A stretch of 64,000 nt of DNA from Siphonodentalium dalli (lineage: Eukaryota; Mollusca; Scaphopoda; Gadilida; Siphonodentaliidae): NCBI GenBank assembly GCA_032622095.1, contig CP136063.1, positions 23,190,987-23,254,986 on the forward strand, read 5' to 3'. Position 1 is the stretch's first letter, and every line of letters starts with the position of its first letter. A program made the translations under genes and the position numbers. The notes below the pieces were generated by a model. The model saw nothing but the letters and a program-made list of their open reading frames with translations, did no database searches and was not told where the DNA came from. Of the stretch, positions 1 to 64,000 are shown in pieces.

Positions 1-52
1 TCAGGAGGGAAGGATATGCTGTGCGACCATCATTTGATGAATTCGTCCACAA
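1..52 (+). CDS. SH2-tailed unconventional myosin, exon 1 of window (motor C-terminal part, partial)
   Basis: Read from base 3, this gives RREGYAVRPSFDEFVHK, which matches the myosin motor segment just before the converter (family pattern R-x-G-[YF]-x-x-R-x-x-F-x-x-F). The exon continues upstream of the window. It ends with two bases of a Lys codon at a GTTAGT donor. The next candidate exon supplies the third base, giving K-Y, the usual R/K-Y that follows this motif. The 50 coding bases begin an eleven-exon chain that stays in frame to 41426. Most of the motor domain, including the P-loop and switch regions, must lie outside the window. Confidence 0.72.
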
Positions 53-221
53 GTTAGTATCATATGTTAGTAATATTCTCTAGCTGCTGATATTTCTTTC
101 TGTGTAGGGCTGCCTGTGGGGTTGGGGAGCTGGTAGTTAGTATCATATGTTGATAATGTAAGATATAGAATCTATGTGAACAAGTTCAAAAATTCAATAA
201 TAAAGAAACTTTCCAGAGAAG

Positions 222-412
222 ATGAGGCCTAAGCAGAATGAGGTCCCCAGAGGGTGGATTTAGTGACGCTATCCCACATAGCAGAATGAGGCCATGCAGA
301 ATGAGGTTCCCAGAGGATGAAGTTAGTGGTGGTAGCCCGTTATGCGGGATAGCGTCACTAATTCACCCTCTGGGGACCTCATTCTGCAAATGACAGGCAC
401 ACTAAACTCAGG
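222..412 (+). mobile_element. AGAATGAGG foldback MITE
   Basis: Inverted arms GCAGAATGAGGTCCCCAGAG and CTCTGGGGACCTCATTCTGC, with an inner copy AGAATGAGGTTCCCAGAGG. Confidence 0.6.
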
Positions 413-731
413 CTTGTTTCTGACCACTTAACGTGTTATGCTCTAGCTTACCTGGGACCTCTACACACACAACTATAGGGCAGTGCACTATCCTAACTGA
501 ACATGTGTATGGTGAAATATGTCACAAGGTATTTCAGCGAGAGTCTATTCCACATTCAATATACAGTTATATTATATGGCGACCCCCTTTACTCATGCTG
601 TTTATAAAAAAATTCTTTGCTGACAATAAAAGGCTCAAAATCTGCTCTGCGCATGTGCAAAGAAACAGACCCCCCCCTCATCGCCAATTTGACTACTAAA
701 GTCAGAGAGACATGTGACCTTAAGTGCAAAG

Positions 732-1000
732 TACAGTAATGTCCTAAATAATCAACTCCTTAACCACACAAAATTTCAGGATTTAGTTGGAAATATGGCT
801 TGTTTCCAATCATCGGAAAACTCTCAGTGACGCTATCCCACATAGCAGAATGAGGCCATGCAGAATGAGGTTCCCAGAGGATGAAGTTAGTGGTGGTAGC
901 TTTCCAATAAATGGCAACAAGCCATATTTCGGACTAAATCTGAAAAATTACCCATAATTCTGCTATGGTTAAGGAGTCGGTTATTTAGGGCATTAGAGTA
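732..1000 (+). mobile_element. mariner-like MITE (CAGTAATGCCCTAAATAATC) with foreign loop
   Basis: TA-flanked inverted arms (CAGTAATGTCCTAAATAATC.. and ..TTATTTAGGGCATTAGAG). The loop 826-900 is a 75-bp copy of 262-336. Confidence 0.65.
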
Positions 1001-1450
1001 GAAGAACCATTGTAGTTAATATGTGCTTTGATCACGATATTTCTAATGAAATTCTTCCCCTTAGCTGACTATAAAAAGCAAACTCTTTTATCAAAATATG
1101 GCTGCACATGCATGAAGAATCTAACTCTCTGTCATCAATTGTCTGCCAAGTCACAGGGGTAACCATAGTGACTCATGTGCTGAAAGTACAAGTACAATTC
1201 CAGTTGATATGTGCATTTACTGTGTTGTATTTCTGTGCCAAATATCATATTATTTCGGGAGCGGTATTCCGGTCTCCCGCGTTATGGGAATATAAGGAAT
1301 GGACAGGTATTAATTTCTGGTCACTCGGGTTTAAAGGGTTAAATATTTCAATTGGGTTTACCAGGGTTTATATTATTTACCAGGGTTTACATTATTTACC
1401 AGGTACAAGATCTTGATGTGTAGGTTAGACATGGCTGGGAATCAAAACAG

Positions 1451-1555
1451 CTGTAAACAGATTATACAGGCCAGTGGGGTCAAAGGTTGCTTCATCGGGT
1501 GAGTGTAAACAGATTATACAGGCCAGTGGGGTCAAAGGTTGATTCATCGGGTAAG
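1451..1555 (+). repeat. Tandem duplication, 52 bp x 2
   Basis: TGTAAACAGATTATACAGGC begins each unit; both end TCATCGGGT(G/A)AGT. Confidence 0.8.
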
Positions 1556-1557
1556 TA

Positions 1558-1880
1558 TTAACCCTTTCATGATGGGAGCTGTGCTGGTGCAGCATTGAAT
1601 TTCCTGCACCAGTGCATTCTCTTTGATTCTTTTGGACCTTCCTGAAATTTCGAGAACACGTACCTGTGCCACTGCATTCTCTTACATATGCAAGTCTCCC
1701 ATAGGGAACCTTGCATATATAAGAGAATACACTGGCTTACCAGGTCAAGGTAAATATTGTTAGGCCCATGTATTCTCTTATATTTATGAGGCTGGCTATG
1801 GGTGACTCACATATATTAAAGAATGCATTGGCACAGGGTTTTCACAAAATTTCAGGAAGCTCCAATCATGGAACGGTTAA
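1558..1880 (+). mobile_element. piggyBac-like MITE, family D
   Basis: TTAACCCTTTCATGATGGGAGC at left and the inverse (GCTCCAATCATGGAACGGTTAA) at right, with diverged palindrome copies (GCATTCTCTTACATATGC..). Confidence 0.6.
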
Positions 1881-1898
1881 CAGATATCAAGTTCCTAG

Positions 1899-1979
1899 GT
1901 ATGATATTCTTTCACACCAATCAGTCTGCCAGAGAAAGGACAAAGTACATATAGCTATTGAGGTCCCAGATAATTTACG
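1899..1979 (+). CDS. SH2-myosin exon 2 (converter region, uncertain 3' end)
   Basis: After the acceptor TTCCTAG the frame reads K-YDILSHQSVCQRKDKVHI..., where the first base completes the Lys codon of exon 1. KY-x-x-L is what myosins show after the REGY...F motif. The end is unclear. A phase-correct but weak donor (ACG|GTCTCT) after 1979 would join to TKVFLKYW. Read through, the frame continues as SLLVDDRNFII, which resembles the segment before the conserved G-K-T-K-V-F, and then meets TGA at 2014-2016 with no donor. So the exon is either shortened to the weak donor or damaged. It sits 18 bp after a TTAA-flanked MITE (1558-1880). Confidence 0.45.
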
Positions 1980-2123
1980 GTCTCTTTTAGTGGATGACAG
2001 AAATTTTATAATTTGAGAACAATAGGATTTATTTTTATACTTTCATGAGAGAAACTCAAATAAGACTATATACCATTTTAATTCGTATCAGAACTGATCG
2101 ATATTTAAATTATGTCGCTGGAA

Positions 2124-2421
2124 TTAACCCTTTCAGTGCCAGGGGCCGATCGGCCCTAATTTACGGTATGTAGAGCCCTGAAACTTTTTGGGTATGCTTA
2201 AGCATGCTATAGCGAATTTAAAAACAAACTGGATAACACCTTAGGGCATGTTATAACTCAAAACTATCACCAAGTATTCATAGTAATAATTTTGATGCCC
2301 ATGAAAAACGTAAGATTCCCTGGCACTAAACCTACAAAATAAGTCTGTTAAAGAATACAAGACAAAATTATTAAAATTGTAAAAATTGTAAAAAATAATA
2401 ACAAATGGTGAAAAATTGTTT
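2124..2421 (+). mobile_element. piggyBac-like MITE B, truncated
   Basis: Starts TTAACCCTTTCAGTGCCAGG. The interior matches 31560-31830, but it stops just where the palindrome should begin. Confidence 0.65.
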
Positions 2422-2442
2422 TTAGGTGTGTAAGATACTAAC

Positions 2443-2662
2443 CTGAGACATAATATATAAACAATAATTCCAATCACAACCAATAGAATCACAGATGCTG
2501 CTATCGCGAGAATACACGCGACGTTACATGGTCCCACCGCCGCCCCGATCACGGCACTGTTTGTGGGCGTATGTACATCCGGTTTAGAAATATCCGTAGA
2601 AATATCACCGAGAACACCCGGCGTCGTCCACACATTAGTGCTGAGTTCCGAGACATTGCACC
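2443..2662 (-). CDS. Possible exon of an unidentified membrane protein
   Basis: On the minus strand an exon-like block runs from an AG (2664-2663) to a good donor (CTCAG|GTTAGT, GT at 2442-2441). It encodes a Ser/Thr-rich stretch (VSELSTNVWTTPG..), then PTNSAVIGAAVGPCNVACIL and a strongly hydrophobic helix (AIAASVILLVVIGIIVYILC). This looks like the stalk and single membrane span of a surface receptor. Its GC content is higher than that of its surroundings. It lies inside the myosin gene on the other strand, next to a truncated MITE and between two 26-bp direct repeats. I do not recognise the family. It could be a captured exon or a pseudogene. Confidence 0.3.
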
Positions 2663-2873
2663 CTATTTTGGATATTATATAATTTGAGAACAATAGGATT
2701 TATATTTATATTTAATATTTAGATATTTGGCAGATGCAGTTATAATATTATTTGGACTTTCTTGTATTTCACTTATCACATGAGACCCTTAAAATATACC
2801 ATTGATATGTCAAATCTAATACTTACTACTATTATACAGGCACTTCACTAGAGTGGTTAGATATGCACATGTA

Positions 2874-3327
2874 TTAACCCTTTACCCAACAGAACGGCCC
2901 TGTGCCAATGCATTCTCTTATATATGCGAGTCGACCATAGGTCGCCTCGCATATATAAGAGAATGCATTGGCTTAACACATATTAAAAATGATAAAATTG
3001 TCAAAGAATGTAGAAAAATATTATAAAAATTGTTAAAAAATGTAAGAAAAAATTATAAAATTGTTAAAGAATGTAAGAAAAAATGGTAAAAAGTGTTTTT
3101 TTTAGGCCAATGCATTCTCTTATATATGCGAGGCGACCTATGGTTTACTCGCATATATAAGAGAATGCATTGGCACAGGCCATAACTGTAACCATCACAA
3201 TGTGGTCAATGAACCGGTTCCAATGATATCCATATTTGTATGGTGTTATTGAGACAGACCGAAGATATTTTAGGCTGTTGAAGCTTTATTTGGGCATTTT
3301 TGGCCGTTTTGTTGGGTAAAGGGTTAA
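2874..3327 (+). mobile_element. piggyBac-like MITE, family A
   Basis: TTAA duplication, ends CCCTTTACCCAACAGAACGG and inverse GTTGGGTAAAGGG. Two copies of the 67-bp palindrome are placed in opposite orientation. Confidence 0.8.
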
Positions 3328-3610
3328 TGTACCCAGCTCAACATGTACCACACTCTTACCCACCTCTACACAAACTTATGCCTGCATGCCTAACATGCTA
3401 GGTTCCTATTTAATGTTTTAGGCACACTACGAGTGTTCATCTGTCACATACACGCTCATTTTATAAATAATATTCATATTCTCTGAATCGTGTGAGATAT
3501 ATTCGCAGGAATCGGAAACTACAGGAGTTAAAAATTGTGAAATATTATATCCAAATTTTGCAAAAAATATTTGTAAATATTGCCAATTAGTTGTGTTTTC
3601 TTCATCTCAG

Positions 3611-3702
3611 AAAAACGAAGGTGTTCTTGAAATATTGGCACTTGGATGAGTTTAACGACGCCATAGAGAAAATGGGAAAGTCTGCATTACACTTACAGAG
3701 AG
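3611..3702 (+). CDS. SH2-myosin exon 3 (end of converter, lever helix, first half of IQ motif)
   Basis: The exon is bounded by acceptor TTCATCTCAG and donor AG|GTGAGT. The frame starting with one base of a split codon reads TKVFLKYWHLDEFNDAIEKM and continues GKSALHLQR. TKVFLKYWH is the highly conserved end of the myosin converter. The KYWH form recalls class XVI-like myosins. It ends after one base of a Val codon that is completed by exon 4, so the IQ motif LQRVARGFLGRRRV is cut by the intron. The downstream intron is 16,000 bp and holds the large satellite. The last 9 bases of the exon plus the donor are tandemly repeated in the intron. Confidence 0.88.
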
Positions 3703-3852
3703 GTGAGTTACTGATACGACTAAAACCACAATCACCAAGCCTAAAATACAGAGAGGTGAGTTACTGATACGACTAAAACCACAATCACCAAGCCTAAAAT
3801 ACAGAGAGGTGAGTTACTGATACGACTAAAACCACAATCACCAAGCCTCAAA
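3694..3852 (+). repeat. 53-bp tandem repeat of the exon 3 donor, 3 copies
   Basis: ACAGAGAGGTGAGTTACTGA starts each unit. The first copy contains the last 9 bases of exon 3 and its splice donor, so three potential GTGAGT donors exist at 53-bp spacing. Confidence 0.85.
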
Positions 3853-4499
3853 TACTCCGTACTAATGAGGTGTTAAGTCTGAATTGTCACCCCTACCCCC
3901 ATGAATCCTGAATACCTGAGTTAACAGAGAGGAGTGTCACCCCTAACCCCATGAATCCTGGATACCTGAGTTAACAGAGAGGGGTGTCACCCCTAACCCC
4001 ATGAATCCTGGATACCTGAGTTAACAGAGAGGGGTGTCACCCCTAACCACCATGAATCCTGGATACCTGAGTTAACAGAGAGGGGTGTCACCCCTAACCC
4101 CATGAATCCTGGATACCAGTTAACAGAGAGGGGTGTCACCCCTAACCCCATGAATCCTGGATACCTGTTAACAGAGAGGAGTGTCACCCCTAACCACCAT
4201 GAATCCTGGATACCTGAGTTAACAGAGAGGGGTGTCACCCCTAACCCCATGAATCCTGGATACCTGAGTTAACAGAGAGGAGTGTCACCCCTAACCACCA
4301 TGAATCCTGGATACCAGTTAACAGAGAGGGGTGTCACCCCTAACCCCATGAATCCTGGATACCAGTTAACAGAGAGGAGTGTCACCCCTAACCACCATGA
4401 ATCCTGGATACCAGTTAACAGAGAGGGGTGTCACCCCTAACCACCATGAATCCTGGATACCAGTTAACAGAGAGGGGTGTCACCCCTAACCCCATGAAT

Positions 4500-6290
4500 C
4501 CTGGATACCTGTTAACAGAGAGGAGTGTCACCCCTAACCACCATGAATCCTGGATACCAGTTAACAGAGAGGGGTGTCACCCCTAACCCCATGAATCCTG
4601 GATACCAGTTAACAGAGAGGAGTGTCACCCCTAACCCCATGAATCCTGGATACCAGTTAACAGAGAGGAGTGTCACCCCTAACCACCATGAATCCTGGAT
4701 ACCAGTTAACAGAGAGGAGTGTCACCCCAAACCCCATGAATCCTGGATACCAGTTAACAGAGAGGAGTGTCACCCCTAACCACCATGAATCCTGGATACC
4801 AGTTAACAGAGAGGAGTGTCACCCCTAACCACCATGAATCCTGGATACCAGTTAACAGAGAGGGGTGTCACCCCTAACCACCATGAATCCTGGATACCTG
4901 AGTTAACAGAGAGGGGTGTCACCCCTAACCACCATGAATCCTGAATACCAGTTAACAGAGAGGGGTGTCACCCCTAACCCCATGAATCCTGGATACAAGT
5001 TAACAGAGAGGAGTGTCACCCCAAACCCCATGAATCCTGGATACCAGTTAACAGAGAGGAGTGTCACCCCTAACCACCATGAATCCTGGATACCAGTTAA
5101 CAGAGAAGAGTGTCACCCCAAACCCCATGAATCCTGGATACCAGTTAACAGAGAGGGGTGTCACCCCTAACCACCATGAATCCTGGATACCAGTTAACAG
5201 AGAGGGGTGTCACCCCTAACCCCATGAATCCTGGATACCTGTTAACAGAGAGGAGTGTCACCCCTAACCACCATGAATCCTGGATACCAGTTAACAGAGA
5301 GGGGTGTCACCCCTAACCCCATGAATCCTGGATACCAGTTAACAGAGAGGAGTGTCACCCCTAACCCCATGAATCCTGGATACCAGTTAACAGAGAGGAG
5401 TGTCACCCCTAACCACCATGAATCCTGGATACCAGTTAACAGAGAGGAGTGTCACCCCAAACCCCATGAATCCTGGATACCAGTTAACAGAGAGGAGTGT
5501 CACCCCTAACCACCATGAATCCTGGATACCAGTTAACAGAGAGGGGTGTCACCCCTAACCACCATGAATCCTGGATACCAGTTAACAGAGAGGGGTGTCA
5601 CCCCTAACCCCATGAATCCTGGATACCTGTTAACAGAGAGGAGTGTCACCCCTAACCACCATGAATCCTGGATACCAGTTAACAGAGAGGGGTGTCACCC
5701 CTAACCCCATGAATCCTGGATACCAGTTAACAGAGAGGAGTGTCACCCCTAACCCCATGAATCCTGGATACCAGTTAACAGAGAGGAGTGTCACCCCTAA
5801 CCACCATGAATCCTGGATACCAGTTAACAGAGAGGAGTGTCACCCCAAACCCCATGAATCCTGGATACCAGTTAACAGAGAGGAGTGTCACCCCTAACCA
5901 CCATGAATCCTGGATACCAGTTAACAGAGAGGAGTGTCACCCCTAACCACCATGAATCCTGGATACCAGTTAACAGAGAGGGGTGTCACCCCTAACCACC
6001 ATGAATCCTGGATACCTGAGTTAACAGAGAGGGGTGTCACCCCTAACCACCATGAATCCTGAATACCAGTTAACAGAGAGGGGTGTCACCCCTAACCCCA
6101 TGAATCCTGGATACAAGTTAACAGAGAGGAGTGTCACCCCAAACCCCATGAATCCTGGATACCAGTTAACAGAGAGGAGTGTCACCCCTAACCACCATGA
6201 ATCCTGGATACCTGAGTTAACAGAGAGGGGTGTCACCCCTAACCACCATGAATCCTGGATACCAGTTAACAGAGAGGAGTGTCACCCCTA
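4500..6290 (+). repeat. Higher-order repeats of about 340-390 bp in the satellite
   Basis: The same order of variant monomers recurs at about 4525, 4916, 5255, 5643 and 6034. Steps are 391, 339, 388 and 391 bp, that is 7 to 8 monomers. Confidence 0.75.
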
Positions 6291-7300
6291 ACCCCATGAA
6301 TCCTGGATACCAGTTAACAGAGAGGAGTGTCACCCCTAACCACCATGAATCCTGGATACCAGTTAACAGAGAGGAGTGTCACTCCTAACCCCATGAATCC
6401 TGGATACCAGTTAACAGAGAGGGGTGTCACCCCTAACCACCATGAATCCTGGATACCTGAGTTAACAGAGAGGGGTGTCACCCCTAACCACCATGAATCC
6501 TGGATACCAGTTAACAGAGAGGAGTGTCACCCCTAACCCCATGAATCCTGGATACCTGAGTTAACAGAGAGGGGTGTCACCCCTAACCCCATGAATCCTG
6601 AATACCAGTTAACAGAGAGGAGTGTCACCCCTAACCACCATGAATCCTGGATACCAGTTAACAGAGAGGAGTGTCACCCCTAACCACCATGAATCCTGGA
6701 TACCAGTTAACAGAGAGGGGTGTCACCCCTAACCCCATGAATCCTGGATACCTGAGTTAACAGAGAGGGGTGTCACCCCTAACCACCATGAATCCTGGAT
6801 ACCAGTTAACAGAGAGGAGTGTCACCCCTAACCCCATGAATCCTGGATACCTGAGTTAACAGAGAGGGGTGTCACCCCTAACCCCATGAATCCTGGATAC
6901 CAGTTAACAGAGAGGAGTGTCACCCCTAACCACCATGAATCCTGGATACCAGTTAACAGAGAGGAGTGTCACCCCTAACCACCATGAATCCTGGATACCA
7001 GTTAACAGAGAGGGGTGTCACCCCTAACCCCATGAATCCTGGATACCAGTTAACAGAGAGGAGTGTCACCCCTAACCACCATGAATCCTGGATACCTGTT
7101 AACAGAGAGGGGTGTCACCCCTAACCACCATGAATCCTGGATACCAGTTAACAGAGAGGGGTGTCACCCCTAACCCCATGAATCCTGGATACCAGTTAAC
7201 AGAGAGGAGTGTCACCCCTAACCACCATGAATCCTGGATACCAGTTAACAGAGAGGAGTGTCACCCCTAACCCCATGAATCCTGAATACCTGAGTTAACA

Positions 7301-8300
7301 GAGAGGAGTGTCACCCCTAACCCCATGAATCCTGAATACCTGAGTTAACAGAGAGGAGTGTCACCCCTAACCCCATGAATCCTGGATACCAGTTAACATA
7401 GAGGAGTGTCACCCTAACCCCATGAATCCTGAATACCTGAGTTAACAGAGAGGAGTGTCACCCCTAACCCCATGAATCCTGGATACCAGTTAACATAGAG
7501 GAGTGTCACCCTAACCCCATGAATCCTGAATACCTGAGTTAACAGAGAGGGGTGTCACCCCTAACCCCATGAATCCTGGATACCTGAGTTAACAGAGAGG
7601 GGTGTCACCCCTAACCCCATGAATCCTGGATACCAGTTAACAGAGAGGGGTGTCACCCCTAACCCCATGAATCCTGGATACCAGTTAACATAGAGGGGTG
7701 TCGCCCCTAACCACCATGAATCCTGGATACCAGTTAACAGAGAGGGGTGTCACCCCTAACCCCATGAATCCTGGATACCAGTTAACAGAGAGGGGTGTCA
7801 CCCCTAACCCCATGAATCCTGGATACCAGTTAACAGAGAGGAGTGTCACCCCTAACCACCATGAATCCTGAATACCTGAGTTAACAGAGAGGAGTGTCAC
7901 CCCTAACCCCATGAATCCTGAATACCTGAGTTAACAGAGAGGAGTGTCACCCCTAACCCCATGAATCCTGGATACCAGTTAACATAGAGGAGTGTCACCC
8001 TAACCCCATGAATCCTGAATACCTGAGTTAACAGAGAGGAGTGTCACCCCTAACCCCATGAATCCTGGATACCAGTTAACATAGAGGAGTGTCACCCTAA
8101 CCCCATGAATCCTGAATACCTGAGTTAACAGAGAGGGGTGTCACCCCTAACCCCATGAATCCTGGATACCTGAGTTAACAGAGAGGGGTGTCACCCCTAA
8201 CCCCATGAATCCTGGATACCAGTTAACAGAGAGGGGTGTCACCCCTAACCCCATGAATCCTGGATACCAGTTAACATAGAGGGGTGTCGCCCCTAACCAC
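7301..8300 (+). repeat. 586-bp higher-order duplication within the satellite
   Basis: Rare AACATAGAGG variants at 7397, 7494 and 7689 recur at 7983, 8080 and 8275, each exactly 586 bp (12 monomers) later. Confidence 0.8.
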
Positions 8301-11300
8301 CATGAATCCTGGATACCAGTTAACAGAGAGGGGTGTCACCCCTAACCACCATGAATCCTGGATACCAGTTAACATAGAGGGGTGTCGCCCCTAACCACCA
8401 TGAATCCTGGATACCAGTTAACAGAGAGGGGTGTTACCCCTAACCCCATGAATCCTGGATACCAGTTAACAGAGAGGGGTGTCACCCCTAACCCCATGAA
8501 TCCTGGATACCAGTTAACAGAGAGGGGTGTCACCCCTAACCCCATGAATCCTGGATACCAGTTAACAGAGAGGAGTGTCACCCCTAACCACCATGAATCC
8601 TGGATACCAGTTAACAGAGAGGGGTGTCACCCCTAACCACCATGAATCCTGAATACCTGAGTTAACAGAGAGGAGTGTCACCCCTAACCACCATGAATCC
8701 TGGATACCTGAGTTAACAGAGAGGGGTGTCACCCCTAACCACCATGAATCCTGGATACCAGTTAACAGAGAGGAGTGTCACACCTAACCACCATGAATCC
8801 TGGATACAAGTTAACAGAGAGGAGTGTCACCCCTAACCACCATGCATCCTGGATACCTGAGTTAACAGAGAGGAGTGTCACCCCTAACCCCATGAATCCT
8901 GGATACCAGTTAACAGAGAGGAGTGTCACCCCTAACCCCATGAATCCTGGATACCAGTTAACAGAGAGGAGTGTCACCCCTAACCACCATGAATCCTGGA
9001 TACCTGAGTTAACAGAGAGGGGTGTCACCCTAACCACCATGAATCCTGGATACCAGTTAACAGAGAGGAGTGTCACCCCTAACCCCATGAATCCTGGATA
9101 CCAGTTAACAGAGAGGAGTGTCACCCCTAACCCCATGAATCCTGGATACCAGTTAACAGAGAGGGGTGTCACCCCTAACCCCATGAATCCTGGATACCTG
9201 AGTTAACAGAGAGGAGTGTCACCCCTAACCCCATGAATCCTGGATACCTGAGTTAACAGAGAGGAGTGTCACCCCTAACCCCATGAATCCTGGATACCAG
9301 TTAACAGAGAGGAGTGTCACCCCTAACCCCATGAATCCTGGATACCTGAGTTAACAGAGAGGGGTGTCACCCCTAACCACCATGAATCCTGGATACCAGT
9401 TAACAGAGAGGAGTGTCACCCCTAACCACCATGAATCCTGAATACCTGAGTTAACAGAGAGGGGTGTCACCCCTAACCACCATGAATCCTGGATACCAGT
9501 TAACAGAGAGGAGTGTCACCCCTAACCACCATGAATCCTGGATACCTGAGTTAACAGAGAGGAGTGTCACCCCTAACCCCATGAATCCTGGATACCTGAG
9601 TTAACAGAGAGGGGTGTCACCCCTAACCACCATGAATCCTGAATACCTGAGTTAACAGAGAGGAGTGTCACCCCTAACCCCATGAATCCTGGATACCTGA
9701 GTTAACAGAGAGGAGTGTCACCCCTAACCCCATGAATCCTGAATACCTGAGTTAACAGAGAGGGGTGTCACCCTAACCACCATGAATCCTGGATACCTGA
9801 GTTAACAGAGAGGAGTGTCACCCCTAACCCCATGAATCCTGGATACCTGAGTTAACAGAGAGGAGTGTCACCCCTAACCACCATGAATCCTGGATACCAG
9901 TTAACAGAGAGGGGTGTCACCCCTAACCCCATGAATCCTGGATACCTGAGTTAACAGAGAGGGGTGTCACCCCTAACCACCATGAATCCTGGATACCAGT
10001 TAACAGAGAGGAGTGTCACCCCTAACCACCATGAATCCTGGATACCAGTTAACAGAGAGGAGTGTCACCCCTAACCCCATGAATCCTGGATACCAGTTAA
10101 CAGAGAGGAGTGTCACCCCTAACCCCATGAATCCTGGATACCAGTTAACAGAGAGGAGTGTCACCCCTAACCCCATGAATCATGAGTTAACAGAGAGGAG
10201 TGTCACCCCTAACCACCATGAATCCTGGATACCAGTTAACAGAGAGGAGTGTCACCCCTAACCCCATGAATCCTGGATACCTGAGTTAACAGAGAGGGGT
10301 GTCACCCCTAACCCCATGAATCCTGGATACCAGTTAACAGAGAGGAGTGTCACCCCTAACCCCATGAATCCTGGATACCTGAGTTAACAGAGAGGAGTGT
10401 CACCCCTAACCCTATGAATCCTGGATACCAGTTAACAGAGAGGGGTGTCACCCCTAACCCCATGAATCCTGGATACCTGAGTTAACAGAGAGGAGTGTCA
10501 CCCCTAACCCCATGAATCCTGGATACCAGTTAACAGAGAGGGGTGTCACCCCTAACCCCATGAATCCTGGATACCAGTTAACAGAGAGGGGTGTCACCCC
10601 TAACCCCATGAATCCTGGATACCAGTTAACAGAGAGGGGTGTCACCCCTAACCCCATGAATCCTGGATACCAGTTAACAGAGAGGAGTGTCACCCCTAAC
10701 CACCATGAATCCTGGATACCTGAGTTAACAGAGAGGGGTGTCACCCCTAACCCCATGAATCCTGGATACCTGAGTTAACAGAGAGGGGTGTCACCCCTAA
10801 CCCCATGAATCCTGGATACCAGTTAACAGAGAGGGGTGTCACCCCTAACCCCATGAATCCTGGATACCAGTTAACAGAGAGGGGTGTCACCCCTAACCAC
10901 CATGAATCCTGGATACCTGAGTTAACAGAGAGGGGTGTCACCCCTAACCCCATGAATCCTGGATACCTGAGTTAACAGAGAGGAGTGTCACCCCTAACCA
11001 CCATGAATCCTGGATACCAGTTAACAGAGAGGAGTGTCACCCCTAACCCCATGAATCCTGAATACCTGAGTTAACAGAGAGGGGTGTCACCCCTAACCAC
11101 CATGAATCCTGGATACCAGTTAACAGAGAGGGGTGTCACCCCTAACCCCATGAATCCTGGATACCAGTTAACAGAGAGGGGTGTCACCCCTAACCCCATG
11201 AATCCTGGATACCAGTTAACAGAGAGGAGTGTTGCCCCTAACCCCATGAATCCTGGATACCTGAGTTAACAGAGAGGAGTGTCACCCCTAACCCCATGAA

Positions 11301-14300
11301 TCCTGAATACCTGAGTTAACAGAGAGGAGTGTCACCCCTAACCCCATGAATCCTGGATACCTGAGTTAACAGAGAGGAGTGTCACCCCTAACCCCATGAA
11401 TCCTGAATACCTGAGTTAACAGAGAGGAGTGTCACCCCTAACCCCATGAATCCTGGATACCTGAGTTAACAGAGAGGAGTGTCACCCCTAACCCCATGAA
11501 TCCTGAATACCTGAGTTAACAGAGAGGGGTGTCACCCCTAACCCCATGAATCCTGGATACCAGTTAACAGAGAGGAGTGTCACCCCTAACCCCATGAATC
11601 CTGAATACCTGAGTTAACAGAGAGGAGTGTCACCCCTAACCACCATGAATCCTGGATACCTGAGTTAACAGAGAGGAGTGTCACCCCTAACCACCATGAA
11701 TCCTGGATACCTGAGTTAACAGAGAGGGGTGTCACCCCTAACCACCATGAATCCTGGATACCAGTTAACAGAGAGGGGTGTCACCCCTAACCCCATGAAT
11801 CCTGGATACCAGTTAACAGAGAGGAGTGTCACCCCTAACCACCATGAATCCTGGATACCTGAGTTAACAGAGAGGAGTGTCACCCCTAACCCCATGAATC
11901 CTGGATACCAGTTAACAGAGAGGAGTGTCACCCCTAACCCCATGAATCCTGGATACCAGTTAACAGAGAGGAGTGTCACCCCTAACCCCATGAATCCTGG
12001 ATACCAGTTAACAGAGAGGAGTGTCACCCCTAACCCCATGAATCCTGAATACCTGAGTTAACAGAGAGGAGTGTCACCCCTAACCACCATGAATCCTGGA
12101 TACCTGAGTTAACAGAGAGGGGTGTCACCCCTAACCACCATGAATCCTGGATACCAGTTAACAGAGAGGGGTGTCACCCCTAACCCCATGAATCCTGGAT
12201 ACCAGTTAACAGAGAGGGGTGTCACCCCTAACCACCATGAATCCTGGATACCAGTTAACAGAGAGGGGTGTCACCCCTAACCCCATGAATCCTGGATACC
12301 AGTTAACAGAGATGGGTGTCACCCCTAACCACCATGAATCCTGGATACCAGTTAACAGAGAGGGGTGTCACCCCTAACCACCATGAATCCTGGATACCAG
12401 TTAACAGAGAGGGGTGTCACCCCTAACCACCATGAATCCTGGATACCAGTTAACAGAGAGGAGTGTCACCCCTAACCACCATGAATCCTGGATACCAGTT
12501 AACAGAGAGGGGTGTCACCCCTAACCACCATGAATCCTGGATACCAGTTAACAGAGAGGGGTGTCACCCCTAACCCATGAATCCTGGATACCAGTTAACA
12601 GAGAGGGGTGTCACCCCTAACCACCATGAATCCTGGATACCAGTTAACAGAGAGGGGTGTCACCCCTAACCCCATGAATCCTGGATACCAGTTAACAGAG
12701 AGGAGTGTCACCCCTAACCCCATGAATCCTGGATACCTGAGTTAACAGAGAGGGGTGTCACCCCTAACCCCATGAATCCTGGATACCAGTTAACAGAGAG
12801 GAGTGTCAATCCTAACCCCATGAATCCTGGATACCAGTCAACAGAGAGGGTGTCACCCCTAACCCCATGAATCCTGGATACCTGAGTTAACAGAGAGGAG
12901 TGTCACCCCTAACCCCATGAATCCTGGATACCAGTTAACAGAGAGGAGTGTCACCCCTAACCACCATGAATCCTGGATACCTGAGTTAACAGAGAGGGGT
13001 GTCACCCCTAACCACCATGAATCCTGGATACCAGTTAACAGAGAGGAGTGTCACCTCTAACCACCATGAATCCTGAATACCAGTTAACAGAGAGGAGTGT
13101 CACCCCTAACCACCATGAATCCTGAATACCAGTTAACAGAGAGGTGTGTCACCTCTAACCACCATGGATCCTGGATACCAGTTAACAGAGAGGAGTGTCA
13201 CCCCTAACCACCATGAATCCTGAATACCAGTTAACAGAGAGGAGTGTCACCTCTAACCACCATGGATCCTGGATACCAGTTAACAGAGAGGGGTGTCACC
13301 CTAACCACCATGAATCCTGGATACCTGAGTTAACAGAGAGGAGTGTCACCCCTAACCCCATGAATCCTGGATACCTGAGTTAACAGAGAGGGGTGTCACC
13401 CCTAACCCCATGAATCCTGGATACCTGAGTTAACAGAGAGGAGTGTCACCCCTAACCCCATGAATCCTGGATACCAGTTAACAGAGAGGAGTGTCACTCC
13501 TAACCCCATGAATCCTGGATACCAGTTAACAGAGAGGAGTGTCACCCCTAACCACCATGAATCCTGGATACCTGAGTTAACAGAGAGGGGTGTCACCCCT
13601 AACCACCATGAATCCTGGATACCAGTTAACAGAGAGGAGTGTCACCCCTAACCACCATGAATCCTGGATACCTGAGTTAACAGAGAGGGGTGTCACCCCT
13701 AACCACCATGAATCCTGGATACCAGTTAACAGAGAGGGGTGTCACCTCTAACCACCATGGATCCTGGATACCAGTTAACAGAGAGGGGTGTCACCCTAAC
13801 CACCATGAATCCTGGATACCAGTTAACAGAGAGGGGTGTCACCCTAACCACCATGAATCCTGGATACCAGTTAACAGAGAGGGGTGTCACCCCTAACCCC
13901 ATGAATCCTGGATACCTGAGTTAACAGAGAGGGGTGTCACCCCTAACCCCATGAATCCTGGATACCTGAGTTAACAGAGAGGGGTGTCACCCCTAACCCC
14001 ATGAATCCTGGATACCAGTTAACAGAGAGGGGTGTCACCCCTAACCCCATGAATCCTGGATACCAGTTAACAGAGAGGAGTGTCACCCCTAACCCCATGA
14101 ATCCTGGATACCAGTTAACAGAGAGGAGTGTCACCCCTAACCCCATGAATCCTGGATACCAGTTAACAGAGAGGGGTGTCACCCCTAACCCCATGAATCC
14201 TGGATACCAGTTAACAGAGAGGAGTGTCACCCCTAACCCCATGAATCCTGGATACCAGTTAACAGAGAGGAGTGTCACCCCTAACCCCATGAATCCTGAA

Positions 14301-15120
14301 TACCTGAGTTAACAGAGAGGAGTGTCACCCCTAACCCCATGAATCCTGGATACCAGTTAACAGAGAGGGGTGTCACCCCTAACCCCATGAATCCTGGATA
14401 CCTGAGTTAACAGAGAGGAGTGTCACCCCTAACCCCATGAATCCTGGATACCAGTTAACAGAGAGGAGTGTCACCCCTAACCCCATGAATCCTGGATACC
14501 AGTTAACAGAGAGGAGTGTCACCCCTAACCCCATGAATCCTGGATACCAGTTAACAGAGAGGAGTGTCACCCCTAACCCCATGAATCCTGGATACCAGTT
14601 AACAGAGAGGGGTGTCACCCCTAACCCCATGAATCCTGGATACCAGTTAACAGAGAGGAGTGTCACCCCTAACCACCATGAATCCTGGATACCAGTTAAC
14701 AGAGAGGAGTGTCACCCTAACACCATGAATCCTGGATACCAGTTAACAGAGAGGAGTGTCACCCCTAACCACCATGAATCCTGAATACCAGTTAACAGAG
14801 AGGAGTGTCACCCCTAACCCCATGAATCCTGAATACCAGTTAACAGAGAGGGGTGTCACCCCTAACCCCATGAATCCTGGATACCTGAGTTAACAGAGAG
14901 GAGTGTCACCCCTAACCCCATGAATCCTGAATACCTGAGTTAACAGAGAGGAGTGTCACCCCTAACCCCATGAATCCTGGATACCTGAGTTAACAGAGAG
15001 GGTGTCGCCCCTAACCACATGAATCCTGGATACCAGTTAACATAGAGGGGTGTCACCCCTAACCCCATGAATCCTGGATACCAGTTAACAGAGAGGGGTG
15101 TCACCCCTAACCCCATGAAT

Positions 15121-17281
15121 CCTGAAGACCAGTTAACAGAGAGGGTGTCGCCCCTACCCCCATGTATCCTGAATACCAGTTAACAGAGAGGAGTGTCACC
15201 CCTAACCCCATGAATCCTGAAGACCAGTTAACAGAGAGGGTGTCGCCCCTACCCCCATGTATCCTGAATACCAGTTAACAGAATTGTCACCCCCCCCCCC
15301 CCATGAAACCTGAATACCAGTTAACAGAGAGGGGTCTCATCCCACCCCACAAATCTTGAACACTAGTTATCCAGGATTCATGGGGTTAGGGGTGACACCC
15401 CTCTCTGTTAACTCAGGTATCCAGGATTCATGGTGGTTAGGGGTGTCACCCTAACCACCATGAATCCTGGATACCAGTTAACAGAGAGGGGTGTCGCCCC
15501 TAACCCCATGAATCCTGGATACCAGTTAACAGAGAGGAGTGTCACCCCTAACCCCATGAATCCTGGATACCTGAGTTAACAGAGAGGGGTGTCACCCCTA
15601 ACCCCATGAATCCTGGATACCAGTTAACAGAGAGGGGTGTCACCCCTAACCCCATGAATCCTGGATACCTGAGTTAACAGAGAGGGGTGTCGCCCCTAAC
15701 CACCATGAATCCTGGATACCAGTTAACAGAGAGGAGTGTCACCCCTAACCCCATGAATCCTGGATACCAGTTAACAGAGAGGAGTGTCACCCCTAACCCC
15801 ATGAATCCTGGATACCTGAGTTAACAGAGAGGGGTGTCACCCCTAACCACCATGAATCCTGGATACCTGAGTTAACAGAGAGGAGTGTCACCCCTAACCA
15901 CCATGAATCCTGGATACCAGTTAACAGAGAGGAGTGTCACCCATAACCACCATGAATCCTGGATACCAGTTAACAGAGAGGAGTGTCACCCCTAACCCCA
16001 TGAATCCTGGATACCTGAGTTAACAGAGAGGGGTGTCACCCCTAACCACCATGAATCCTGGATACCAGTTAACAGAGAGGGGTGTCACCCCTAACCCCAT
16101 GAATCCTGGATACCAGTTAACAGAGAGGGGTGTCACCCCTAACCCCATGAATCCTGGATACCAGTTAACAGAGAGGAGTGTCACCCCTAACCACCATGAA
16201 TCCTGGATACCAGTTAACAGAGAGGGGTGTCACCCCTAACCCCATGAATCCTGGATACCAGTTAACAGAGAGGGGTGTCACCCCTAACCCCATGAATCCT
16301 GGATACCAGTTAACAGAGAGGAGTGTCACCCCTAACCACCATGAATCCTGGATACCTGAGTTAACAGAGAGGGGTGTCACCCCTAACCCCATGAATCCTG
16401 AATACCTGAGTTAACAGAGAGGAGTGTCACCCCTAACCACCATGAATCCTGGATACCAGTTAACAGAGAGGAGTGTCACCCCTAACCACCATGAATCCTG
16501 GATACCAGTTAACAGAGAGGAGTGTCACCCCTAACCACCATGAATCCTGGATACCTGAGTTAACAGAGAGGGGTGTCACCCCTAACCACCATGAATCCTG
16601 GATACCAGTTAACAGAGAGGAGTGTCACCCCTAACCCCATGAATCCTGGATACCAGTTAACAGAGAGGGGTGTCACCCCTAACCACCATGAATCCTGGAT
16701 ACCAGTTAACAGAGAGGGGTGTCACCCCTAACCCCATGAATCCTGGATACCAGTTAACAGAGAGGGGTGTCACCCCTAACCCCATGAATCCTGGATACCA
16801 GTTAACAGAGAGGAGTGTCACCCCTAACCACCATGAATCCTGGATACCAGTTAACAGAGAGGGTGTCGCCCCTAACCACATGAATCCTGGATACCTGAGT
16901 TAACAGAGAGGAGTGTCACCCCTAACCCCATGAATCCTGGATACCTGAGTTAACAGAGAGGGGTGTCGCCCCTAACCACCATGAATCCTGGATACCAGTT
17001 AACAGAGAGGAGTGTCACCCCTAACCCCATGAATCCTGGATACCAGTTAACAGAGAGGAGTGTCACCCCTAACCCCATGAATCCTGGATACCAGTTAACA
17101 GAGAGGGGTGTCACCCCTAACCCCATGAATCCTGAAGACCAGTTAACAGAGAGGGTGTCGCCCCTACCCCCATGTATCCTGAATACCAGTTAACAGAATT
17201 GTCACCCCCCCCCATGAAACCTGAATACCAGTTAACAGAGAGGGGTCTCATCCCACCCCACAAATCTTGAACACTAGTTAA
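15121..17281 (+). repeat. Duplicated satellite end module
   Basis: The degenerate block CCTGAAGACCAGTTAACAG.. to ..CAAATCTTGAACACTAGTTA occurs at about 15121-15369 and again at 17129-17281, with poly-C tracts of different length. Confidence 0.8.
15365..15447 (-). repeat. Inverted satellite segment
   Basis: ATCCAGGATTCATGGGGTTA and GGTGGTTAGGGGTG are satellite sequence in reverse orientation. It meets forward monomers at GGGGTG|TCACCCTAACC, a hairpin-like junction. It directly follows a degenerate array-end module. Confidence 0.9.
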
Positions 17282-17298
17282 CAGAGAGGGGTGTCATC

Positions 17299-18460
17299 TA
17301 GTGATGTTCCGATAATGAAAAAGCCCATCGGACCGATTTCCGATAACTGGAGGCACAATCGGCCGATTTACGATTCCGATGTTTATATATATTGTGCGTT
17401 TGTTCCCATAATGGACCTATATATATTCATTGCACTCCCTATCTCGGTATAGTTTCAAAGCCAAATACATCAAAGAAATATATACACACTGTCGTAAAGA
17501 TATTTCCGCCGACATCAGTTGTGCGCTGCCTTTAATGTATACCGGTAGTTGTTTGACAAATAGATCAAAGGTGCCGACTCAGAGTAACGTTAGGACCATG
17601 TGAGGGAACACTTGAACGCGGTGTAAAAGTCTTGATTGAATACTTGTAAGTTGCGACAGTGTATGGAATGGCGATGATTATTAATTTAATTTAGATTGAT
17701 GGATAATAATTGCTGTCATATTTGTCTGAGATTTCCCAAATTCCCATTGGTCACACCTTTTGTCTTTTAACAACTGGGAAGCTTTTATAGTTCCGCCTAC
17801 TCAATTTTTTTTGCGAGACCGTTCAAATTAGAGCTAAACATATTTCATTTCATACGTGTAACTCGTAATGAGAGCATCACTATAACAATTGCGATTCGCG
17901 GCGCTGTGAAAACAAGTGCAATTTGGAACTATACTTCACCATATTGTCCACTACAGACAAAAAGGCCAATTGGTCATTATTGAAGACAGTTCTGATCACG
18001 ACTGTACTAATTCATTCAGTGTGTGCTTCAAATTATTGACATATCATGTGACGTCACAGCATGGCACATGCTCAATGGGGAAACTATATTGTAATGAGGT
18101 CAGCTGTTTAAAGCTTTCTTTGAATCTATTTCGTGTCCACGCGATTGAACCAATAACTTCATATTACACGGGATATGTCGGGCAGGTGTATTGCCATGCT
18201 TATATATAATCATATCAGACTGTTTGGACGATGTCAATAGGTTCTTTTTAGGCTGTTACAACTGCGTTTTACGTTCAATACTATTGTTGTATTGCGTACG
18301 TTTATTAAAGCGTGCATAATACTGCACTTAGATACTAGAACATTTTTGTTTGTTTTGACAATCAGTAAAAGCTGATGTTCAACTGTGAGGTACGATTAAT
18401 ATCTGATGGGCTATTATCGGCCAATGGCCGATTTCGATTCCGATTATCGTAACATCACTA
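17299..18460 (+). mobile_element. Non-autonomous hAT element inserted at the satellite's edge
   Basis: The ends TAGTGATGTTCCGATAATG and ..CGATTATCGTAACATCACTA form inverted repeats of hAT type. The 8-bp flanks are GTGTCATC and GTGTGACC (6 of 8 equal), both satellite sequence. Subterminal ATCGG/CCGAT motifs recur many times near each end, as expected for transposase-binding sites. No transposase frame is seen. Confidence 0.8.
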
Positions 18461-18468
18461 GTGTGACC

Positions 18469-18525
18469 CCACCACCATGAATCTTGAATACCAGTTAACA
18501 GAGATGGGTGAATCCTGCATACCAA
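18469..18525 (+). repeat. Satellite remnant beyond the hAT element
   Basis: CACCATGAATCTTGAATACC then AGTTAACAGAGATGGGTG: degenerate monomer continuing the array after the insertion. Confidence 0.8.
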
Positions 18526-18667
18526 TTAAAAAAATATAAAATACAAGTTATGATTATTTCTCTAAAATATTTCCCTAAAATATGATAATTGTTTACACAT
18601 TTGGTGAAGTAATGTCCAATTAGCTTCAACACATCACGATGTATGAGACTGAAGCCCATGTTTGGCA

Positions 18668-18849
18668 TAGTAATGCCCTAAATAATCAACTTCTTAACCA
18701 AAGCAGAATTATGGGTAATTTTTCATGATTTAGTCGGAAATATGGCTTGTTGCCATTCATCGGAAAGCTGAGATCTTTCTGACTAAACCTGAAAAATTAC
18801 CCATAATTCTGCTGTGGTTAAGGAGTCGATTATTTAGGGCATTACTGTA
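18668..18849 (+). mobile_element. mariner-like MITE
   Basis: TAGTAATGCCCTAAATAATC and inverse GATTATTTAGGGCATTACTG, near-perfect arms, TA flanks. Confidence 0.75.
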
Positions 18850-19083
18850 CATATACCCCAAATCTACATCACACATCTGATGCCATTCTTGTTTTTGAAT
18901 GGGAGCATCCATTCAGTATTTAACCTTTGTAGAGCCCCACAGAGAGAACGCTGTGCGCCAAATTTTTACCCCTGCATGAGGTTCCCAATGGGATGTATTT
19001 CTCAGTTTCTGTGTTTTGTTTTGAAGTTGCCAGAGGGTTGAGATAATGAAACTGGGTCACTCTAGAGGTGTTAACACTTGAGT

Positions 19084-19216
19084 TTAACCCTTTCATGATG
19101 GGAGCTGAGCTGGTGCAGCATTAAAGATCCTGTGCCAGTGCATTATCTTATATTTGCAGGTCTCCCGTATGGTACCTATATATTAACAGAAATAATGCAC
19201 TGGCTTACAAGGTTAA
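19084..19216 (+). mobile_element. MITE family D, half copy
   Basis: Left end TTAACCCTTTCATGATGGGA and one diverged palindrome. It abuts the foldback element at 19219. Confidence 0.5.
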
Positions 19217-19218
19217 AG

Positions 19219-19650
19219 GTACTCAATCCGATAAAACTCCTCTCAATTACTATTTCAATGGCTTCGGGGGTCAAAAATATTTGATTCAAGTCCACGAAGC
19301 CACCCATCAAAGCTCAGATTTTTTAGATATCGATTTTAGAAATCTATTATTCTTCATTATCGGGAATACTTTCTGTCCCAGAACACAGTCAAAATTGCGT
19401 TATTATTACCACTTGATTTTAGAGTTATCCATCCTTGTCTGTTTGAATAGTGTTTTGGTGTACACATCTCGAGCAGATTACGAAGTTGAAGGCAATTATT
19501 AGTACTCATCTCGAGAAAATAACAAATTTCAAAAATCAATATCTAATAACTCTGAGCTTTGTTTGATGGGTTCCTCGACTCGAATCAAATATTTTTGACC
19601 CCAAAAGCCAAAGAAATAGTAATATAGGACCCTCTGATCGGATTGAGTAC
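19219..19650 (+). mobile_element. Foldback element, GGTACTCAATCCG family
   Basis: Long inverted repeat: GGTACTCAATCCGATAAAAC at left and CGGATTGAGTAC at right, with matching arms (ATCAAAGCTCAG / CTGAGCTTTG). It lies 52 bp upstream of exon 4. Confidence 0.7.
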
Positions 19651-19702
19651 ATTTAATCTTCTGTTCCTTACCGGTCCTCATTTTACATGTTTTATGTTCC
19701 AG

Positions 19703-19867
19703 TTGCCCGCGGGTTTTTGGGAAGACGACGTGTCGAGAGAATGAAGCTGGATGCGAGGAAGCGAGCGGCCACCCTGGAGGCATTGATGCTTGAAGTGGAG
19801 GAACGCGGAATCAACAAATGTATAATGCAACAAAGTCTGATTAACAGCGATAAAAACAGAACAGCAA
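19703..19867 (+). CDS. SH2-myosin exon 4 (second half of IQ motif and helical neck)
   Basis: Acceptor TTTTATGTTCCAG and donor CAA|GTAGGT bound the exon. Joined to exon 3 it gives LQRVARGFLGRRRV, a perfect fit to the IQ consensus (hydrophobic-Q-x3-R-G-x3-R-x2-hydrophobic), where calmodulin or a myosin light chain should bind. It continues with a charged helix ending in ..NSDKNRTA. Phases on both sides (one base in, one base out) agree with the neighbours. Only one IQ motif is seen. Confidence 0.9.
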
Positions 19868-19959
19868 GTAGGTCCTATTTGTGATAGTATAAAATTCCCA
19901 CCTTTCTGAAATGTAATTTTAATTTCAGATCAAATTTTTATCAATGATAGAATGCCACT

Positions 19960-20230
19960 TGATTGAATGAGTTAATTGCTGAAGTGATCTGATTGGATGA
20001 GTTAATATCTGAACTGATCTGATTGGATGAGTTAATATCTGAAGTGATCTGATTCGATGAGTTAATATCTGAAGTGATCTGATTGGATGAGTTAATATCT
20101 GAAGTGATCTGATTGGATGAGTTAATATCTGAAGTGATCTGATTGGATGAGTTAATATCTGAAGTGATCTGATTGGATGAGTTAATATCTGAAGTGATCT
20201 GATTCGATGAGTTAATATCTGAAGTGCTTT
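19960..20230 (+). repeat. 30-bp minisatellite, about 9 copies
   Basis: Unit GAAGTGATCTGATTGGATGA + GTTAATATCT, in intron 4. Confidence 0.92.
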
Positions 20231-20316
20231 GATATATTTCTGAAGTGATCAAATATGTTAGATTAGTCCCTGTAAAGTGAATTTTCCGTTTGTCAGGCCA
20301 AAAAATGTTGGAAAGA

Positions 20317-20860
20317 CTTATTTTATATTTATACCCCTTCCAAGAGAATGGGGGGTATATTGGATTGACCTCATCCATCTGTCTATCCGGACTTTATCCC
20401 TCCGGTTTTTCCTTCTGTCCATCCATCCGTCTGTTCGCTATCCGTCCGTCTGGGCAGATATCTCAAACACTGGTTGTCAGATCTGAATGAAATTTGGTAT
20501 GGATGTTCACTACTATGAGGGCATTCAACAGTGTTCAATCGTTTTTTCCAGATTTTCCGTTCTAGAGTTATTCATCTTTGTTTATCTGGAAATGTTTGTT
20601 TTTGTCCATCAAGGAGATATCTCCACCACCGGTTGACAGATATCAATGAAATTTGGTATGGATGTTCACTACTATGAGGGCAATCAATAGAGTGTTCAAT
20701 CGTTCTGTTTTTTCCCCCGTTCCAGTGTTATTTATCTTTGTTTATATGAAACTGATGGGTTTTTTTTTTTCGTATGAGCAGTTATCTCACCAATACTTTG
20801 GCAGTTTGAATTTGCCATAATGGGTGTATGCCAGCACCGCCGGTGCAATAACTTGTTTAT
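20317..20860 (+). repeat. Unclassified dispersed repeat with internal duplication
   Basis: Contains TATACCCCTTCCAAGAGAAT, TCCGTCCGTCTGGGCAG and two copies of GAAATTTGGTATGGATGTTC. A related start occurs at 42066-42180. I recall this type from molluscan genomes, unverified. Confidence 0.5.
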
Positions 20861-20886
20861 GCTGATGCATTCCACCTCATGATCAG

Positions 20887-21734
20887 TAGGGGTGCGAGAT
20901 ATCACCGGTGCACCGGTGTATCGCGAATCAGAGTTCTAAGATACACGCACCGATTCCATAGCCAAAAAATTGATTTTGTTTATCTATTATCCATTATTCC
21001 TTCTTTAAAATTGCTTTATTCACGCCGGAGAATAAGAATTAAATACAACGGCACGCAAAGAAGCATGATCAAGTCGTTCTACTTCAAAGTGCCGATTAAA
21101 TAGGTCAGCCACCTGTTCGTCTGTCATGCGCGTGGGCGTTGTTGTTTTTGTGTAAAGATTGATATACCATTGTCACCGTTGGCACACAGAAGAGTTCGTT
21201 CATAGAAATGATGTCGCCAAAAGCATGAAAAGGCTCAAAATGTACGTCGTGCTAATCATTTGTCATTCATCGGACTTGAACTGCATATTAGAGAATTAAA
21301 TCATTCCCGTTAACAGTCACCAATACCCAATTGACATAAACTTGTTTCATCGCAAGACTCGTAGTAAACCGTGTCAATACAGACAGCGGTCCGAACTTCC
21401 GACATGGTATTTTTGGATTACTCCCCCTGGACTGTATTTAAATGAATTAAACAACAAACGTGGTATGTTTTTGTACTTGAAAGTCGTGTAATCCCATACA
21501 ACCTTGGCCTTAAATAAAACATTCCAATGAACTGAAGTAGCTGGTATTGAAGGATTAATCAAATTAATGAACTATTAAATAATGACTATGATTGAATATA
21601 TGTTTTTTTTCAACCAATTCATGAATTCCATATGAAGGGCTGCATCCAGAAATACTAGGGTATCATATCTAGATACGTATTGTATCGCGACCCGCATATC
21701 CGTATCGCGACACTGGGCGTACCTCCCACCCCTA
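20887..21734 (+). mobile_element. Non-autonomous hAT element
   Basis: The ends TAGGGGTGCGAG.. and ..CTCCCACCCCTA are hAT-type inverted repeats, and the flanks ATGATCAG and ATTATCAG agree in 7 of 8 bases. CACCGGTG and TATCGCGA motifs repeat near the ends. It lies in intron 4 of the myosin gene. Confidence 0.75.
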
Positions 21735-21979
21735 ATTATCAGCTAGCTGAGTCTAACTTCAATTGCCTGTGGCCAATATTTCCTGAACAGATATCCATAA
21801 AAGTGTAGTTTATTTCATTGAAAATCGTCCATGCATTAAAGTATCACGAGATTGTAGTCAATTACAGCAATGAATCAGAAATCTCACGTTCATACTGATT
21901 ATAAACAATCTCCTTCAGATTGAACGTGAAGGAATGGGTTGGAATCATGGAGTTTCTGGCGTGAGAAATTGGAAATTGT

Positions 21980-22262
21980 CTTTGCATGCATGGGCTTAAT
22001 ACCAATCATTCTAATAATTATATACTGTATACACCCGTCAGTAAGCCCGGGGGGGGGGGGGGGCTCGTGCATGCATGGCCTTAATACCAATCATTCTACT
22101 AATTATATACTGTCTACACCCGTCAGTAAGCCCGGGGGTCTCGTGCATGCATGGCCTTAATACCAATCATTCTACTATTTATATACTGTATACACCCGTC
22201 AGTAAGCCTGGGGGCTCGTGCATGCATGGCCTTAATACCAATCATTCTACTATTTATATAGT
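21980..22262 (+). repeat. About 75-bp tandem repeat, 3.5 copies
   Basis: GCATGCATGGCCTTAATACC .. CACCCGTCAGTAAGCC; one unit has a run of G. Confidence 0.88.
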
Positions 22263-22886
22263 TCTATTATAAGTCTAAAACCACCATTGTCTGTTAGGCT
22301 TACTGATAGGCAAACTTGAGGAAACATTCTGAAACAATAAGCTTTGTCCTATAGTAGGCTGTAGATCGTTGACTCCACGTTGGGTCACGCTGGTACAGAC
22401 ACAGTTTAGAGGTTTCACAATCTTTATTGAATCCAGAATATAGTGTATGAATATAGATATACCACAACAATTCTTAAGACAAAGCAGTTAGAGATTTCGC
22501 CTGAAGATCTGTCGTGGGGCTGTTCGTTTCCTTCCAGAACGTACGACCTAAAAGCGCCGGTCTCAGCCAGACATACCATTTTATTCCAACTTGTTTTCCA
22601 AGTCACATGACCTGGCGTAAACCTATGATATGCTATACTTCCCAGACCAGTAATACAGCATACTGCATCCATGAGGCCGAGCATTGATCCGTTCCCACAC
22701 ACTTATTGATTTGGTTGTAACTGGTCCCAATAAATTACTCTGCTAAGACTTTTAGGCAAAATATTAACCACGCTATTCCACTATGGTACACCTTTACCAC
22801 TTGACAGATGTAGCTTGGCATTATAACCCTGTAACCTGTTATTTACTAAATGGATTCATGGAAATAACATTTAAACTTTATTGTAG
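22263..22886 (+). other. Intron 4 remainder, no gene seen
   Basis: A minus-strand open frame (22702-22424) shows no domain pattern. I treat it as chance. Confidence 0.45.
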
Positions 22887-23002
22887 GTGAAAGGAGAAAA
22901 CTGGAGAAAGCTAAAGCGCCACCTGTACCAGATATCTCACCTCCGAACTCTGTGATGGGATACGAGAAACCGAGAGTAGCATTTTCTTCACAGGGAATAC
23001 AG
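22887..23002 (+). CDS. SH2-myosin exon 5 (basic then proline-rich linker)
   Basis: Acceptor TTTATTGTAG and donor CAG|GTCAGT. With the split Ser codon from exon 4 it reads SERRKLEKAKAPPVPDISPP and ends FSSQGIQ at phase 0. The APPVPDISPP stretch is a possible SH3 or WW ligand. The donor is immediately followed by a tandem array of about 68-bp units. Confidence 0.85.
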
Positions 23003-23998
23003 GTCAGTTCGTTATCCCTTTCTATACTAAAGCATCATTGATGAGTAGTTATCCCAGAGGAAATGTTCAGTTAATAAGTTTAACCCTTTCTATACCAAAG
23101 CATCATTGATGAGTAGTTCTCCATAGGAAATGTTCAGATAATAAGTTTTAACTCTTTCTATACTAAAGCGTCATTGATGAGTAGTTGTCCCATAGGAATT
23201 TTTCTGATAATAAGTTTAACCCATTCTATATTAAAGCATCATTGATGAGTAGTTATCCCAGAGGAAATGTTTAGTTAATAAGTTTAACCATTTCTCTACC
23301 AAAGCATCATTGATGAGTAGTTCTCCATAGGAAATGTTCAGATAATAAGTCTAACCCTTTCTATACTGAACCATCATTGATGAGTAGTTATCCCATAGGA
23401 AATGTTTAGTTAATAAGTTTAACCCCTTCTATACTAAATCATCCTTGATGAGTAGTTATCCCATGGGAAATGTTCATATAATAAGTTTAACCCTTTCTAT
23501 ACTAAATCATCATTGATGAGTAGTTATCCCATAGGAAATGTTCAGATAATAAGTTTAACCCTTTCTATACCAAAGCATCATTGATGAGTAGTTCTCCATA
23601 GGAAATGTTCAGATAATAAGTTTTAACTCTTTCTATACTAAAGCGTCATTGATGAGTAGTTGTCCCATAGGAATTTTTCTGATAATAAGTTTAACCCATT
23701 CTATATTAAAGCATCATTGATGAGTAGTTATCCCATAGGAAAAGTTCAGATAATAAGTTTAATCCTTTCTATACTAAAGTATCATTGACAGGTAGTAATT
23801 ATCCCATAGGAAATGTTCAGATAATAAGTTTAACCATTTCTACCCTGAACACTCATTGATGAGTAGTTATCACATAGGAAATGTTCAGATAATAAGTTTA
23901 ACCCTTTCTATACTAAAGCATCAATGATGAGTAGTTATCCCCTAGGAAATGTCCAGATAATAAGTTTAACCCATTCTATATTAAATCATCATTGATGA
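23003..23998 (+). repeat. 67-68-bp minisatellite with 472-bp higher-order unit
   Basis: Unit AAGTTTAACCCTTTCTATAC + TAAAGCATCATTGATGAGTA + GTTATCCCATAGG.., about 15 copies directly behind exon 5. The variant block near 23090-23280 recurs at about 23562-23745. Single relatives (TTGATGAGTAGTT) appear at 58797 and 59665. Confidence 0.9.
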
Positions 23999-24080
23999 GC
24001 AGGGTTCGCGCTGCCGCTTGTCAAATTTCCCAATGGCAAACAATCTATTCATTTGTCAAAAATTTTAGCAAGTGAGATTT
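23998..24080 (+). mobile_element. Fragment of the CAGGGTTCGCGCT hAT family
   Basis: GCAGGGTTCGCGCTGCC and following TTGTCAAA/GGCAAA motifs match one end of the element at 42609. The other end is missing. Confidence 0.5.
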
Positions 24081-24149
24081 TAATTGTGGGATGTGAACTA
24101 TGTAATGGATAGATCATCTCAACGAGTGTCTTCATACTTAAGATGACTT

Positions 24150-24241
24150 GAATGGCAACAAGCCATATTTCCGACTAAACCTGAATAATTACCCATAACT
24201 TTGCTGTGGTTAATAGGTCGATTATTTAGGGCATTACTGTA
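24150..24241 (+). mobile_element. mariner-like MITE, right half
   Basis: From GAATGGCAACAAGCCATATT to GGGCATTACTGTA. The left arm is absent. Confidence 0.6.
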
Positions 24242-24338
24242 GATCATAGAGGGTGATGTTGGGGTGATAGAAGGGTGATGTTGGGGTGATAGAAGGGTGA
24301 TGTTGGGTTATAATTTGAACTTCAGCCAATGTTGCTCC

Positions 24339-24505
24339 TCCCTAGTAACCAAACAGATCTCCCTAGTAACCAAACAGATCTCCCTAGTAACCAAACAGAT
24401 CTCCCTAGTAACCAAACAGATCTCCCTAGTAACCAAACAGATCTCCCTAGTAACCAAACAGATCTCCCTAGTAACCAAACAGATCTCCCTAGTAACCAAA
24501 CAGGG
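24339..24505 (+). repeat. 21-bp minisatellite, 8 copies
   Basis: Unit CTCCCTAGTAACCAAACAGA + T, nearly identical copies. 21 bp keeps frames open on both strands, which explains the open frames. Confidence 0.95.
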
Positions 24506-24881
24506 AGAAGTGACTTCTATACATTTGCAACATCTTTTGCAAACTTTAAAATTGGTTTGGCCTAAACCAATTTATAAAAAAATATGGCCTTATGCTTGAT
24601 AAGAGATGAAGGTAAATAGTCACTATAAGTTGATGCATTGCATAGTTACATATTTAACCAGAGATAACCACAGCTGCATGCATATATAGTTACACATTTG
24701 AGTGAATCATAATTCTACAATGTCTGTCATTCTGTGTAATCTGAAGACAGGAGATATGCACCTTGATGTCGTTTAATGTTTTCATTATATTGTTTATCTT
24801 CCTGGTAGGGACATGGGTCTTTTTTATTTTTATTCTTCTATGGAAATGTTTAGACTTTGCATGTCATGTTGTGAATGTTCC

Positions 24882-25030
24882 AGGTTTGTCAGGGGGCCAT
24901 AGGTTTGTCAGGGGGCCATAGGTTTGTCAGGGGGCCATAGGTTTGTCAGGGGGCCATAGGTTTGTCAATAGGTTTGTCAGGGGCCATAGGTTTGTCAGGG
25001 GCCATAGGTTTGTCAGGGGCCATAGGTAGG
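24882..25030 (+). repeat. 18-19-bp minisatellite, about 8 copies
   Basis: Unit AGGTTTGTCAGGGGGCCAT. Confidence 0.92.
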
Positions 25031-25325
25031 TCTGGGGCCGTTTGTAGCTGGTCAGACCGTAAGGTGCATATCACATTTGTTTGTTATCTGCTTACCAGAG
25101 TCAGTGGTTTATGTATATGTCCCAGTATCTATGGTCTATACCGGTACTCCACTCACGTTGAGATATGGATGAGATAATAATCAAGTCTAATACAGCTTCC
25201 ACTTTCCCATCGTGTTAACATAGCCACGCGCCATCAGTCAATGTGGTCATAAATCTAATTCACATTGACCATTTTTTATTATCAACCATATTTCTATAAT
25301 GATTTTGTCATGATTATATATCACA

Positions 25326-25459
25326 TACAGTAATGCCCTAAGTAATCGACCCCTTAACCACAGCAGAATTATGGGTAACTTTTCAGGATTTAGTCGTAAA
25401 TATGGCTTGTTGCCATTCATCGGAAAGCTCTCGGGGAGATTAATTAGGGCATTACTGTA
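25326..25459 (+). mobile_element. mariner-like MITE, short form
   Basis: ACAGTAATGCCCTAAGTAATC at left, TTAGGGCATTACTGTA at right; most of the right arm is deleted. Confidence 0.65.
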
Positions 25460-25962
25460 ACTATGGGTTTAGCAGTGTGCCAGAAGGAATCTCTTTTGGT
25501 TGAATTTGTGTTACGATGAATGGACACATAAACCATTTCAACAAATTCCGTGGAACTAGATGAACAAATAATTGGAATGATATGGTTGATATAAATCCTA
25601 ATATGGCAGTACCAGTACTCGTATGGCAGTAGATCACAGAGGAAGTGTACTAGCTGTGTTGTTCTAATGTAATGGTAAATCCATTCTATGTTGACCTTTG
25701 AACCCACGTTTCAGACCGATACGCTGCTAAACTCTCGGTGAAAGTGCTTCCTTTTTAAGGATTAATCCCCCATAGCCACGGTTGTTATAGGTTACCATAA
25801 TCGCAGTCATGTTAAGTGTTATAACATTTAGGACATAAAACCATGTTTCAAACATGATTTATCACACAAAACAATATGTTTATTAAGATGTAACGATATG
25901 TTAATTAACATGTTTCAAAAAGGGCTTACTTAATTTTTAAACTCTGAACTTTAACCTTGCAG

Positions 25963-26159
25963 GTTGAGGAGGAGTCATCGGATGAGGATGTCCTGGAGGA
26001 TGACTTCCTGCTAGCAGCGTCTCACAAAAAGAACAAATACGGCAAACAGGGAACCAAAATGGCTTCCATCCGATGGTTCCAGGAAACGCAGACGGACAAA
26101 GTTATAGAGCAGGAGAAAGGAATGTTCTCCGAGTGGTTTCATGGGATTATAACTAGAGC
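25963..26159 (+). CDS. SH2-myosin exon 6 (acidic linker and start of SH2 domain)
   Basis: Acceptor AACCTTGCAG and donor AGC|GTGAGT. It begins VEEESSDEDVLEDDF, an acidic segment with possible CK2 sites, then a basic patch, then MFSEWFHGIITR. WFHG-I-TR is the start (beta A and alpha A) of an SH2 domain. It ends with two bases of an Ala codon that exon 7 completes. The last ~75 bp of this exon, with its donor, are present four more times in the following intron at about 103-bp spacing. Confidence 0.92.
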
Positions 26160-26195
26160 GTGAGTAAATTTGATTGTTTCCATGGTAATGCAGAC

Positions 26196-26580
26196 AGTAG
26201 ATGTTCCAGAGTGAGGAAAGGGCAATGTTCTCAGAGTGGTTTCATGGGATTATAACTAGATTGTGAGTAAATTTGATTGTTTCCATGGTAACGCAGACAA
26301 ACAAAGTTATAAAGCAGGAGAAAGGAATGTTCTCCGAGTGGTTTCATGGGATTATAACTAGAGCGTGAGTAATTTTGATTGTTTCCATGTTAATGCAGAT
26401 GGATAACTTTATGGAGCAGGATAAAAGAATGTTTTCAGAGTGGTTTCATGGAATTATAACTCAGAGTGCGAGTAATTTGTTGGTTTCCATGGTAATGTAA
26501 ATGGACAATGTAAAAAAGCCTGAATGTTCCGGGAGTGCATGGTCTCATGAGATCATAACTAGAGTGTGTGCAAATTTCGA
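26196..26580 (+). repeat. Four tandem copies of the exon 6 3' end and donor
   Basis: Donor-equivalent sites lie at 26160 (real), 26263, 26365, about 26468 and 26573, spacing 102-105 bp. The copy ending 26364 still reads QTNKVIKQEKGMFSEWFHGI followed by ITRA and GTGAGT. Later copies decay (the fourth has GCGAGT). Confidence 0.9.
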
Positions 26581-26805
26581 TGGTAAAACATAATTGCTTT
26601 GTAGAGCAGAAAAAGGCAATATTACATAAGTGTGTCGTTGGATAATAACTGACTAAATTGAACTTATTTTGTATGTTACGAAGCATGTACTGAAGAAGAT
26701 TACATTCTTCTTTCATTGATTTTGCATTTGAATTACTACTGTGATATTTGAATTTAGTATCTACCTGGTCCACAGAATGTCGCAACTGAATGAAGGAATC
26801 CACAC

Positions 26806-27003
26806 ATCTATAACCTATATATATATGAATCTGTCGTCAGTGTAACTCGGTCATCCTTTTGTCACATAAATAACTTTTCAACCATGCATCCAAATTTGGA
26901 ACACACATCTATAACCTATATATATGAATCTGTCGTCGGTGTAACTCGGTCATCCTTTTGTCACATAAATAAATTTTCAACCATGCATCCAAATTTGGAA
27001 CAT
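26806..27003 (+). repeat. Tandem duplication of about 100 bp
   Basis: ACACATCTATAACCTATATA .. CATGCATCCAAATTTGGAAC occurs twice. Confidence 0.85.
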
Positions 27004-27099
27004 ACGATGTGACACATCTTAGAATACGGCACGCACATGTTCAGGCTGATCAGTTAAAGACTGCCTGAGATATAGCACATATTAAAAGGGTTGTAGTGG

Positions 27100-27612
27100 T
27101 GAAATTTTTGTCACCATAGAAGTGGTTTAACTAGGGATGGGCCTGTCCCAGGTGGGACATGTTATTCCAATAATAAATTGACTGGAAAATATAGGAATAA
27201 AATTTCAGGCAAAATAAAACTCGAAAAAGGGTGATAACTCCACACAAAAAAAGTTAGACATAGATCATAATCGCAGGTGCACAGGTTCCCATGGTCCTTA
27301 ATATCTGTGCCAAATTTAAAAACAATTGATGTAAAAATGTAGAAATAAAACCTTGAACAAAATTAACCATGTCGCGAACATTTTCTAAGTTGATAAAGGG
27401 GGATAACTAAACAAAAATACAGTTAGACAGAACTCGTAATCATAGGTGCACAGGTACCCATGGTACTAAATATCTGTGCCAAGTTTTAAAGAAAATGTAG
27501 GAATACAAGCTCGGATAAAATTGCGTCCATGGATGGCAAGACAGACAGACGGCCGACAGACAAGCTGATTCCAGTGTACCCCCCCCCCACAATTCGGTGT
27601 GGGGGGGGTATA
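27100..27612 (+). repeat. Dispersed repeat with two related halves
   Basis: GGTGCACAGG(T)(T/A)CCCATGGT and ATATCTGTGCCAA(A/G)TTT occur in both halves; it ends with GACAGACAGACGGCCGACAG and a C-run/G-run hairpin (27583-27610). Confidence 0.5.
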
Positions 27613-27691
27613 ATTAGCATACAAAAAGCATGGGTGTTTCTGAGAGCGATAAGAACTCTATAGCTATCTATGTCATGTGAATTATAGATAC

Positions 27692-28157
27692 AATATGTGA
27701 CCCGCCATATCAAATCCAGTCGTAAGTCAGGATTTGTTTTACCCTGTGCCAATGCATTCTCTTATATAAGCGAGTCGACCATAGGTCGCCTCGCATATAT
27801 AAGAGAATGCATTGGCCTAACAATTTTTTATAATGTTTTTTAAATAAATGTTTCTTACAACTTTTAGGACATAAAATAAAAAACATCCATTACCCTGCAG
27901 GGAGCCCCACACATATATAGAAGCATATAGAAGAGTGTCGTCTGCTCATGTTTGTCTGGGGCTCTGTATGGGTGAAATTATAAAATTGTTAAAGAATACA
28001 TGAACAAATTATTAAAATTGTAAAAAATTGTTAGGCCAATGCATTCTCTTATATATGCGAGGCGACCTATGGTTGACTCGCATATATAAGAGAATGCATT
28101 GGCACAGGGTAAGAAAATCCCGACTTACGACTGAATTTGATATGGCGGGTCACATAT
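27692..28157 (+). mobile_element. MITE family C (TATGTGACCCGCC ends) with the shared palindrome
   Basis: Inverted ends ATATGTGACCCGCCATATC with the TTACGACTG block, then two copies of the same 67-bp palindrome as families A and B. The terminal repeats are unrelated to CCCTTT-type ends. It lies in intron 6, 39 bp upstream of exon 7. Confidence 0.7.
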
Positions 28158-28196
28158 AATATAATACTAACTTATGTTAGGCTTCATTTGTTACAG

Positions 28197-28286
28197 CGAA
28201 GCAGAGAAATTGTTACAAGGAAAGCCTGTTGGATGTTTCCTGATTCGAGTTAGCGAGAGTAGATTTGGTTATTCTTTATCATTCCG
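28197..28286 (+). CDS. SH2-myosin exon 7 (SH2 core with FLIRVSES)
   Basis: Acceptor TTTGTTACAG and donor CCG|GTAAGT. It reads (A)EAEKLLQGKPVGCFLIRVSE.. then GYSLSF. FLIRVSES is the FLVRES-type strand of SH2 domains; its Arg, which binds the phosphotyrosine phosphate, is present, so the domain should be able to bind ligand. Both borders are phase 2 and match exons 6 and 8. Confidence 0.95.
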
Positions 28287-28595
28287 GTAAGTAAAATTTA
28301 TATCGATGCAGTCATTTTCATTTGATGATTCATTTATATTCCTTCATCAAGAAATATGTAGTTGTTGGCGATCATCATATAACATTGGCAATTATTGTAT
28401 GGTATGATGACAACAATGATATTCCTTAACATATGCTACACTATATCTATAAATGTAAAATTTTCTGTAATACATTTTGAAGAAAATGTTGACTGAACAT
28501 GTCGAACTTGGTGCTATATGAAAGACTAGAAATCTTTTGATTTTCATAGCATAGTTCACTCAATGTTAAGTTGGTGCAGTATTTTATTAGACTCA

Positions 28596-28931
28596 GTGAA
28601 CGTTCAGACGACCACGATTTAATCGTAAGTATCCGATAGTTAGACTGTGCATGCTCATGTCAAAATCAAAAGTAAAAAAATAATATCAAGCACTGTTTGA
28701 TTTTAGATTCAAAATCGTGGCGTATCCTTGGATACCTACACTTGCGACATAATCGCGTGTACGTAAAAATCGTGGCTGGAAAGATCGCAGGGTGGTCAAT
28801 CACATGCTTTACGAACAACCTACGATATCATCATGTACGACGACATCGCAATCGTGTGAACAAAATATCCACGATCTCATCAGGCCTGATTCCTCCACTT
28901 ACGATTGTATCGTGGTCGTCTGAACGTTCAC
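28596..28931 (+). mobile_element. TIR MITE with 3-bp target repeat
   Basis: Inverted ends GTGAACGTTCAGACGACC and complement, flanked by TCA on both sides. ATCGT/ACGAT motifs run through it. The 3-bp duplication suits a Harbinger-type MITE. It lies in intron 7. Confidence 0.6.
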
Positions 28932-28934
28932 TCA

Positions 28935-29947
28935 GATTGGAGGAGGTTTCAATAAAAATAGTGGACAACAGATAATACAAGGAAAAATAGGTCCCTTTAA
29001 TTGGAGGGAAATAATGTTGAGATAATAAGTTCAAGAAGCAACCGATTTGTTGAACTTATTGTCTGAACATTTTCTATGGGAACTAGCCTACCCTACTCAT
29101 ATTTAAATTTGTGCAGTACTAATTTTTGCGCACCAGTTTAAAATATACCACAGGGAAAACAAGAGTGTATGTTGATGAGTTAAGTACATTACGAAAAGTT
29201 GAAATTACGCCTATCCATGTAGGCCTATATTTATTTAAAATATTTAGTCTAACCAATATAAAAAATTAAAAACCATAACTCGATGCCAATCGACGTACAT
29301 GGTAACTCAACAGTGTTGTAATGCTGGTAAGAAGTACACATATATTGTGTCCTGTTATATTACTTGTTGTGCCAGGAATATATTCCATATTTGGAAGTAA
29401 TTAAAAAAGAATAAAAAATATTTCTGGCCACCGGCTTTTACCTTTCTTCACTACATTACCGGAAACATCACTATTTTTTAGGCCTTATTTCAACACACCT
29501 CTAAAGTATAATAGACCACTCCGATGTATAATTTTATAACAAAATGAAAGAATACATTCAGTAAAGAAAGGGTTGAATCAAACTCCAGGCAGAGTTATCT
29601 CCCATCGCTCCACTGATATACCAATACCACAAGGACATTTGGTAAGTATTCGTGACATGATCTTAGTTCTTATATTGTAGGATTAAAATTGTCTTTGTCT
29701 ATGAATGGCAGTGGCTCAGTTCATATTGTTCTTATGAATACCGAAAGAATTACCATTATTGCAAACGTTTGGTGGTAAAAATAAGATAATAGGTGACTAA
29801 ATATAGTTCCGACGATGTAAAAATAGATGTATTGGTCCGCAAATTACCGTCCTTCCGGCAGTGATCTATCGCAGTAATAACAGTGAGGGCACTGCATGGA
29901 GTTTGGGGTTGATATAAATTCATCACTCAGTTTTATGTAACTTTCAG
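28935..29947 (+). other. Intron 7 remainder, no feature seen
   Basis: AT-rich intron sequence without a repeat or frame that I can support. Confidence 0.5.
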
Positions 29948-30065
29948 TGGTGAGGACAGGACCCGACACTATATGATAGACCAGACACCAAACGGGAAAT
30001 ACCTTGTGGTCGGAGAAGGAAAAGTCATGAAAAGTCTCAAACATCTCGTGCAATATTACCAAACT
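29948..30065 (+). CDS. SH2-myosin exon 8 (SH2 beta C to alpha B)
   Basis: Acceptor TGTAACTTTCAG and donor ACT|GTAAGT. It starts (R)GEDRTRHYMIDQTPNGKYL and contains SLKHLVQYYQT, the alpha B helix ending with the usual L-V-x-Y-Y/H pattern. RHYMI provides the beta D His found in most SH2 domains. It ends at phase 0. Confidence 0.95.
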
Positions 30066-30327
30066 GTAAGTCATATAAAGGGTACTGCTTATCAGAACAT
30101 CCCTATAAATCACATATAATATTACCAAAGGTATAGGTCATTACTTTGTTAATACGGTCCAGTGTTAAGGCCTTGCTAAGTCAATTTTTCATTTCTTATG
30201 CCCATGAGCATGGTCCCGTAAGCTGGCTGTGCATGTAACATTTTTATTTGAGTTGGAAATGTTGGGGAAATTTTCAATCAATATATGATAATTGCAATTC
30301 ATGTTTAAATATAAACATGCGATTAAC

Positions 30328-31520
30328 GGTACTAAATCCGATCAGATACTCTTAACCCTTTGAGTGCCAGGTCGATTTTTTGTATCAACCCATATACCCT
30401 GTGCCAATGCATTCTCTTATATATGCGAGTCGACCATAGGTCGCCTCGCATATATAAGAGAATGCATTGGCTTAACAATTTTTTGTTTTTTTACAATTTT
30501 TTACAATTTTAGTATATTTTATTATATTCTTTAACAGACTTATTGTGTAGGTTTAGGGCCGATAATATCGGCCCCTGGCACTCAAAGGGTTAAATTACTA
30601 TTTCTTTAGTTTTGGGGGTAAAAATTATTTGATTAGACTCGAGGTACCTACCCATCAAAGCTCAGTGATCAGATATCGATTTTTGAAGTTTGTTATTTTA
30701 ATTGTTTGTGGGCCAGAATTTCGAGGTCAAACGGACGGTCTTGTAGATAAAGATGGATAACTCTAAAATTAAGTGGTTATTATTACCACTTGATTTTAGA
30801 GTTATCCATTGGCTGCGAAAGTTGCATGATTCGAAGTGATACCTGTATAAAAGATATGTTTCAGAAGGTTTCCTAACATTTTCTTTTATATTTTTAAGTG
30901 GCAATATAATTTGTTTTAAAATTAATAATAAAGGCATATGCCTGACTCAGTTGTCATTGTCATGGAATGCCATCGGTATAATATGGCTTATCCCCATAGA
31001 ACGATTAGCCCTGTGTGAGTAACAAGCGTTCTATACACAAACAGTAACCCATGCAGTGATATCTCATCCTTCCAGACATCAAACCATAGATTCTAGCATA
31101 CTGACCCCCCCATCAGTCACCACATTGCTCCGCGATACGCATGGACCTAGAAGTCACCTGGTTTTAACACTGGATTTTACAACAATATCACATTCAAAAT
31201 TATGTTGCATTGGGTTAGATTTTGTGTTTAGGCAGGTTAATTTGTTTCAGAGAATAAAGTACGGTCTTGCAGATAAAGATGGATAACTCTATAAAATCAA
31301 ATGGTAATAATAACCACTTAATTTTAGAGTTAACCATTTTTATCTGCAAGACCGTATGTTTAACCTCGTGTTTCTGGCCCACAAACAATTGAAATTAGCA
31401 AACTTCAAAAATCGATATCTGATCAATCTGAGCTTTGATGGGACTCGACTCGAATCAAATATTTGTTACCGCCAAAGCCAAAGAAATAGTAATTTAGGAG
31501 CGTCTGATTGGATTGAGTAT
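30328..31520 (+). mobile_element. Foldback element(s), split and interrupted
   Basis: The left tip and arm (30328-30815, interrupted by the MITE at 30352-30593) end in a hairpin centre (AACTCTAAAATTAAGTGG and inverse). A second hairpin centre with only the right arm and tip follows at 31250-31520. About 430 bp of unrelated sequence lies between them. Confidence 0.6.
30352..30593 (+). mobile_element. piggyBac-like MITE, family B
   Basis: TTAA, CCCTTTGAGTGCCAGG and inverse CCTGGCACTCAAAGGG, the terminal style of piggyBac-superfamily MITEs; one palindrome inside. Inserted in a foldback element (30328 onward). Confidence 0.88.
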
Positions 31521-31947
31521 CTCATCGGCCCTAATTTATGGTCTGTAAAATCGGCCCTAAAAAAATAAAGATTTTTTGGGTTGATTTTGTTTGGGTATGC
31601 TTAAGCATGCAATAGCGAATTTAAAAACAAACTGGATAAAACCTTAGGGGCATGTTATAACTCAAAACTATCACCAAGTATTCATAGTAATAATTTTGAT
31701 GCCCATGAAAAACGTAAGATTCCCTGGCACTAAACCTACAAAATAAGTCTGTTAAAGAAAATAAGAAAAAATTATTAAAATTGTAAAAAATTGTAAAAAA
31801 TAATAACAAATGATGAAAAATTGTTAGGCCAATGCATTCTCTTATATATGCGAGGCGACCTATGGTCGACTCACATATATAAGAGAATGCATTGGCACAG
31901 GGTATATGGGTTGATACAAAAATCTGACCTGGCACTGAAAGGGTTAA
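31515..31947 (+). mobile_element. piggyBac-like MITE B, left end missing
   Basis: The right end (..CCTGGCACTGAAAGGG, TTAA) and palindrome are intact. The left end is fused to the right tip of a foldback element. Confidence 0.7.
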
Positions 31948-32405
31948 TGCAGGGGCGCCGGAAGCATCCAAGGGCAGGGGGGCAGAGCCTACAAAAAGGG
32001 CACTTTTCCGCAAAAAAGGGCATTTTCTCCGCAAACTCGGGAAAATAACCATAAATTTATTGTGGCAAAAATCCCTATTTTAATGGTATTTGTCGGTTTT
32101 TATGGCCGTTTTGTGATAAAATTGACAAAAATTAATATTCCTTGTGAAATTGGTGGTATTTGGACCAAAAAAGTCACATTTTGCTATAAAAACACGAGAT
32201 TAAACACACAAAAAGCATTTTCTGTCTCCAGAAAAAGGGCAAGTCCTGCCCCAGCTCGCCCCCTTGGTCAAGGGCAGGGGGGTCAGCTGCCCCCTCTGCC
32301 CCCCTCTTCCGGCGCCCCTGGGTTAATGGCTTATTAAATGACAACTAATTGTTTTACAGTAATTACTAGTGAGTGAATTGACAGCTTATGATTAAATTAT
32401 TAATC

Positions 32406-32688
32406 TTTCTTCTAGATGGTATAGAAGTGGGGTTATAATATTTCTTCTAGACGGTATAGAAGTGGGGTTATAATCTTTCTTCTAGACGGTATAGAAGTGG
32501 GGTTATAATCTTTCTTCTAGACGGTATAGAAGTGGGGTTATAATCTTTCTTCTAGATGGTATAGAAGTGGGGTTATAATCTTTCTTCTAGACGGTATAGA
32601 AGTGGGGTTATAATATTTCTTCTAGACGGTATAGAAGTGGGGTTATAATCTTTCTTCTAGACGGTATAGAAGTGGGGTTATAATCTTT
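32406..32688 (+). repeat. 35-bp minisatellite, 8 copies
   Basis: Unit CTTTCTTCTAGACGGTATAG + AAGTGGGGTTATAAT. Each unit carries a pyrimidine tract and TAG, so it resembles a splice acceptor, about 190 bp upstream of exon 9. Confidence 0.95.
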
Positions 32689-32880
32689 GGTGTAAGCATT
32701 AGATAATGTGACTTCACGCCACAGTGTAATACTTTTATTCACTGATATTGAATGAAAATTCTTCTAACAGTTTTATTTTCAATTTTCTAACACCAATTTG
32801 TAACTTATAACATTTCTTTCTTTTTATCTATCACCATGCAGTTTGTGATGATTTAACTATAATTTTTTTCTATTTTTCAG

Positions 32881-32928
32881 CACCAGTTATCTAACTGGAA
32901 GCATTTACTAACAGAATCGTGTGGACAG
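32881..32928 (+). CDS. SH2-myosin exon 9 (end of SH2, 16 codons)
   Basis: This short exon has acceptor TCTATTTTTCAG, donor CAG|GTAAGT and phase 0 on both sides. It reads HQLSNWKHLLTESCGQ. The pattern L-L-T-x-x-C, followed in exon 10 by x-D-Y-x-E-L, resembles the C-terminal edge of the SH2D2A/HSH2D/SH2D7 type of SH2 domain. Confidence 0.88.
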
Positions 32929-33221
32929 GTAAGTACCGTAAGATTCATCAGCTTCATGTATATTCTTCTGATGAAGTTGCTATTCCCCAACGTACGGAAG
33001 CTAGAAAAATGAATGAAATTTTGTATGTATGGAGGAATATCAGGAGTGCTTTCAAAATAGGGCCCAAAGAGCTATTTGCACATTTTCCATTCTCGAGTTA
33101 TCCTCATTTATTTGGAAATAATGTTTTTATACGCGTCTACGCAGGTATGTCATCCACTAAAATGTCACTAAAATTTGGAATGGAGGTTCGCCATCATTTT
33201 CAATAGTGGCCAGTGATGTTG

Positions 33222-33425
33222 TTTGTATTTCTAGAGTTATCCTTCTTTGTTTATCTGCTGGGTATCTCAGCCATGGATCTCAATGATGTTGTTTATATTT
33301 CTAGAGTTATCCTTCTTTGTTTATCTGCTTGGTATCTCAGCCATGGATCTCAATGATGTTTGTATTTCTAGAGTTATCCTTCTTTGTTTATCTGCTGGGT
33401 ATCTAAGCCATTGGTTATAGGATCT
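33222..33425 (+). repeat. About 70-bp tandem repeat, 3 copies
   Basis: TTTCTAGAGTTATCCTTCTT + TGTTTATCTGCT(G/T)GGTATCT in each. Confidence 0.85.
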
Positions 33426-33525
33426 CAATGGCATTTGTTATGGATAGCGCGATAACTTGAACAAATATATACTGATTTTCTTCATATTCGGTATATGAAA
33501 CTTGATCAAGAATGTCTTGATCTAA

Positions 33526-33645
33526 GGGTTGGCGCTGGACCAAAATGTTCTATTGCCAAAATGTTTGCCAAACAAAATTTGTATTTTGCCAAATTCCAAA
33601 ATTACTTGCCAAATTGAATTAGTGGTTGAGAAAATTGAGGTATCT
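33526..33645 (+). mobile_element. Decayed fragment of the CAGGGTTCGCGCT hAT family
   Basis: GGGTTGGCGCTGGACC followed by repeated TTGCCAAA resembles the left end of the element at 42609. No right end is seen. Confidence 0.45.
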
Positions 33646-33739
33646 CATTTGAGGATCAAATGCATCCAGTTACACACAGAATAAATACTTAGTTAGTATT
33701 AGTAATATATATCAAGGTTTCAATATTACAAAACTCAGT

Positions 33740-34165
33740 CATCAAGTGTGTCTGTCATTTGCACAATGAGGTCCCCAGAGGGTGAATTTAGTAATGCAAA
33801 GTGAGCTATCATCACCAAATTCACCCTCTGGGGACCTAATTCTGCTTAGGCCTCATCTTCTGGAAAGCATCTATAGTCTCAAATTAACATTGTTTTTAGT
33901 TACTTTTTTCCCTTCTGGAAATTTTCTATATCCTATAATTGGCAGAAGATAAAATGGTTAATCAATGTGACTAATGGGTGAACATATCACCCAACTTCAA
34001 TTGGGGGTCACACAATCTGATCCTAGGTCTCCCATAGCAGTTGAGGCCTAAGAAGAATGAGGATCTCAGAGGGTGAATTTGGTGATGCTAGCCTATCACT
34101 AAATAGCATCACTAAATTCACCCTCCGGGCAACTCATTCTGAAAATGACAGACACACTATTTGGA
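33740..34165 (+). mobile_element. AGAATGAGG foldback MITEs, two degenerate copies
   Basis: Arms GAGGTCCCCAGAGGGTGAAT / TTCACCCTCTGGGGACC at 33768-33850, and a second pair at about 34045-34165. Confidence 0.55.
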
Positions 34166-34173
34166 GGCTTGAT

Positions 34174-34238
34174 TTAACCCTTTACCCAACAGAACGGCCC
34201 TGTGCCAATGCATTCTCTTATATATGCGAGTCGACCAT
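34174..34238 (+). mobile_element. piggyBac-like MITE A, left-end fragment
   Basis: Starts TTAACCCTTTACCCAACAG and breaks off in the first palindrome after GTCGACCATA, joining the middle of a mariner-like MITE. CCATA is common to both at the joint. Confidence 0.7.
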
Positions 34239-34314
34239 ATTTCCGACTAAATCCTGATAAATTACCCATAATTCTGCTGTGGTTAAGGAGTCAATTATTT
34301 AGGGCATTACTGTA
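34239..34314 (+). mobile_element. mariner-like MITE, right half fused to MITE A
   Basis: TTTCCGACTAAATCCTG to GGGCATTACTGTA, starting at the joint with the broken palindrome of 34174-34238. Confidence 0.65.
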
Positions 34315-34458
34315 ACTCTCTGGGCGCAGGCGACAAGATATCTTGTCATCTAATGTCATGATGTTGGCCGCTGGATTATAAGATAATAGATTAACCAGTT
34401 GAATGTTAATTAGCGACAGATATAATTAGTGTCTCTTTGTCTCCAGCACCAATACAGT

Positions 34459-34981
34459 TTAACCCTTTACCCAACAAACCGGCCAAAACCGGCCAAATAA
34501 AGCTTCAACAGCCTAAAATATCTTCGGTCTGTCTCAATAGAACCATACAAATATGGATATCATTGGAACCGGCTCCTTGACCGCATTGTGATAGTTACAG
34601 TTATGCCTTGTGCCAATGCATTCTCTTATATATGCGAGTCGACCATAGGTCGCCTCGCATATATAAGAGAATGCATTGGCTTCACACATTAAAAATTATA
34701 AAATTGTTAAAGAATGTAAGAAAAAATGGTAAAAAGTGTTAAAAAAAGATTTTTTTTAGGCCAATGCATTCTCTTATATATGCGAGGCGACATATGGTCG
34801 ACTCGCATATATAAGAGAATGCATTGGCACAGGGCATAACTGTAACTATCACAATGCGGTCAAGGAGCCGGTTCCAATGATATCCATATTTGTATGGTTC
34901 TATTGAGACAGACCGAAGATATTTTAGGCTGTTGAAGCTTTATTTGGCCGGTTTTGGCCGGTTTGTTGGGTAAAGGGTTAA
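34459..34981 (+). mobile_element. piggyBac-like MITE, family A, symmetrical long form
   Basis: TTAA at both ends and long inverted arms (CCCTTTACCCAACAAACCGG.., AATAAAGCTTCAACAGCC) around two palindromes. It sits at the centre of a larger inverted repeat. Confidence 0.85.
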
Positions 34982-35125
34982 ACTGTATTGGTGCTGGAGA
35001 CAAAGAGCCACTAATTATATCTGTCGCTAATTAACATTCAACTGGTTTATCTATTATCTTATAATCCAGCGGCCAACATCATGACATTAGATGACAAGAT
35101 ATCTTGTCGCCTGCGCCCAGAGAGT

Positions 35126-35342
35126 TACAGTAATGCCCTAAATAATTGACTCCTTAACCACAGCAGAATTATGGGTAATTTATCAGGATTTAGTCGGAAA
35201 TATGGCTTGTTGCCATTCATCGGAAAGCTCTCACTAAGAGCTTTCCGATGATTGGCAACAAGCCATATTTCCGACTAAATCCTGAAAAATTACCCATAAT
35301 TCTGCTGTGGTTAAGGAGTCAATTATTTAGGGCATTACTGTA
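35126..35342 (+). mobile_element. mariner-like MITE, complete
   Basis: ACAGTAATGCCCTAAATAATT and inverse, perfect arms of about 100 bp, TA flanks. Confidence 0.8.
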
Positions 35343-35734
35343 ACCTAGAATATTTGAAATTTACTATTTGTTAACTTTGTTATGTAAATAAAAACTACGA
35401 TCCCAATGTCGTGGGCAATCTTTTCAGGGGGGAGGGTACATGTATAACTCTTTTATCCATTACAAGCACATGAACTTTGTTATAAGTATGTAAATCAGCT
35501 GTGATTTTCAATGTAGTCTGCAATATTGTCAAGGGATAGAACTCTATTATGAGCACATTATAAGCACAATTTTTGTTTCGAGCAGTAGTTATTTCAATGT
35601 CGTCTGCAATATCTCAGGAAATATTACTCTATTCTCATTGTAGGCACATTAACTTAAGCGGGGGATATAACTCTAATTTCATTGCAGGCTCATGAACTTA
35701 TCAAACAGGGGATATAACTCTATTTTCATTGCAG

Positions 35735-35821
35735 GCACATGAACAATGTGATTATGCTGAACTGATCGATGAGAAAACATACTTTGTCCTGGAGAACCTT
35801 GAGCGACTCAAAACCATGAAG
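35735..35821 (+). CDS. SH2-myosin exon 10
   Basis: Acceptor TTTTCATTGCAG and donor AAG|GTGAAG, phase 0 to phase 0. It reads AHEQCDYAELIDEKTYFVLE and ends ERLKTMK. The DYAEL tyrosine in an acidic setting is a candidate phosphotyrosine site, and might be a ligand for the adjacent SH2 domain (inference). Confidence 0.88.
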
Positions 35822-35839
35822 GTGAAGTTCTACTTTGAT

Positions 35840-36178
35840 TGATTGATCTATATTTATTGATTGATTGATCAAAATTGATTGATCTATTGGTTTATATTTA
35901 TTTTTTTATGTATATTGATTGATTGATGTATATTGATTGATCTACTGAAATACGTTGATTGATATCTTCATCTTTATTGATTGATTGATCTCTATTGATT
36001 GATTGATGTATATTGATTGATCTACTGAAATATGTTGATTGATATCTTCATCTTTATTGATTGATTGATCTCTATTGATTGATTGATGTATATTGATTGA
36101 TCTACTGAAATACGTTGATTGATATCTTCATCTTTATTGATTGATTGATCTCTATTGATTGATTGATGTATATTGATC
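35840..36178 (+). repeat. TTGA-rich simple and 101-bp tandem repeats
   Basis: TTGATTGATTGAT tracts with a repeated block including CTACTGAAATA(C/T)GTTGATT, three times, directly behind exon 10. Confidence 0.9.
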
Positions 36179-36183
36179 ATAAC

Positions 36184-38785
36184 ACCTCGGGGTATCCTTA
36201 GTCCATCGAGATCATACTAAATGTTAATGTGTAGTCCATCGAGATCATACTAAATGTTAATTTGTAGTCCATCGAGATCATACTAAATGTTAATGTGTAG
36301 TCCATCGAGATCATACTAAATGTTAATTTGTAGTCCGTCGAGATCATACTAAATGTTAATGTGTAGTCCATCGAGATCATACTAAATGTTAATGTGTAGG
36401 CCTATTTATATATATATATATAACACCTCGGGGTATCCTTAGTCCATCGAGATCATACTAAATGTTAATGTGTACCTCGGGGTATCCTTAGTCCATCGAG
36501 ATCATACTAAATGTTAATGTGTAGGCCTATTTATATATATATAACACCTCGGGGTATCCTTAGTCCATCGAGATCATACTAAATGTTAATGTGTAGTCCA
36601 TCGAGATCATACTAAATGTTAATGTGTAGTCCATCGAGATCATACTAAATGTTAATGTGTAGGCCTATTTATATATATATAACACCTCGGGGGTATCCTT
36701 AGTCCATCGAGATCATACTAAATGTTAATGTGTAGTCCATCGAGATCATACTAAATGTTAATGTGTAGTCCATCGAGATCATACTAAATGTTAATGTGTA
36801 GTCCATCGAGATCATACTAAATGTTAATGTGTAGTCCATCGAGATCATACTAAATGTTAATGTGTAGTCCATCGAGATCATACTAAATGTTAATGTGTAG
36901 GCCTATTTATATATATATAACACCTCGGGGGTATCCTTAATCCATCGAGATCATACTAAATGTTAATGTGTAGGCATAACACCTCGGGGTATCCTTAATC
37001 CATCGAGATCATACTAAATGTTAATGTGTAGGCCTATTTATATATATATAACACCTCGGGGTATCCTTAATCCATCGAGATCATACTAAATGTTAATGTG
37101 TAGGCCTATTTATATATATAACACCTCGGGGTATCCTTAATCCATCGAGATCATACTAAATGTTAATGTGTAGGCATAACACCTCGGGGTATCCTTGGTC
37201 CATCGAGATCATACTAAATGTTAATGTGTAGGCATATAACACCTCGGGGTATCCTTAGTCCATCGAGATCATACTAAATGTTAATGTGTAGGCCTATTTA
37301 TATATATAACACCTCGGGGTATCCTTAATCCATCGAGATCATACTAAATGTTAATGTGTAGGCATAACACCTCAGGGTATCCTTGGTCCATCGAGATCAT
37401 ACTAAATGTTAATGTGTAGGCATATCATAACACCTCGGGGTATCCTTGGTCCATCGAGATCATACTAAATGTTAATGTGTAGGCATATCATAACACCTCG
37501 GGGTATCCTTGGTCCATCGAGATCATACTAAATGTTAATGTGTAGGCATATCATAACACCTCGGGGTATCCTTGGTCCATCGAGATCATACTAAATGTTA
37601 ATGTGTAGGCATATCATAACACCTCGGGGTATCCTTGGTCCATCGAGATCATACTAAATGTTAATGTGTAGGCATAACACCTCGGGGTATCCTTAGTCCA
37701 TCGAGATCATACTAAATGTTAATGTGTAGGCATAACACCTCGGGGTATCCTTAATCCATCGAGATCATACTAAATGTTAATGTGTAGGCATAACACCTCG
37801 GGGTATCCTTAGTCCATCGAGATCATACTAAATGTTAATGTGTAGGCATATCATAACACCTCGGGGTATCCTTGGTCCATCGAGATCATACTAAATGTTA
37901 ATGTGTAGGCATAACACCTCGGGGTATCCTTAGTCCATCGAGATCATACTAAATGTTAATGTGTAGGCATAACACCTCGGGGTATCCTTAATCCATCGAG
38001 ATCATACTAAATGTTAATGTGTAGGCATAACACCTCGGGGTATCCTTAGTCCATCGAGATCATACTAAATGTTAATGTGTAGGCATAACACCTCGGGGTA
38101 TCCTTAGTCCATCGAGATCATACTAAATGTTAATGTGTAGTCCATCGAGATCATACTAAATGTTAATGTGTAGTCCATCGAGATCATACTAAATGTTAAT
38201 GTGTAGGGGATATCCTTAGTCCATCGAGATCATACTAAATGTTAATGTGTAGTCCATCGAGATCATACTAAATGTTAATGTGTAGTCCATCGAGATCATA
38301 CTAAATGTTAATGTGTAGTCCATCGAGATCATACTAAATGTTAATGTGTAGTCCATCGAGATCATACTAAATGTTAATGTGTAGTCCATCGAGATCATAC
38401 TAAATGTTAATGTGTAGTCCATCGAGATCATACTAAATGTTAATGTGTAGTCCATCGAGATCATACTAAATGTTAATGTGTAGGCATAACATAACACCTT
38501 GGGGTATCCTTAATCCATCGAGATCATACTAAATGTTAATGTGTAGTCCATCGAGATCATACTAAATGTTAATGTGTAGGCATATCATAACACCTCGGGT
38601 ATCCTTAGTCCATCGAGATCATACTAAATGTTAATGTGTAGGCCTATTTATATATATAACACCTCGGGGGTATCCTTAGTCCATCGAGATCATACTAAAT
38701 GTTAATGTGTACCTCGGGGTATCCTTAGTCCATCGAGATCATACTAAATGTTAATGTGTAGGCCTATTTATATATATATACATAT
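36184..38785 (+). repeat. 2.6-kb array of 33-bp units with 25-bp spacer
   Basis: Unit GTCCATCGAGATCATACTAA + ATGTTAATGTGTA (33 bp), either in direct tandem or separated by ATAACACCTCGGGGTATCCT. TATA-rich spacers are also present. 33 bp equals 11 codons, so long minus-strand frames are a by-product. Confidence 0.97.
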
Positions 38786-39009
38786 AAATATGAATGCATA
38801 TCATATAGCGCTGACAATGTTCTCAAATGGTATGTCATGTTATACCTGAAGGCTGCTTCTGTTAGCGTCGTGCTGAAAATGTATATTTGATGCAACAACG
38901 CGTTTACATAGAAACTAAATTGTTAGCAAAAGATATGTTTTTTATCCCGTATGTACCAATATGTGTCCAGATCTGCTACATGTATATATAATGCTTGTGT
39001 GAAGATTCC

Positions 39010-39410
39010 TTAACCCTTTACCCAACAAACCGGCCAAAACCGGCCAAATAAAGCTTCAACAGCCTAAAATATCTTCGGTCTGTCTCAATAGAACCATACA
39101 AATATGGATATCATTGGAACCGGCTCCTTGACCACATTGTGATAGTTACAGTTATGCCCTGTGCCAATGCATTCTCTTATATATGCGAGTCGACCATAGG
39201 TCGCCTCGCATATATAAGAGAATGCATTGGCATAAAAAAAAATCTTTTTTTAACACTTTTTACCATTTTTTCTTACATTCTTTAACAATTTTATAATTTT
39301 TAATGTGTTAAGCCAATGCATTCTCTTATATATGCGAGGCGACCTATGGTCGACTCGCATATATAAGAGAATGCATTGGCACAGGGCCCTTCTGTTGGGT
39401 AAAGGGTTAA
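39010..39410 (+). mobile_element. piggyBac-like MITE, family A
   Basis: TTAA at both ends; long left arm, short right arm (..CTTCTGTTGGGTAAAGGG); two full palindromes. Confidence 0.85.
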
Positions 39411-39441
39411 ACTAATCTATCTGCATAAAAACAAATAACCA

Positions 39442-40290
39442 CTCGCTGCGACTCTCCAGGAATGAATGACCCTATGGTTCAATCAGCATGGATTGACGTC
39501 ACCACACAATCCACGCTGCGACTCTCGAGGAATGAATGACCCTATGGTTCAATCAGCATGGATTGACGTCACCACACAATCCACGCTGCGACTCTCGAGG
39601 AATGAATGACCCTATGGTTCAATCAGCATGGATTGACGTCACCACACAATCCACGCTGCGACTCTCCAGGAATGAATGACCCTATGGTTCAATCAGCATG
39701 GATTGACGTCACCACACAATCCACGCTGCGACTCTCCAGGAATGAATGACCCTATGGTTCAATCAGCATGGATTGACGTCACCACACAATCCACGCTGCG
39801 ACTCTCCAGGAATGAATGACCCTATGGTTCAATCAGCATGGATTGACGTCACCATACAATCCACGCTGCGACTCTCCAGGAATGAATGACCCTATGGTTC
39901 AATCAGCATGGATTGACGTCACCACACTATCCATGCTGCGACTCTCCAGGAATGAATGACCCTATGGTTCAATCAGCATGGATTGACATCACCACACAAT
40001 CCATGCTGCGACTCTCGAGGAATGAATGACCCTATGGTTCAATCAGCATGGATTGACGTCACCACACAATCCACGCTGCGACTCTCGAGGAATAAATGAC
40101 CCTATGGTTCAATCAGCATGGATTGACGTCACCACACAACCCATGCTGCGACTCTCCAGGAATGAATGACCCTATGGTTCAATCAGCATGGATTGATGTC
40201 ACCACACAACCCATGCTGCGACTCTCCAGGAATGAATGACCCTATGGTTCAATCAGCATGGATTGACGTCACCACACAATCCACGCTGCA
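39442..40290 (+). repeat. 70-bp minisatellite, 12 copies, each with a CRE-like site
   Basis: Unit includes CTGCGACTCTCCAGGAATGA and GCATGGATTGACGTCACCAC. TGACGTCA, the full cAMP-response-element palindrome, is intact in 10 of 12 units (first at 39494, step 70). The units at 39984 and 40194 carry TGACATCA and TGATGTCA. It lies in intron 10. Confidence 0.95.
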
Positions 40291-40572
40291 TCCACCAAAT
40301 ACATGCAATCATGCAATAAAAGCTAACAGCTCGATTGCCCAACCAATCATTAACCCCTCTGATTCTAATTCATCCCTCAAATATAATAGAGCTATATCTC
40401 CACAACATTGTATTCATATTATTCTATATACATGTATATTGAATGAGATTCTATTGTAATATACTTATTAGTTTGATTTTATGAACTTGCAACAACTTCA
40501 TTGATTGATCATACATAATCTTGTGTAGGCGCCCAAAAACGATTTGACCCACAACAATCAAAGCTGGATATT

Positions 40573-40704
40573 GAGTAATGCCCTAAATAATCGACTCCTT
40601 AACCACATAAGAATTATGGGTAATTTTTCAGGATTTAGTCGGAAATATGGGTTGTTGCCATTCATCGGAAAGCTCTCAGTGAGATTATTTAGGGCATTAC
40701 TGTA
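40573..40704 (+). mobile_element. mariner-like MITE, short form
   Basis: AGTAATGCCCTAAATAATCG ... TTATTTAGGGCATTACTGTA, right arm mostly lost. Confidence 0.7.
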
Positions 40705-40788
40705 GCAACAATCTACATTGATTGATCATACATAACCTTGGGTAGGTGACCAATAACGATTTGACCCACAACAATCGAAGCTGGATAT

Positions 40789-41140
40789 AGTGTGTCTGAC
40801 ATTTGCTATACAGTTTGGGAACCTCATTCTGCTTAGGCCTCAACTGTTATGGGAAACCTAAGCAGAATGAGGTCCCCAGAGGGTGAATTTAGTGATGCTA
40901 TCCCACACAGTGGGCTATCATCACCAAATTCACCCTCTGGGGGACCTCATTCTGCTTAGGTTTCCCATAACAGTTGAGGCCTAAGCAGAATGAGGTTCCC
41001 AGAGGGTGAATTTGGTGATGCTAGCCCGCTATGCGGGATAGCGTCACAAAATTCACCCTCTGGGAACCTCATTCTGCAAATGACAGACACACTATTTGCA
41101 GGCTTGCCCTTACTATGCAGACGATAAAATGCATAATCGA
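40789..41140 (+). mobile_element. AGAATGAGG foldback MITEs, nested pair
   Basis: Two palindromes in series with GCAGAATGAGG..GGTGAATTT(A/G)GTGATGCTA arms, ending near TATGCAGACGATAAAATGC, about 90 bp upstream of exon 11. Confidence 0.6.
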
Positions 41141-41228
41141 GGTGACTGATCGTAAACATCACAAAAGGGAACTAGAATTTGGTGATGCTAGCCCGCAGCA
41201 CTATTTCCAGACTTTCATATTATTTCAG

Positions 41229-41426
41229 ACAAGACCCATCTCGAGAGTGACCGGACCGAGTGAGAAGGCTCCGACGATTCCCGACCGTAATTACAGTCGG
41301 ATGAGTGACATGAGCTCCGGTGCACTCCATCACGAAGAATCAAACAAAAACAGGCCCCTCCCACAAATTCCTGAACCAACCAATCCAGCGCCAGAAGCTG
41401 TGTACAATCGACTCATTCAGAATCAG
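41229..41426 (+). CDS. SH2-myosin exon 11 (proline- and tyrosine-rich tail)
   Basis: Acceptor TTATTTCAG and donor CAG|GTGATT, phase 0 to phase 0, 66 codons. The product contains RNYSRMSDMSSG, RPLPQIPEPTNPAP (proline-rich, possible SH3 ligand) and EAVYNRLIQNQ. Low-complexity tail of a signalling adaptor type. The chain of exons 1 to 11 totals 1242 coding bases from base 3, a multiple of three, without an internal stop. Confidence 0.8.
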
Positions 41427-41571
41427 GTGATTATATTACAGTCTCATTGAGTATTCATTATTACAGACCTCCAATTACAACAACAACAACATAAAAAAAC
41501 TAATTTAACCTTGGTTTACTGATTTAATTGTTGAAAAAATGAAAACCAACATGGGATTTTAACTGGGCCTA

Positions 41572-41805
41572 TTAACCCTTTGAGTGCCAGGGGCCGATCT
41601 TATCGGCCCTAAACCTACAAAATAAGTCTCTTAAAGAATATAAGAATAAATTATTAAAATTGTAAAAAAAAAAAAAAAATTGTTAGGCCAATGCATTCTC
41701 TTATATATGCGAGGCGACCTATGGTCGACTCGCATATATAAGAGAATGCATTGGCACAGGGTATATGGGTTGATACAAAAATCGACCTGGCACTCAAAGG
41801 GTTAA
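41572..41805 (+). mobile_element. piggyBac-like MITE, family B
   Basis: TTAA, CCCTTTGAGTGCCAGG and its inverse; one palindrome; 234 bp. It lies just after exon 11. Confidence 0.88.
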
Positions 41806-42235
41806 TACAAATTTTTTTTTTTTAATTAACAACTAAATTTTTGGTGTCCCTCATAATTACACCCACTTCATTTTAGATAGTATTTTGCTATCAGCTTAGA
41901 CAGAGCAAATGTAATTAAATAGAAAAATGTCATAAGGGGCGGATCACTTTAAAGTGACAGTTGAATATAGGAGTTTTATCATGACGACACGCGACATCAC
42001 AGTAATGTCACATATATTTCAAGGAGTTTAAATTCATTGCACCCTGACTATCATCTCTTCTCTTTTTATACCTCCACTCTCGAGTTTATACTGGATTGAT
42101 CTTGTCTGTCCGTCCGTCTGGACATTTATCAGTCCGTTTTCATCCGTTCGGTCAGATATCTCAAACACCGGTTATTGGATCTGATTGAAAGTTGCGCAAA
42201 AGCACCTTGCGTTAAATCTGTGGGAATGCTCAACG

Positions 42236-42432
42236 TATAACGACAAGCTAACTTCAATGTATAACGACAAGCTAACTTCAATGTACGTATAACGACAAGC
42301 TAACTTCAACGTATAACGACAAGCTAACTTCAATGTATAACGACAAGCTAACTTCAATGTATAACGACAAGCTAACTTCAACGTATAACGACAAGCTAAC
42401 TTCAATGCATAACGACAAGCTAACTTCAATGG
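42236..42432 (+). repeat. 24-bp minisatellite, 8 copies
   Basis: Unit GTATAACGACAAGCTAACTT + CAAT. Confidence 0.93.
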
Positions 42433-42448
42433 AAAACAAACTAGCTAT

Positions 42449-42608
42449 CACTAAATCACCCTCTGGGGACCTCATTCTGCTTAGGCCTCATCTTCTCTGG
42501 AAAGTTTCTTTACTATCAAATTTCTATAGAAATTTCTTCACGTAGATTCTATTTCTTTTTTAGTTTAATTTCTCTATATCTCCAAATTGGCAGACGACAC
42601 ATTGCATA
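42449..42608 (+). mobile_element. AGAATGAGG family fragment, left of a nested hAT
   Basis: TCACCCTCTGGGGACCTCAT to CAGACGACACATTGCATA. The continuation is found after the hAT element at 43114. Confidence 0.5.
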
Positions 42609-43113
42609 CAGGGTTCGCGCTGGACCGAAATTTACTTTTGCCAAATAATTTGCCAAATGAAATTATTTTTTTGCCAAATTCGTTTGATATATCGATAGAA
42701 AGGCAGTTAGTTAGTGATTATAATCTCATCTCTATTGTGGTTTATCATATAACAATAAACCAATCACCGAACAATACAATGGTAGAAGCGTTGCTTCATC
42801 AGAAAGGAACATTACAAGAGGATTAGCTTTGTAAACACCACACTAAATACCGGTTATCCCTCCACCCATTGATACTAATGATATCAGATTAACTGCGTCT
42901 TAATGGAGGTGTTAACTTTTCCGAAACCATATAAAACACAACTAATATAATTCCATTGCAATAATTTCCTAAAATGAACGGTATTGATTGACCGATATTT
43001 TTCAACTTTATTGAGGAATTAAAAAGTGACTTGCCAAAACTTTTGCCAAATGAAAATATTTTTTGCCAATTGTGAATTAATTTTGCCATTGGCAAGTGGC
43101 AGCGCGAACCCTG
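42609..43113 (+). mobile_element. Non-autonomous hAT element with perfect 8-bp target duplication
   Basis: Ends CAGGGTTCGCGCTG and ..CAGCGCGAACCCTG. ATTGCATA occurs on both sides as a perfect 8-bp duplication. TTTTGCCAAA motifs recur near both ends. It was inserted into a copy of the AGAATGAGG foldback family (empty-site relative at about 41110-41140). Confidence 0.85.
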
Positions 43114-43121
43114 ATTGCATA

Positions 43122-43315
43122 ATCGAGGTTCCCAATGGGTGTACATCACAATATTCACCATTTGGGAACTTCAATCTGAGTCTTATTGCCTAGCAGATGA
43201 GGCCATGCAGAATGAGGTCCCCAGAGGGTGAATTTGGTGATGCTATCCCACTGTGTGGGATAGCATCACTAAATTCACCCTCTGGGGACCTCATTCTGCA
43301 AATGACAATCACTTG
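43122..43315 (+). mobile_element. AGAATGAGG foldback MITE
   Basis: GAATGAGGTCCCCAGAGGGT and its inverse around ATGCTATCCCACTGTGTGGG. Confidence 0.6.
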
Positions 43316-43354
43316 TTAACCTGTTCTATATTAAATGGATTATCCCTTTGGGCA

Positions 43355-43779
43355 TTATCCCTTTACCCAACAAACCGGCCAAAAACGCCCAAATAAAGCT
43401 TCAACAGCCTAAAATATCTTCGGTCTGTCTCAATAACACCATACAAATATGGATATCATTGTAACCGGTTCATCGACCACATTGTGATGGTTACAGTTAT
43501 GCCCTGTGCCAATGCATTCTCTTATATATGCCAGTCGACCATAAAATTTTTTTTTAACACTTTTTACCATTTTTTCTTACATTCTTTAACAATTTTAGAA
43601 TTTTTTCTGACATTTTTTAACAATTTTTATAATATTTTTCTACATTCTTTGACAATTTTATCATTTTTAATATGTGTTAAGCCAATGCATTCTCTTATAT
43701 ATGCGAGGCGACCTATGGTCGACTCGCATATATAAGAGAATGCATTGGCACAGCGCCGTTCTGTTGGGTAAAGGGTTAT
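43355..43779 (+). mobile_element. piggyBac-like MITE A with TTAT flanks
   Basis: The ends CCCTTTACCC and GGGTAAAGGG are flanked by TTAT on both sides instead of TTAA. The first palindrome is cut at its centre (..GTCGACCATA|AAATTT), while the second is complete. Confidence 0.8.
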
Positions 43780-43856
43780 AAGCAGACTAGAGACAGACGA
43801 ACAGATAATACAAATGCTGAAGGATTGTAATTTATTTGTGGGAAATGTTCAGATAA

Positions 43857-45637
43857 TAGAGACCTTTCGCATCCTCACGTTTACGATTACGAATACGGAT
43901 AGCTATTCGTAGTCGTAAGTCTATCCGTATGGCCAAAAAGTCCTTTCGCAAAACGAGTACGCGTAAGAGTTTTGACGAACACGTACGATCATTATTTCGT
44001 ACCACTTTTACAACTCAAAGCGTGTGTTTGGTATACAGTCCCTTAATACTTCACTTATCGTCTCATTTGCAACAATGCGATTATCATGACCTGCTAATAT
44101 TGTCAATAATTCGACCAGTCACAACGTACGACCCGGGATTCTCGTGATATATTGTGGCAATACAGGTATAAATGCCAGGTCATATGTGGTGGAAATTCAG
44201 TTCGTTGTTAGCATGGATGACCGGATAGACGTTATGCTGATGGGGAAGAGGGGTTCCTGAATTTGGACCTCACATCAACCACGACGCCATCGTTCAAGCC
44301 CCTTCAAGTCCGCGAGTTGATTTCAATGCGATTTCGGCTTCACCTCTTTGGGTTTAGGAAATCCGACATAAGGTTGGTGAGCTCGTTGATGTGCATCACT
44401 TCTGATGTGTTACTACCAAATCGAAACAAAGTCGACACGGTAGAAGCGATGTGCATCAAGTTGCTTTTTTGTCAGATATTTGACAAACCGGCAAAATTTC
44501 GTTGCACAAAATGTTGATAAATAACAGGTTTTGGGCAATTTTATAATATAGTTCACTGTGGTTAGCATTAATTTTGAGCAATTACTCGATTCTGATAACA
44601 GAAGCGGCATTTCAAAAAAAATTGTTGTTGGAATCTGATGATATGGGGACATCTAATCGGATTGAGTACCTTTAAATGCCGCATTTGTGCATGTTCTTTA
44701 AATTAAAAATAAATGCAAAGAACAAACCTGACAGAGACTGCTGAGCTCTGGTGATGTCGGTGGGTGTGCCAAATATTCTTTTAGTTATGGTTCAGGAGCA
44801 GAAATTACTACTTACCAGTTGAATCGGGATCCAGGGTATGTTCAGATTACTCAGACAGAGTACTTTATGTAACTTAGAACTCGGTTATGAATTCCATGTA
44901 ATTTTAAAATCGGTTATGAATTCCATGTAATTTTAAAATGCCCTGCATTACAGACTCTACGAGAGAGATATATAAAACCCAACTTCTACCGAAAACCGAA
45001 TATTATTAAATTGAATGAACTATTCAATTCGGGAAAGGGGAAGAGAACACAAAATCTTTCACTATTCATTAATAGGGTTATGCCATTATTTAGGCTCTCC
45101 TGATGCATTCTATAACTGCATACGCTAGGACACCACCATGGGTTGTTGAATTAAATAATTGTTGAATTTCACTATATAATGTGTACTATCTTGCACATAA
45201 TAATCACTCAAAACTCCTCATGCATCGCACACTATATACTGTATTTTTGGCGACTGGTTTCATAGTGCACTCTTACTGTAAAGTTTTCTGTCGCAGCCAT
45301 GGCAGCTATGGCTATCCGTTGTGAATAGCGATCTTATTTCGCGGGAAGCTCGTGATTCACGACGACGAGTACAGTGATTGACAATCTAAACAGCACATCG
45401 AGGTCGTAGCTCAATACAACTGGATGGTGTACATGATATACATATACAGTCTCGAACGGAGTAGAGTGATATATTGCAGAAAATAAATTTCAGGTGTTAT
45501 TTGAGCTTATTAGAAACCATGAAATCGTAACCGTCATTACGGATAGTAAAATACGAGAACGATTAGAAAGTACACAAAGGTTGGTGACGTAGTACCCTAT
45601 CCGTATCCGTAATCGTAAACGTGAGTTTTGCGAAAGG
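43857..45637 (+). mobile_element. Harbinger-derived transposon with TIRs and transposase relic
   Basis: The left end reads GAGACCTTTCGCA followed by TCACGTTTACGATTACG, and the right end is its inverse (..CGTAAACGTGAGTTTTGCGAAAGGTCTC). The direct repeat TAATA flanks both sides. The TIRs are rich in CGTA/TACG. The interior holds the transposase relic and, at about 44640-44685, one end of the foldback family seen at 48920-49282. Confidence 0.6.
44263..44517 (+). pseudogene. Harbinger (PIF/HARBI1-like) transposase N-terminal relic
   Basis: The 84-residue open frame contains MRFRLHLFGFRKSDIRLV, then LLPNRNKVDTVEAMCIKLL and KFRC. This follows the N-terminal pattern of PIF/Harbinger transposases (R-x-x-F-G-F-x-x-x-x-[IL] ... 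PNR-x-x-V-[DE]-x-x-E-A-[LM]-C-I). The catalytic DDE part is missing; after the stop comes a fragment of another foldback repeat. It lies inside a TIR-bounded element (43857-45637). Confidence 0.55.
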
Positions 45638-45720
45638 TCTCTAATAAGTTCAACATACGACACAGCACATCATAACTGAATAAAGGTTGTTTTATTTCTT
45701 ATTTGTTGGATTTTCCCCAG

Positions 45721-45795
45721 ATGGATCAACATTCTTATGCTAGACATACGGATGGTCCAAAGAAAAAGATGTCGACAACTCGTGGCCAGCGATGA
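45721..45795 (+). CDS. SH2-myosin candidate terminal exon a
   Basis: It follows a good acceptor (TTTGTTGGATTTTCCCCAG) at phase 0, as exon 11 requires, and reads MDQHSYARHTDGPKKKMSTT, then RGQR and TGA. The 3' part is the first copy of a four-unit, 54-55-bp decaying tandem repeat that runs to about 45970. A PKKK(M) stretch could serve as a basic motif. The alternative last exon is at 58417. Confidence 0.5.
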   Translation: MDQHSYARHTDGPKKKMSTTRGQR

Positions 45796-45970
45796 TTTTG
45801 TAAAGAGGGTTCAAAGAAGAAATTATCTACAACTTGCAGCCAGCGATCGATGATTTTGTAGAGGGCCCAAAGAAGAAATTATCCACAAAGCATATAGCCA
45901 ATGGTGGTTTCATAAAGAGCGTCCAAAGAAGAAATTATCCACAAGTCATCGCCAGTGACGATTCTGTTAC
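45757..45970 (+). repeat. 54-55-bp decaying repeat starting in terminal exon a
   Basis: CCAAAGAA(A/G)AA..(T/A)C(G/T)AC motifs at about 45757, 45812, 45866 and 45921. The first copy encodes the last residues of candidate exon 12a. Confidence 0.7.
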
Positions 45971-45980
45971 ATATGAGTCA

Positions 45981-46380
45981 TTAACCCTTTACCCAACAAA
46001 CCGGCCAAAACCGGCCAAATAAAGCTTCAACAGCCTAAAATATATTCGGTCTGTCTCAATAGAACCATACAAATATGGATATCATTGGAACCGGCTCCTT
46101 GAGCACATTGTGATAGTTACAGTTATGCCCTGTGCCAATGCATTCTCTTATATATGCGAGTCGACCATAGGTCGCCTCGCATATATAAGAGAATGCATTG
46201 GCCTAAAAAAAATCTTTTTTTAACACTTTTTACCATTTTTTCTTACATTCTTTAACAATTTTATAATTTTTAATGTGTTAAGCCAATGCATTCTCTTATA
46301 TATGCGAGGCGACCTATGGTCGACTCGCATATATAAGAGAATGCATTGGCACAGGGCCGTTCTGTTGGGTAAAGGGTTAA
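45981..46380 (+). mobile_element. piggyBac-like MITE, family A
   Basis: TTAA at both ends; long left arm, short right arm, two full palindromes. It begins just after the decayed repeat behind terminal exon a. Confidence 0.85.
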
Positions 46381-46514
46381 TGATCTACGTGAGAATCTGA
46401 CAAGAATCAGAATCATTATTCCTGCTTTTGATTCTCATAAAAGCAGCTGATTTGCTGTAGAAATGCTACAATTTGATATGTTGCAAATTTTTATGGATTT
46501 TAAGGCCTGGTTTC

Positions 46515-46617
46515 TGAACTCCAGGATGTTGTTAAGGTGATCACCATGGTAACTTGAGAACCGAACACTGTATCTGATCCAGGATGTTGTTACGGTGATC
46601 ACCATGGTAACTCGTAT
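46515..46617 (+). repeat. 44-bp minisatellite, part before the hAT element
   Basis: TCCAGGATGTTGTTA(A/C)GGTGA + TC(A/G)CCATGGTAACT units. Confidence 0.85.
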
Positions 46618-47771
46618 GTAGTGATGCGGACCGGACCGCTTTTTGCCACCGGTCCGGTACTCTCCGGTCCGGTCCACTATTTTACTTCAGTTATAATAAA
46701 CTATCGCGAATATTATTGCGTATTTGCCGTCATATCAATTAGCAACAATGTATTGTCGCATTGAAGTGGTTAATATCTATTAAACATTTGATATCACGAA
46801 AACAATGTATAGATGTACATTGTACATGTCACTTTCCTTATAATGAAAGTGCCAGTGTGGGCGGCCGCCTGATTTGATGTCCAACGCTATGTAGCACCCT
46901 ACCAATGCGACAAACATGCAACTGAATGAGTAATTGAGTATGGAACTATTTGTCATAAACAGTGTAACATGGCATCAACTAATCAATTTGGATGGATATC
47001 GAATTGAGTATTCTATTGTTTTTCACAGTTATAATTATCGAAGAAACATGCAAACCACATTACATAGTACATACACAAGACAGTCACATTAATCCAATAG
47101 TATAGTAGTTGTACTTAGCCTAGGTATTAAAAACTCAAATGAGTCTTAAATGGTGTTACTTTATTTTATTCCCATTTATTATAGCCTAGGTATATAACTG
47201 TAATTGTCAGGACTATACAATCAGCCATCACAATCTCCAAGACTCCAATATTAATGTAGTAGTCATATTAGTACACATTTGTATAATTGTCATCAGTATA
47301 GCTATTTCGTTTAAATTTCAATTTAATGAAAATAAGTATGATACGAATAATGCATACGATCAGTTGAGTGCCATGTTAGATTGGTTATAACACATTCTGG
47401 CCCTAGCTAGCTATATATCTGCCCAACACATTTAATTAGTGCATGTTCGCATTACTAGAAATAATATTATCGTTCCCAGTATATCCCACCAGAGACAGAC
47501 AATGATGCATACACTCGGCAAACAATGTAAGTTTTAACATGTATGGACTCATTGCAATGCACTGAACTCCAGTAACCTTATAGGTTGTACTATACAGAGT
47601 AAAAACTTTTAGAAAACAGAGAATTAATTAACATATAGCCTATTACAGGTGGACCGGACCATTTTGGACCGGTCCAGGCATATGTACCGGACAGGAATGG
47701 CCTGGACCGGACCGGACTGGACCGCTTTGGCAGTGGACCGGACCACCCAAGGTCCGGTCCGCATCACTACG
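46618..47771 (+). mobile_element. Non-autonomous hAT element inside a 44-bp minisatellite
   Basis: The inverted ends are GTAGTGATGCGGACCGGACC and its complement. The flanks ACTCGTAT and AGTCGTAT (7 of 8) belong to the interrupted minisatellite. Many GGACCGG/CCGGTCC motifs sit in both subterminal parts. The interior is AT-rich without a usable frame. Confidence 0.75.
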
Positions 47772-48035
47772 AGTCGTATCTGATCCAGGATGTTTATAAG
47801 GTGATCGCCATGGTAACTCGAGCGAGCACCGCATCTGATACAGGATGTTATTAAGGTGATCGCCATGGTAACTCATCTGATCCAGGATGTTTTTAAGGTG
47901 ATTGCTATGGTAACTCGTATCTGATCCAGGATGTTGTTAAGGTGATCGCCATGGTAACTAGAGTATTGAGCAACATATCTGATCCAGGATGTTGTTAAGG
48001 TGATCGCCATGGTAACTCATATCTGACCCAGGATT
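47772..48035 (+). repeat. 44-bp minisatellite, part after the hAT element
   Basis: Six further units of TGATCCAGGATGTTGTTAAG + GTGATCGCCATGGTAACT. Confidence 0.88.
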
Positions 48036-48040
48036 ATGCC

Positions 48041-48534
48041 ATTATTGGGTTTAGATTGTAAAACGGACAAACATCAAACTTTAGTTGTTGAGCTACCGAC
48101 TGTCAGCTGATTCGTGTGATCGCCAGACAGATGATCCTGTTGTGACGACACTATTTTATATCATTCTTAGTTCATGTGATAACTTCTAACTTGTAGCAAA
48201 CACAATAACATTGTTTACATGATCATGTGTGCCACCCATTGCCCAATCCACTATCCGTGAATTAATTTCATAACGTCTTGTACACAAAAATTCGTAGTTT
48301 ATTTTATGGCTCCAGCAATAAATTAAATTTATATCAAATTATTTACTTTGATTTTAAGATAACCTATTAACCTGTACATTTACAGAATACATATTTGACT
48401 CAAATTACTTAATTTTCTATATTATGTCGATATTAGATCGTTGTTATTACTGGGAATTTATTACAGTACCCCTTTAAAGGCCTTAGCAGTCGTGTCATCT
48501 GTGATTTATGTACGTAATATGGAATTTGATGCTT
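48041..48534 (+). other. Intergenic or intronic, nothing recognised
   Basis: AT-rich, no repeat or coding signal seen. Confidence 0.45.
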
Positions 48535-48640
48535 TAAACCTTCCATGACTGGAGCTTCTCAAAATTTTGCGAAAACCCTGTGTCAATGCATTCTCTTTTA
48601 TATGCGAGTCTCCCATAGGGAGCCTCGCATATATAAGAGT
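48535..48640 (+). mobile_element. MITE family D, fragment
   Basis: CCTTCCATGACTGGAGCTTC, then CCCTGTGTCAATGCATTCTC and a palindrome that breaks off after AGCCTCGCATATATAAGAG. Confidence 0.45.
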
Positions 48641-48919
48641 ATATATGTATACATAGTTTATAGTTTTAATATTTAACTTGGATTTAGATATTCTCATTAG
48701 TCGATATCTTTCCTTTTATTTATCCGCAATTGAATAAGTCTGAAGGAGCTCTTGAATATTTACATTAATATACATAGTTTAAATCTTGAGTTACATGTAA
48801 TTGTCCTTAACTATGAAGAACAAGCAGTTGGAGTGTTCGGAAATAATAGTTGAATGCATAATATACTTGTAATACTTTGTTAAGTGCATAATAAACCTTT
48901 TATACTTTGTTAACGTAAA

Positions 48920-49282
48920 GGTACTCAATCCGATAAGACGCCCTTAAATTACTATTTCTTTCGTTTCTGGAGTTAAAAATACTTTATTTGGGCCAGAAGC
49001 ACGAGGTAAAATGGACGGTCTTGCAGATAAAGATGGATAACTATAAAACCAAGCGGTAATAACAACCATTTGATTTTAGAGTTATCCATCTTTATCTGCA
49101 AACCATCCGTTTGACTTCGTGCTTCTGGCCCACAAACAATTGAAATAACAAATGTCAAAAATTTATATTTGATCAATTTGAGCTTTGATGGGTGGTAGGT
49201 TCCTCAACTCGATTCAAATATTTTTTACCCCTGAAGCCAAAGAAATAGTAATTTAGGCGTGTCTGAATGGGATTGAGTACCT
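48920..49282 (+). mobile_element. Foldback element, GGTACTCAATCCG family
   Basis: GGTACTCAATCCG and GGATTGAGTACC ends; central hairpin AGATAAAGATGGATAACT / AGTTATCCATCTTTATCT. Confidence 0.7.
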
Positions 49283-49562
49283 TCAATATTGATTCCATTT
49301 GAACAAATGAATCCAAAGTGGTTTCTCTGCCTGAAGTCTGCTGAACATATAAAATGAAGAATAGTCCATTATAGTCAGTTCAGTATAACCAAAGGAGATC
49401 TGAAAACTTACTCTATTTTTATATAGTTTTATAGTTTTGTTGAATCATGACTGATATATCTGTTAATAAATTAATATAATGATAACAATTCTTGTCTGTT
49501 CTCAAATGTATCCCTGCCATTAAGGAGTATTTAGATGAGTCTGTTTCGTAAAACTTGTCTTA

Positions 49563-50327
49563 AGACCCCCACACACTTGAGCAATCAAGCTAAGCAAATG
49601 TGACTCGTGTTCCCCGCAGACTTGAGCAATTCGGCTCAGCACTCTGATTCCAGGCCCTATCGCGTGATTTTCTATCACCAGAAACATATAAATTGATACC
49701 TGCCCCTCCCCTGTACCCACCCACCATGTCAGGTTTATTTTCAATAATGGCGAGGGTCAAATTTGTCTATGCCTTCATTAATCTGCTTCGGTGACAAGAA
49801 AATACAGATATTCAAAATAAGTGCCTACAGTAATGCCCTAAGTAATTTACTCTTTAAGTTAACTACAGCAGAATTATGGGTAACTTTTCAGGATTTAGTC
49901 GTAAAAATGGCAACAAGTCATATTTCCGACTAAATCCTGAAAAGTTACCCATAATTCTGATGTGATTAAGGAGTCGATTATTTAGGGCATTACTGTAAAT
50001 GTCAGTCACATTCCAAACCGAATTGGTTTATTCCAGATTGAGTTGTACAGACATCATCATGCATTTGAAGGAGAACAATTTTGTCATCAAAAACTGGTTG
50101 TATGGACATTCTTTTCCATCCTGCTTTGCTGAGCAATATTTCTCGCGTACCCTGCAGATGTGAGCAATCCGGCTCACGACACAACAAAATATCAAACATG
50201 CTTGATGCGTGAGGCTGATTGCTCGCGAGTCCGATTGCTCAGCAAAATCACCCCCGCAGACTTGAGCAATCCGGCTCGCAAGCAATATTACTTAGCTCGA
50301 TTGCTCAAGTGTGCGCGGCCGGGCCTT
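49563..50327 (+). mobile_element. TIR element with repeated TTGAGCAAT motifs
   Basis: The left end (..CACACTTGAGCAATCAAGC) is inverted at the right end (..GCTCGATTGCTCAAGTGTG). TTAA occurs at both borders. The motif TTGAGCAATC-x-GGCTC recurs at least five times in both orientations. A mariner-like MITE (49826-49997) is nested inside. Confidence 0.5.
49826..49997 (+). mobile_element. mariner-like MITE nested in a TIR element
   Basis: ACAGTAATGCCCTAAGTAAT and inverse, TA flanks, both arms present. Confidence 0.75.
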
Positions 50328-50363
50328 TAAAGGCCCACTTAATTTTCGAATCACCAGATCACA

Positions 50364-50737
50364 TTAACCCTTTACCCAACAAACCGGCCAAAACCGGCCA
50401 AATAAAGCTTCAACAGCCTAAAATATCTTGGGTCTGTCTCAATAAAACCATACAAATATGGATATCATTGGAACCGGCTCATTGACCACATTGTGATGGT
50501 TATAGTTATGCCCTGTGCCAATGCATTCTCTTATATATGCGAGTCGACCATAGGTCGCCTCGCATATATAAGAGAATGCATTGGCCTAAAAAAAAATCTT
50601 TTTTTAACACTTTTTACCATTTTTTCTTACATTCTTTAACAATTTTATAATTTTTAATGTGTTAAGCCAATGCATTCTCTTATATATATATAAGAGAATG
50701 CATTGGCACAGGGCCCTTCTGTTGGGTAAAGGGTTAA
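50364..50737 (+). mobile_element. piggyBac-like MITE A with deleted palindrome centre
   Basis: TTAA at both ends. The second palindrome has lost its middle: TTCTCTTATATATATATAAG joins the two outer arms directly. Confidence 0.85.
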
Positions 50738-51103
50738 AGAACATATTCCATGTTATATACCATTTGAAAGAGGAAGCGTCACAACATTTTATTATTAACT
50801 GGGAATAAACTGGGAGCATGTTGTTTTTGTCAAGGTACCATGGTGTGTCCTGTATTTAATTTTGATTCTGACTGTAATATAAAGTCTATTATACTCAATG
50901 GAAGGGGAATAACTCTATCTCTTAGTTTGAATTCTGGTGCATTCTGGGTTGACAAGGGGGGGGGGAAGTCTTTGATGAATCTCTATCACTTGGTGGACAG
51001 TCCTAGGCCACAGCTGCTTCGTATTCTGGTGAAATATATATTTTTTTGGTTCCTCTTCCAAATGGTATATAATATGGAATAATGTTATCTGGGCATTCGA
51101 AAA

Positions 51104-51275
51104 TTAACCCTTTCAGTGCCAGGGGCCGATCTCATCGGACCTAAAAATAAAAAAAATGTCTGTTAAAGAATATAAGAAAAAATGATTAAAATTGTAAAAA
51201 ATTGTAAAAAATAATAAGAAATGATGAAAAATTGTTAGGCCAATGCATTCTCTTATATATGTGAGGCGACCTATG
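51104..51275 (+). mobile_element. piggyBac-like MITE B, truncated in the palindrome
   Basis: Starts TTAACCCTTTCAGTGCCAGG and ends at GAGGCGACCTATG, the centre of the palindrome; the second half is absent. Confidence 0.7.
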
Positions 51276-51499
51276 CTCAAACATTCCACTACTGAGTATG
51301 AATTGATCACCTGCGCTTTGTAAGGTTTGAGCAATCGTTTCTAAAAAATTAACACTGAATTCCCCATTCAAATATTGCCATTATACCTCCCTCTTAATGC
51401 ACTCAACGAGAGATTCAACTTGTGACAATGCAGCGCAATCCCTTTATTAGGAATTTTGGAAAGGACCCGGCAGGATTTGGAACGGGCGTAGCCCCTCCC

Positions 51500-52508
51500 C
51501 TACAACCAACTTTGGAAATTTTGGATGGGGTCATGGGAATGAGATACGTTGCGTATGACAGGATGAACATGAAATGGAAATGATCTTATTTTGATTTTTT
51601 TTTCTTTGGTTTCTTTTTGTTTGTTGTTGTTGTTGGTAGTAGAGGCCACAGTGAACTGGTGGCTGAGAGCTGTGTTGCTGACTGTTCTATAGTTCTGTAT
51701 TTTTAGAACAGCTCTTCTACTTGTGCCCTCAACTCTGCCGCCGACCGTGGAATGTGGAATGGAGACGGCAGAGCTGCTGCTGGTGTTGTTGGACGAGGGG
51801 GAGATGGAGGACACCGGGTCGTTGTGGTACTCCGGTGTCCGTGGTGGTAGGGTGTCCATCTCAACGTCAAAGCTGTTGGCAGGCACGTCCGGTGGCATCG
51901 GCGTCCCTATCTCCGCATGCCTCAATGTCCACAGCCGGGACATCCGGTGTGACTTCGGCGTCCCTGCTAGCTTGTGCAACGTCGACGACGTCTAGATCAG
52001 CAGCCAATTGGGTGGCTGGATGTCTCAGCTCGCCCCTGTATCCACTTGGCCCTTCTGCCAGCGTCCCTTCTCTTCCTGGAGGGGATCTTCTTCCCCCGCG
52101 TCGTCTTCTGCTTCTGATCGCTGATATCTTCATACCAGATGGTAGGTCGCTGGTGGGTGTCAGTTTCCAAGTTACCGCCAGCAGGCAGAGGGTACTGCTG
52201 GAGCAATCTAGTGGTCCACGGACAGATGCACGAAGCCTTCCTTAGCCTGGAGCAGTGTCCAGCTAAGGGTATCAACAACGTGCAATCTGTCCAAGGCGGC
52301 TAACAAAGAAGAGGGGATTAACTCCATAATCCTCTGCCAGGTCCATAAACAGCTCACGCCGAATCGCTCGGGCGGCTAAGTTCTTTTCAGAACGACCACA
52401 AAACTCACAGGCGATCCGGCGGGAACAGCGACAAGAGACAAAGCAAGCATTGCGACTTTCCCGCTCAACCACCGGCTGGCGAATGAATATGATGTCCGAG
52501 CAACGCAA
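51500..52508 (-). pseudogene. GC-richer segment with broken minus-strand frames, unidentified
   Basis: Three overlapping minus-strand frames follow one another: 52508-52272 (CFVSCRCSRRIACEFCGRSE.., ends FFVSRLGQIARC), 52278-51997 (RKRRDAGRRAKW..) and 51979-51500 (PPDVPANSFDVEMDTLPPRT..). Base composition is more GC-rich than its surroundings and looks coding. The frame changes suggest either several small exons or a frameshifted relic. The cysteine run is not one I can assign to a family. A plus-strand frame at 51721-52245 is probably its shadow. Confidence 0.25.
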
Positions 52509-52898
52509 GCCCCAAACGCCGCAAACCTTATATGATATGGAAGCATGTGCGTCATGATGTCATAGTGGTTGTTGTTTTAAATCGATCATAGAAGGTCGCT
52601 TAGTCTGCAAAGCGAAGAAAAATTGACTTGTATTTATGAGAATGAAGCTTAATGTTTTTGAATTTTGAAGATTGAATTAATTTGAAATATTTCATTTGTT
52701 CCAATATCAAATTTATTAGCTACAATAGGAAGCTCTGCATTATAACGCAACGGATGTGTGCAAACGATTCAACAGCCCTTCCAGTGAGGAAAACACATCG
52801 AGAGCACTTATTTTCTCCCGCAAATCGGAAGATGGGTGTAATTGCACCTGTAATATAATCATAAGTTGGGATTTTCTCAAGAAAATGCCACAATTGAT

Positions 52899-53043
52899 AG
52901 ACCTACATGTATATATGATAGACCTACATGTATATATGATAGACCTACATCTATATATGATAGACCTACATGTATATATGATAGACCTACGTGTATATAT
53001 GATAGACCTACATGTATATATGATAGACCTACATGTATATATG
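52899..53043 (+). repeat. 21-bp minisatellite, 7 copies
   Basis: Unit GATAGACCTACATGTATATA + T; all six frames stay open because 21 is a multiple of three. Confidence 0.95.
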
Positions 53044-53198
53044 TCCATTTCACATGCCTATAATTGAACTCAGATGAGAAAGATAACATTAAAATAATTC
53101 AATATTGAATCAGCGCTCAGTCACCATGAGCATTGTGACAAGAAAGACCAGTGCAAATTATAACACCCGGGAATTAAATATTGAGAGTGCATATATAT

Positions 53199-53362
53199 AT
53201 ACACAGAACGACACGATGTGTAAATGGGTTTGTCGATACGGCACGAGTGCTGTCGCGGAAGGATAGAACGAGAGCCGCTTGCGCCTCGAGATCTATCATT
53301 CCGCGACAGCACGAGTGCCGTATCGAAAAAAACATTTACACATCGTGTCGTTCTGTGTTTAT
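53199..53362 (+). repeat. Foldback hairpin of about 160 bp
   Basis: ACAGAACGACACGATGTGTA at left is inverted at right (TACACATCGTGTCGTTCTGT). The inner parts ATACGGCACGAGTGCTGTCG / CGACAGCACGAGTGCCGTAT also pair. Confidence 0.85.
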
Positions 53363-53748
53363 TACACGCTTCGCGTCCTAGAATCCGTGCATTAAAAATA
53401 CAGGATTAGAAGGTTTATTTAGGCTCATACAGGGCGTGTTTGTCATGTGTGATGATTCTTTTATTTAAATAGTTCCAGTTTCATGATTGAGACGAACGTC
53501 ATGTACGTCATTTTACGTCAACGAGATGCGTATACGGATTTGTAAATATGGAACAGCAATAACACTGTACTTCTAGGAACAAGCGTGTAATAAATACGGG
53601 TGCGAGTGCAATCACTCCTGTCTCGTGGGAAGGACTTGTTCAACGGATCAACACAACACAACGCAGTCATCTAAATGCAACCATCTAAATGCAACCATCC
53701 AATTGAAATATGAGTTTTTTGGATTTGGAAACATTTTCAAACATTCAT

Positions 53749-54189
53749 TTAACCCTTTACCCAACAGAACGGCCCTATGCCAATGCATTCTCTTATATAT
53801 GCGAGTCGACCATAGGTCGCCTCGCATATATAAGAGATTGCATTGGCTTAACACATATTAAAAATGATAAAATTGTCAAAGAATGTAGAAAAATATTATA
53901 AAAATTGTTAAAAAATGTAAGAAAAAATTATAAAATTGTTAAAAAATGTAAGAAAAAATGGTAAAAAGTGTTTTTTAGGCCAATGCATTCTATTATATAT
54001 GCGAGGCGACCTATGGTCGACTCGCATATATAAGAGAATGCATTGGCACAAGGCATAACTGTAACCATCACAATGTGGTCAATGAACCGGTTCCAATGAT
54101 ATCCATATTTGTATGGTGTTATTGAGACAGACTGAAGATATTTTAGGCTGTTGAAGCTTTATTTGGGCGTTTGTTGGGTAAAGGGTTAA
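53749..54189 (+). mobile_element. piggyBac-like MITE, family A
   Basis: TTAA at both ends; short left arm, long right arm, the inverse arrangement of the copy at 39010; two palindromes. Confidence 0.85.
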
Positions 54190-54283
54190 AACCACTTGAT
54201 GGTTTGCGCTTCAAAATATACCTAATAATATTTACTTTTTATTTTTTTTCGGTCGATAAATACACGAACTATCTTTCTACGAG

Positions 54284-54325
<42 letters not shown>
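54284..54325 (+). repeat. (ATT)n microsatellite
   Basis: About 14 uninterrupted ATT/TTA repeats. Confidence 0.97.
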
Positions 54326-54789
54326 GTCCCTGAAATATGCATTGAAGTCATAAAAAATACAACCTCGATCACAATGTTCAGGGCCAAAACAAAAACTCCC
54401 ATTTGTAGTCATCGGATTTTGCCCTTACCGAACTCTAATGATTTGTTTGTCGTCACTAAGCATTGCACTAGTATTCAAATGTTAAGAAAGTAATCATACT
54501 AGCGTTGACGCTCTATATTGGAGCAGCCAAATTGGTCATCAAACAGTAAGTACAAGAAAACCATAGTCAGAAATGGTAACGCCACCAAGATCGTATTATT
54601 AGCCATAAATATAAATAATAATACAATTATTCTATAAACTAGCTTTCAAATTTTATGCGGGAAATTTGCGTACTTCCATATTTCAAGTTTTCCCGTTTCT
54701 CGTGGCATACATTACTTTCATCAAACTGTCTTCTTTATTACACAAGCTGATTCACCCGGGCTGTTTCCCATCTGCTTTCCGGTGAAAGG

Positions 54790-55310
54790 TGCGATTTGAC
54801 CTTCAATTGACTATTTCGAAAGTCAAGGTCAGGTCAGGGTCATGATTTGTCCAGTCCAAAACACCCCCACCCGTAGAAAACTACCCATAGGTATCAAATT
54901 TCGTCGAAATCCGTCCGTTTTACCCAACTTGACCTTTAATTAACAATTTTGAAGGTCAAGGTAAGGTCAGAGTCATGATTTGACCCGTCCAAAACACCCC
55001 CCCCCCGACAAAAGTACCCATAGGTATCAAATTTCGTCGAAATCTATCCGTTTTATCCGAGTTGACCTTTGATTGGCCATATTGAAGGTCAAGGTCAGGC
55101 CGAGGTCACGATTTGACCCGTTCAAAACTCTCCTCGGACCAAAGTATCCCTAGGTATCAAATTTCGCCGAAATTTGTCCGTTTTACCCAAATTGACCTTG
55201 CATTGACAGTTTTAAAGGTCAAGGTCAGGTCGGGGTCACGATTTGACCCGTTCAAAACACTTCCCGGACACAAATACCCATACGTATCAAATTACGTTGA
55301 AATCTATGGA
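54790..55310 (+). repeat. About 130-bp tandem repeat, 4 copies, rich in AGGTCA
   Basis: Each unit carries TTGACCTT and GAAGGTCAAGGTCAGGTC + AG/GGGTCA, then TAGGTATCAAATTTCGTCGA. AGGTCA half-sites stand in direct repeat. Confidence 0.85.
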
Positions 55311-55919
55311 AAGCCGAGGAGGACATGTTGGTTGCTAATTGCTTGATATACGACGCGGTATTTTGAAGGTGTTTCAAACTAGGAGATAGAAGTATTCTGC
55401 CTTTCAAATGGTGATGAATTATAGTAGTTTATTCAAATTTTATGGCATAAATTGTTATTAAAACCGTATATACGATAAAAAATTAATGACTCGAAAATTA
55501 AGTGGGCCTTTAAACAAAGTCACAATTGCATTTAGGCTCATCTCATACTCGTCCATTCAGCGATATTCTACTGCGCAGTTTGTTATAGCCTCCAGTATTT
55601 ATTGAGCGTTATACCCCCAACTGTTATAATTCGCCTTTAGCAGGCGTACTCTTGCCTCAGATTATTGAGATATTAGGTCACACATAATCACATTAAATCG
55701 CATCGTAACATAGCAATTGTGTGGGCTCCTTGGCGTGAATATGTAATGAGAAATAAGGTCATACGTAATGACATTAAACTCAAGAAAACCCTCGAAAACA
55801 AAACAAAATCACATTTAATGTTTTACGTTATTTCCTTCATAAAAAGAATCTTCGTGATAATGAACCCTCTCGTTACTTTAGAATATAGAATTAACCTTAA
55901 AATAAAAAAAATCTTTGGA

Positions 55920-56032
55920 ACACAGAACCTTCGGAATAACGAACCTTCGGATTGGTGAACCTTCGGAATAGCGAACATTCAGAGAAATTTCGGAATAGTG
56001 GACCTTCGGGATAGTGAACCTTCGGAATAGAG
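55920..56032 (+). repeat. CCTTCGGAATAG(C)GAA simple repeat
   Basis: GAACCTTCGGAATA-type units, degenerate; further copies at 56463 and 56702. Confidence 0.8.
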
Positions 56033-56262
56033 ACATGCCCCCCAATATTCATATTATATGCCCAGAGTTCAAAGGTATGGACCCATAAAATTCTAAACTT
56101 GGCCCTTAAAATATTGAACTCCAAATTGGAGCACACACAGAACACCACTTAAGTCAACTGAACCTATGTCATGTCCCAATGCGGGAGGGTCCATATATAC
56201 CACAACATTCATAGTATATGCCAAGAATTCAAAGGTATGGACCCACGTAATGACATAAAATC

Positions 56263-56745
56263 TCAAGAAAACCAGCGAAAACAAAACAAAATCACATTTA
56301 ATGTTCTAAGTTAAGTTATTTCCTCCTGTATCTGTATCGGTGTGCGCGCATGATCAGTTCGGATGTGAGCGCACACTCCATATAAAGAATCTTTGTGAAA
56401 ATGAACCCTCTCAAATTAGTCTCAATACTTTAAAATATAGAATTAACCTAAAAATAACAAAAACCTTCGGAATAGAGAACCTTCGGAATAGCGGACCTTC
56501 ACAAGAAAACCAGCGAAAACAAAACAAAATCACATTTAATGTTCTAAGTTAAGTTATTTCCTCCTGTATCTGTATCGGTGTGCGCGCATGATCAGTTCGG
56601 ATGTGAGCGCACACTCCATATAAAGAATCTTTGTGAAAATGAACCTTCTCAAATTAGTCTCAATACTTTAAAATATAGAATTAACCTAAAAATAACAAAA
56701 ACCTTCGGAATAGAGAACCTTCGGAATAGCGGACCTTCGGGATAG
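56263..56745 (+). repeat. Tandem duplication of about 238 bp
   Basis: AAGAAAACCAGCGAAAACAA .. GTGTGCGCGCATGATCAGTT .. appears twice, nearly identical. Confidence 0.9.
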
Positions 56746-56756
56746 CAAACCTTCAT

Positions 56757-57165
56757 AATAGAAGCATGTCCCCACAATTACACCGGTGACGTAAACACAT
56801 GTGCCAATCTTAGTTGTACTCTCGTAATTATCGGTACGATGAAACGGTGACGGAATCTGACGAGGTTTGCCGAATGTACAATCACCCAGTGAATTATCGA
56901 TCGACCATGCGATATCAAAAAACCAAAAGCTAGAAACACCACACTACGGTGGCGTAATAATAGAAGCATGTCCCCACAATTACACCGGTGACGTAAACAC
57001 ATGTGCCAATCTTAGTTGTACTCTCGTAATTATCAGTACGATGAAACGGTGACGGAATCTGACGAGGTTTGCCGAATGTACAATCACCCAGTGAATTATC
57101 GATCGACCATGCGATATCAAAAAACCAAAAGCTAGAAACACCACACTACGGTGGCGTAATAATTT
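56757..57165 (+). repeat. Tandem duplication of about 201 bp
   Basis: AATAGAAGCATGTCCCCACA .. GGTGACGTAAACACATGTGC .. ACACTACGGTGGCGTAATAA occurs twice with very few differences. Confidence 0.92.
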
Positions 57166-57435
57166 AAACAGAATTAATGGTAAACATGATCTGGTTCTGA
57201 AGTGTGATAAATACGGATTCTTGAACATTAACTATAATATGCATGGCTTCTCTGTTAGAGCCTGTCTGACGTTCCGTGGTTTCATAGATTCATGCAGCCC
57301 CGGTTCCGTGGTTTTAGTGCTACAGGTAAAAGTTCTGGAGTAGCATTTCCATATATGGATGTCATGAATAATTCATGACTTCCATATATTGGTAGAACTT
57401 TGACCTGCAGCACTAAAACTAAGGAACCGGGCCTG

Positions 57436-57957
57436 GTGGGTCCAATATCGTCGCGAGTTATAGTGACAGGGCGTATGGTATATATATGTGGGTGTTTATG
57501 TATCGTCGCGAGTTAGTGACAGGGCGTATATGGTATGTGGCTGTTTATGTATCGTCGCGAGTTAGTGACATGGCGTATGGTATGTGGCTGTTTATGTATC
57601 GTCGCGAGTTAGTGACAGGGTGTATGGTATGTGGCTGTTTATGTATCGTCGCGAGTTAGTGACCGGGCGTATGGTACGTGGCTGTTTATGTATCGTTGCG
57701 AGTTAGTGACAGGGCGTATGGTATGTGGCTGTTTATGTATCGTCGCGAGTTAGTGACCGGGCGTATGGTACGTGGCTGTTTATGTATCGTCGCGAGTTAG
57801 TGACAGGGCGTATGGTACGTGGCTGTTTATGTATCGTCGCGAGTTAGTGACAGGGGGTATGGTAATGTGAATGTTTATGTATCGTCGCGAGTTAGTGACA
57901 GGGCGTATGGTATGTGGCTGTTTATGTATCGTCGCGGGTTAGTGACAGGGCGTAGTT
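57436..57957 (+). repeat. 47-bp minisatellite, about 11 copies
   Basis: Unit TATCGTCGCGAGTTAGTGAC + AGGGCGTATGGTATGTGGCT + GTTTATG. Confidence 0.93.
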
Positions 57958-58416
57958 GGGGGAAGGTATGAGAGGGGTGACCTCCCCCTGGAAATATGTA
58001 CCTATAATGCCATACAATGACAATTTAATGCTTTATTGGATGATTTAGTGTCAGTTGTGTTTGATTTTAAGTAGTATTGGTAAAAAAAACAAATTATTTG
58101 AGTATTTGTTTTTCTTTCCAACTGTTTTTTTTGGGCACCTGGAGTTTGGATGCCCATACATGTTACAGGTCCCAAAATCATTTGCGTTAGTTTGTTACAG
58201 ATTGTTGCGTCCCAAACTGAAATGTTAAAATTTACAATGAAGCGTAGTTCAGACGGTGATACAGACATGTATGTAGTATTATGGTTCATTTCTTTGAGAT
58301 TTTCGGCGATGTTAGTAGAATGCTACATTCCCACATTCGGCATAGCGAGTACTAACCTATTAGTTGCAGGTTCCTGAGCAAGTTCATAATATGTCTTTAA
58401 ATGGTCTCCTTTTCAG

Positions 58417-58530
58417 CTCACAAACAAACACAGTACTGTGATGCTATTCGTGAACATTACCCAGAGTATTCAGAACAACGATCCAAAAGATGACATGGAC
58501 GAATATGTAGCGAGAGGCAGGATGCAATGA
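58417..58530 (+). CDS. Candidate terminal exon b (SH2-myosin or an unseen gene)
   Basis: After acceptor CTCCTTTTCAG the phase-0 frame is open for 37 codons (LTNKHSTVMLFVNIT.., ending DEYVARGRMQ) to TGA. It could continue exon 11 directly. An AATAAA lies at 58836-58841. A second frame from the same acceptor is open for 24 codons (HKQTQYCDAIREHYPEYSEQ..) and would need a phase-2 partner that I do not see. Assignment to the myosin gene is inference from phase and position. Confidence 0.42.
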   Translation, partial: LTNKHSTVMLFVNITQSIQNNDPKDDMDEYVARGRMQ

Positions 58531-58835
58531 CTGTTCGCATGGTGAATTGAGCATACATGTACATGTACTATACTTCTGTTTTGTCACTGCTATGGATTAT
58601 CTGATTCAAATGGAAAATTTGTATTCTCTGAATGATGTCCCATAACCAATATGGGCTACCATAGAAGATGCACCACTCTTTAATAGCCATTCAAAGCCAA
58701 GATTATTTAATCTATCACGCTCAGACCGGTAGATGTATTCCCATTTTAGCGATACTAAAAATCCCTTAAGCCTTTAATAACTGAATATCGGTACTCATTG
58801 ATGAGTAGTTAATCGTTTCCCATTTCTTCATTTGC

Positions 58836-58841
58836 AATAAA
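58836..58841 (+). terminator. Candidate polyadenylation signal after terminal exon b
   Basis: AATAAA lies about 306 bases after the TGA of the exon at 58417. AT-rich DNA makes chance occurrence easy. Confidence 0.25.
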
Positions 58842-58961
58842 TTCAGCAACCTGCCTGAGGCTGTTTGTTGCACTTATTATATGATCACTCCTACAACTGA
58901 AGGATGGTAATTCATGTAGAATGCTTGAGGCTGTTTCATCTGTGCTGTCTGCATGGAAGAC

Positions 58962-59037
58962 TCGCATGTATAAGAGAATGCACTGGCACAGGGTCTTTAA
59001 TGCTGCACGAGCACAGCTCCCAACATGAAATGGTTAA
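58962..59037 (-). mobile_element. MITE family D, right-end fragment
   Basis: ACTCGCATGTATAAGAGAAT leads into the inverse of the family D end (GAGCACAGCTCCCAACATG..GGTTAA). Confidence 0.5.
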
Positions 59038-59039
59038 AA

Positions 59040-60020
59040 TGATTGAGAGAAAACAATAATATTTGATATGCCTGCAGGTGCATAATCCCTTGGGGGATGC
59101 ATATGGCGTTATATTTGGCGCACAGTATTTTTTTTCACCTTTTGTGATGGTATAGACCCCATGATCGCTGGATTTCAAAATATGATGTAGAACTTTTGTC
59201 AACATTCAAATTGGTAGTTTTTTTTAACACATGGTCCATGTAAATATTTGGTTGTTACTGCTGAATTTCCTTTCTCATCTGAAATTGACATCCAAATGGA
59301 ATTAAACTTGAGTAATGTGAATCTCACCTGATAAAGCTGGTAAAACTCTTAAGATGATTACTATTTATTTTGTTTTTGGCACATTTTAAGCAATTCCACT
59401 ACACAGTGCTACAGCTGTACTTTCCTTTTTATGCGCTTTCATCTGTGCTATTCATTATAGGCCATCTAGCCGAATATTTTCTGAACTGTCTCTTTTAAAT
59501 TCTCTCCGATTAAATTGTCTTGGCTTTGCCACTTGAATGGCTAAGTATGGCAAATCTTCCAGTTCATATTTGTTAGTCAACATCATTTAGATAATTTAAA
59601 AGAAATGTATTCCCCGTTCAGTCGAACTAAAAATACCTTAACCCTTTGATAACTGAATACTCACTGACGAGTAGTTACTGGTTACACATTTGTATTAATG
59701 TTTATATAATTTCTCTTGTGATTATAAACGATAATTTTATAAACGATAATTTCATTGTGAATTGACATGATTAAACTACTGGCGTGAAATAATACATTGC
59801 ACTTAAGTGTTTTACAAAATAGTCCTTGCGTCAAATGAATTATTAGGTAAAAAACTTGAGCGCAATGAATTATTTTACTACACCACTTCAATCAAGTGAA
59901 TCCTCTCTATTTATCTACATGTATATAAATCGCAGTGCCTATATATACCATGTTATGTTTAAAGTTGAATTCTTATTCTGAATAAAATAATTTAGATAGA
60001 AACTTATCGCATTGTACTGA
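59040..60020 (+). other. Between terminal exon b and TLR, nothing recognised
   Basis: AT-rich. One isolated relative of the intron 5 minisatellite at about 59640-59680. A missing 5' exon of the TLR might lie here, but no signal-peptide frame is convincing. Confidence 0.4.
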
Positions 60021-60121
60021 AAACCATTGATGGCACATTCTGGGTACCCAGCCATCACCCCACCCCCCCCCCCCCCACCCCACCACCACCCAGCTGGGTT
60101 CCCCATCCATTCTTCGACGCA

Positions 60122-60612
60122 CCAAATGTGTCAGATGACATGGACCTGTGTCACCCCAAACGTGTCACTTTACACGCCTGATGCGCTTTCTATGGACAAA
60201 CTCTGTGACGCGTTTAATGTGTCAACTGACACGATTGGGCGACACATCAGATGTGTCGCATGACACGTTTACTGTGTCACAAGACATGGACCGTGTCGCC
60301 CAAACGTGTCGTTTTACACGCCTGAAGCGCTTTCTATGGACAAACTCTATGACGCGTTTAGTGTGTCACCTGACACGATTGGGCAACACGTTAGATGTGT
60401 GGCATGACACGTTTGCTGTGTCACAAGACATGGATCCGTGTCGCCCAAACGTGTCGTTTTACACGCCTGACGCGCTTTCTATGGACAAACTCTGTGACGC
60501 GTTTAGTGTGTCACCTGACACGATTGGGCGACATGTTAGCTGTGTCGCATGACACGTTTACTGTGTCATTCGACGCGCTTTCTATGGACAACTTATCGTG
60601 TCATTTGACACG
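60122..60612 (+). repeat. About 145-bp repeat, 3 copies, dense in GTGTCA/TGACAC
   Basis: CGCTTTCTATGGACAAACTC marks each unit. TGTCA or TGACA cores occur roughly every 15 bp in both orientations. The array ends 14 bp before the Toll-like receptor exon. Confidence 0.88.
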
Positions 60613-60626
60613 GTAAAGTTTTTCAG

Positions 60627-62614
60627 TGACAAACGAATTCTTTAAAACTACAACCAATACGTTCGAGAATCTTGTCGCCATTGAAAACTTATCAATCGTT
60701 CATGTCCGGATAAAGTATTGGGATCTTAATTGCTTGAGTAATTTGTATAATTTGAACTCCCTCAGTTTGACCGATAGTGACGAACTGGAGTTCAATGAAG
60801 CCGCCTTGATACTAAGACATTTGGGTAACAAGACTCTAAGATTTCTAAATCTCACTATGACAAACTTCTGGCCAATAGGCAACCTTCTAATTACTTACGA
60901 TTCTTGGAAGACCTTGATGGGCCTAGATTTAGAGGTTCTGGATATATCACATGTTGGAATACTAACGTATTACGACCGAGACATGAGGCATCTTGTTGAT
61001 GAAGGGTATACCTTTCGGAGACTCAAGGAGCTATACGTCTTCGGTACAGTTGGCCATGGAATCGGGAAAAAAAGATATCAATATTGGAAACTATTTCCTG
61101 CTGTAAGAAAGATTATTTGGGGCGGGATGCCATATCGAAAAATCTCGGACGAGAGCTGTGATAAAAGCCGTGAATCTTGCAGCACTTTCATTCACGAAGC
61201 GAACAATCTCACAGAAATCAGGATTTCAGACACACACTATATGGACCGCTGTTACTTGCAATATGAATGCCCGATCAAAACATTCAATTCCATGGCACGG
61301 ATTTCTGCCGAAAATACGAACATGGAGCGACTTGAGCTAGAGTTAGCCCTAATGTTTCATAATTTAGAAGAAGTGAACCTCAGACGAAATAATCTAGTTT
61401 ACTTGATACCAACCGTTTTCAAGGACTTGAAAAATCTCAGGGTTGTGCGACTGGGAGGAAACCGGATTGGATCTAACAACGATTTCCCTCTGGCCGAGTT
61501 ACTGTCATTCTCGGAAAAGCTCGAGCATTTCGATATCTGCTGCAATCAGCTTAAGTTCATACCAGAGAACATGTTTCGAGCCAACAGAAAATTACGCACG
61601 ATCGACCTCTCTCACAACGAATTGAACAGTCTCCATCTGAGCATAAATCACCTCATAAATATAGAGTTATTGATCTTGACTGGAAATCTATTGAAATCTA
61701 TTGACGACTATTCGCTTGGTAATATCGACTCACTTATGTTCTTAGGGAAAAAGACCTTCTTAGATCTACGTGACAATGACGTAACATGTTCGTGTGAACA
61801 ATCTTCATTTATCAATCAGCTCATTGATATTAAAAAAGCTCTCATTGCCCCGGAAACTTACACATGTGTGTTTGACTCCCAACTCAAGCCACTTTTCAGC
61901 ATCGATAAAGGTGACATCGAGTTCACTTGTTATGTTCTTCTGCTGAAAACGTCGTTATCGTGCTTTGGAGTTATCGTTCTTTGTATCGTTGTTGGGGCTA
62001 TCTGTTACAGAAAGCGGTTAGTGTTCTTAAAATTATATGTTCGGCTTCGTTTCTGGAGATATCGTAACAGACGAATGAATGCAACAGACCGAGTCTTTGT
62101 GGCGTATTCTATGAAAGATAAGGATTTCGCTCTAAAGATGTTTGATAGGATTAATCCAGTTCTGCAGAGTCTACTTCAAACAGAAGAGGACGTTCTCTAC
62201 ATAAGTCACAAACATTTCAGGTGTCCTGGTGATATTGACGAAGAAATTGTTAGAGGAGTTCGATCATGTCGATGCACTATACCTATTGTGAGCGAAGATT
62301 TCATCAAAAGTGCGTGGGCAAATTTAGAAATTTCGCTCACTTGGGCTGAAAAAAAGCCAATTTTACCCGTGTTTCTGAGCGAAGTTAAAAGGCGACAACT
62401 TAAGGGTGTGTTAGAGTATTATTATGATAGGAAAACTCGCCTTCTGTTTCCGACAAATGACGAAAACCAGGACATGTTTTGGCAGACACTTCTAGTTGGG
62501 ATAGCCGATATACTGAACAAACGTAAAGAATTGTCGACACTTCCCGATCCTCATGATCATGCCGTTACCATGGCTACACAAAGAGAACCAAATATTTTAG
62601 AAACATATATTTAA
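60627..62614 (+). CDS. Toll-like receptor, 3' exon: LRRs, LRRCT, TM, TIR
   Basis: The frame is open for 662 codons. The first ~385 residues are leucine-rich repeats of the L-x-x-L-x-L type, e.g. LRFLNLTMTNF, LVYLIPTVFKDLKNLRVVRL, LRTIDLSHNEL. A cysteine-rich LRRCT follows (about 387-430, DVTCSCEQ ... YTCVFD). A membrane segment spans about 436-458 (..SCFGVIVLCIVVGAICYRKR). The TIR domain spans about 487-640: box 1 RVFVAYS, box 2 BB loop FRCPGDI with the Pro-Gly kept, box 3 FW near 616. Role by family: pattern or cytokine sensing at the membrane and adaptor recruitment through TIR. No signal peptide or LRRNT is seen and the first in-frame ATG is at 60857, inside the LRRs. The exon opens at an acceptor-like site (AAAGTTTTTCAG), so an upstream exon is needed, or the gene is 5'-truncated. 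AATAAA follows at 62721. Confidence 0.9.
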
Positions 62615-62615
62615 T

Positions 62616-62708
62616 CACGATAAACTGGTATGCCATACCTAAAGGAGTCACTCAATGATCCATTTAACTGGTATGCCATACCTAAAGTTGTCACTCAATG
62701 ATCAATTT
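62616..62708 (+). repeat. Tandem duplication of about 47 bp in the TLR 3' UTR
   Basis: AACTGGTATGCCATACCTAA .. GTCACTCAATGATC occurs twice. Confidence 0.88.
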
Positions 62709-62720
62709 AGGACCTTTGGA

Positions 62721-62726
62721 AATAAA
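62721..62726 (+). terminator. Candidate polyadenylation signal of the Toll-like receptor
   Basis: AATAAA lies 107 bases after the stop codon, following a direct repeat in the 3' UTR. Confidence 0.5.
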
Positions 62727-62859
62727 TGTATTTCTCAGCGATATGTTTTATTGCATACATAAATAGTAAGGCTATCAAAAATAAACACCTAGATTATCAT
62801 AACACCCCCCCCCCCCCCTCATTCACGATATTTCGTCCCCACCCCACCCCTCAGATTTA

Positions 62860-63115
62860 TTTATTTTTGTTATGTTCTCATAATAATAAATAAATAACAG
62901 TTTTGTATAGCGCAAAATCCATCGAATTGCTCTAAAACGCTTGACATGTTAAACATAAAATACAATTGCATACATATGACATATGGACATCCACAAAAAC
63001 AGTAGAACAAAAAGTGAGACGTTATAAACAAAAATATAGAAGCGCGCTTAAAATCACAAAATCGAAAAACTATTAAAAAGTTACTGGTAAGTTGGGGTGA
63101 TAACATTTAAAAATA
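62860..63115 (-). repeat. Possible dispersed repeat (SINE-like)
   Basis: TTTTGTATAGCGCAAAATCC .. CTCTAAAACGCTTGAC resembles a widespread type with 'tatagcgc ... aagcgctt' words. Family not identified. Confidence 0.25.
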
Positions 63116-63119
63116 ACAG

Positions 63120-64000
63120 TGAAAGGGGGGGGGGGGGGTAAATGGCGAACGGGAAATGAGTAATATTGAATCGTAAATTGTTGATGAGGTGCTTAAATAT
63201 ACAGTATAAAACAATATTGTCAACAGGGAGTATTTGTTTTAGTATTTGTTTGGTATTTTAAGATATAATAATACACAGTTATCAAACACATATGCAGACG
63301 ACTTAAGTTCAGCTGGTTCAGCTGGTTTTTCCTGGTTGATGTCTACGATCCTCTCACACACTTAGACATATATATTTGCGCCCCTGTTTAAATTAACTTA
63401 AGAAACATTGCATATGTCAGTGAGGTATGTGTGATACAAAAATAATACGATCATACGTGACCCTATGAAACCAATAGACCTAAATCACACATGTTGCCAA
63501 TTTTATTTCTATCTTGTTGATCCATTGACGATTCTGCGCTTTAACAATATCTACAAAGTTGCTAACTGGATAACATTTAAAAAATGCCATATTACCCTCC
63601 AATTCTTGTCTGACCATATAAGAAAATTAATGATATGACGACATTCACATGTCCGTAACGTATAGACAACCAACGCAGGTGATGTGACCGTCTATGTGGT
63701 TTCTTTAAACAAAACAATTTTTTTTAAATCACAGCACAAATTATAAATACAGAGAGAGTGGGCATATACTATATCAAATATGGCCACGGTATAGTGTTAT
63801 ACGAATCGGCTTCGCCTCTGTAACTTGCGAAGAAAGTTTATAATACTATTGTTATTTTAGCATCCAGATTGTTAAGGGGTACTGTACGTACTCAAATGCT
63901 GTTGTTGGTTTCGTAGAATAAAGTAACCAGATTTCCATTATTTGAGTTCCTGCTGGGTACGAATCAAGCTCCATGCAGAGTTCAGTCCCCTACGCAGAAC
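63120..64000 (+). other. 3' flank, nothing recognised
   Basis: AT-rich, with a G-run at 63126-63138 and no supported gene. Confidence 0.45.

Follow-up and report, generated by a model that had tools for sequence, protein, structure and literature searches.

The class-XXVIII myosins have been described with a tail that comprises an IQ motif, a short coiled coil and an SH2 domain (PMC2375034). A class-28 myosin is present in Capsaspora, and intron patterns serve as a criterion of myosin class (PMC5583752). The SH2-tailed myosins of choanoflagellates and filastereans fall within a III-like group that has myosin XVI as a relative (PMC3942036), and Monosiga has seven orphan myosins with SH2 domains (PMC2375034). 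In MYO16b, two YxxM sites are phosphorylated by Fyn and PI3-kinase is recruited (PMC7464383). We analyzed a 64-kb stretch of DNA from Siphonodentalium dalli (the window) and propose, with a probability of roughly 0.86, that it holds the 3' part of one SH2-tailed unconventional myosin gene, whatever its class. A preliminary description of this DNA had pointed to an SH2-tailed class XXVIII and a link to MYO16; the first is a published architecture (PMC2375034), and the second agrees with the III-like grouping and its relation to myosin XVI (PMC3942036).

By reconstruction of the spliced frame on the + strand of the window, twelve exons of matching phase gave an open frame of 443 codons that begins at base 3 and ends at a stop, with no internal stop or frameshift (Table 1). 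The joining of these exons into one transcript is a prediction from the genomic sequence. The preliminary description had listed eleven phase-matched exons, of which the phases stood and the count was raised to twelve, and its gene end at 45795 coincides with the TGA of the spliced frame (45793-45795). Each of the 11 introns is of the GT-AG type and keeps the phase, which is not independent support since both properties were demanded during exon choice. The splice sites were ranked on a crude score against all AG or GT outside the satellite, with exon 4 ending at 19819: the median rank was the top 4% for the 11 acceptors and the top 0.6% for the 11 donors, with mediocre acceptors at exons 2, 7, 8 and 11, where 13-27% of all AG score equally high. 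A scan for further exons, covering intron 3 from base 17300 onward, showed that two of the 11 introns hold one additional candidate each, of compatible phase and with good sites (41121-41141 and 44785-44835); the scan may miss exons, because the acceptors of exons 2, 7, 8 and 11 would fail its cut-offs.

Table 1. Exons of the predicted SH2-tailed myosin gene, and the satellite within it, by position in the window.
Feature	Positions	Strand	Content
Exon 1	3-52	+	Converter start, RREGYAVRPSFDEFVHK; 5' end outside window; phase 2 out
Exon 2	1403-1498	+	Remainder of converter, YKILMCRLDMAGNQNSCKQIIQASGVKGCFIG; donor CGG/GTGAGT good; acceptor mediocre; supported by converter profile
Exon 3	3611-3702	+	KTKVFLKYWHLDEFNDAIEKMGKSALHLQR; end of motor and first half of IQ motif
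Satellite	3885-17296	.	48-base unit, 274 copies; 13.4 kb, within intron 3
Exon 4	19703-19867	+	Second half of IQ motif (VARGFLGRRR) and charged stretch; most likely end given, weaker alternative donor gives end 19819
Exon 5	22887-23002	+	Linker containing Pro (KAPPVPDISPPNS)
Exon 6	25963-26159	+	Linker, acidic; then start of SH2 (EWFHGIITRA)
Exon 7	28197-28286	+	SH2 core with phosphotyrosine-binding Arg (CFLIRVSES); surrounding ORF 28171-28287, SH2 E=2e-6
Exon 8	29948-30065	+	SH2 core (GEDRTRHYMIDQ ... SLKHLVQYYQT); surrounding ORF 29913-30116, SH2 E=2.8e-5
Exon 9	32881-32928	+	48 bases; C-terminal part of SH2, HQLSNWKHLLTESCGQ; supported by score against HSH2D
Exon 10	35735-35821	+	AHEQCDYAELIDEKTYFVLENLERLKTMK
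Exon 11	41229-41426	+	Pro/Tyr tail: NYSRM (YxxM), RPLPQIP (SH3-ligand-like), VYNRL
Exon 12	45721-45795	+	C-terminus MDQHSYARHTDGPKKKMSTTRGQR, then stop

The 5' exons had been taken for the end of a myosin motor, and this reading was upheld by a profile built from five PDB converters. The join of exon 2 with its neighbours, exons 1, 3 and 4, scored 60.2 bits on this profile, compared to at most 41.4 bits in 426 control joins drawn from six further stretches of the window; the best control join (41.4 bits) overlaps exon 4, and the next scored 41.2 bits. An initial candidate for exon 2 at 1884-1979 (frame beginning YQVPRYDILSHQ) reached 40.5 bits, not above the controls, and was rejected. The searches of Pfam, NCBIfam and PDB and the heptad scoring used the spliced protein with the shorter exon 4 (end 19819) in place of the 443-residue version. 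In the PDB search, the converter and neck matched structures of myosin X (E=1.6e-5) and myosin VIIa (E=1.8e-5), but exon 2 did not improve the best score, which was 28.1 bits with it and also when X and consensus letters were substituted for it. Pfam Myosin_head gave 17.4 and 21.1 bits, below its curated cut-off of 33.3; of this profile, the window covers only positions 616-679 of 679. The splice of exon 3 to exon 4 restores an IQ-like motif, LQRVARGFLGRRR, at the expected position, with 14.7 and 16.2 bits on the Pfam IQ profile (curated cut-off, 20.3). The profile search proposed in the preliminary description succeeded for SH2 (E=1.2e-19), but Myosin_head and IQ matched below their curated cut-offs; the three matches lie in the expected order along the spliced protein. 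An NCBIfam search of the spliced protein, against a prokaryotic library, gave no matches.

The SH2 domain (PF00017) was matched over profile positions 1-77 of 77, with 70.6 bits. The domain needs the 48-base exon 9 to be complete, which qualifies the full SH2 domain of the preliminary description; the phosphotyrosine-binding Arg named there was found (Arg256). Exon 9 scored 23 against HSH2D (P=2e-5 versus shuffles), and the next best of eight windows scored -3. Three residues align with Syk and HSH2D, namely Arg238 (ITR), Arg256 (FLIR) and His276 (RHY), numbered along the 443-residue spliced protein. They correspond to the Arg of helix A, the Arg of FLVR and the His of strand D, which we take to form the phosphotyrosine pocket, and on this alignment the predicted domain keeps its pocket residues. 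Among solved structures, the top relative with exon 9 included was HSH2D (PDB 2cs0; 76.7 bits for the whole chain), followed by Syk (75.0 bits whole chain, 48.7 bits for the best single domain) and PLC-gamma-2 (61.4 bits); with exon 9 omitted, Syk (67.9 bits) ranked above HSH2D (66.5 bits).

HSH2D is an adaptor that is not known to carry a motor, and its solved chain (119 residues) is the SH2 domain alone. The SH2 exons of S. dalli continue in frame from the myosin exons in the predicted splicing. We considered the idea that vertebrate stand-alone adaptors of the HSH2D type arose when an SH2-tailed myosin lost its motor and only the tail was kept, in which case the fused state here would be ancestral, and the ATG at 26059 might still start an SH2-only product. 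The idea is doubtful: the likeness to HSH2D, the top solved match, extends through exon 9 and favors it slightly, against which Syk comes first without that exon, in a comparison of solved structures only.

A weaker point of the single-gene reading is the exon 4-5 intron, which lies between the myosin and SH2 parts: its donor (top 3.9%) and its acceptor (top 7.4%) are both moderate. Exon 4 was originally ended at 19819, and this end was replaced by 19867 because the donor there ranks at 3.9% compared to 36%. This junction bears on whether the window instead holds two adjacent genes, one for a myosin whose end lies close to exon 4 and one for an independent SH2 adaptor resembling HSH2D, starting in exon 5 or 6. 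The frame of exon 4 meets a stop just beyond the exon (ORF 19657-19881), the in-frame ATG at 26059, with A at -3 and G at +4, could start an adaptor, and an adaptor is the closest solved relative of the SH2 domain. However, the exon 4 donor at 19867 is of compatible phase, the open frame of exon 5 has no ATG upstream of the acceptor, back to the in-frame stop, and the joined myosin-SH2 architecture is the one published for class XXVIII (PMC2375034). We consider two genes improbable, and a single SH2-tailed myosin gene remains our preferred reading.

A decayed copy of an SH2-tailed myosin is still less probable, and we regard a pseudogene as highly unlikely given 443 codons free of stops and frameshifts and the retained pocket residues. 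Tandem repeats adjoin or duplicate several exon edges, which would favor a decayed copy, but this proximity was not clearly above expectation, with 6 of the 12 exons at most 15 bases from an array compared to 3.7 expected (P=0.13). Eight of the many other ORFs in the window were searched and gave no family above its curated cut-off. Two satellite ORFs had sub-threshold cEGF and DUF4439 matches, which we take for repeat artefacts.

Beyond the SH2 domain lie about 120 residues that carry Pro and Tyr motifs, consistent with the Pro/Tyr-rich tail proposed earlier, and the tyrosine sites singled out with it (DYAEL, NYSRM and VYNRL) are all present in the spliced protein. The tail YSRM fits YxxM, the ligand motif of PI3-kinase p85. 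Such YxxM tyrosines, together with PxxP sites, are a likeness to the tail of MYO16 (class XVI); the MYO16 account in PMC7464383 differs in naming no SH2 domain of its own. The predicted protein shares with class XXVIII the SH2 domain of the tail and, on a sub-threshold match, probably the IQ motif, and differs by the Pro/Tyr tail, which the description in PMC2375034 does not mention. The short coiled coil of that class is not evident here: a crude heptad score of the neck-linker (shorter exon 4) gave no support for one (P=0.27 versus shuffles).

Strict membership of class XXVIII is probable and takes the larger share of the total probability, with the class resting on the motor domain, upstream of base 1. 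As a subset of the SH2-tailed myosin reading, the gene may belong to another III-like lineage that kept or gained an SH2 domain, which we consider rather unlikely. SH2 tails are known in the III-like clade, at the C-terminus in filastereans as here, in a group whose members also have kinase, WW, PH and phosphatase domains (PMC3942036), and the orphan myosins of Monosiga add to this possibility; against it, the order and number of the tail parts, with one IQ motif and one SH2 domain towards the C-terminus, fit the class-XXVIII description (PMC2375034).

For an SH2-tailed myosin we propose a scheme in which every functional step is predicted from sequence. The motor, of which the window holds only the converter, would walk on or tension actin, and a light chain of the calmodulin type would sit on the single IQ motif. 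The SH2 domain towards the C-terminus would anchor the motor at tyrosine-phosphorylated partners, such as those at receptor or adhesion sites within the actin cortex. Phosphorylated tail tyrosines may recruit further SH2 proteins, as YSRM might recruit PI3-kinase p85, or alternatively may fold back onto the myosin's own SH2 domain.

A search of the openly licensed literature by class name found no functional study of class-XXVIII myosins; of its matches, only PMC2375034 contains the term 'class-XXVIII', and those to 'myo28' or 'myosin 28' were, by title, on other subjects or other myosins. The S. dalli gene is very probably a further example of an already described, little-studied myosin type and not a new kind of protein. 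SH2-tailed myosins would form a direct connection between tyrosine-kinase signalling and an actin motor, and with a clean exon map the tail can be cloned and its binding partners sought.

The in-frame joining of myosin and SH2 sequence that the preliminary description proposed for 1-45795 was retained, but its count of eleven exons was not. When we read the three + frames, the converter start, motor end, IQ region, linker, three SH2 pieces and tail stood out as clear exons, and the final spliced model spans 443 codons in 12 exons. For exon 4, a donor at 19867 is likelier than one at 19819; with the former, 11 of 11 donors fall in the best 5% of GT sites outside the satellite in intron 3, and with the latter 10 of 11. 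The best 5% of AG sites include 6 of the 11 acceptors. Scanning for additional phase-compatible exons with good sites gave one candidate in each of two of the 11 introns, with intron 3 restricted to the part beyond the satellite and an acceptor cut-off that would also drop model exons 2, 7, 8 and 11. Rfam (gathering thresholds) gave no match and ARAGORN no tRNA gene in the whole window. The joining of exons 1-12 into one transcript is predicted from sequence.

Coordinates of the gene model, repeats and neighboring frame
Feature	Position	Strand	Remarks
Exons 1-4	3-52, 1403-1498, 3611-3702, 19703-19867	+	
Exons 5-8	22887-23002, 25963-26159, 28197-28286, 29948-30065	+	
Exons 9-12	32881-32928, 35735-35821, 41229-41426, 45721-45795	+	
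Satellite	3885-17296		48-base unit, 274 copies, 13.4 kb; inside intron 3
Short tandem repeats	1452-1556, 3694-3855, 23012-23999		adjoin or run across edges of exons 2, 3, 5
Short tandem repeats	26077-26508, 35621-35744, 45785-45945		adjoin or run across edges of exons 6, 10, 12
ORF	60617-62614	+	665 codons between stops; leucine-rich repeats (LRR_8 E=7e-13) and TIR (TIR_2 E=5.2e-11)

Some of the tandem-repeat copies at exon edges duplicate a splice site and part of the exon; in this repeat-rich window such repeats do not clearly exceed chance (P=0.13). Long open frames run through the satellite on both strands and are probably repeat artefacts. The downstream ORF is probably an intronless Toll-like receptor, judging by its domains, and is in keeping with an animal source.

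We sought exon 2 among all open AG...GT stretches of the right phase, 45-180 bases long, between exons 1 and 3. Each of these 80 candidates was spliced to exons 1, 3 and 4, and a profile built from five PDB converters was used to score the product. The chosen exon scored 60.2 bits, a longer variant with the same donor 47.1, and the next distinct candidate 42.1. Control joins from six other intervals (n=426) reached 41.4 bits, in a join overlapping exon 4, and then 41.2; substituting X for exon 2 gave 27.7. The best PDB score with exon 2 was 28.1 bits, no different from that of a query in which X and consensus letters took its place; exon 2 therefore draws its support from the converter-profile test. 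A GKTRVY peptide at 29153, within intron 7 and outside the gene model, resembles the myosin GKTKVF motif, probably by chance.

The converter and neck matched PDB structures of myosin X (E=1.6e-5) and VIIa (E=1.8e-5). In the Pfam check of the spliced product, made with exon 4 ending at 19819, SH2 was recovered (E=1.2e-19), but Myosin_head (17.4 bits for the whole product and 21.1 for the first 100 residues, with only the last tenth of the profile inside the window) and IQ (14.7 and 16.2 bits) fell short of the curated thresholds (33.3 and 20.3, respectively). Membership in class XXVIII is a candidate assignment based on architecture, the motor domain lying mostly outside the window.

The full SH2 domain with its phosphotyrosine-binding arginine, as first described, was borne out across the entire profile (1-77 of 77), and binding is predicted. 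The FLIR arginine, helix-A arginine and strand-D histidine are kept in alignment with Syk and the SH2 adaptor HSH2D (PDB 2cs0); in known SH2 domains, these residues pair with phosphotyrosine. Exon 9, 48 bases with strong splice sites, provides the SH2 end missing from exons 8 and 10. Against HSH2D it scored 23 (BLOSUM62; 5/16 identities; P=2e-5 by shuffles), and the second best of the eight open 48-base windows in its intron scored -3. The HSH2D score was 76.7 bits with exon 9 and 66.5 without, the two queries differing in their flanks as well. Among solved structures only, and within the best 60 of 95 matches, HSH2D was the best match, for which exon 9 was needed; its lead over Syk by whole-chain score, exon 9 included, was narrow. 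An origin of HSH2D-type adaptors from a myosin tail is improbable, and a literature search brought up nothing on it among the entries listed. Within exon 6, an in-frame ATG at 26059 (A at -3, G at +4) lies 75 bases upstream of the first SH2 Trp codon, and translation of an SH2-only product may start there.

The tail sites DYAEL, NYSRM and VYNRL, already noted in the preliminary description, are present at Tyr331, Tyr375 and Tyr412, together with RPLPQIP, which fits a class-I SH3 ligand pattern. In the MYO16b tail, Fyn phosphorylates YxxM sites and phosphorylation leads to PI3-kinase recruitment (PMC7464383). From the kept SH2 pocket residues, the tail motifs and this precedent, we expect that the SH2 domain would hold the motor at tyrosine-phosphorylated sites and that the motor may double as a scaffold.

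Class-28 is reported in Capsaspora (2017 census, PMC5583752), and choanoflagellate and filasterean SH2-bearing myosins fall in a myosin III-like group to which myosin XVI is related (2014 census, PMC3942036). In a 2024 study of SH2-domain transcripts in a sea star (PMC11593052), one of the entries given under tyrosine kinases is ‘myosinIIIb-like’ and may be an SH2-tailed myosin of this kind. Given these published SH2-bearing and class-28 myosins, the architecture is already known, and the window contributes one further gene of it.
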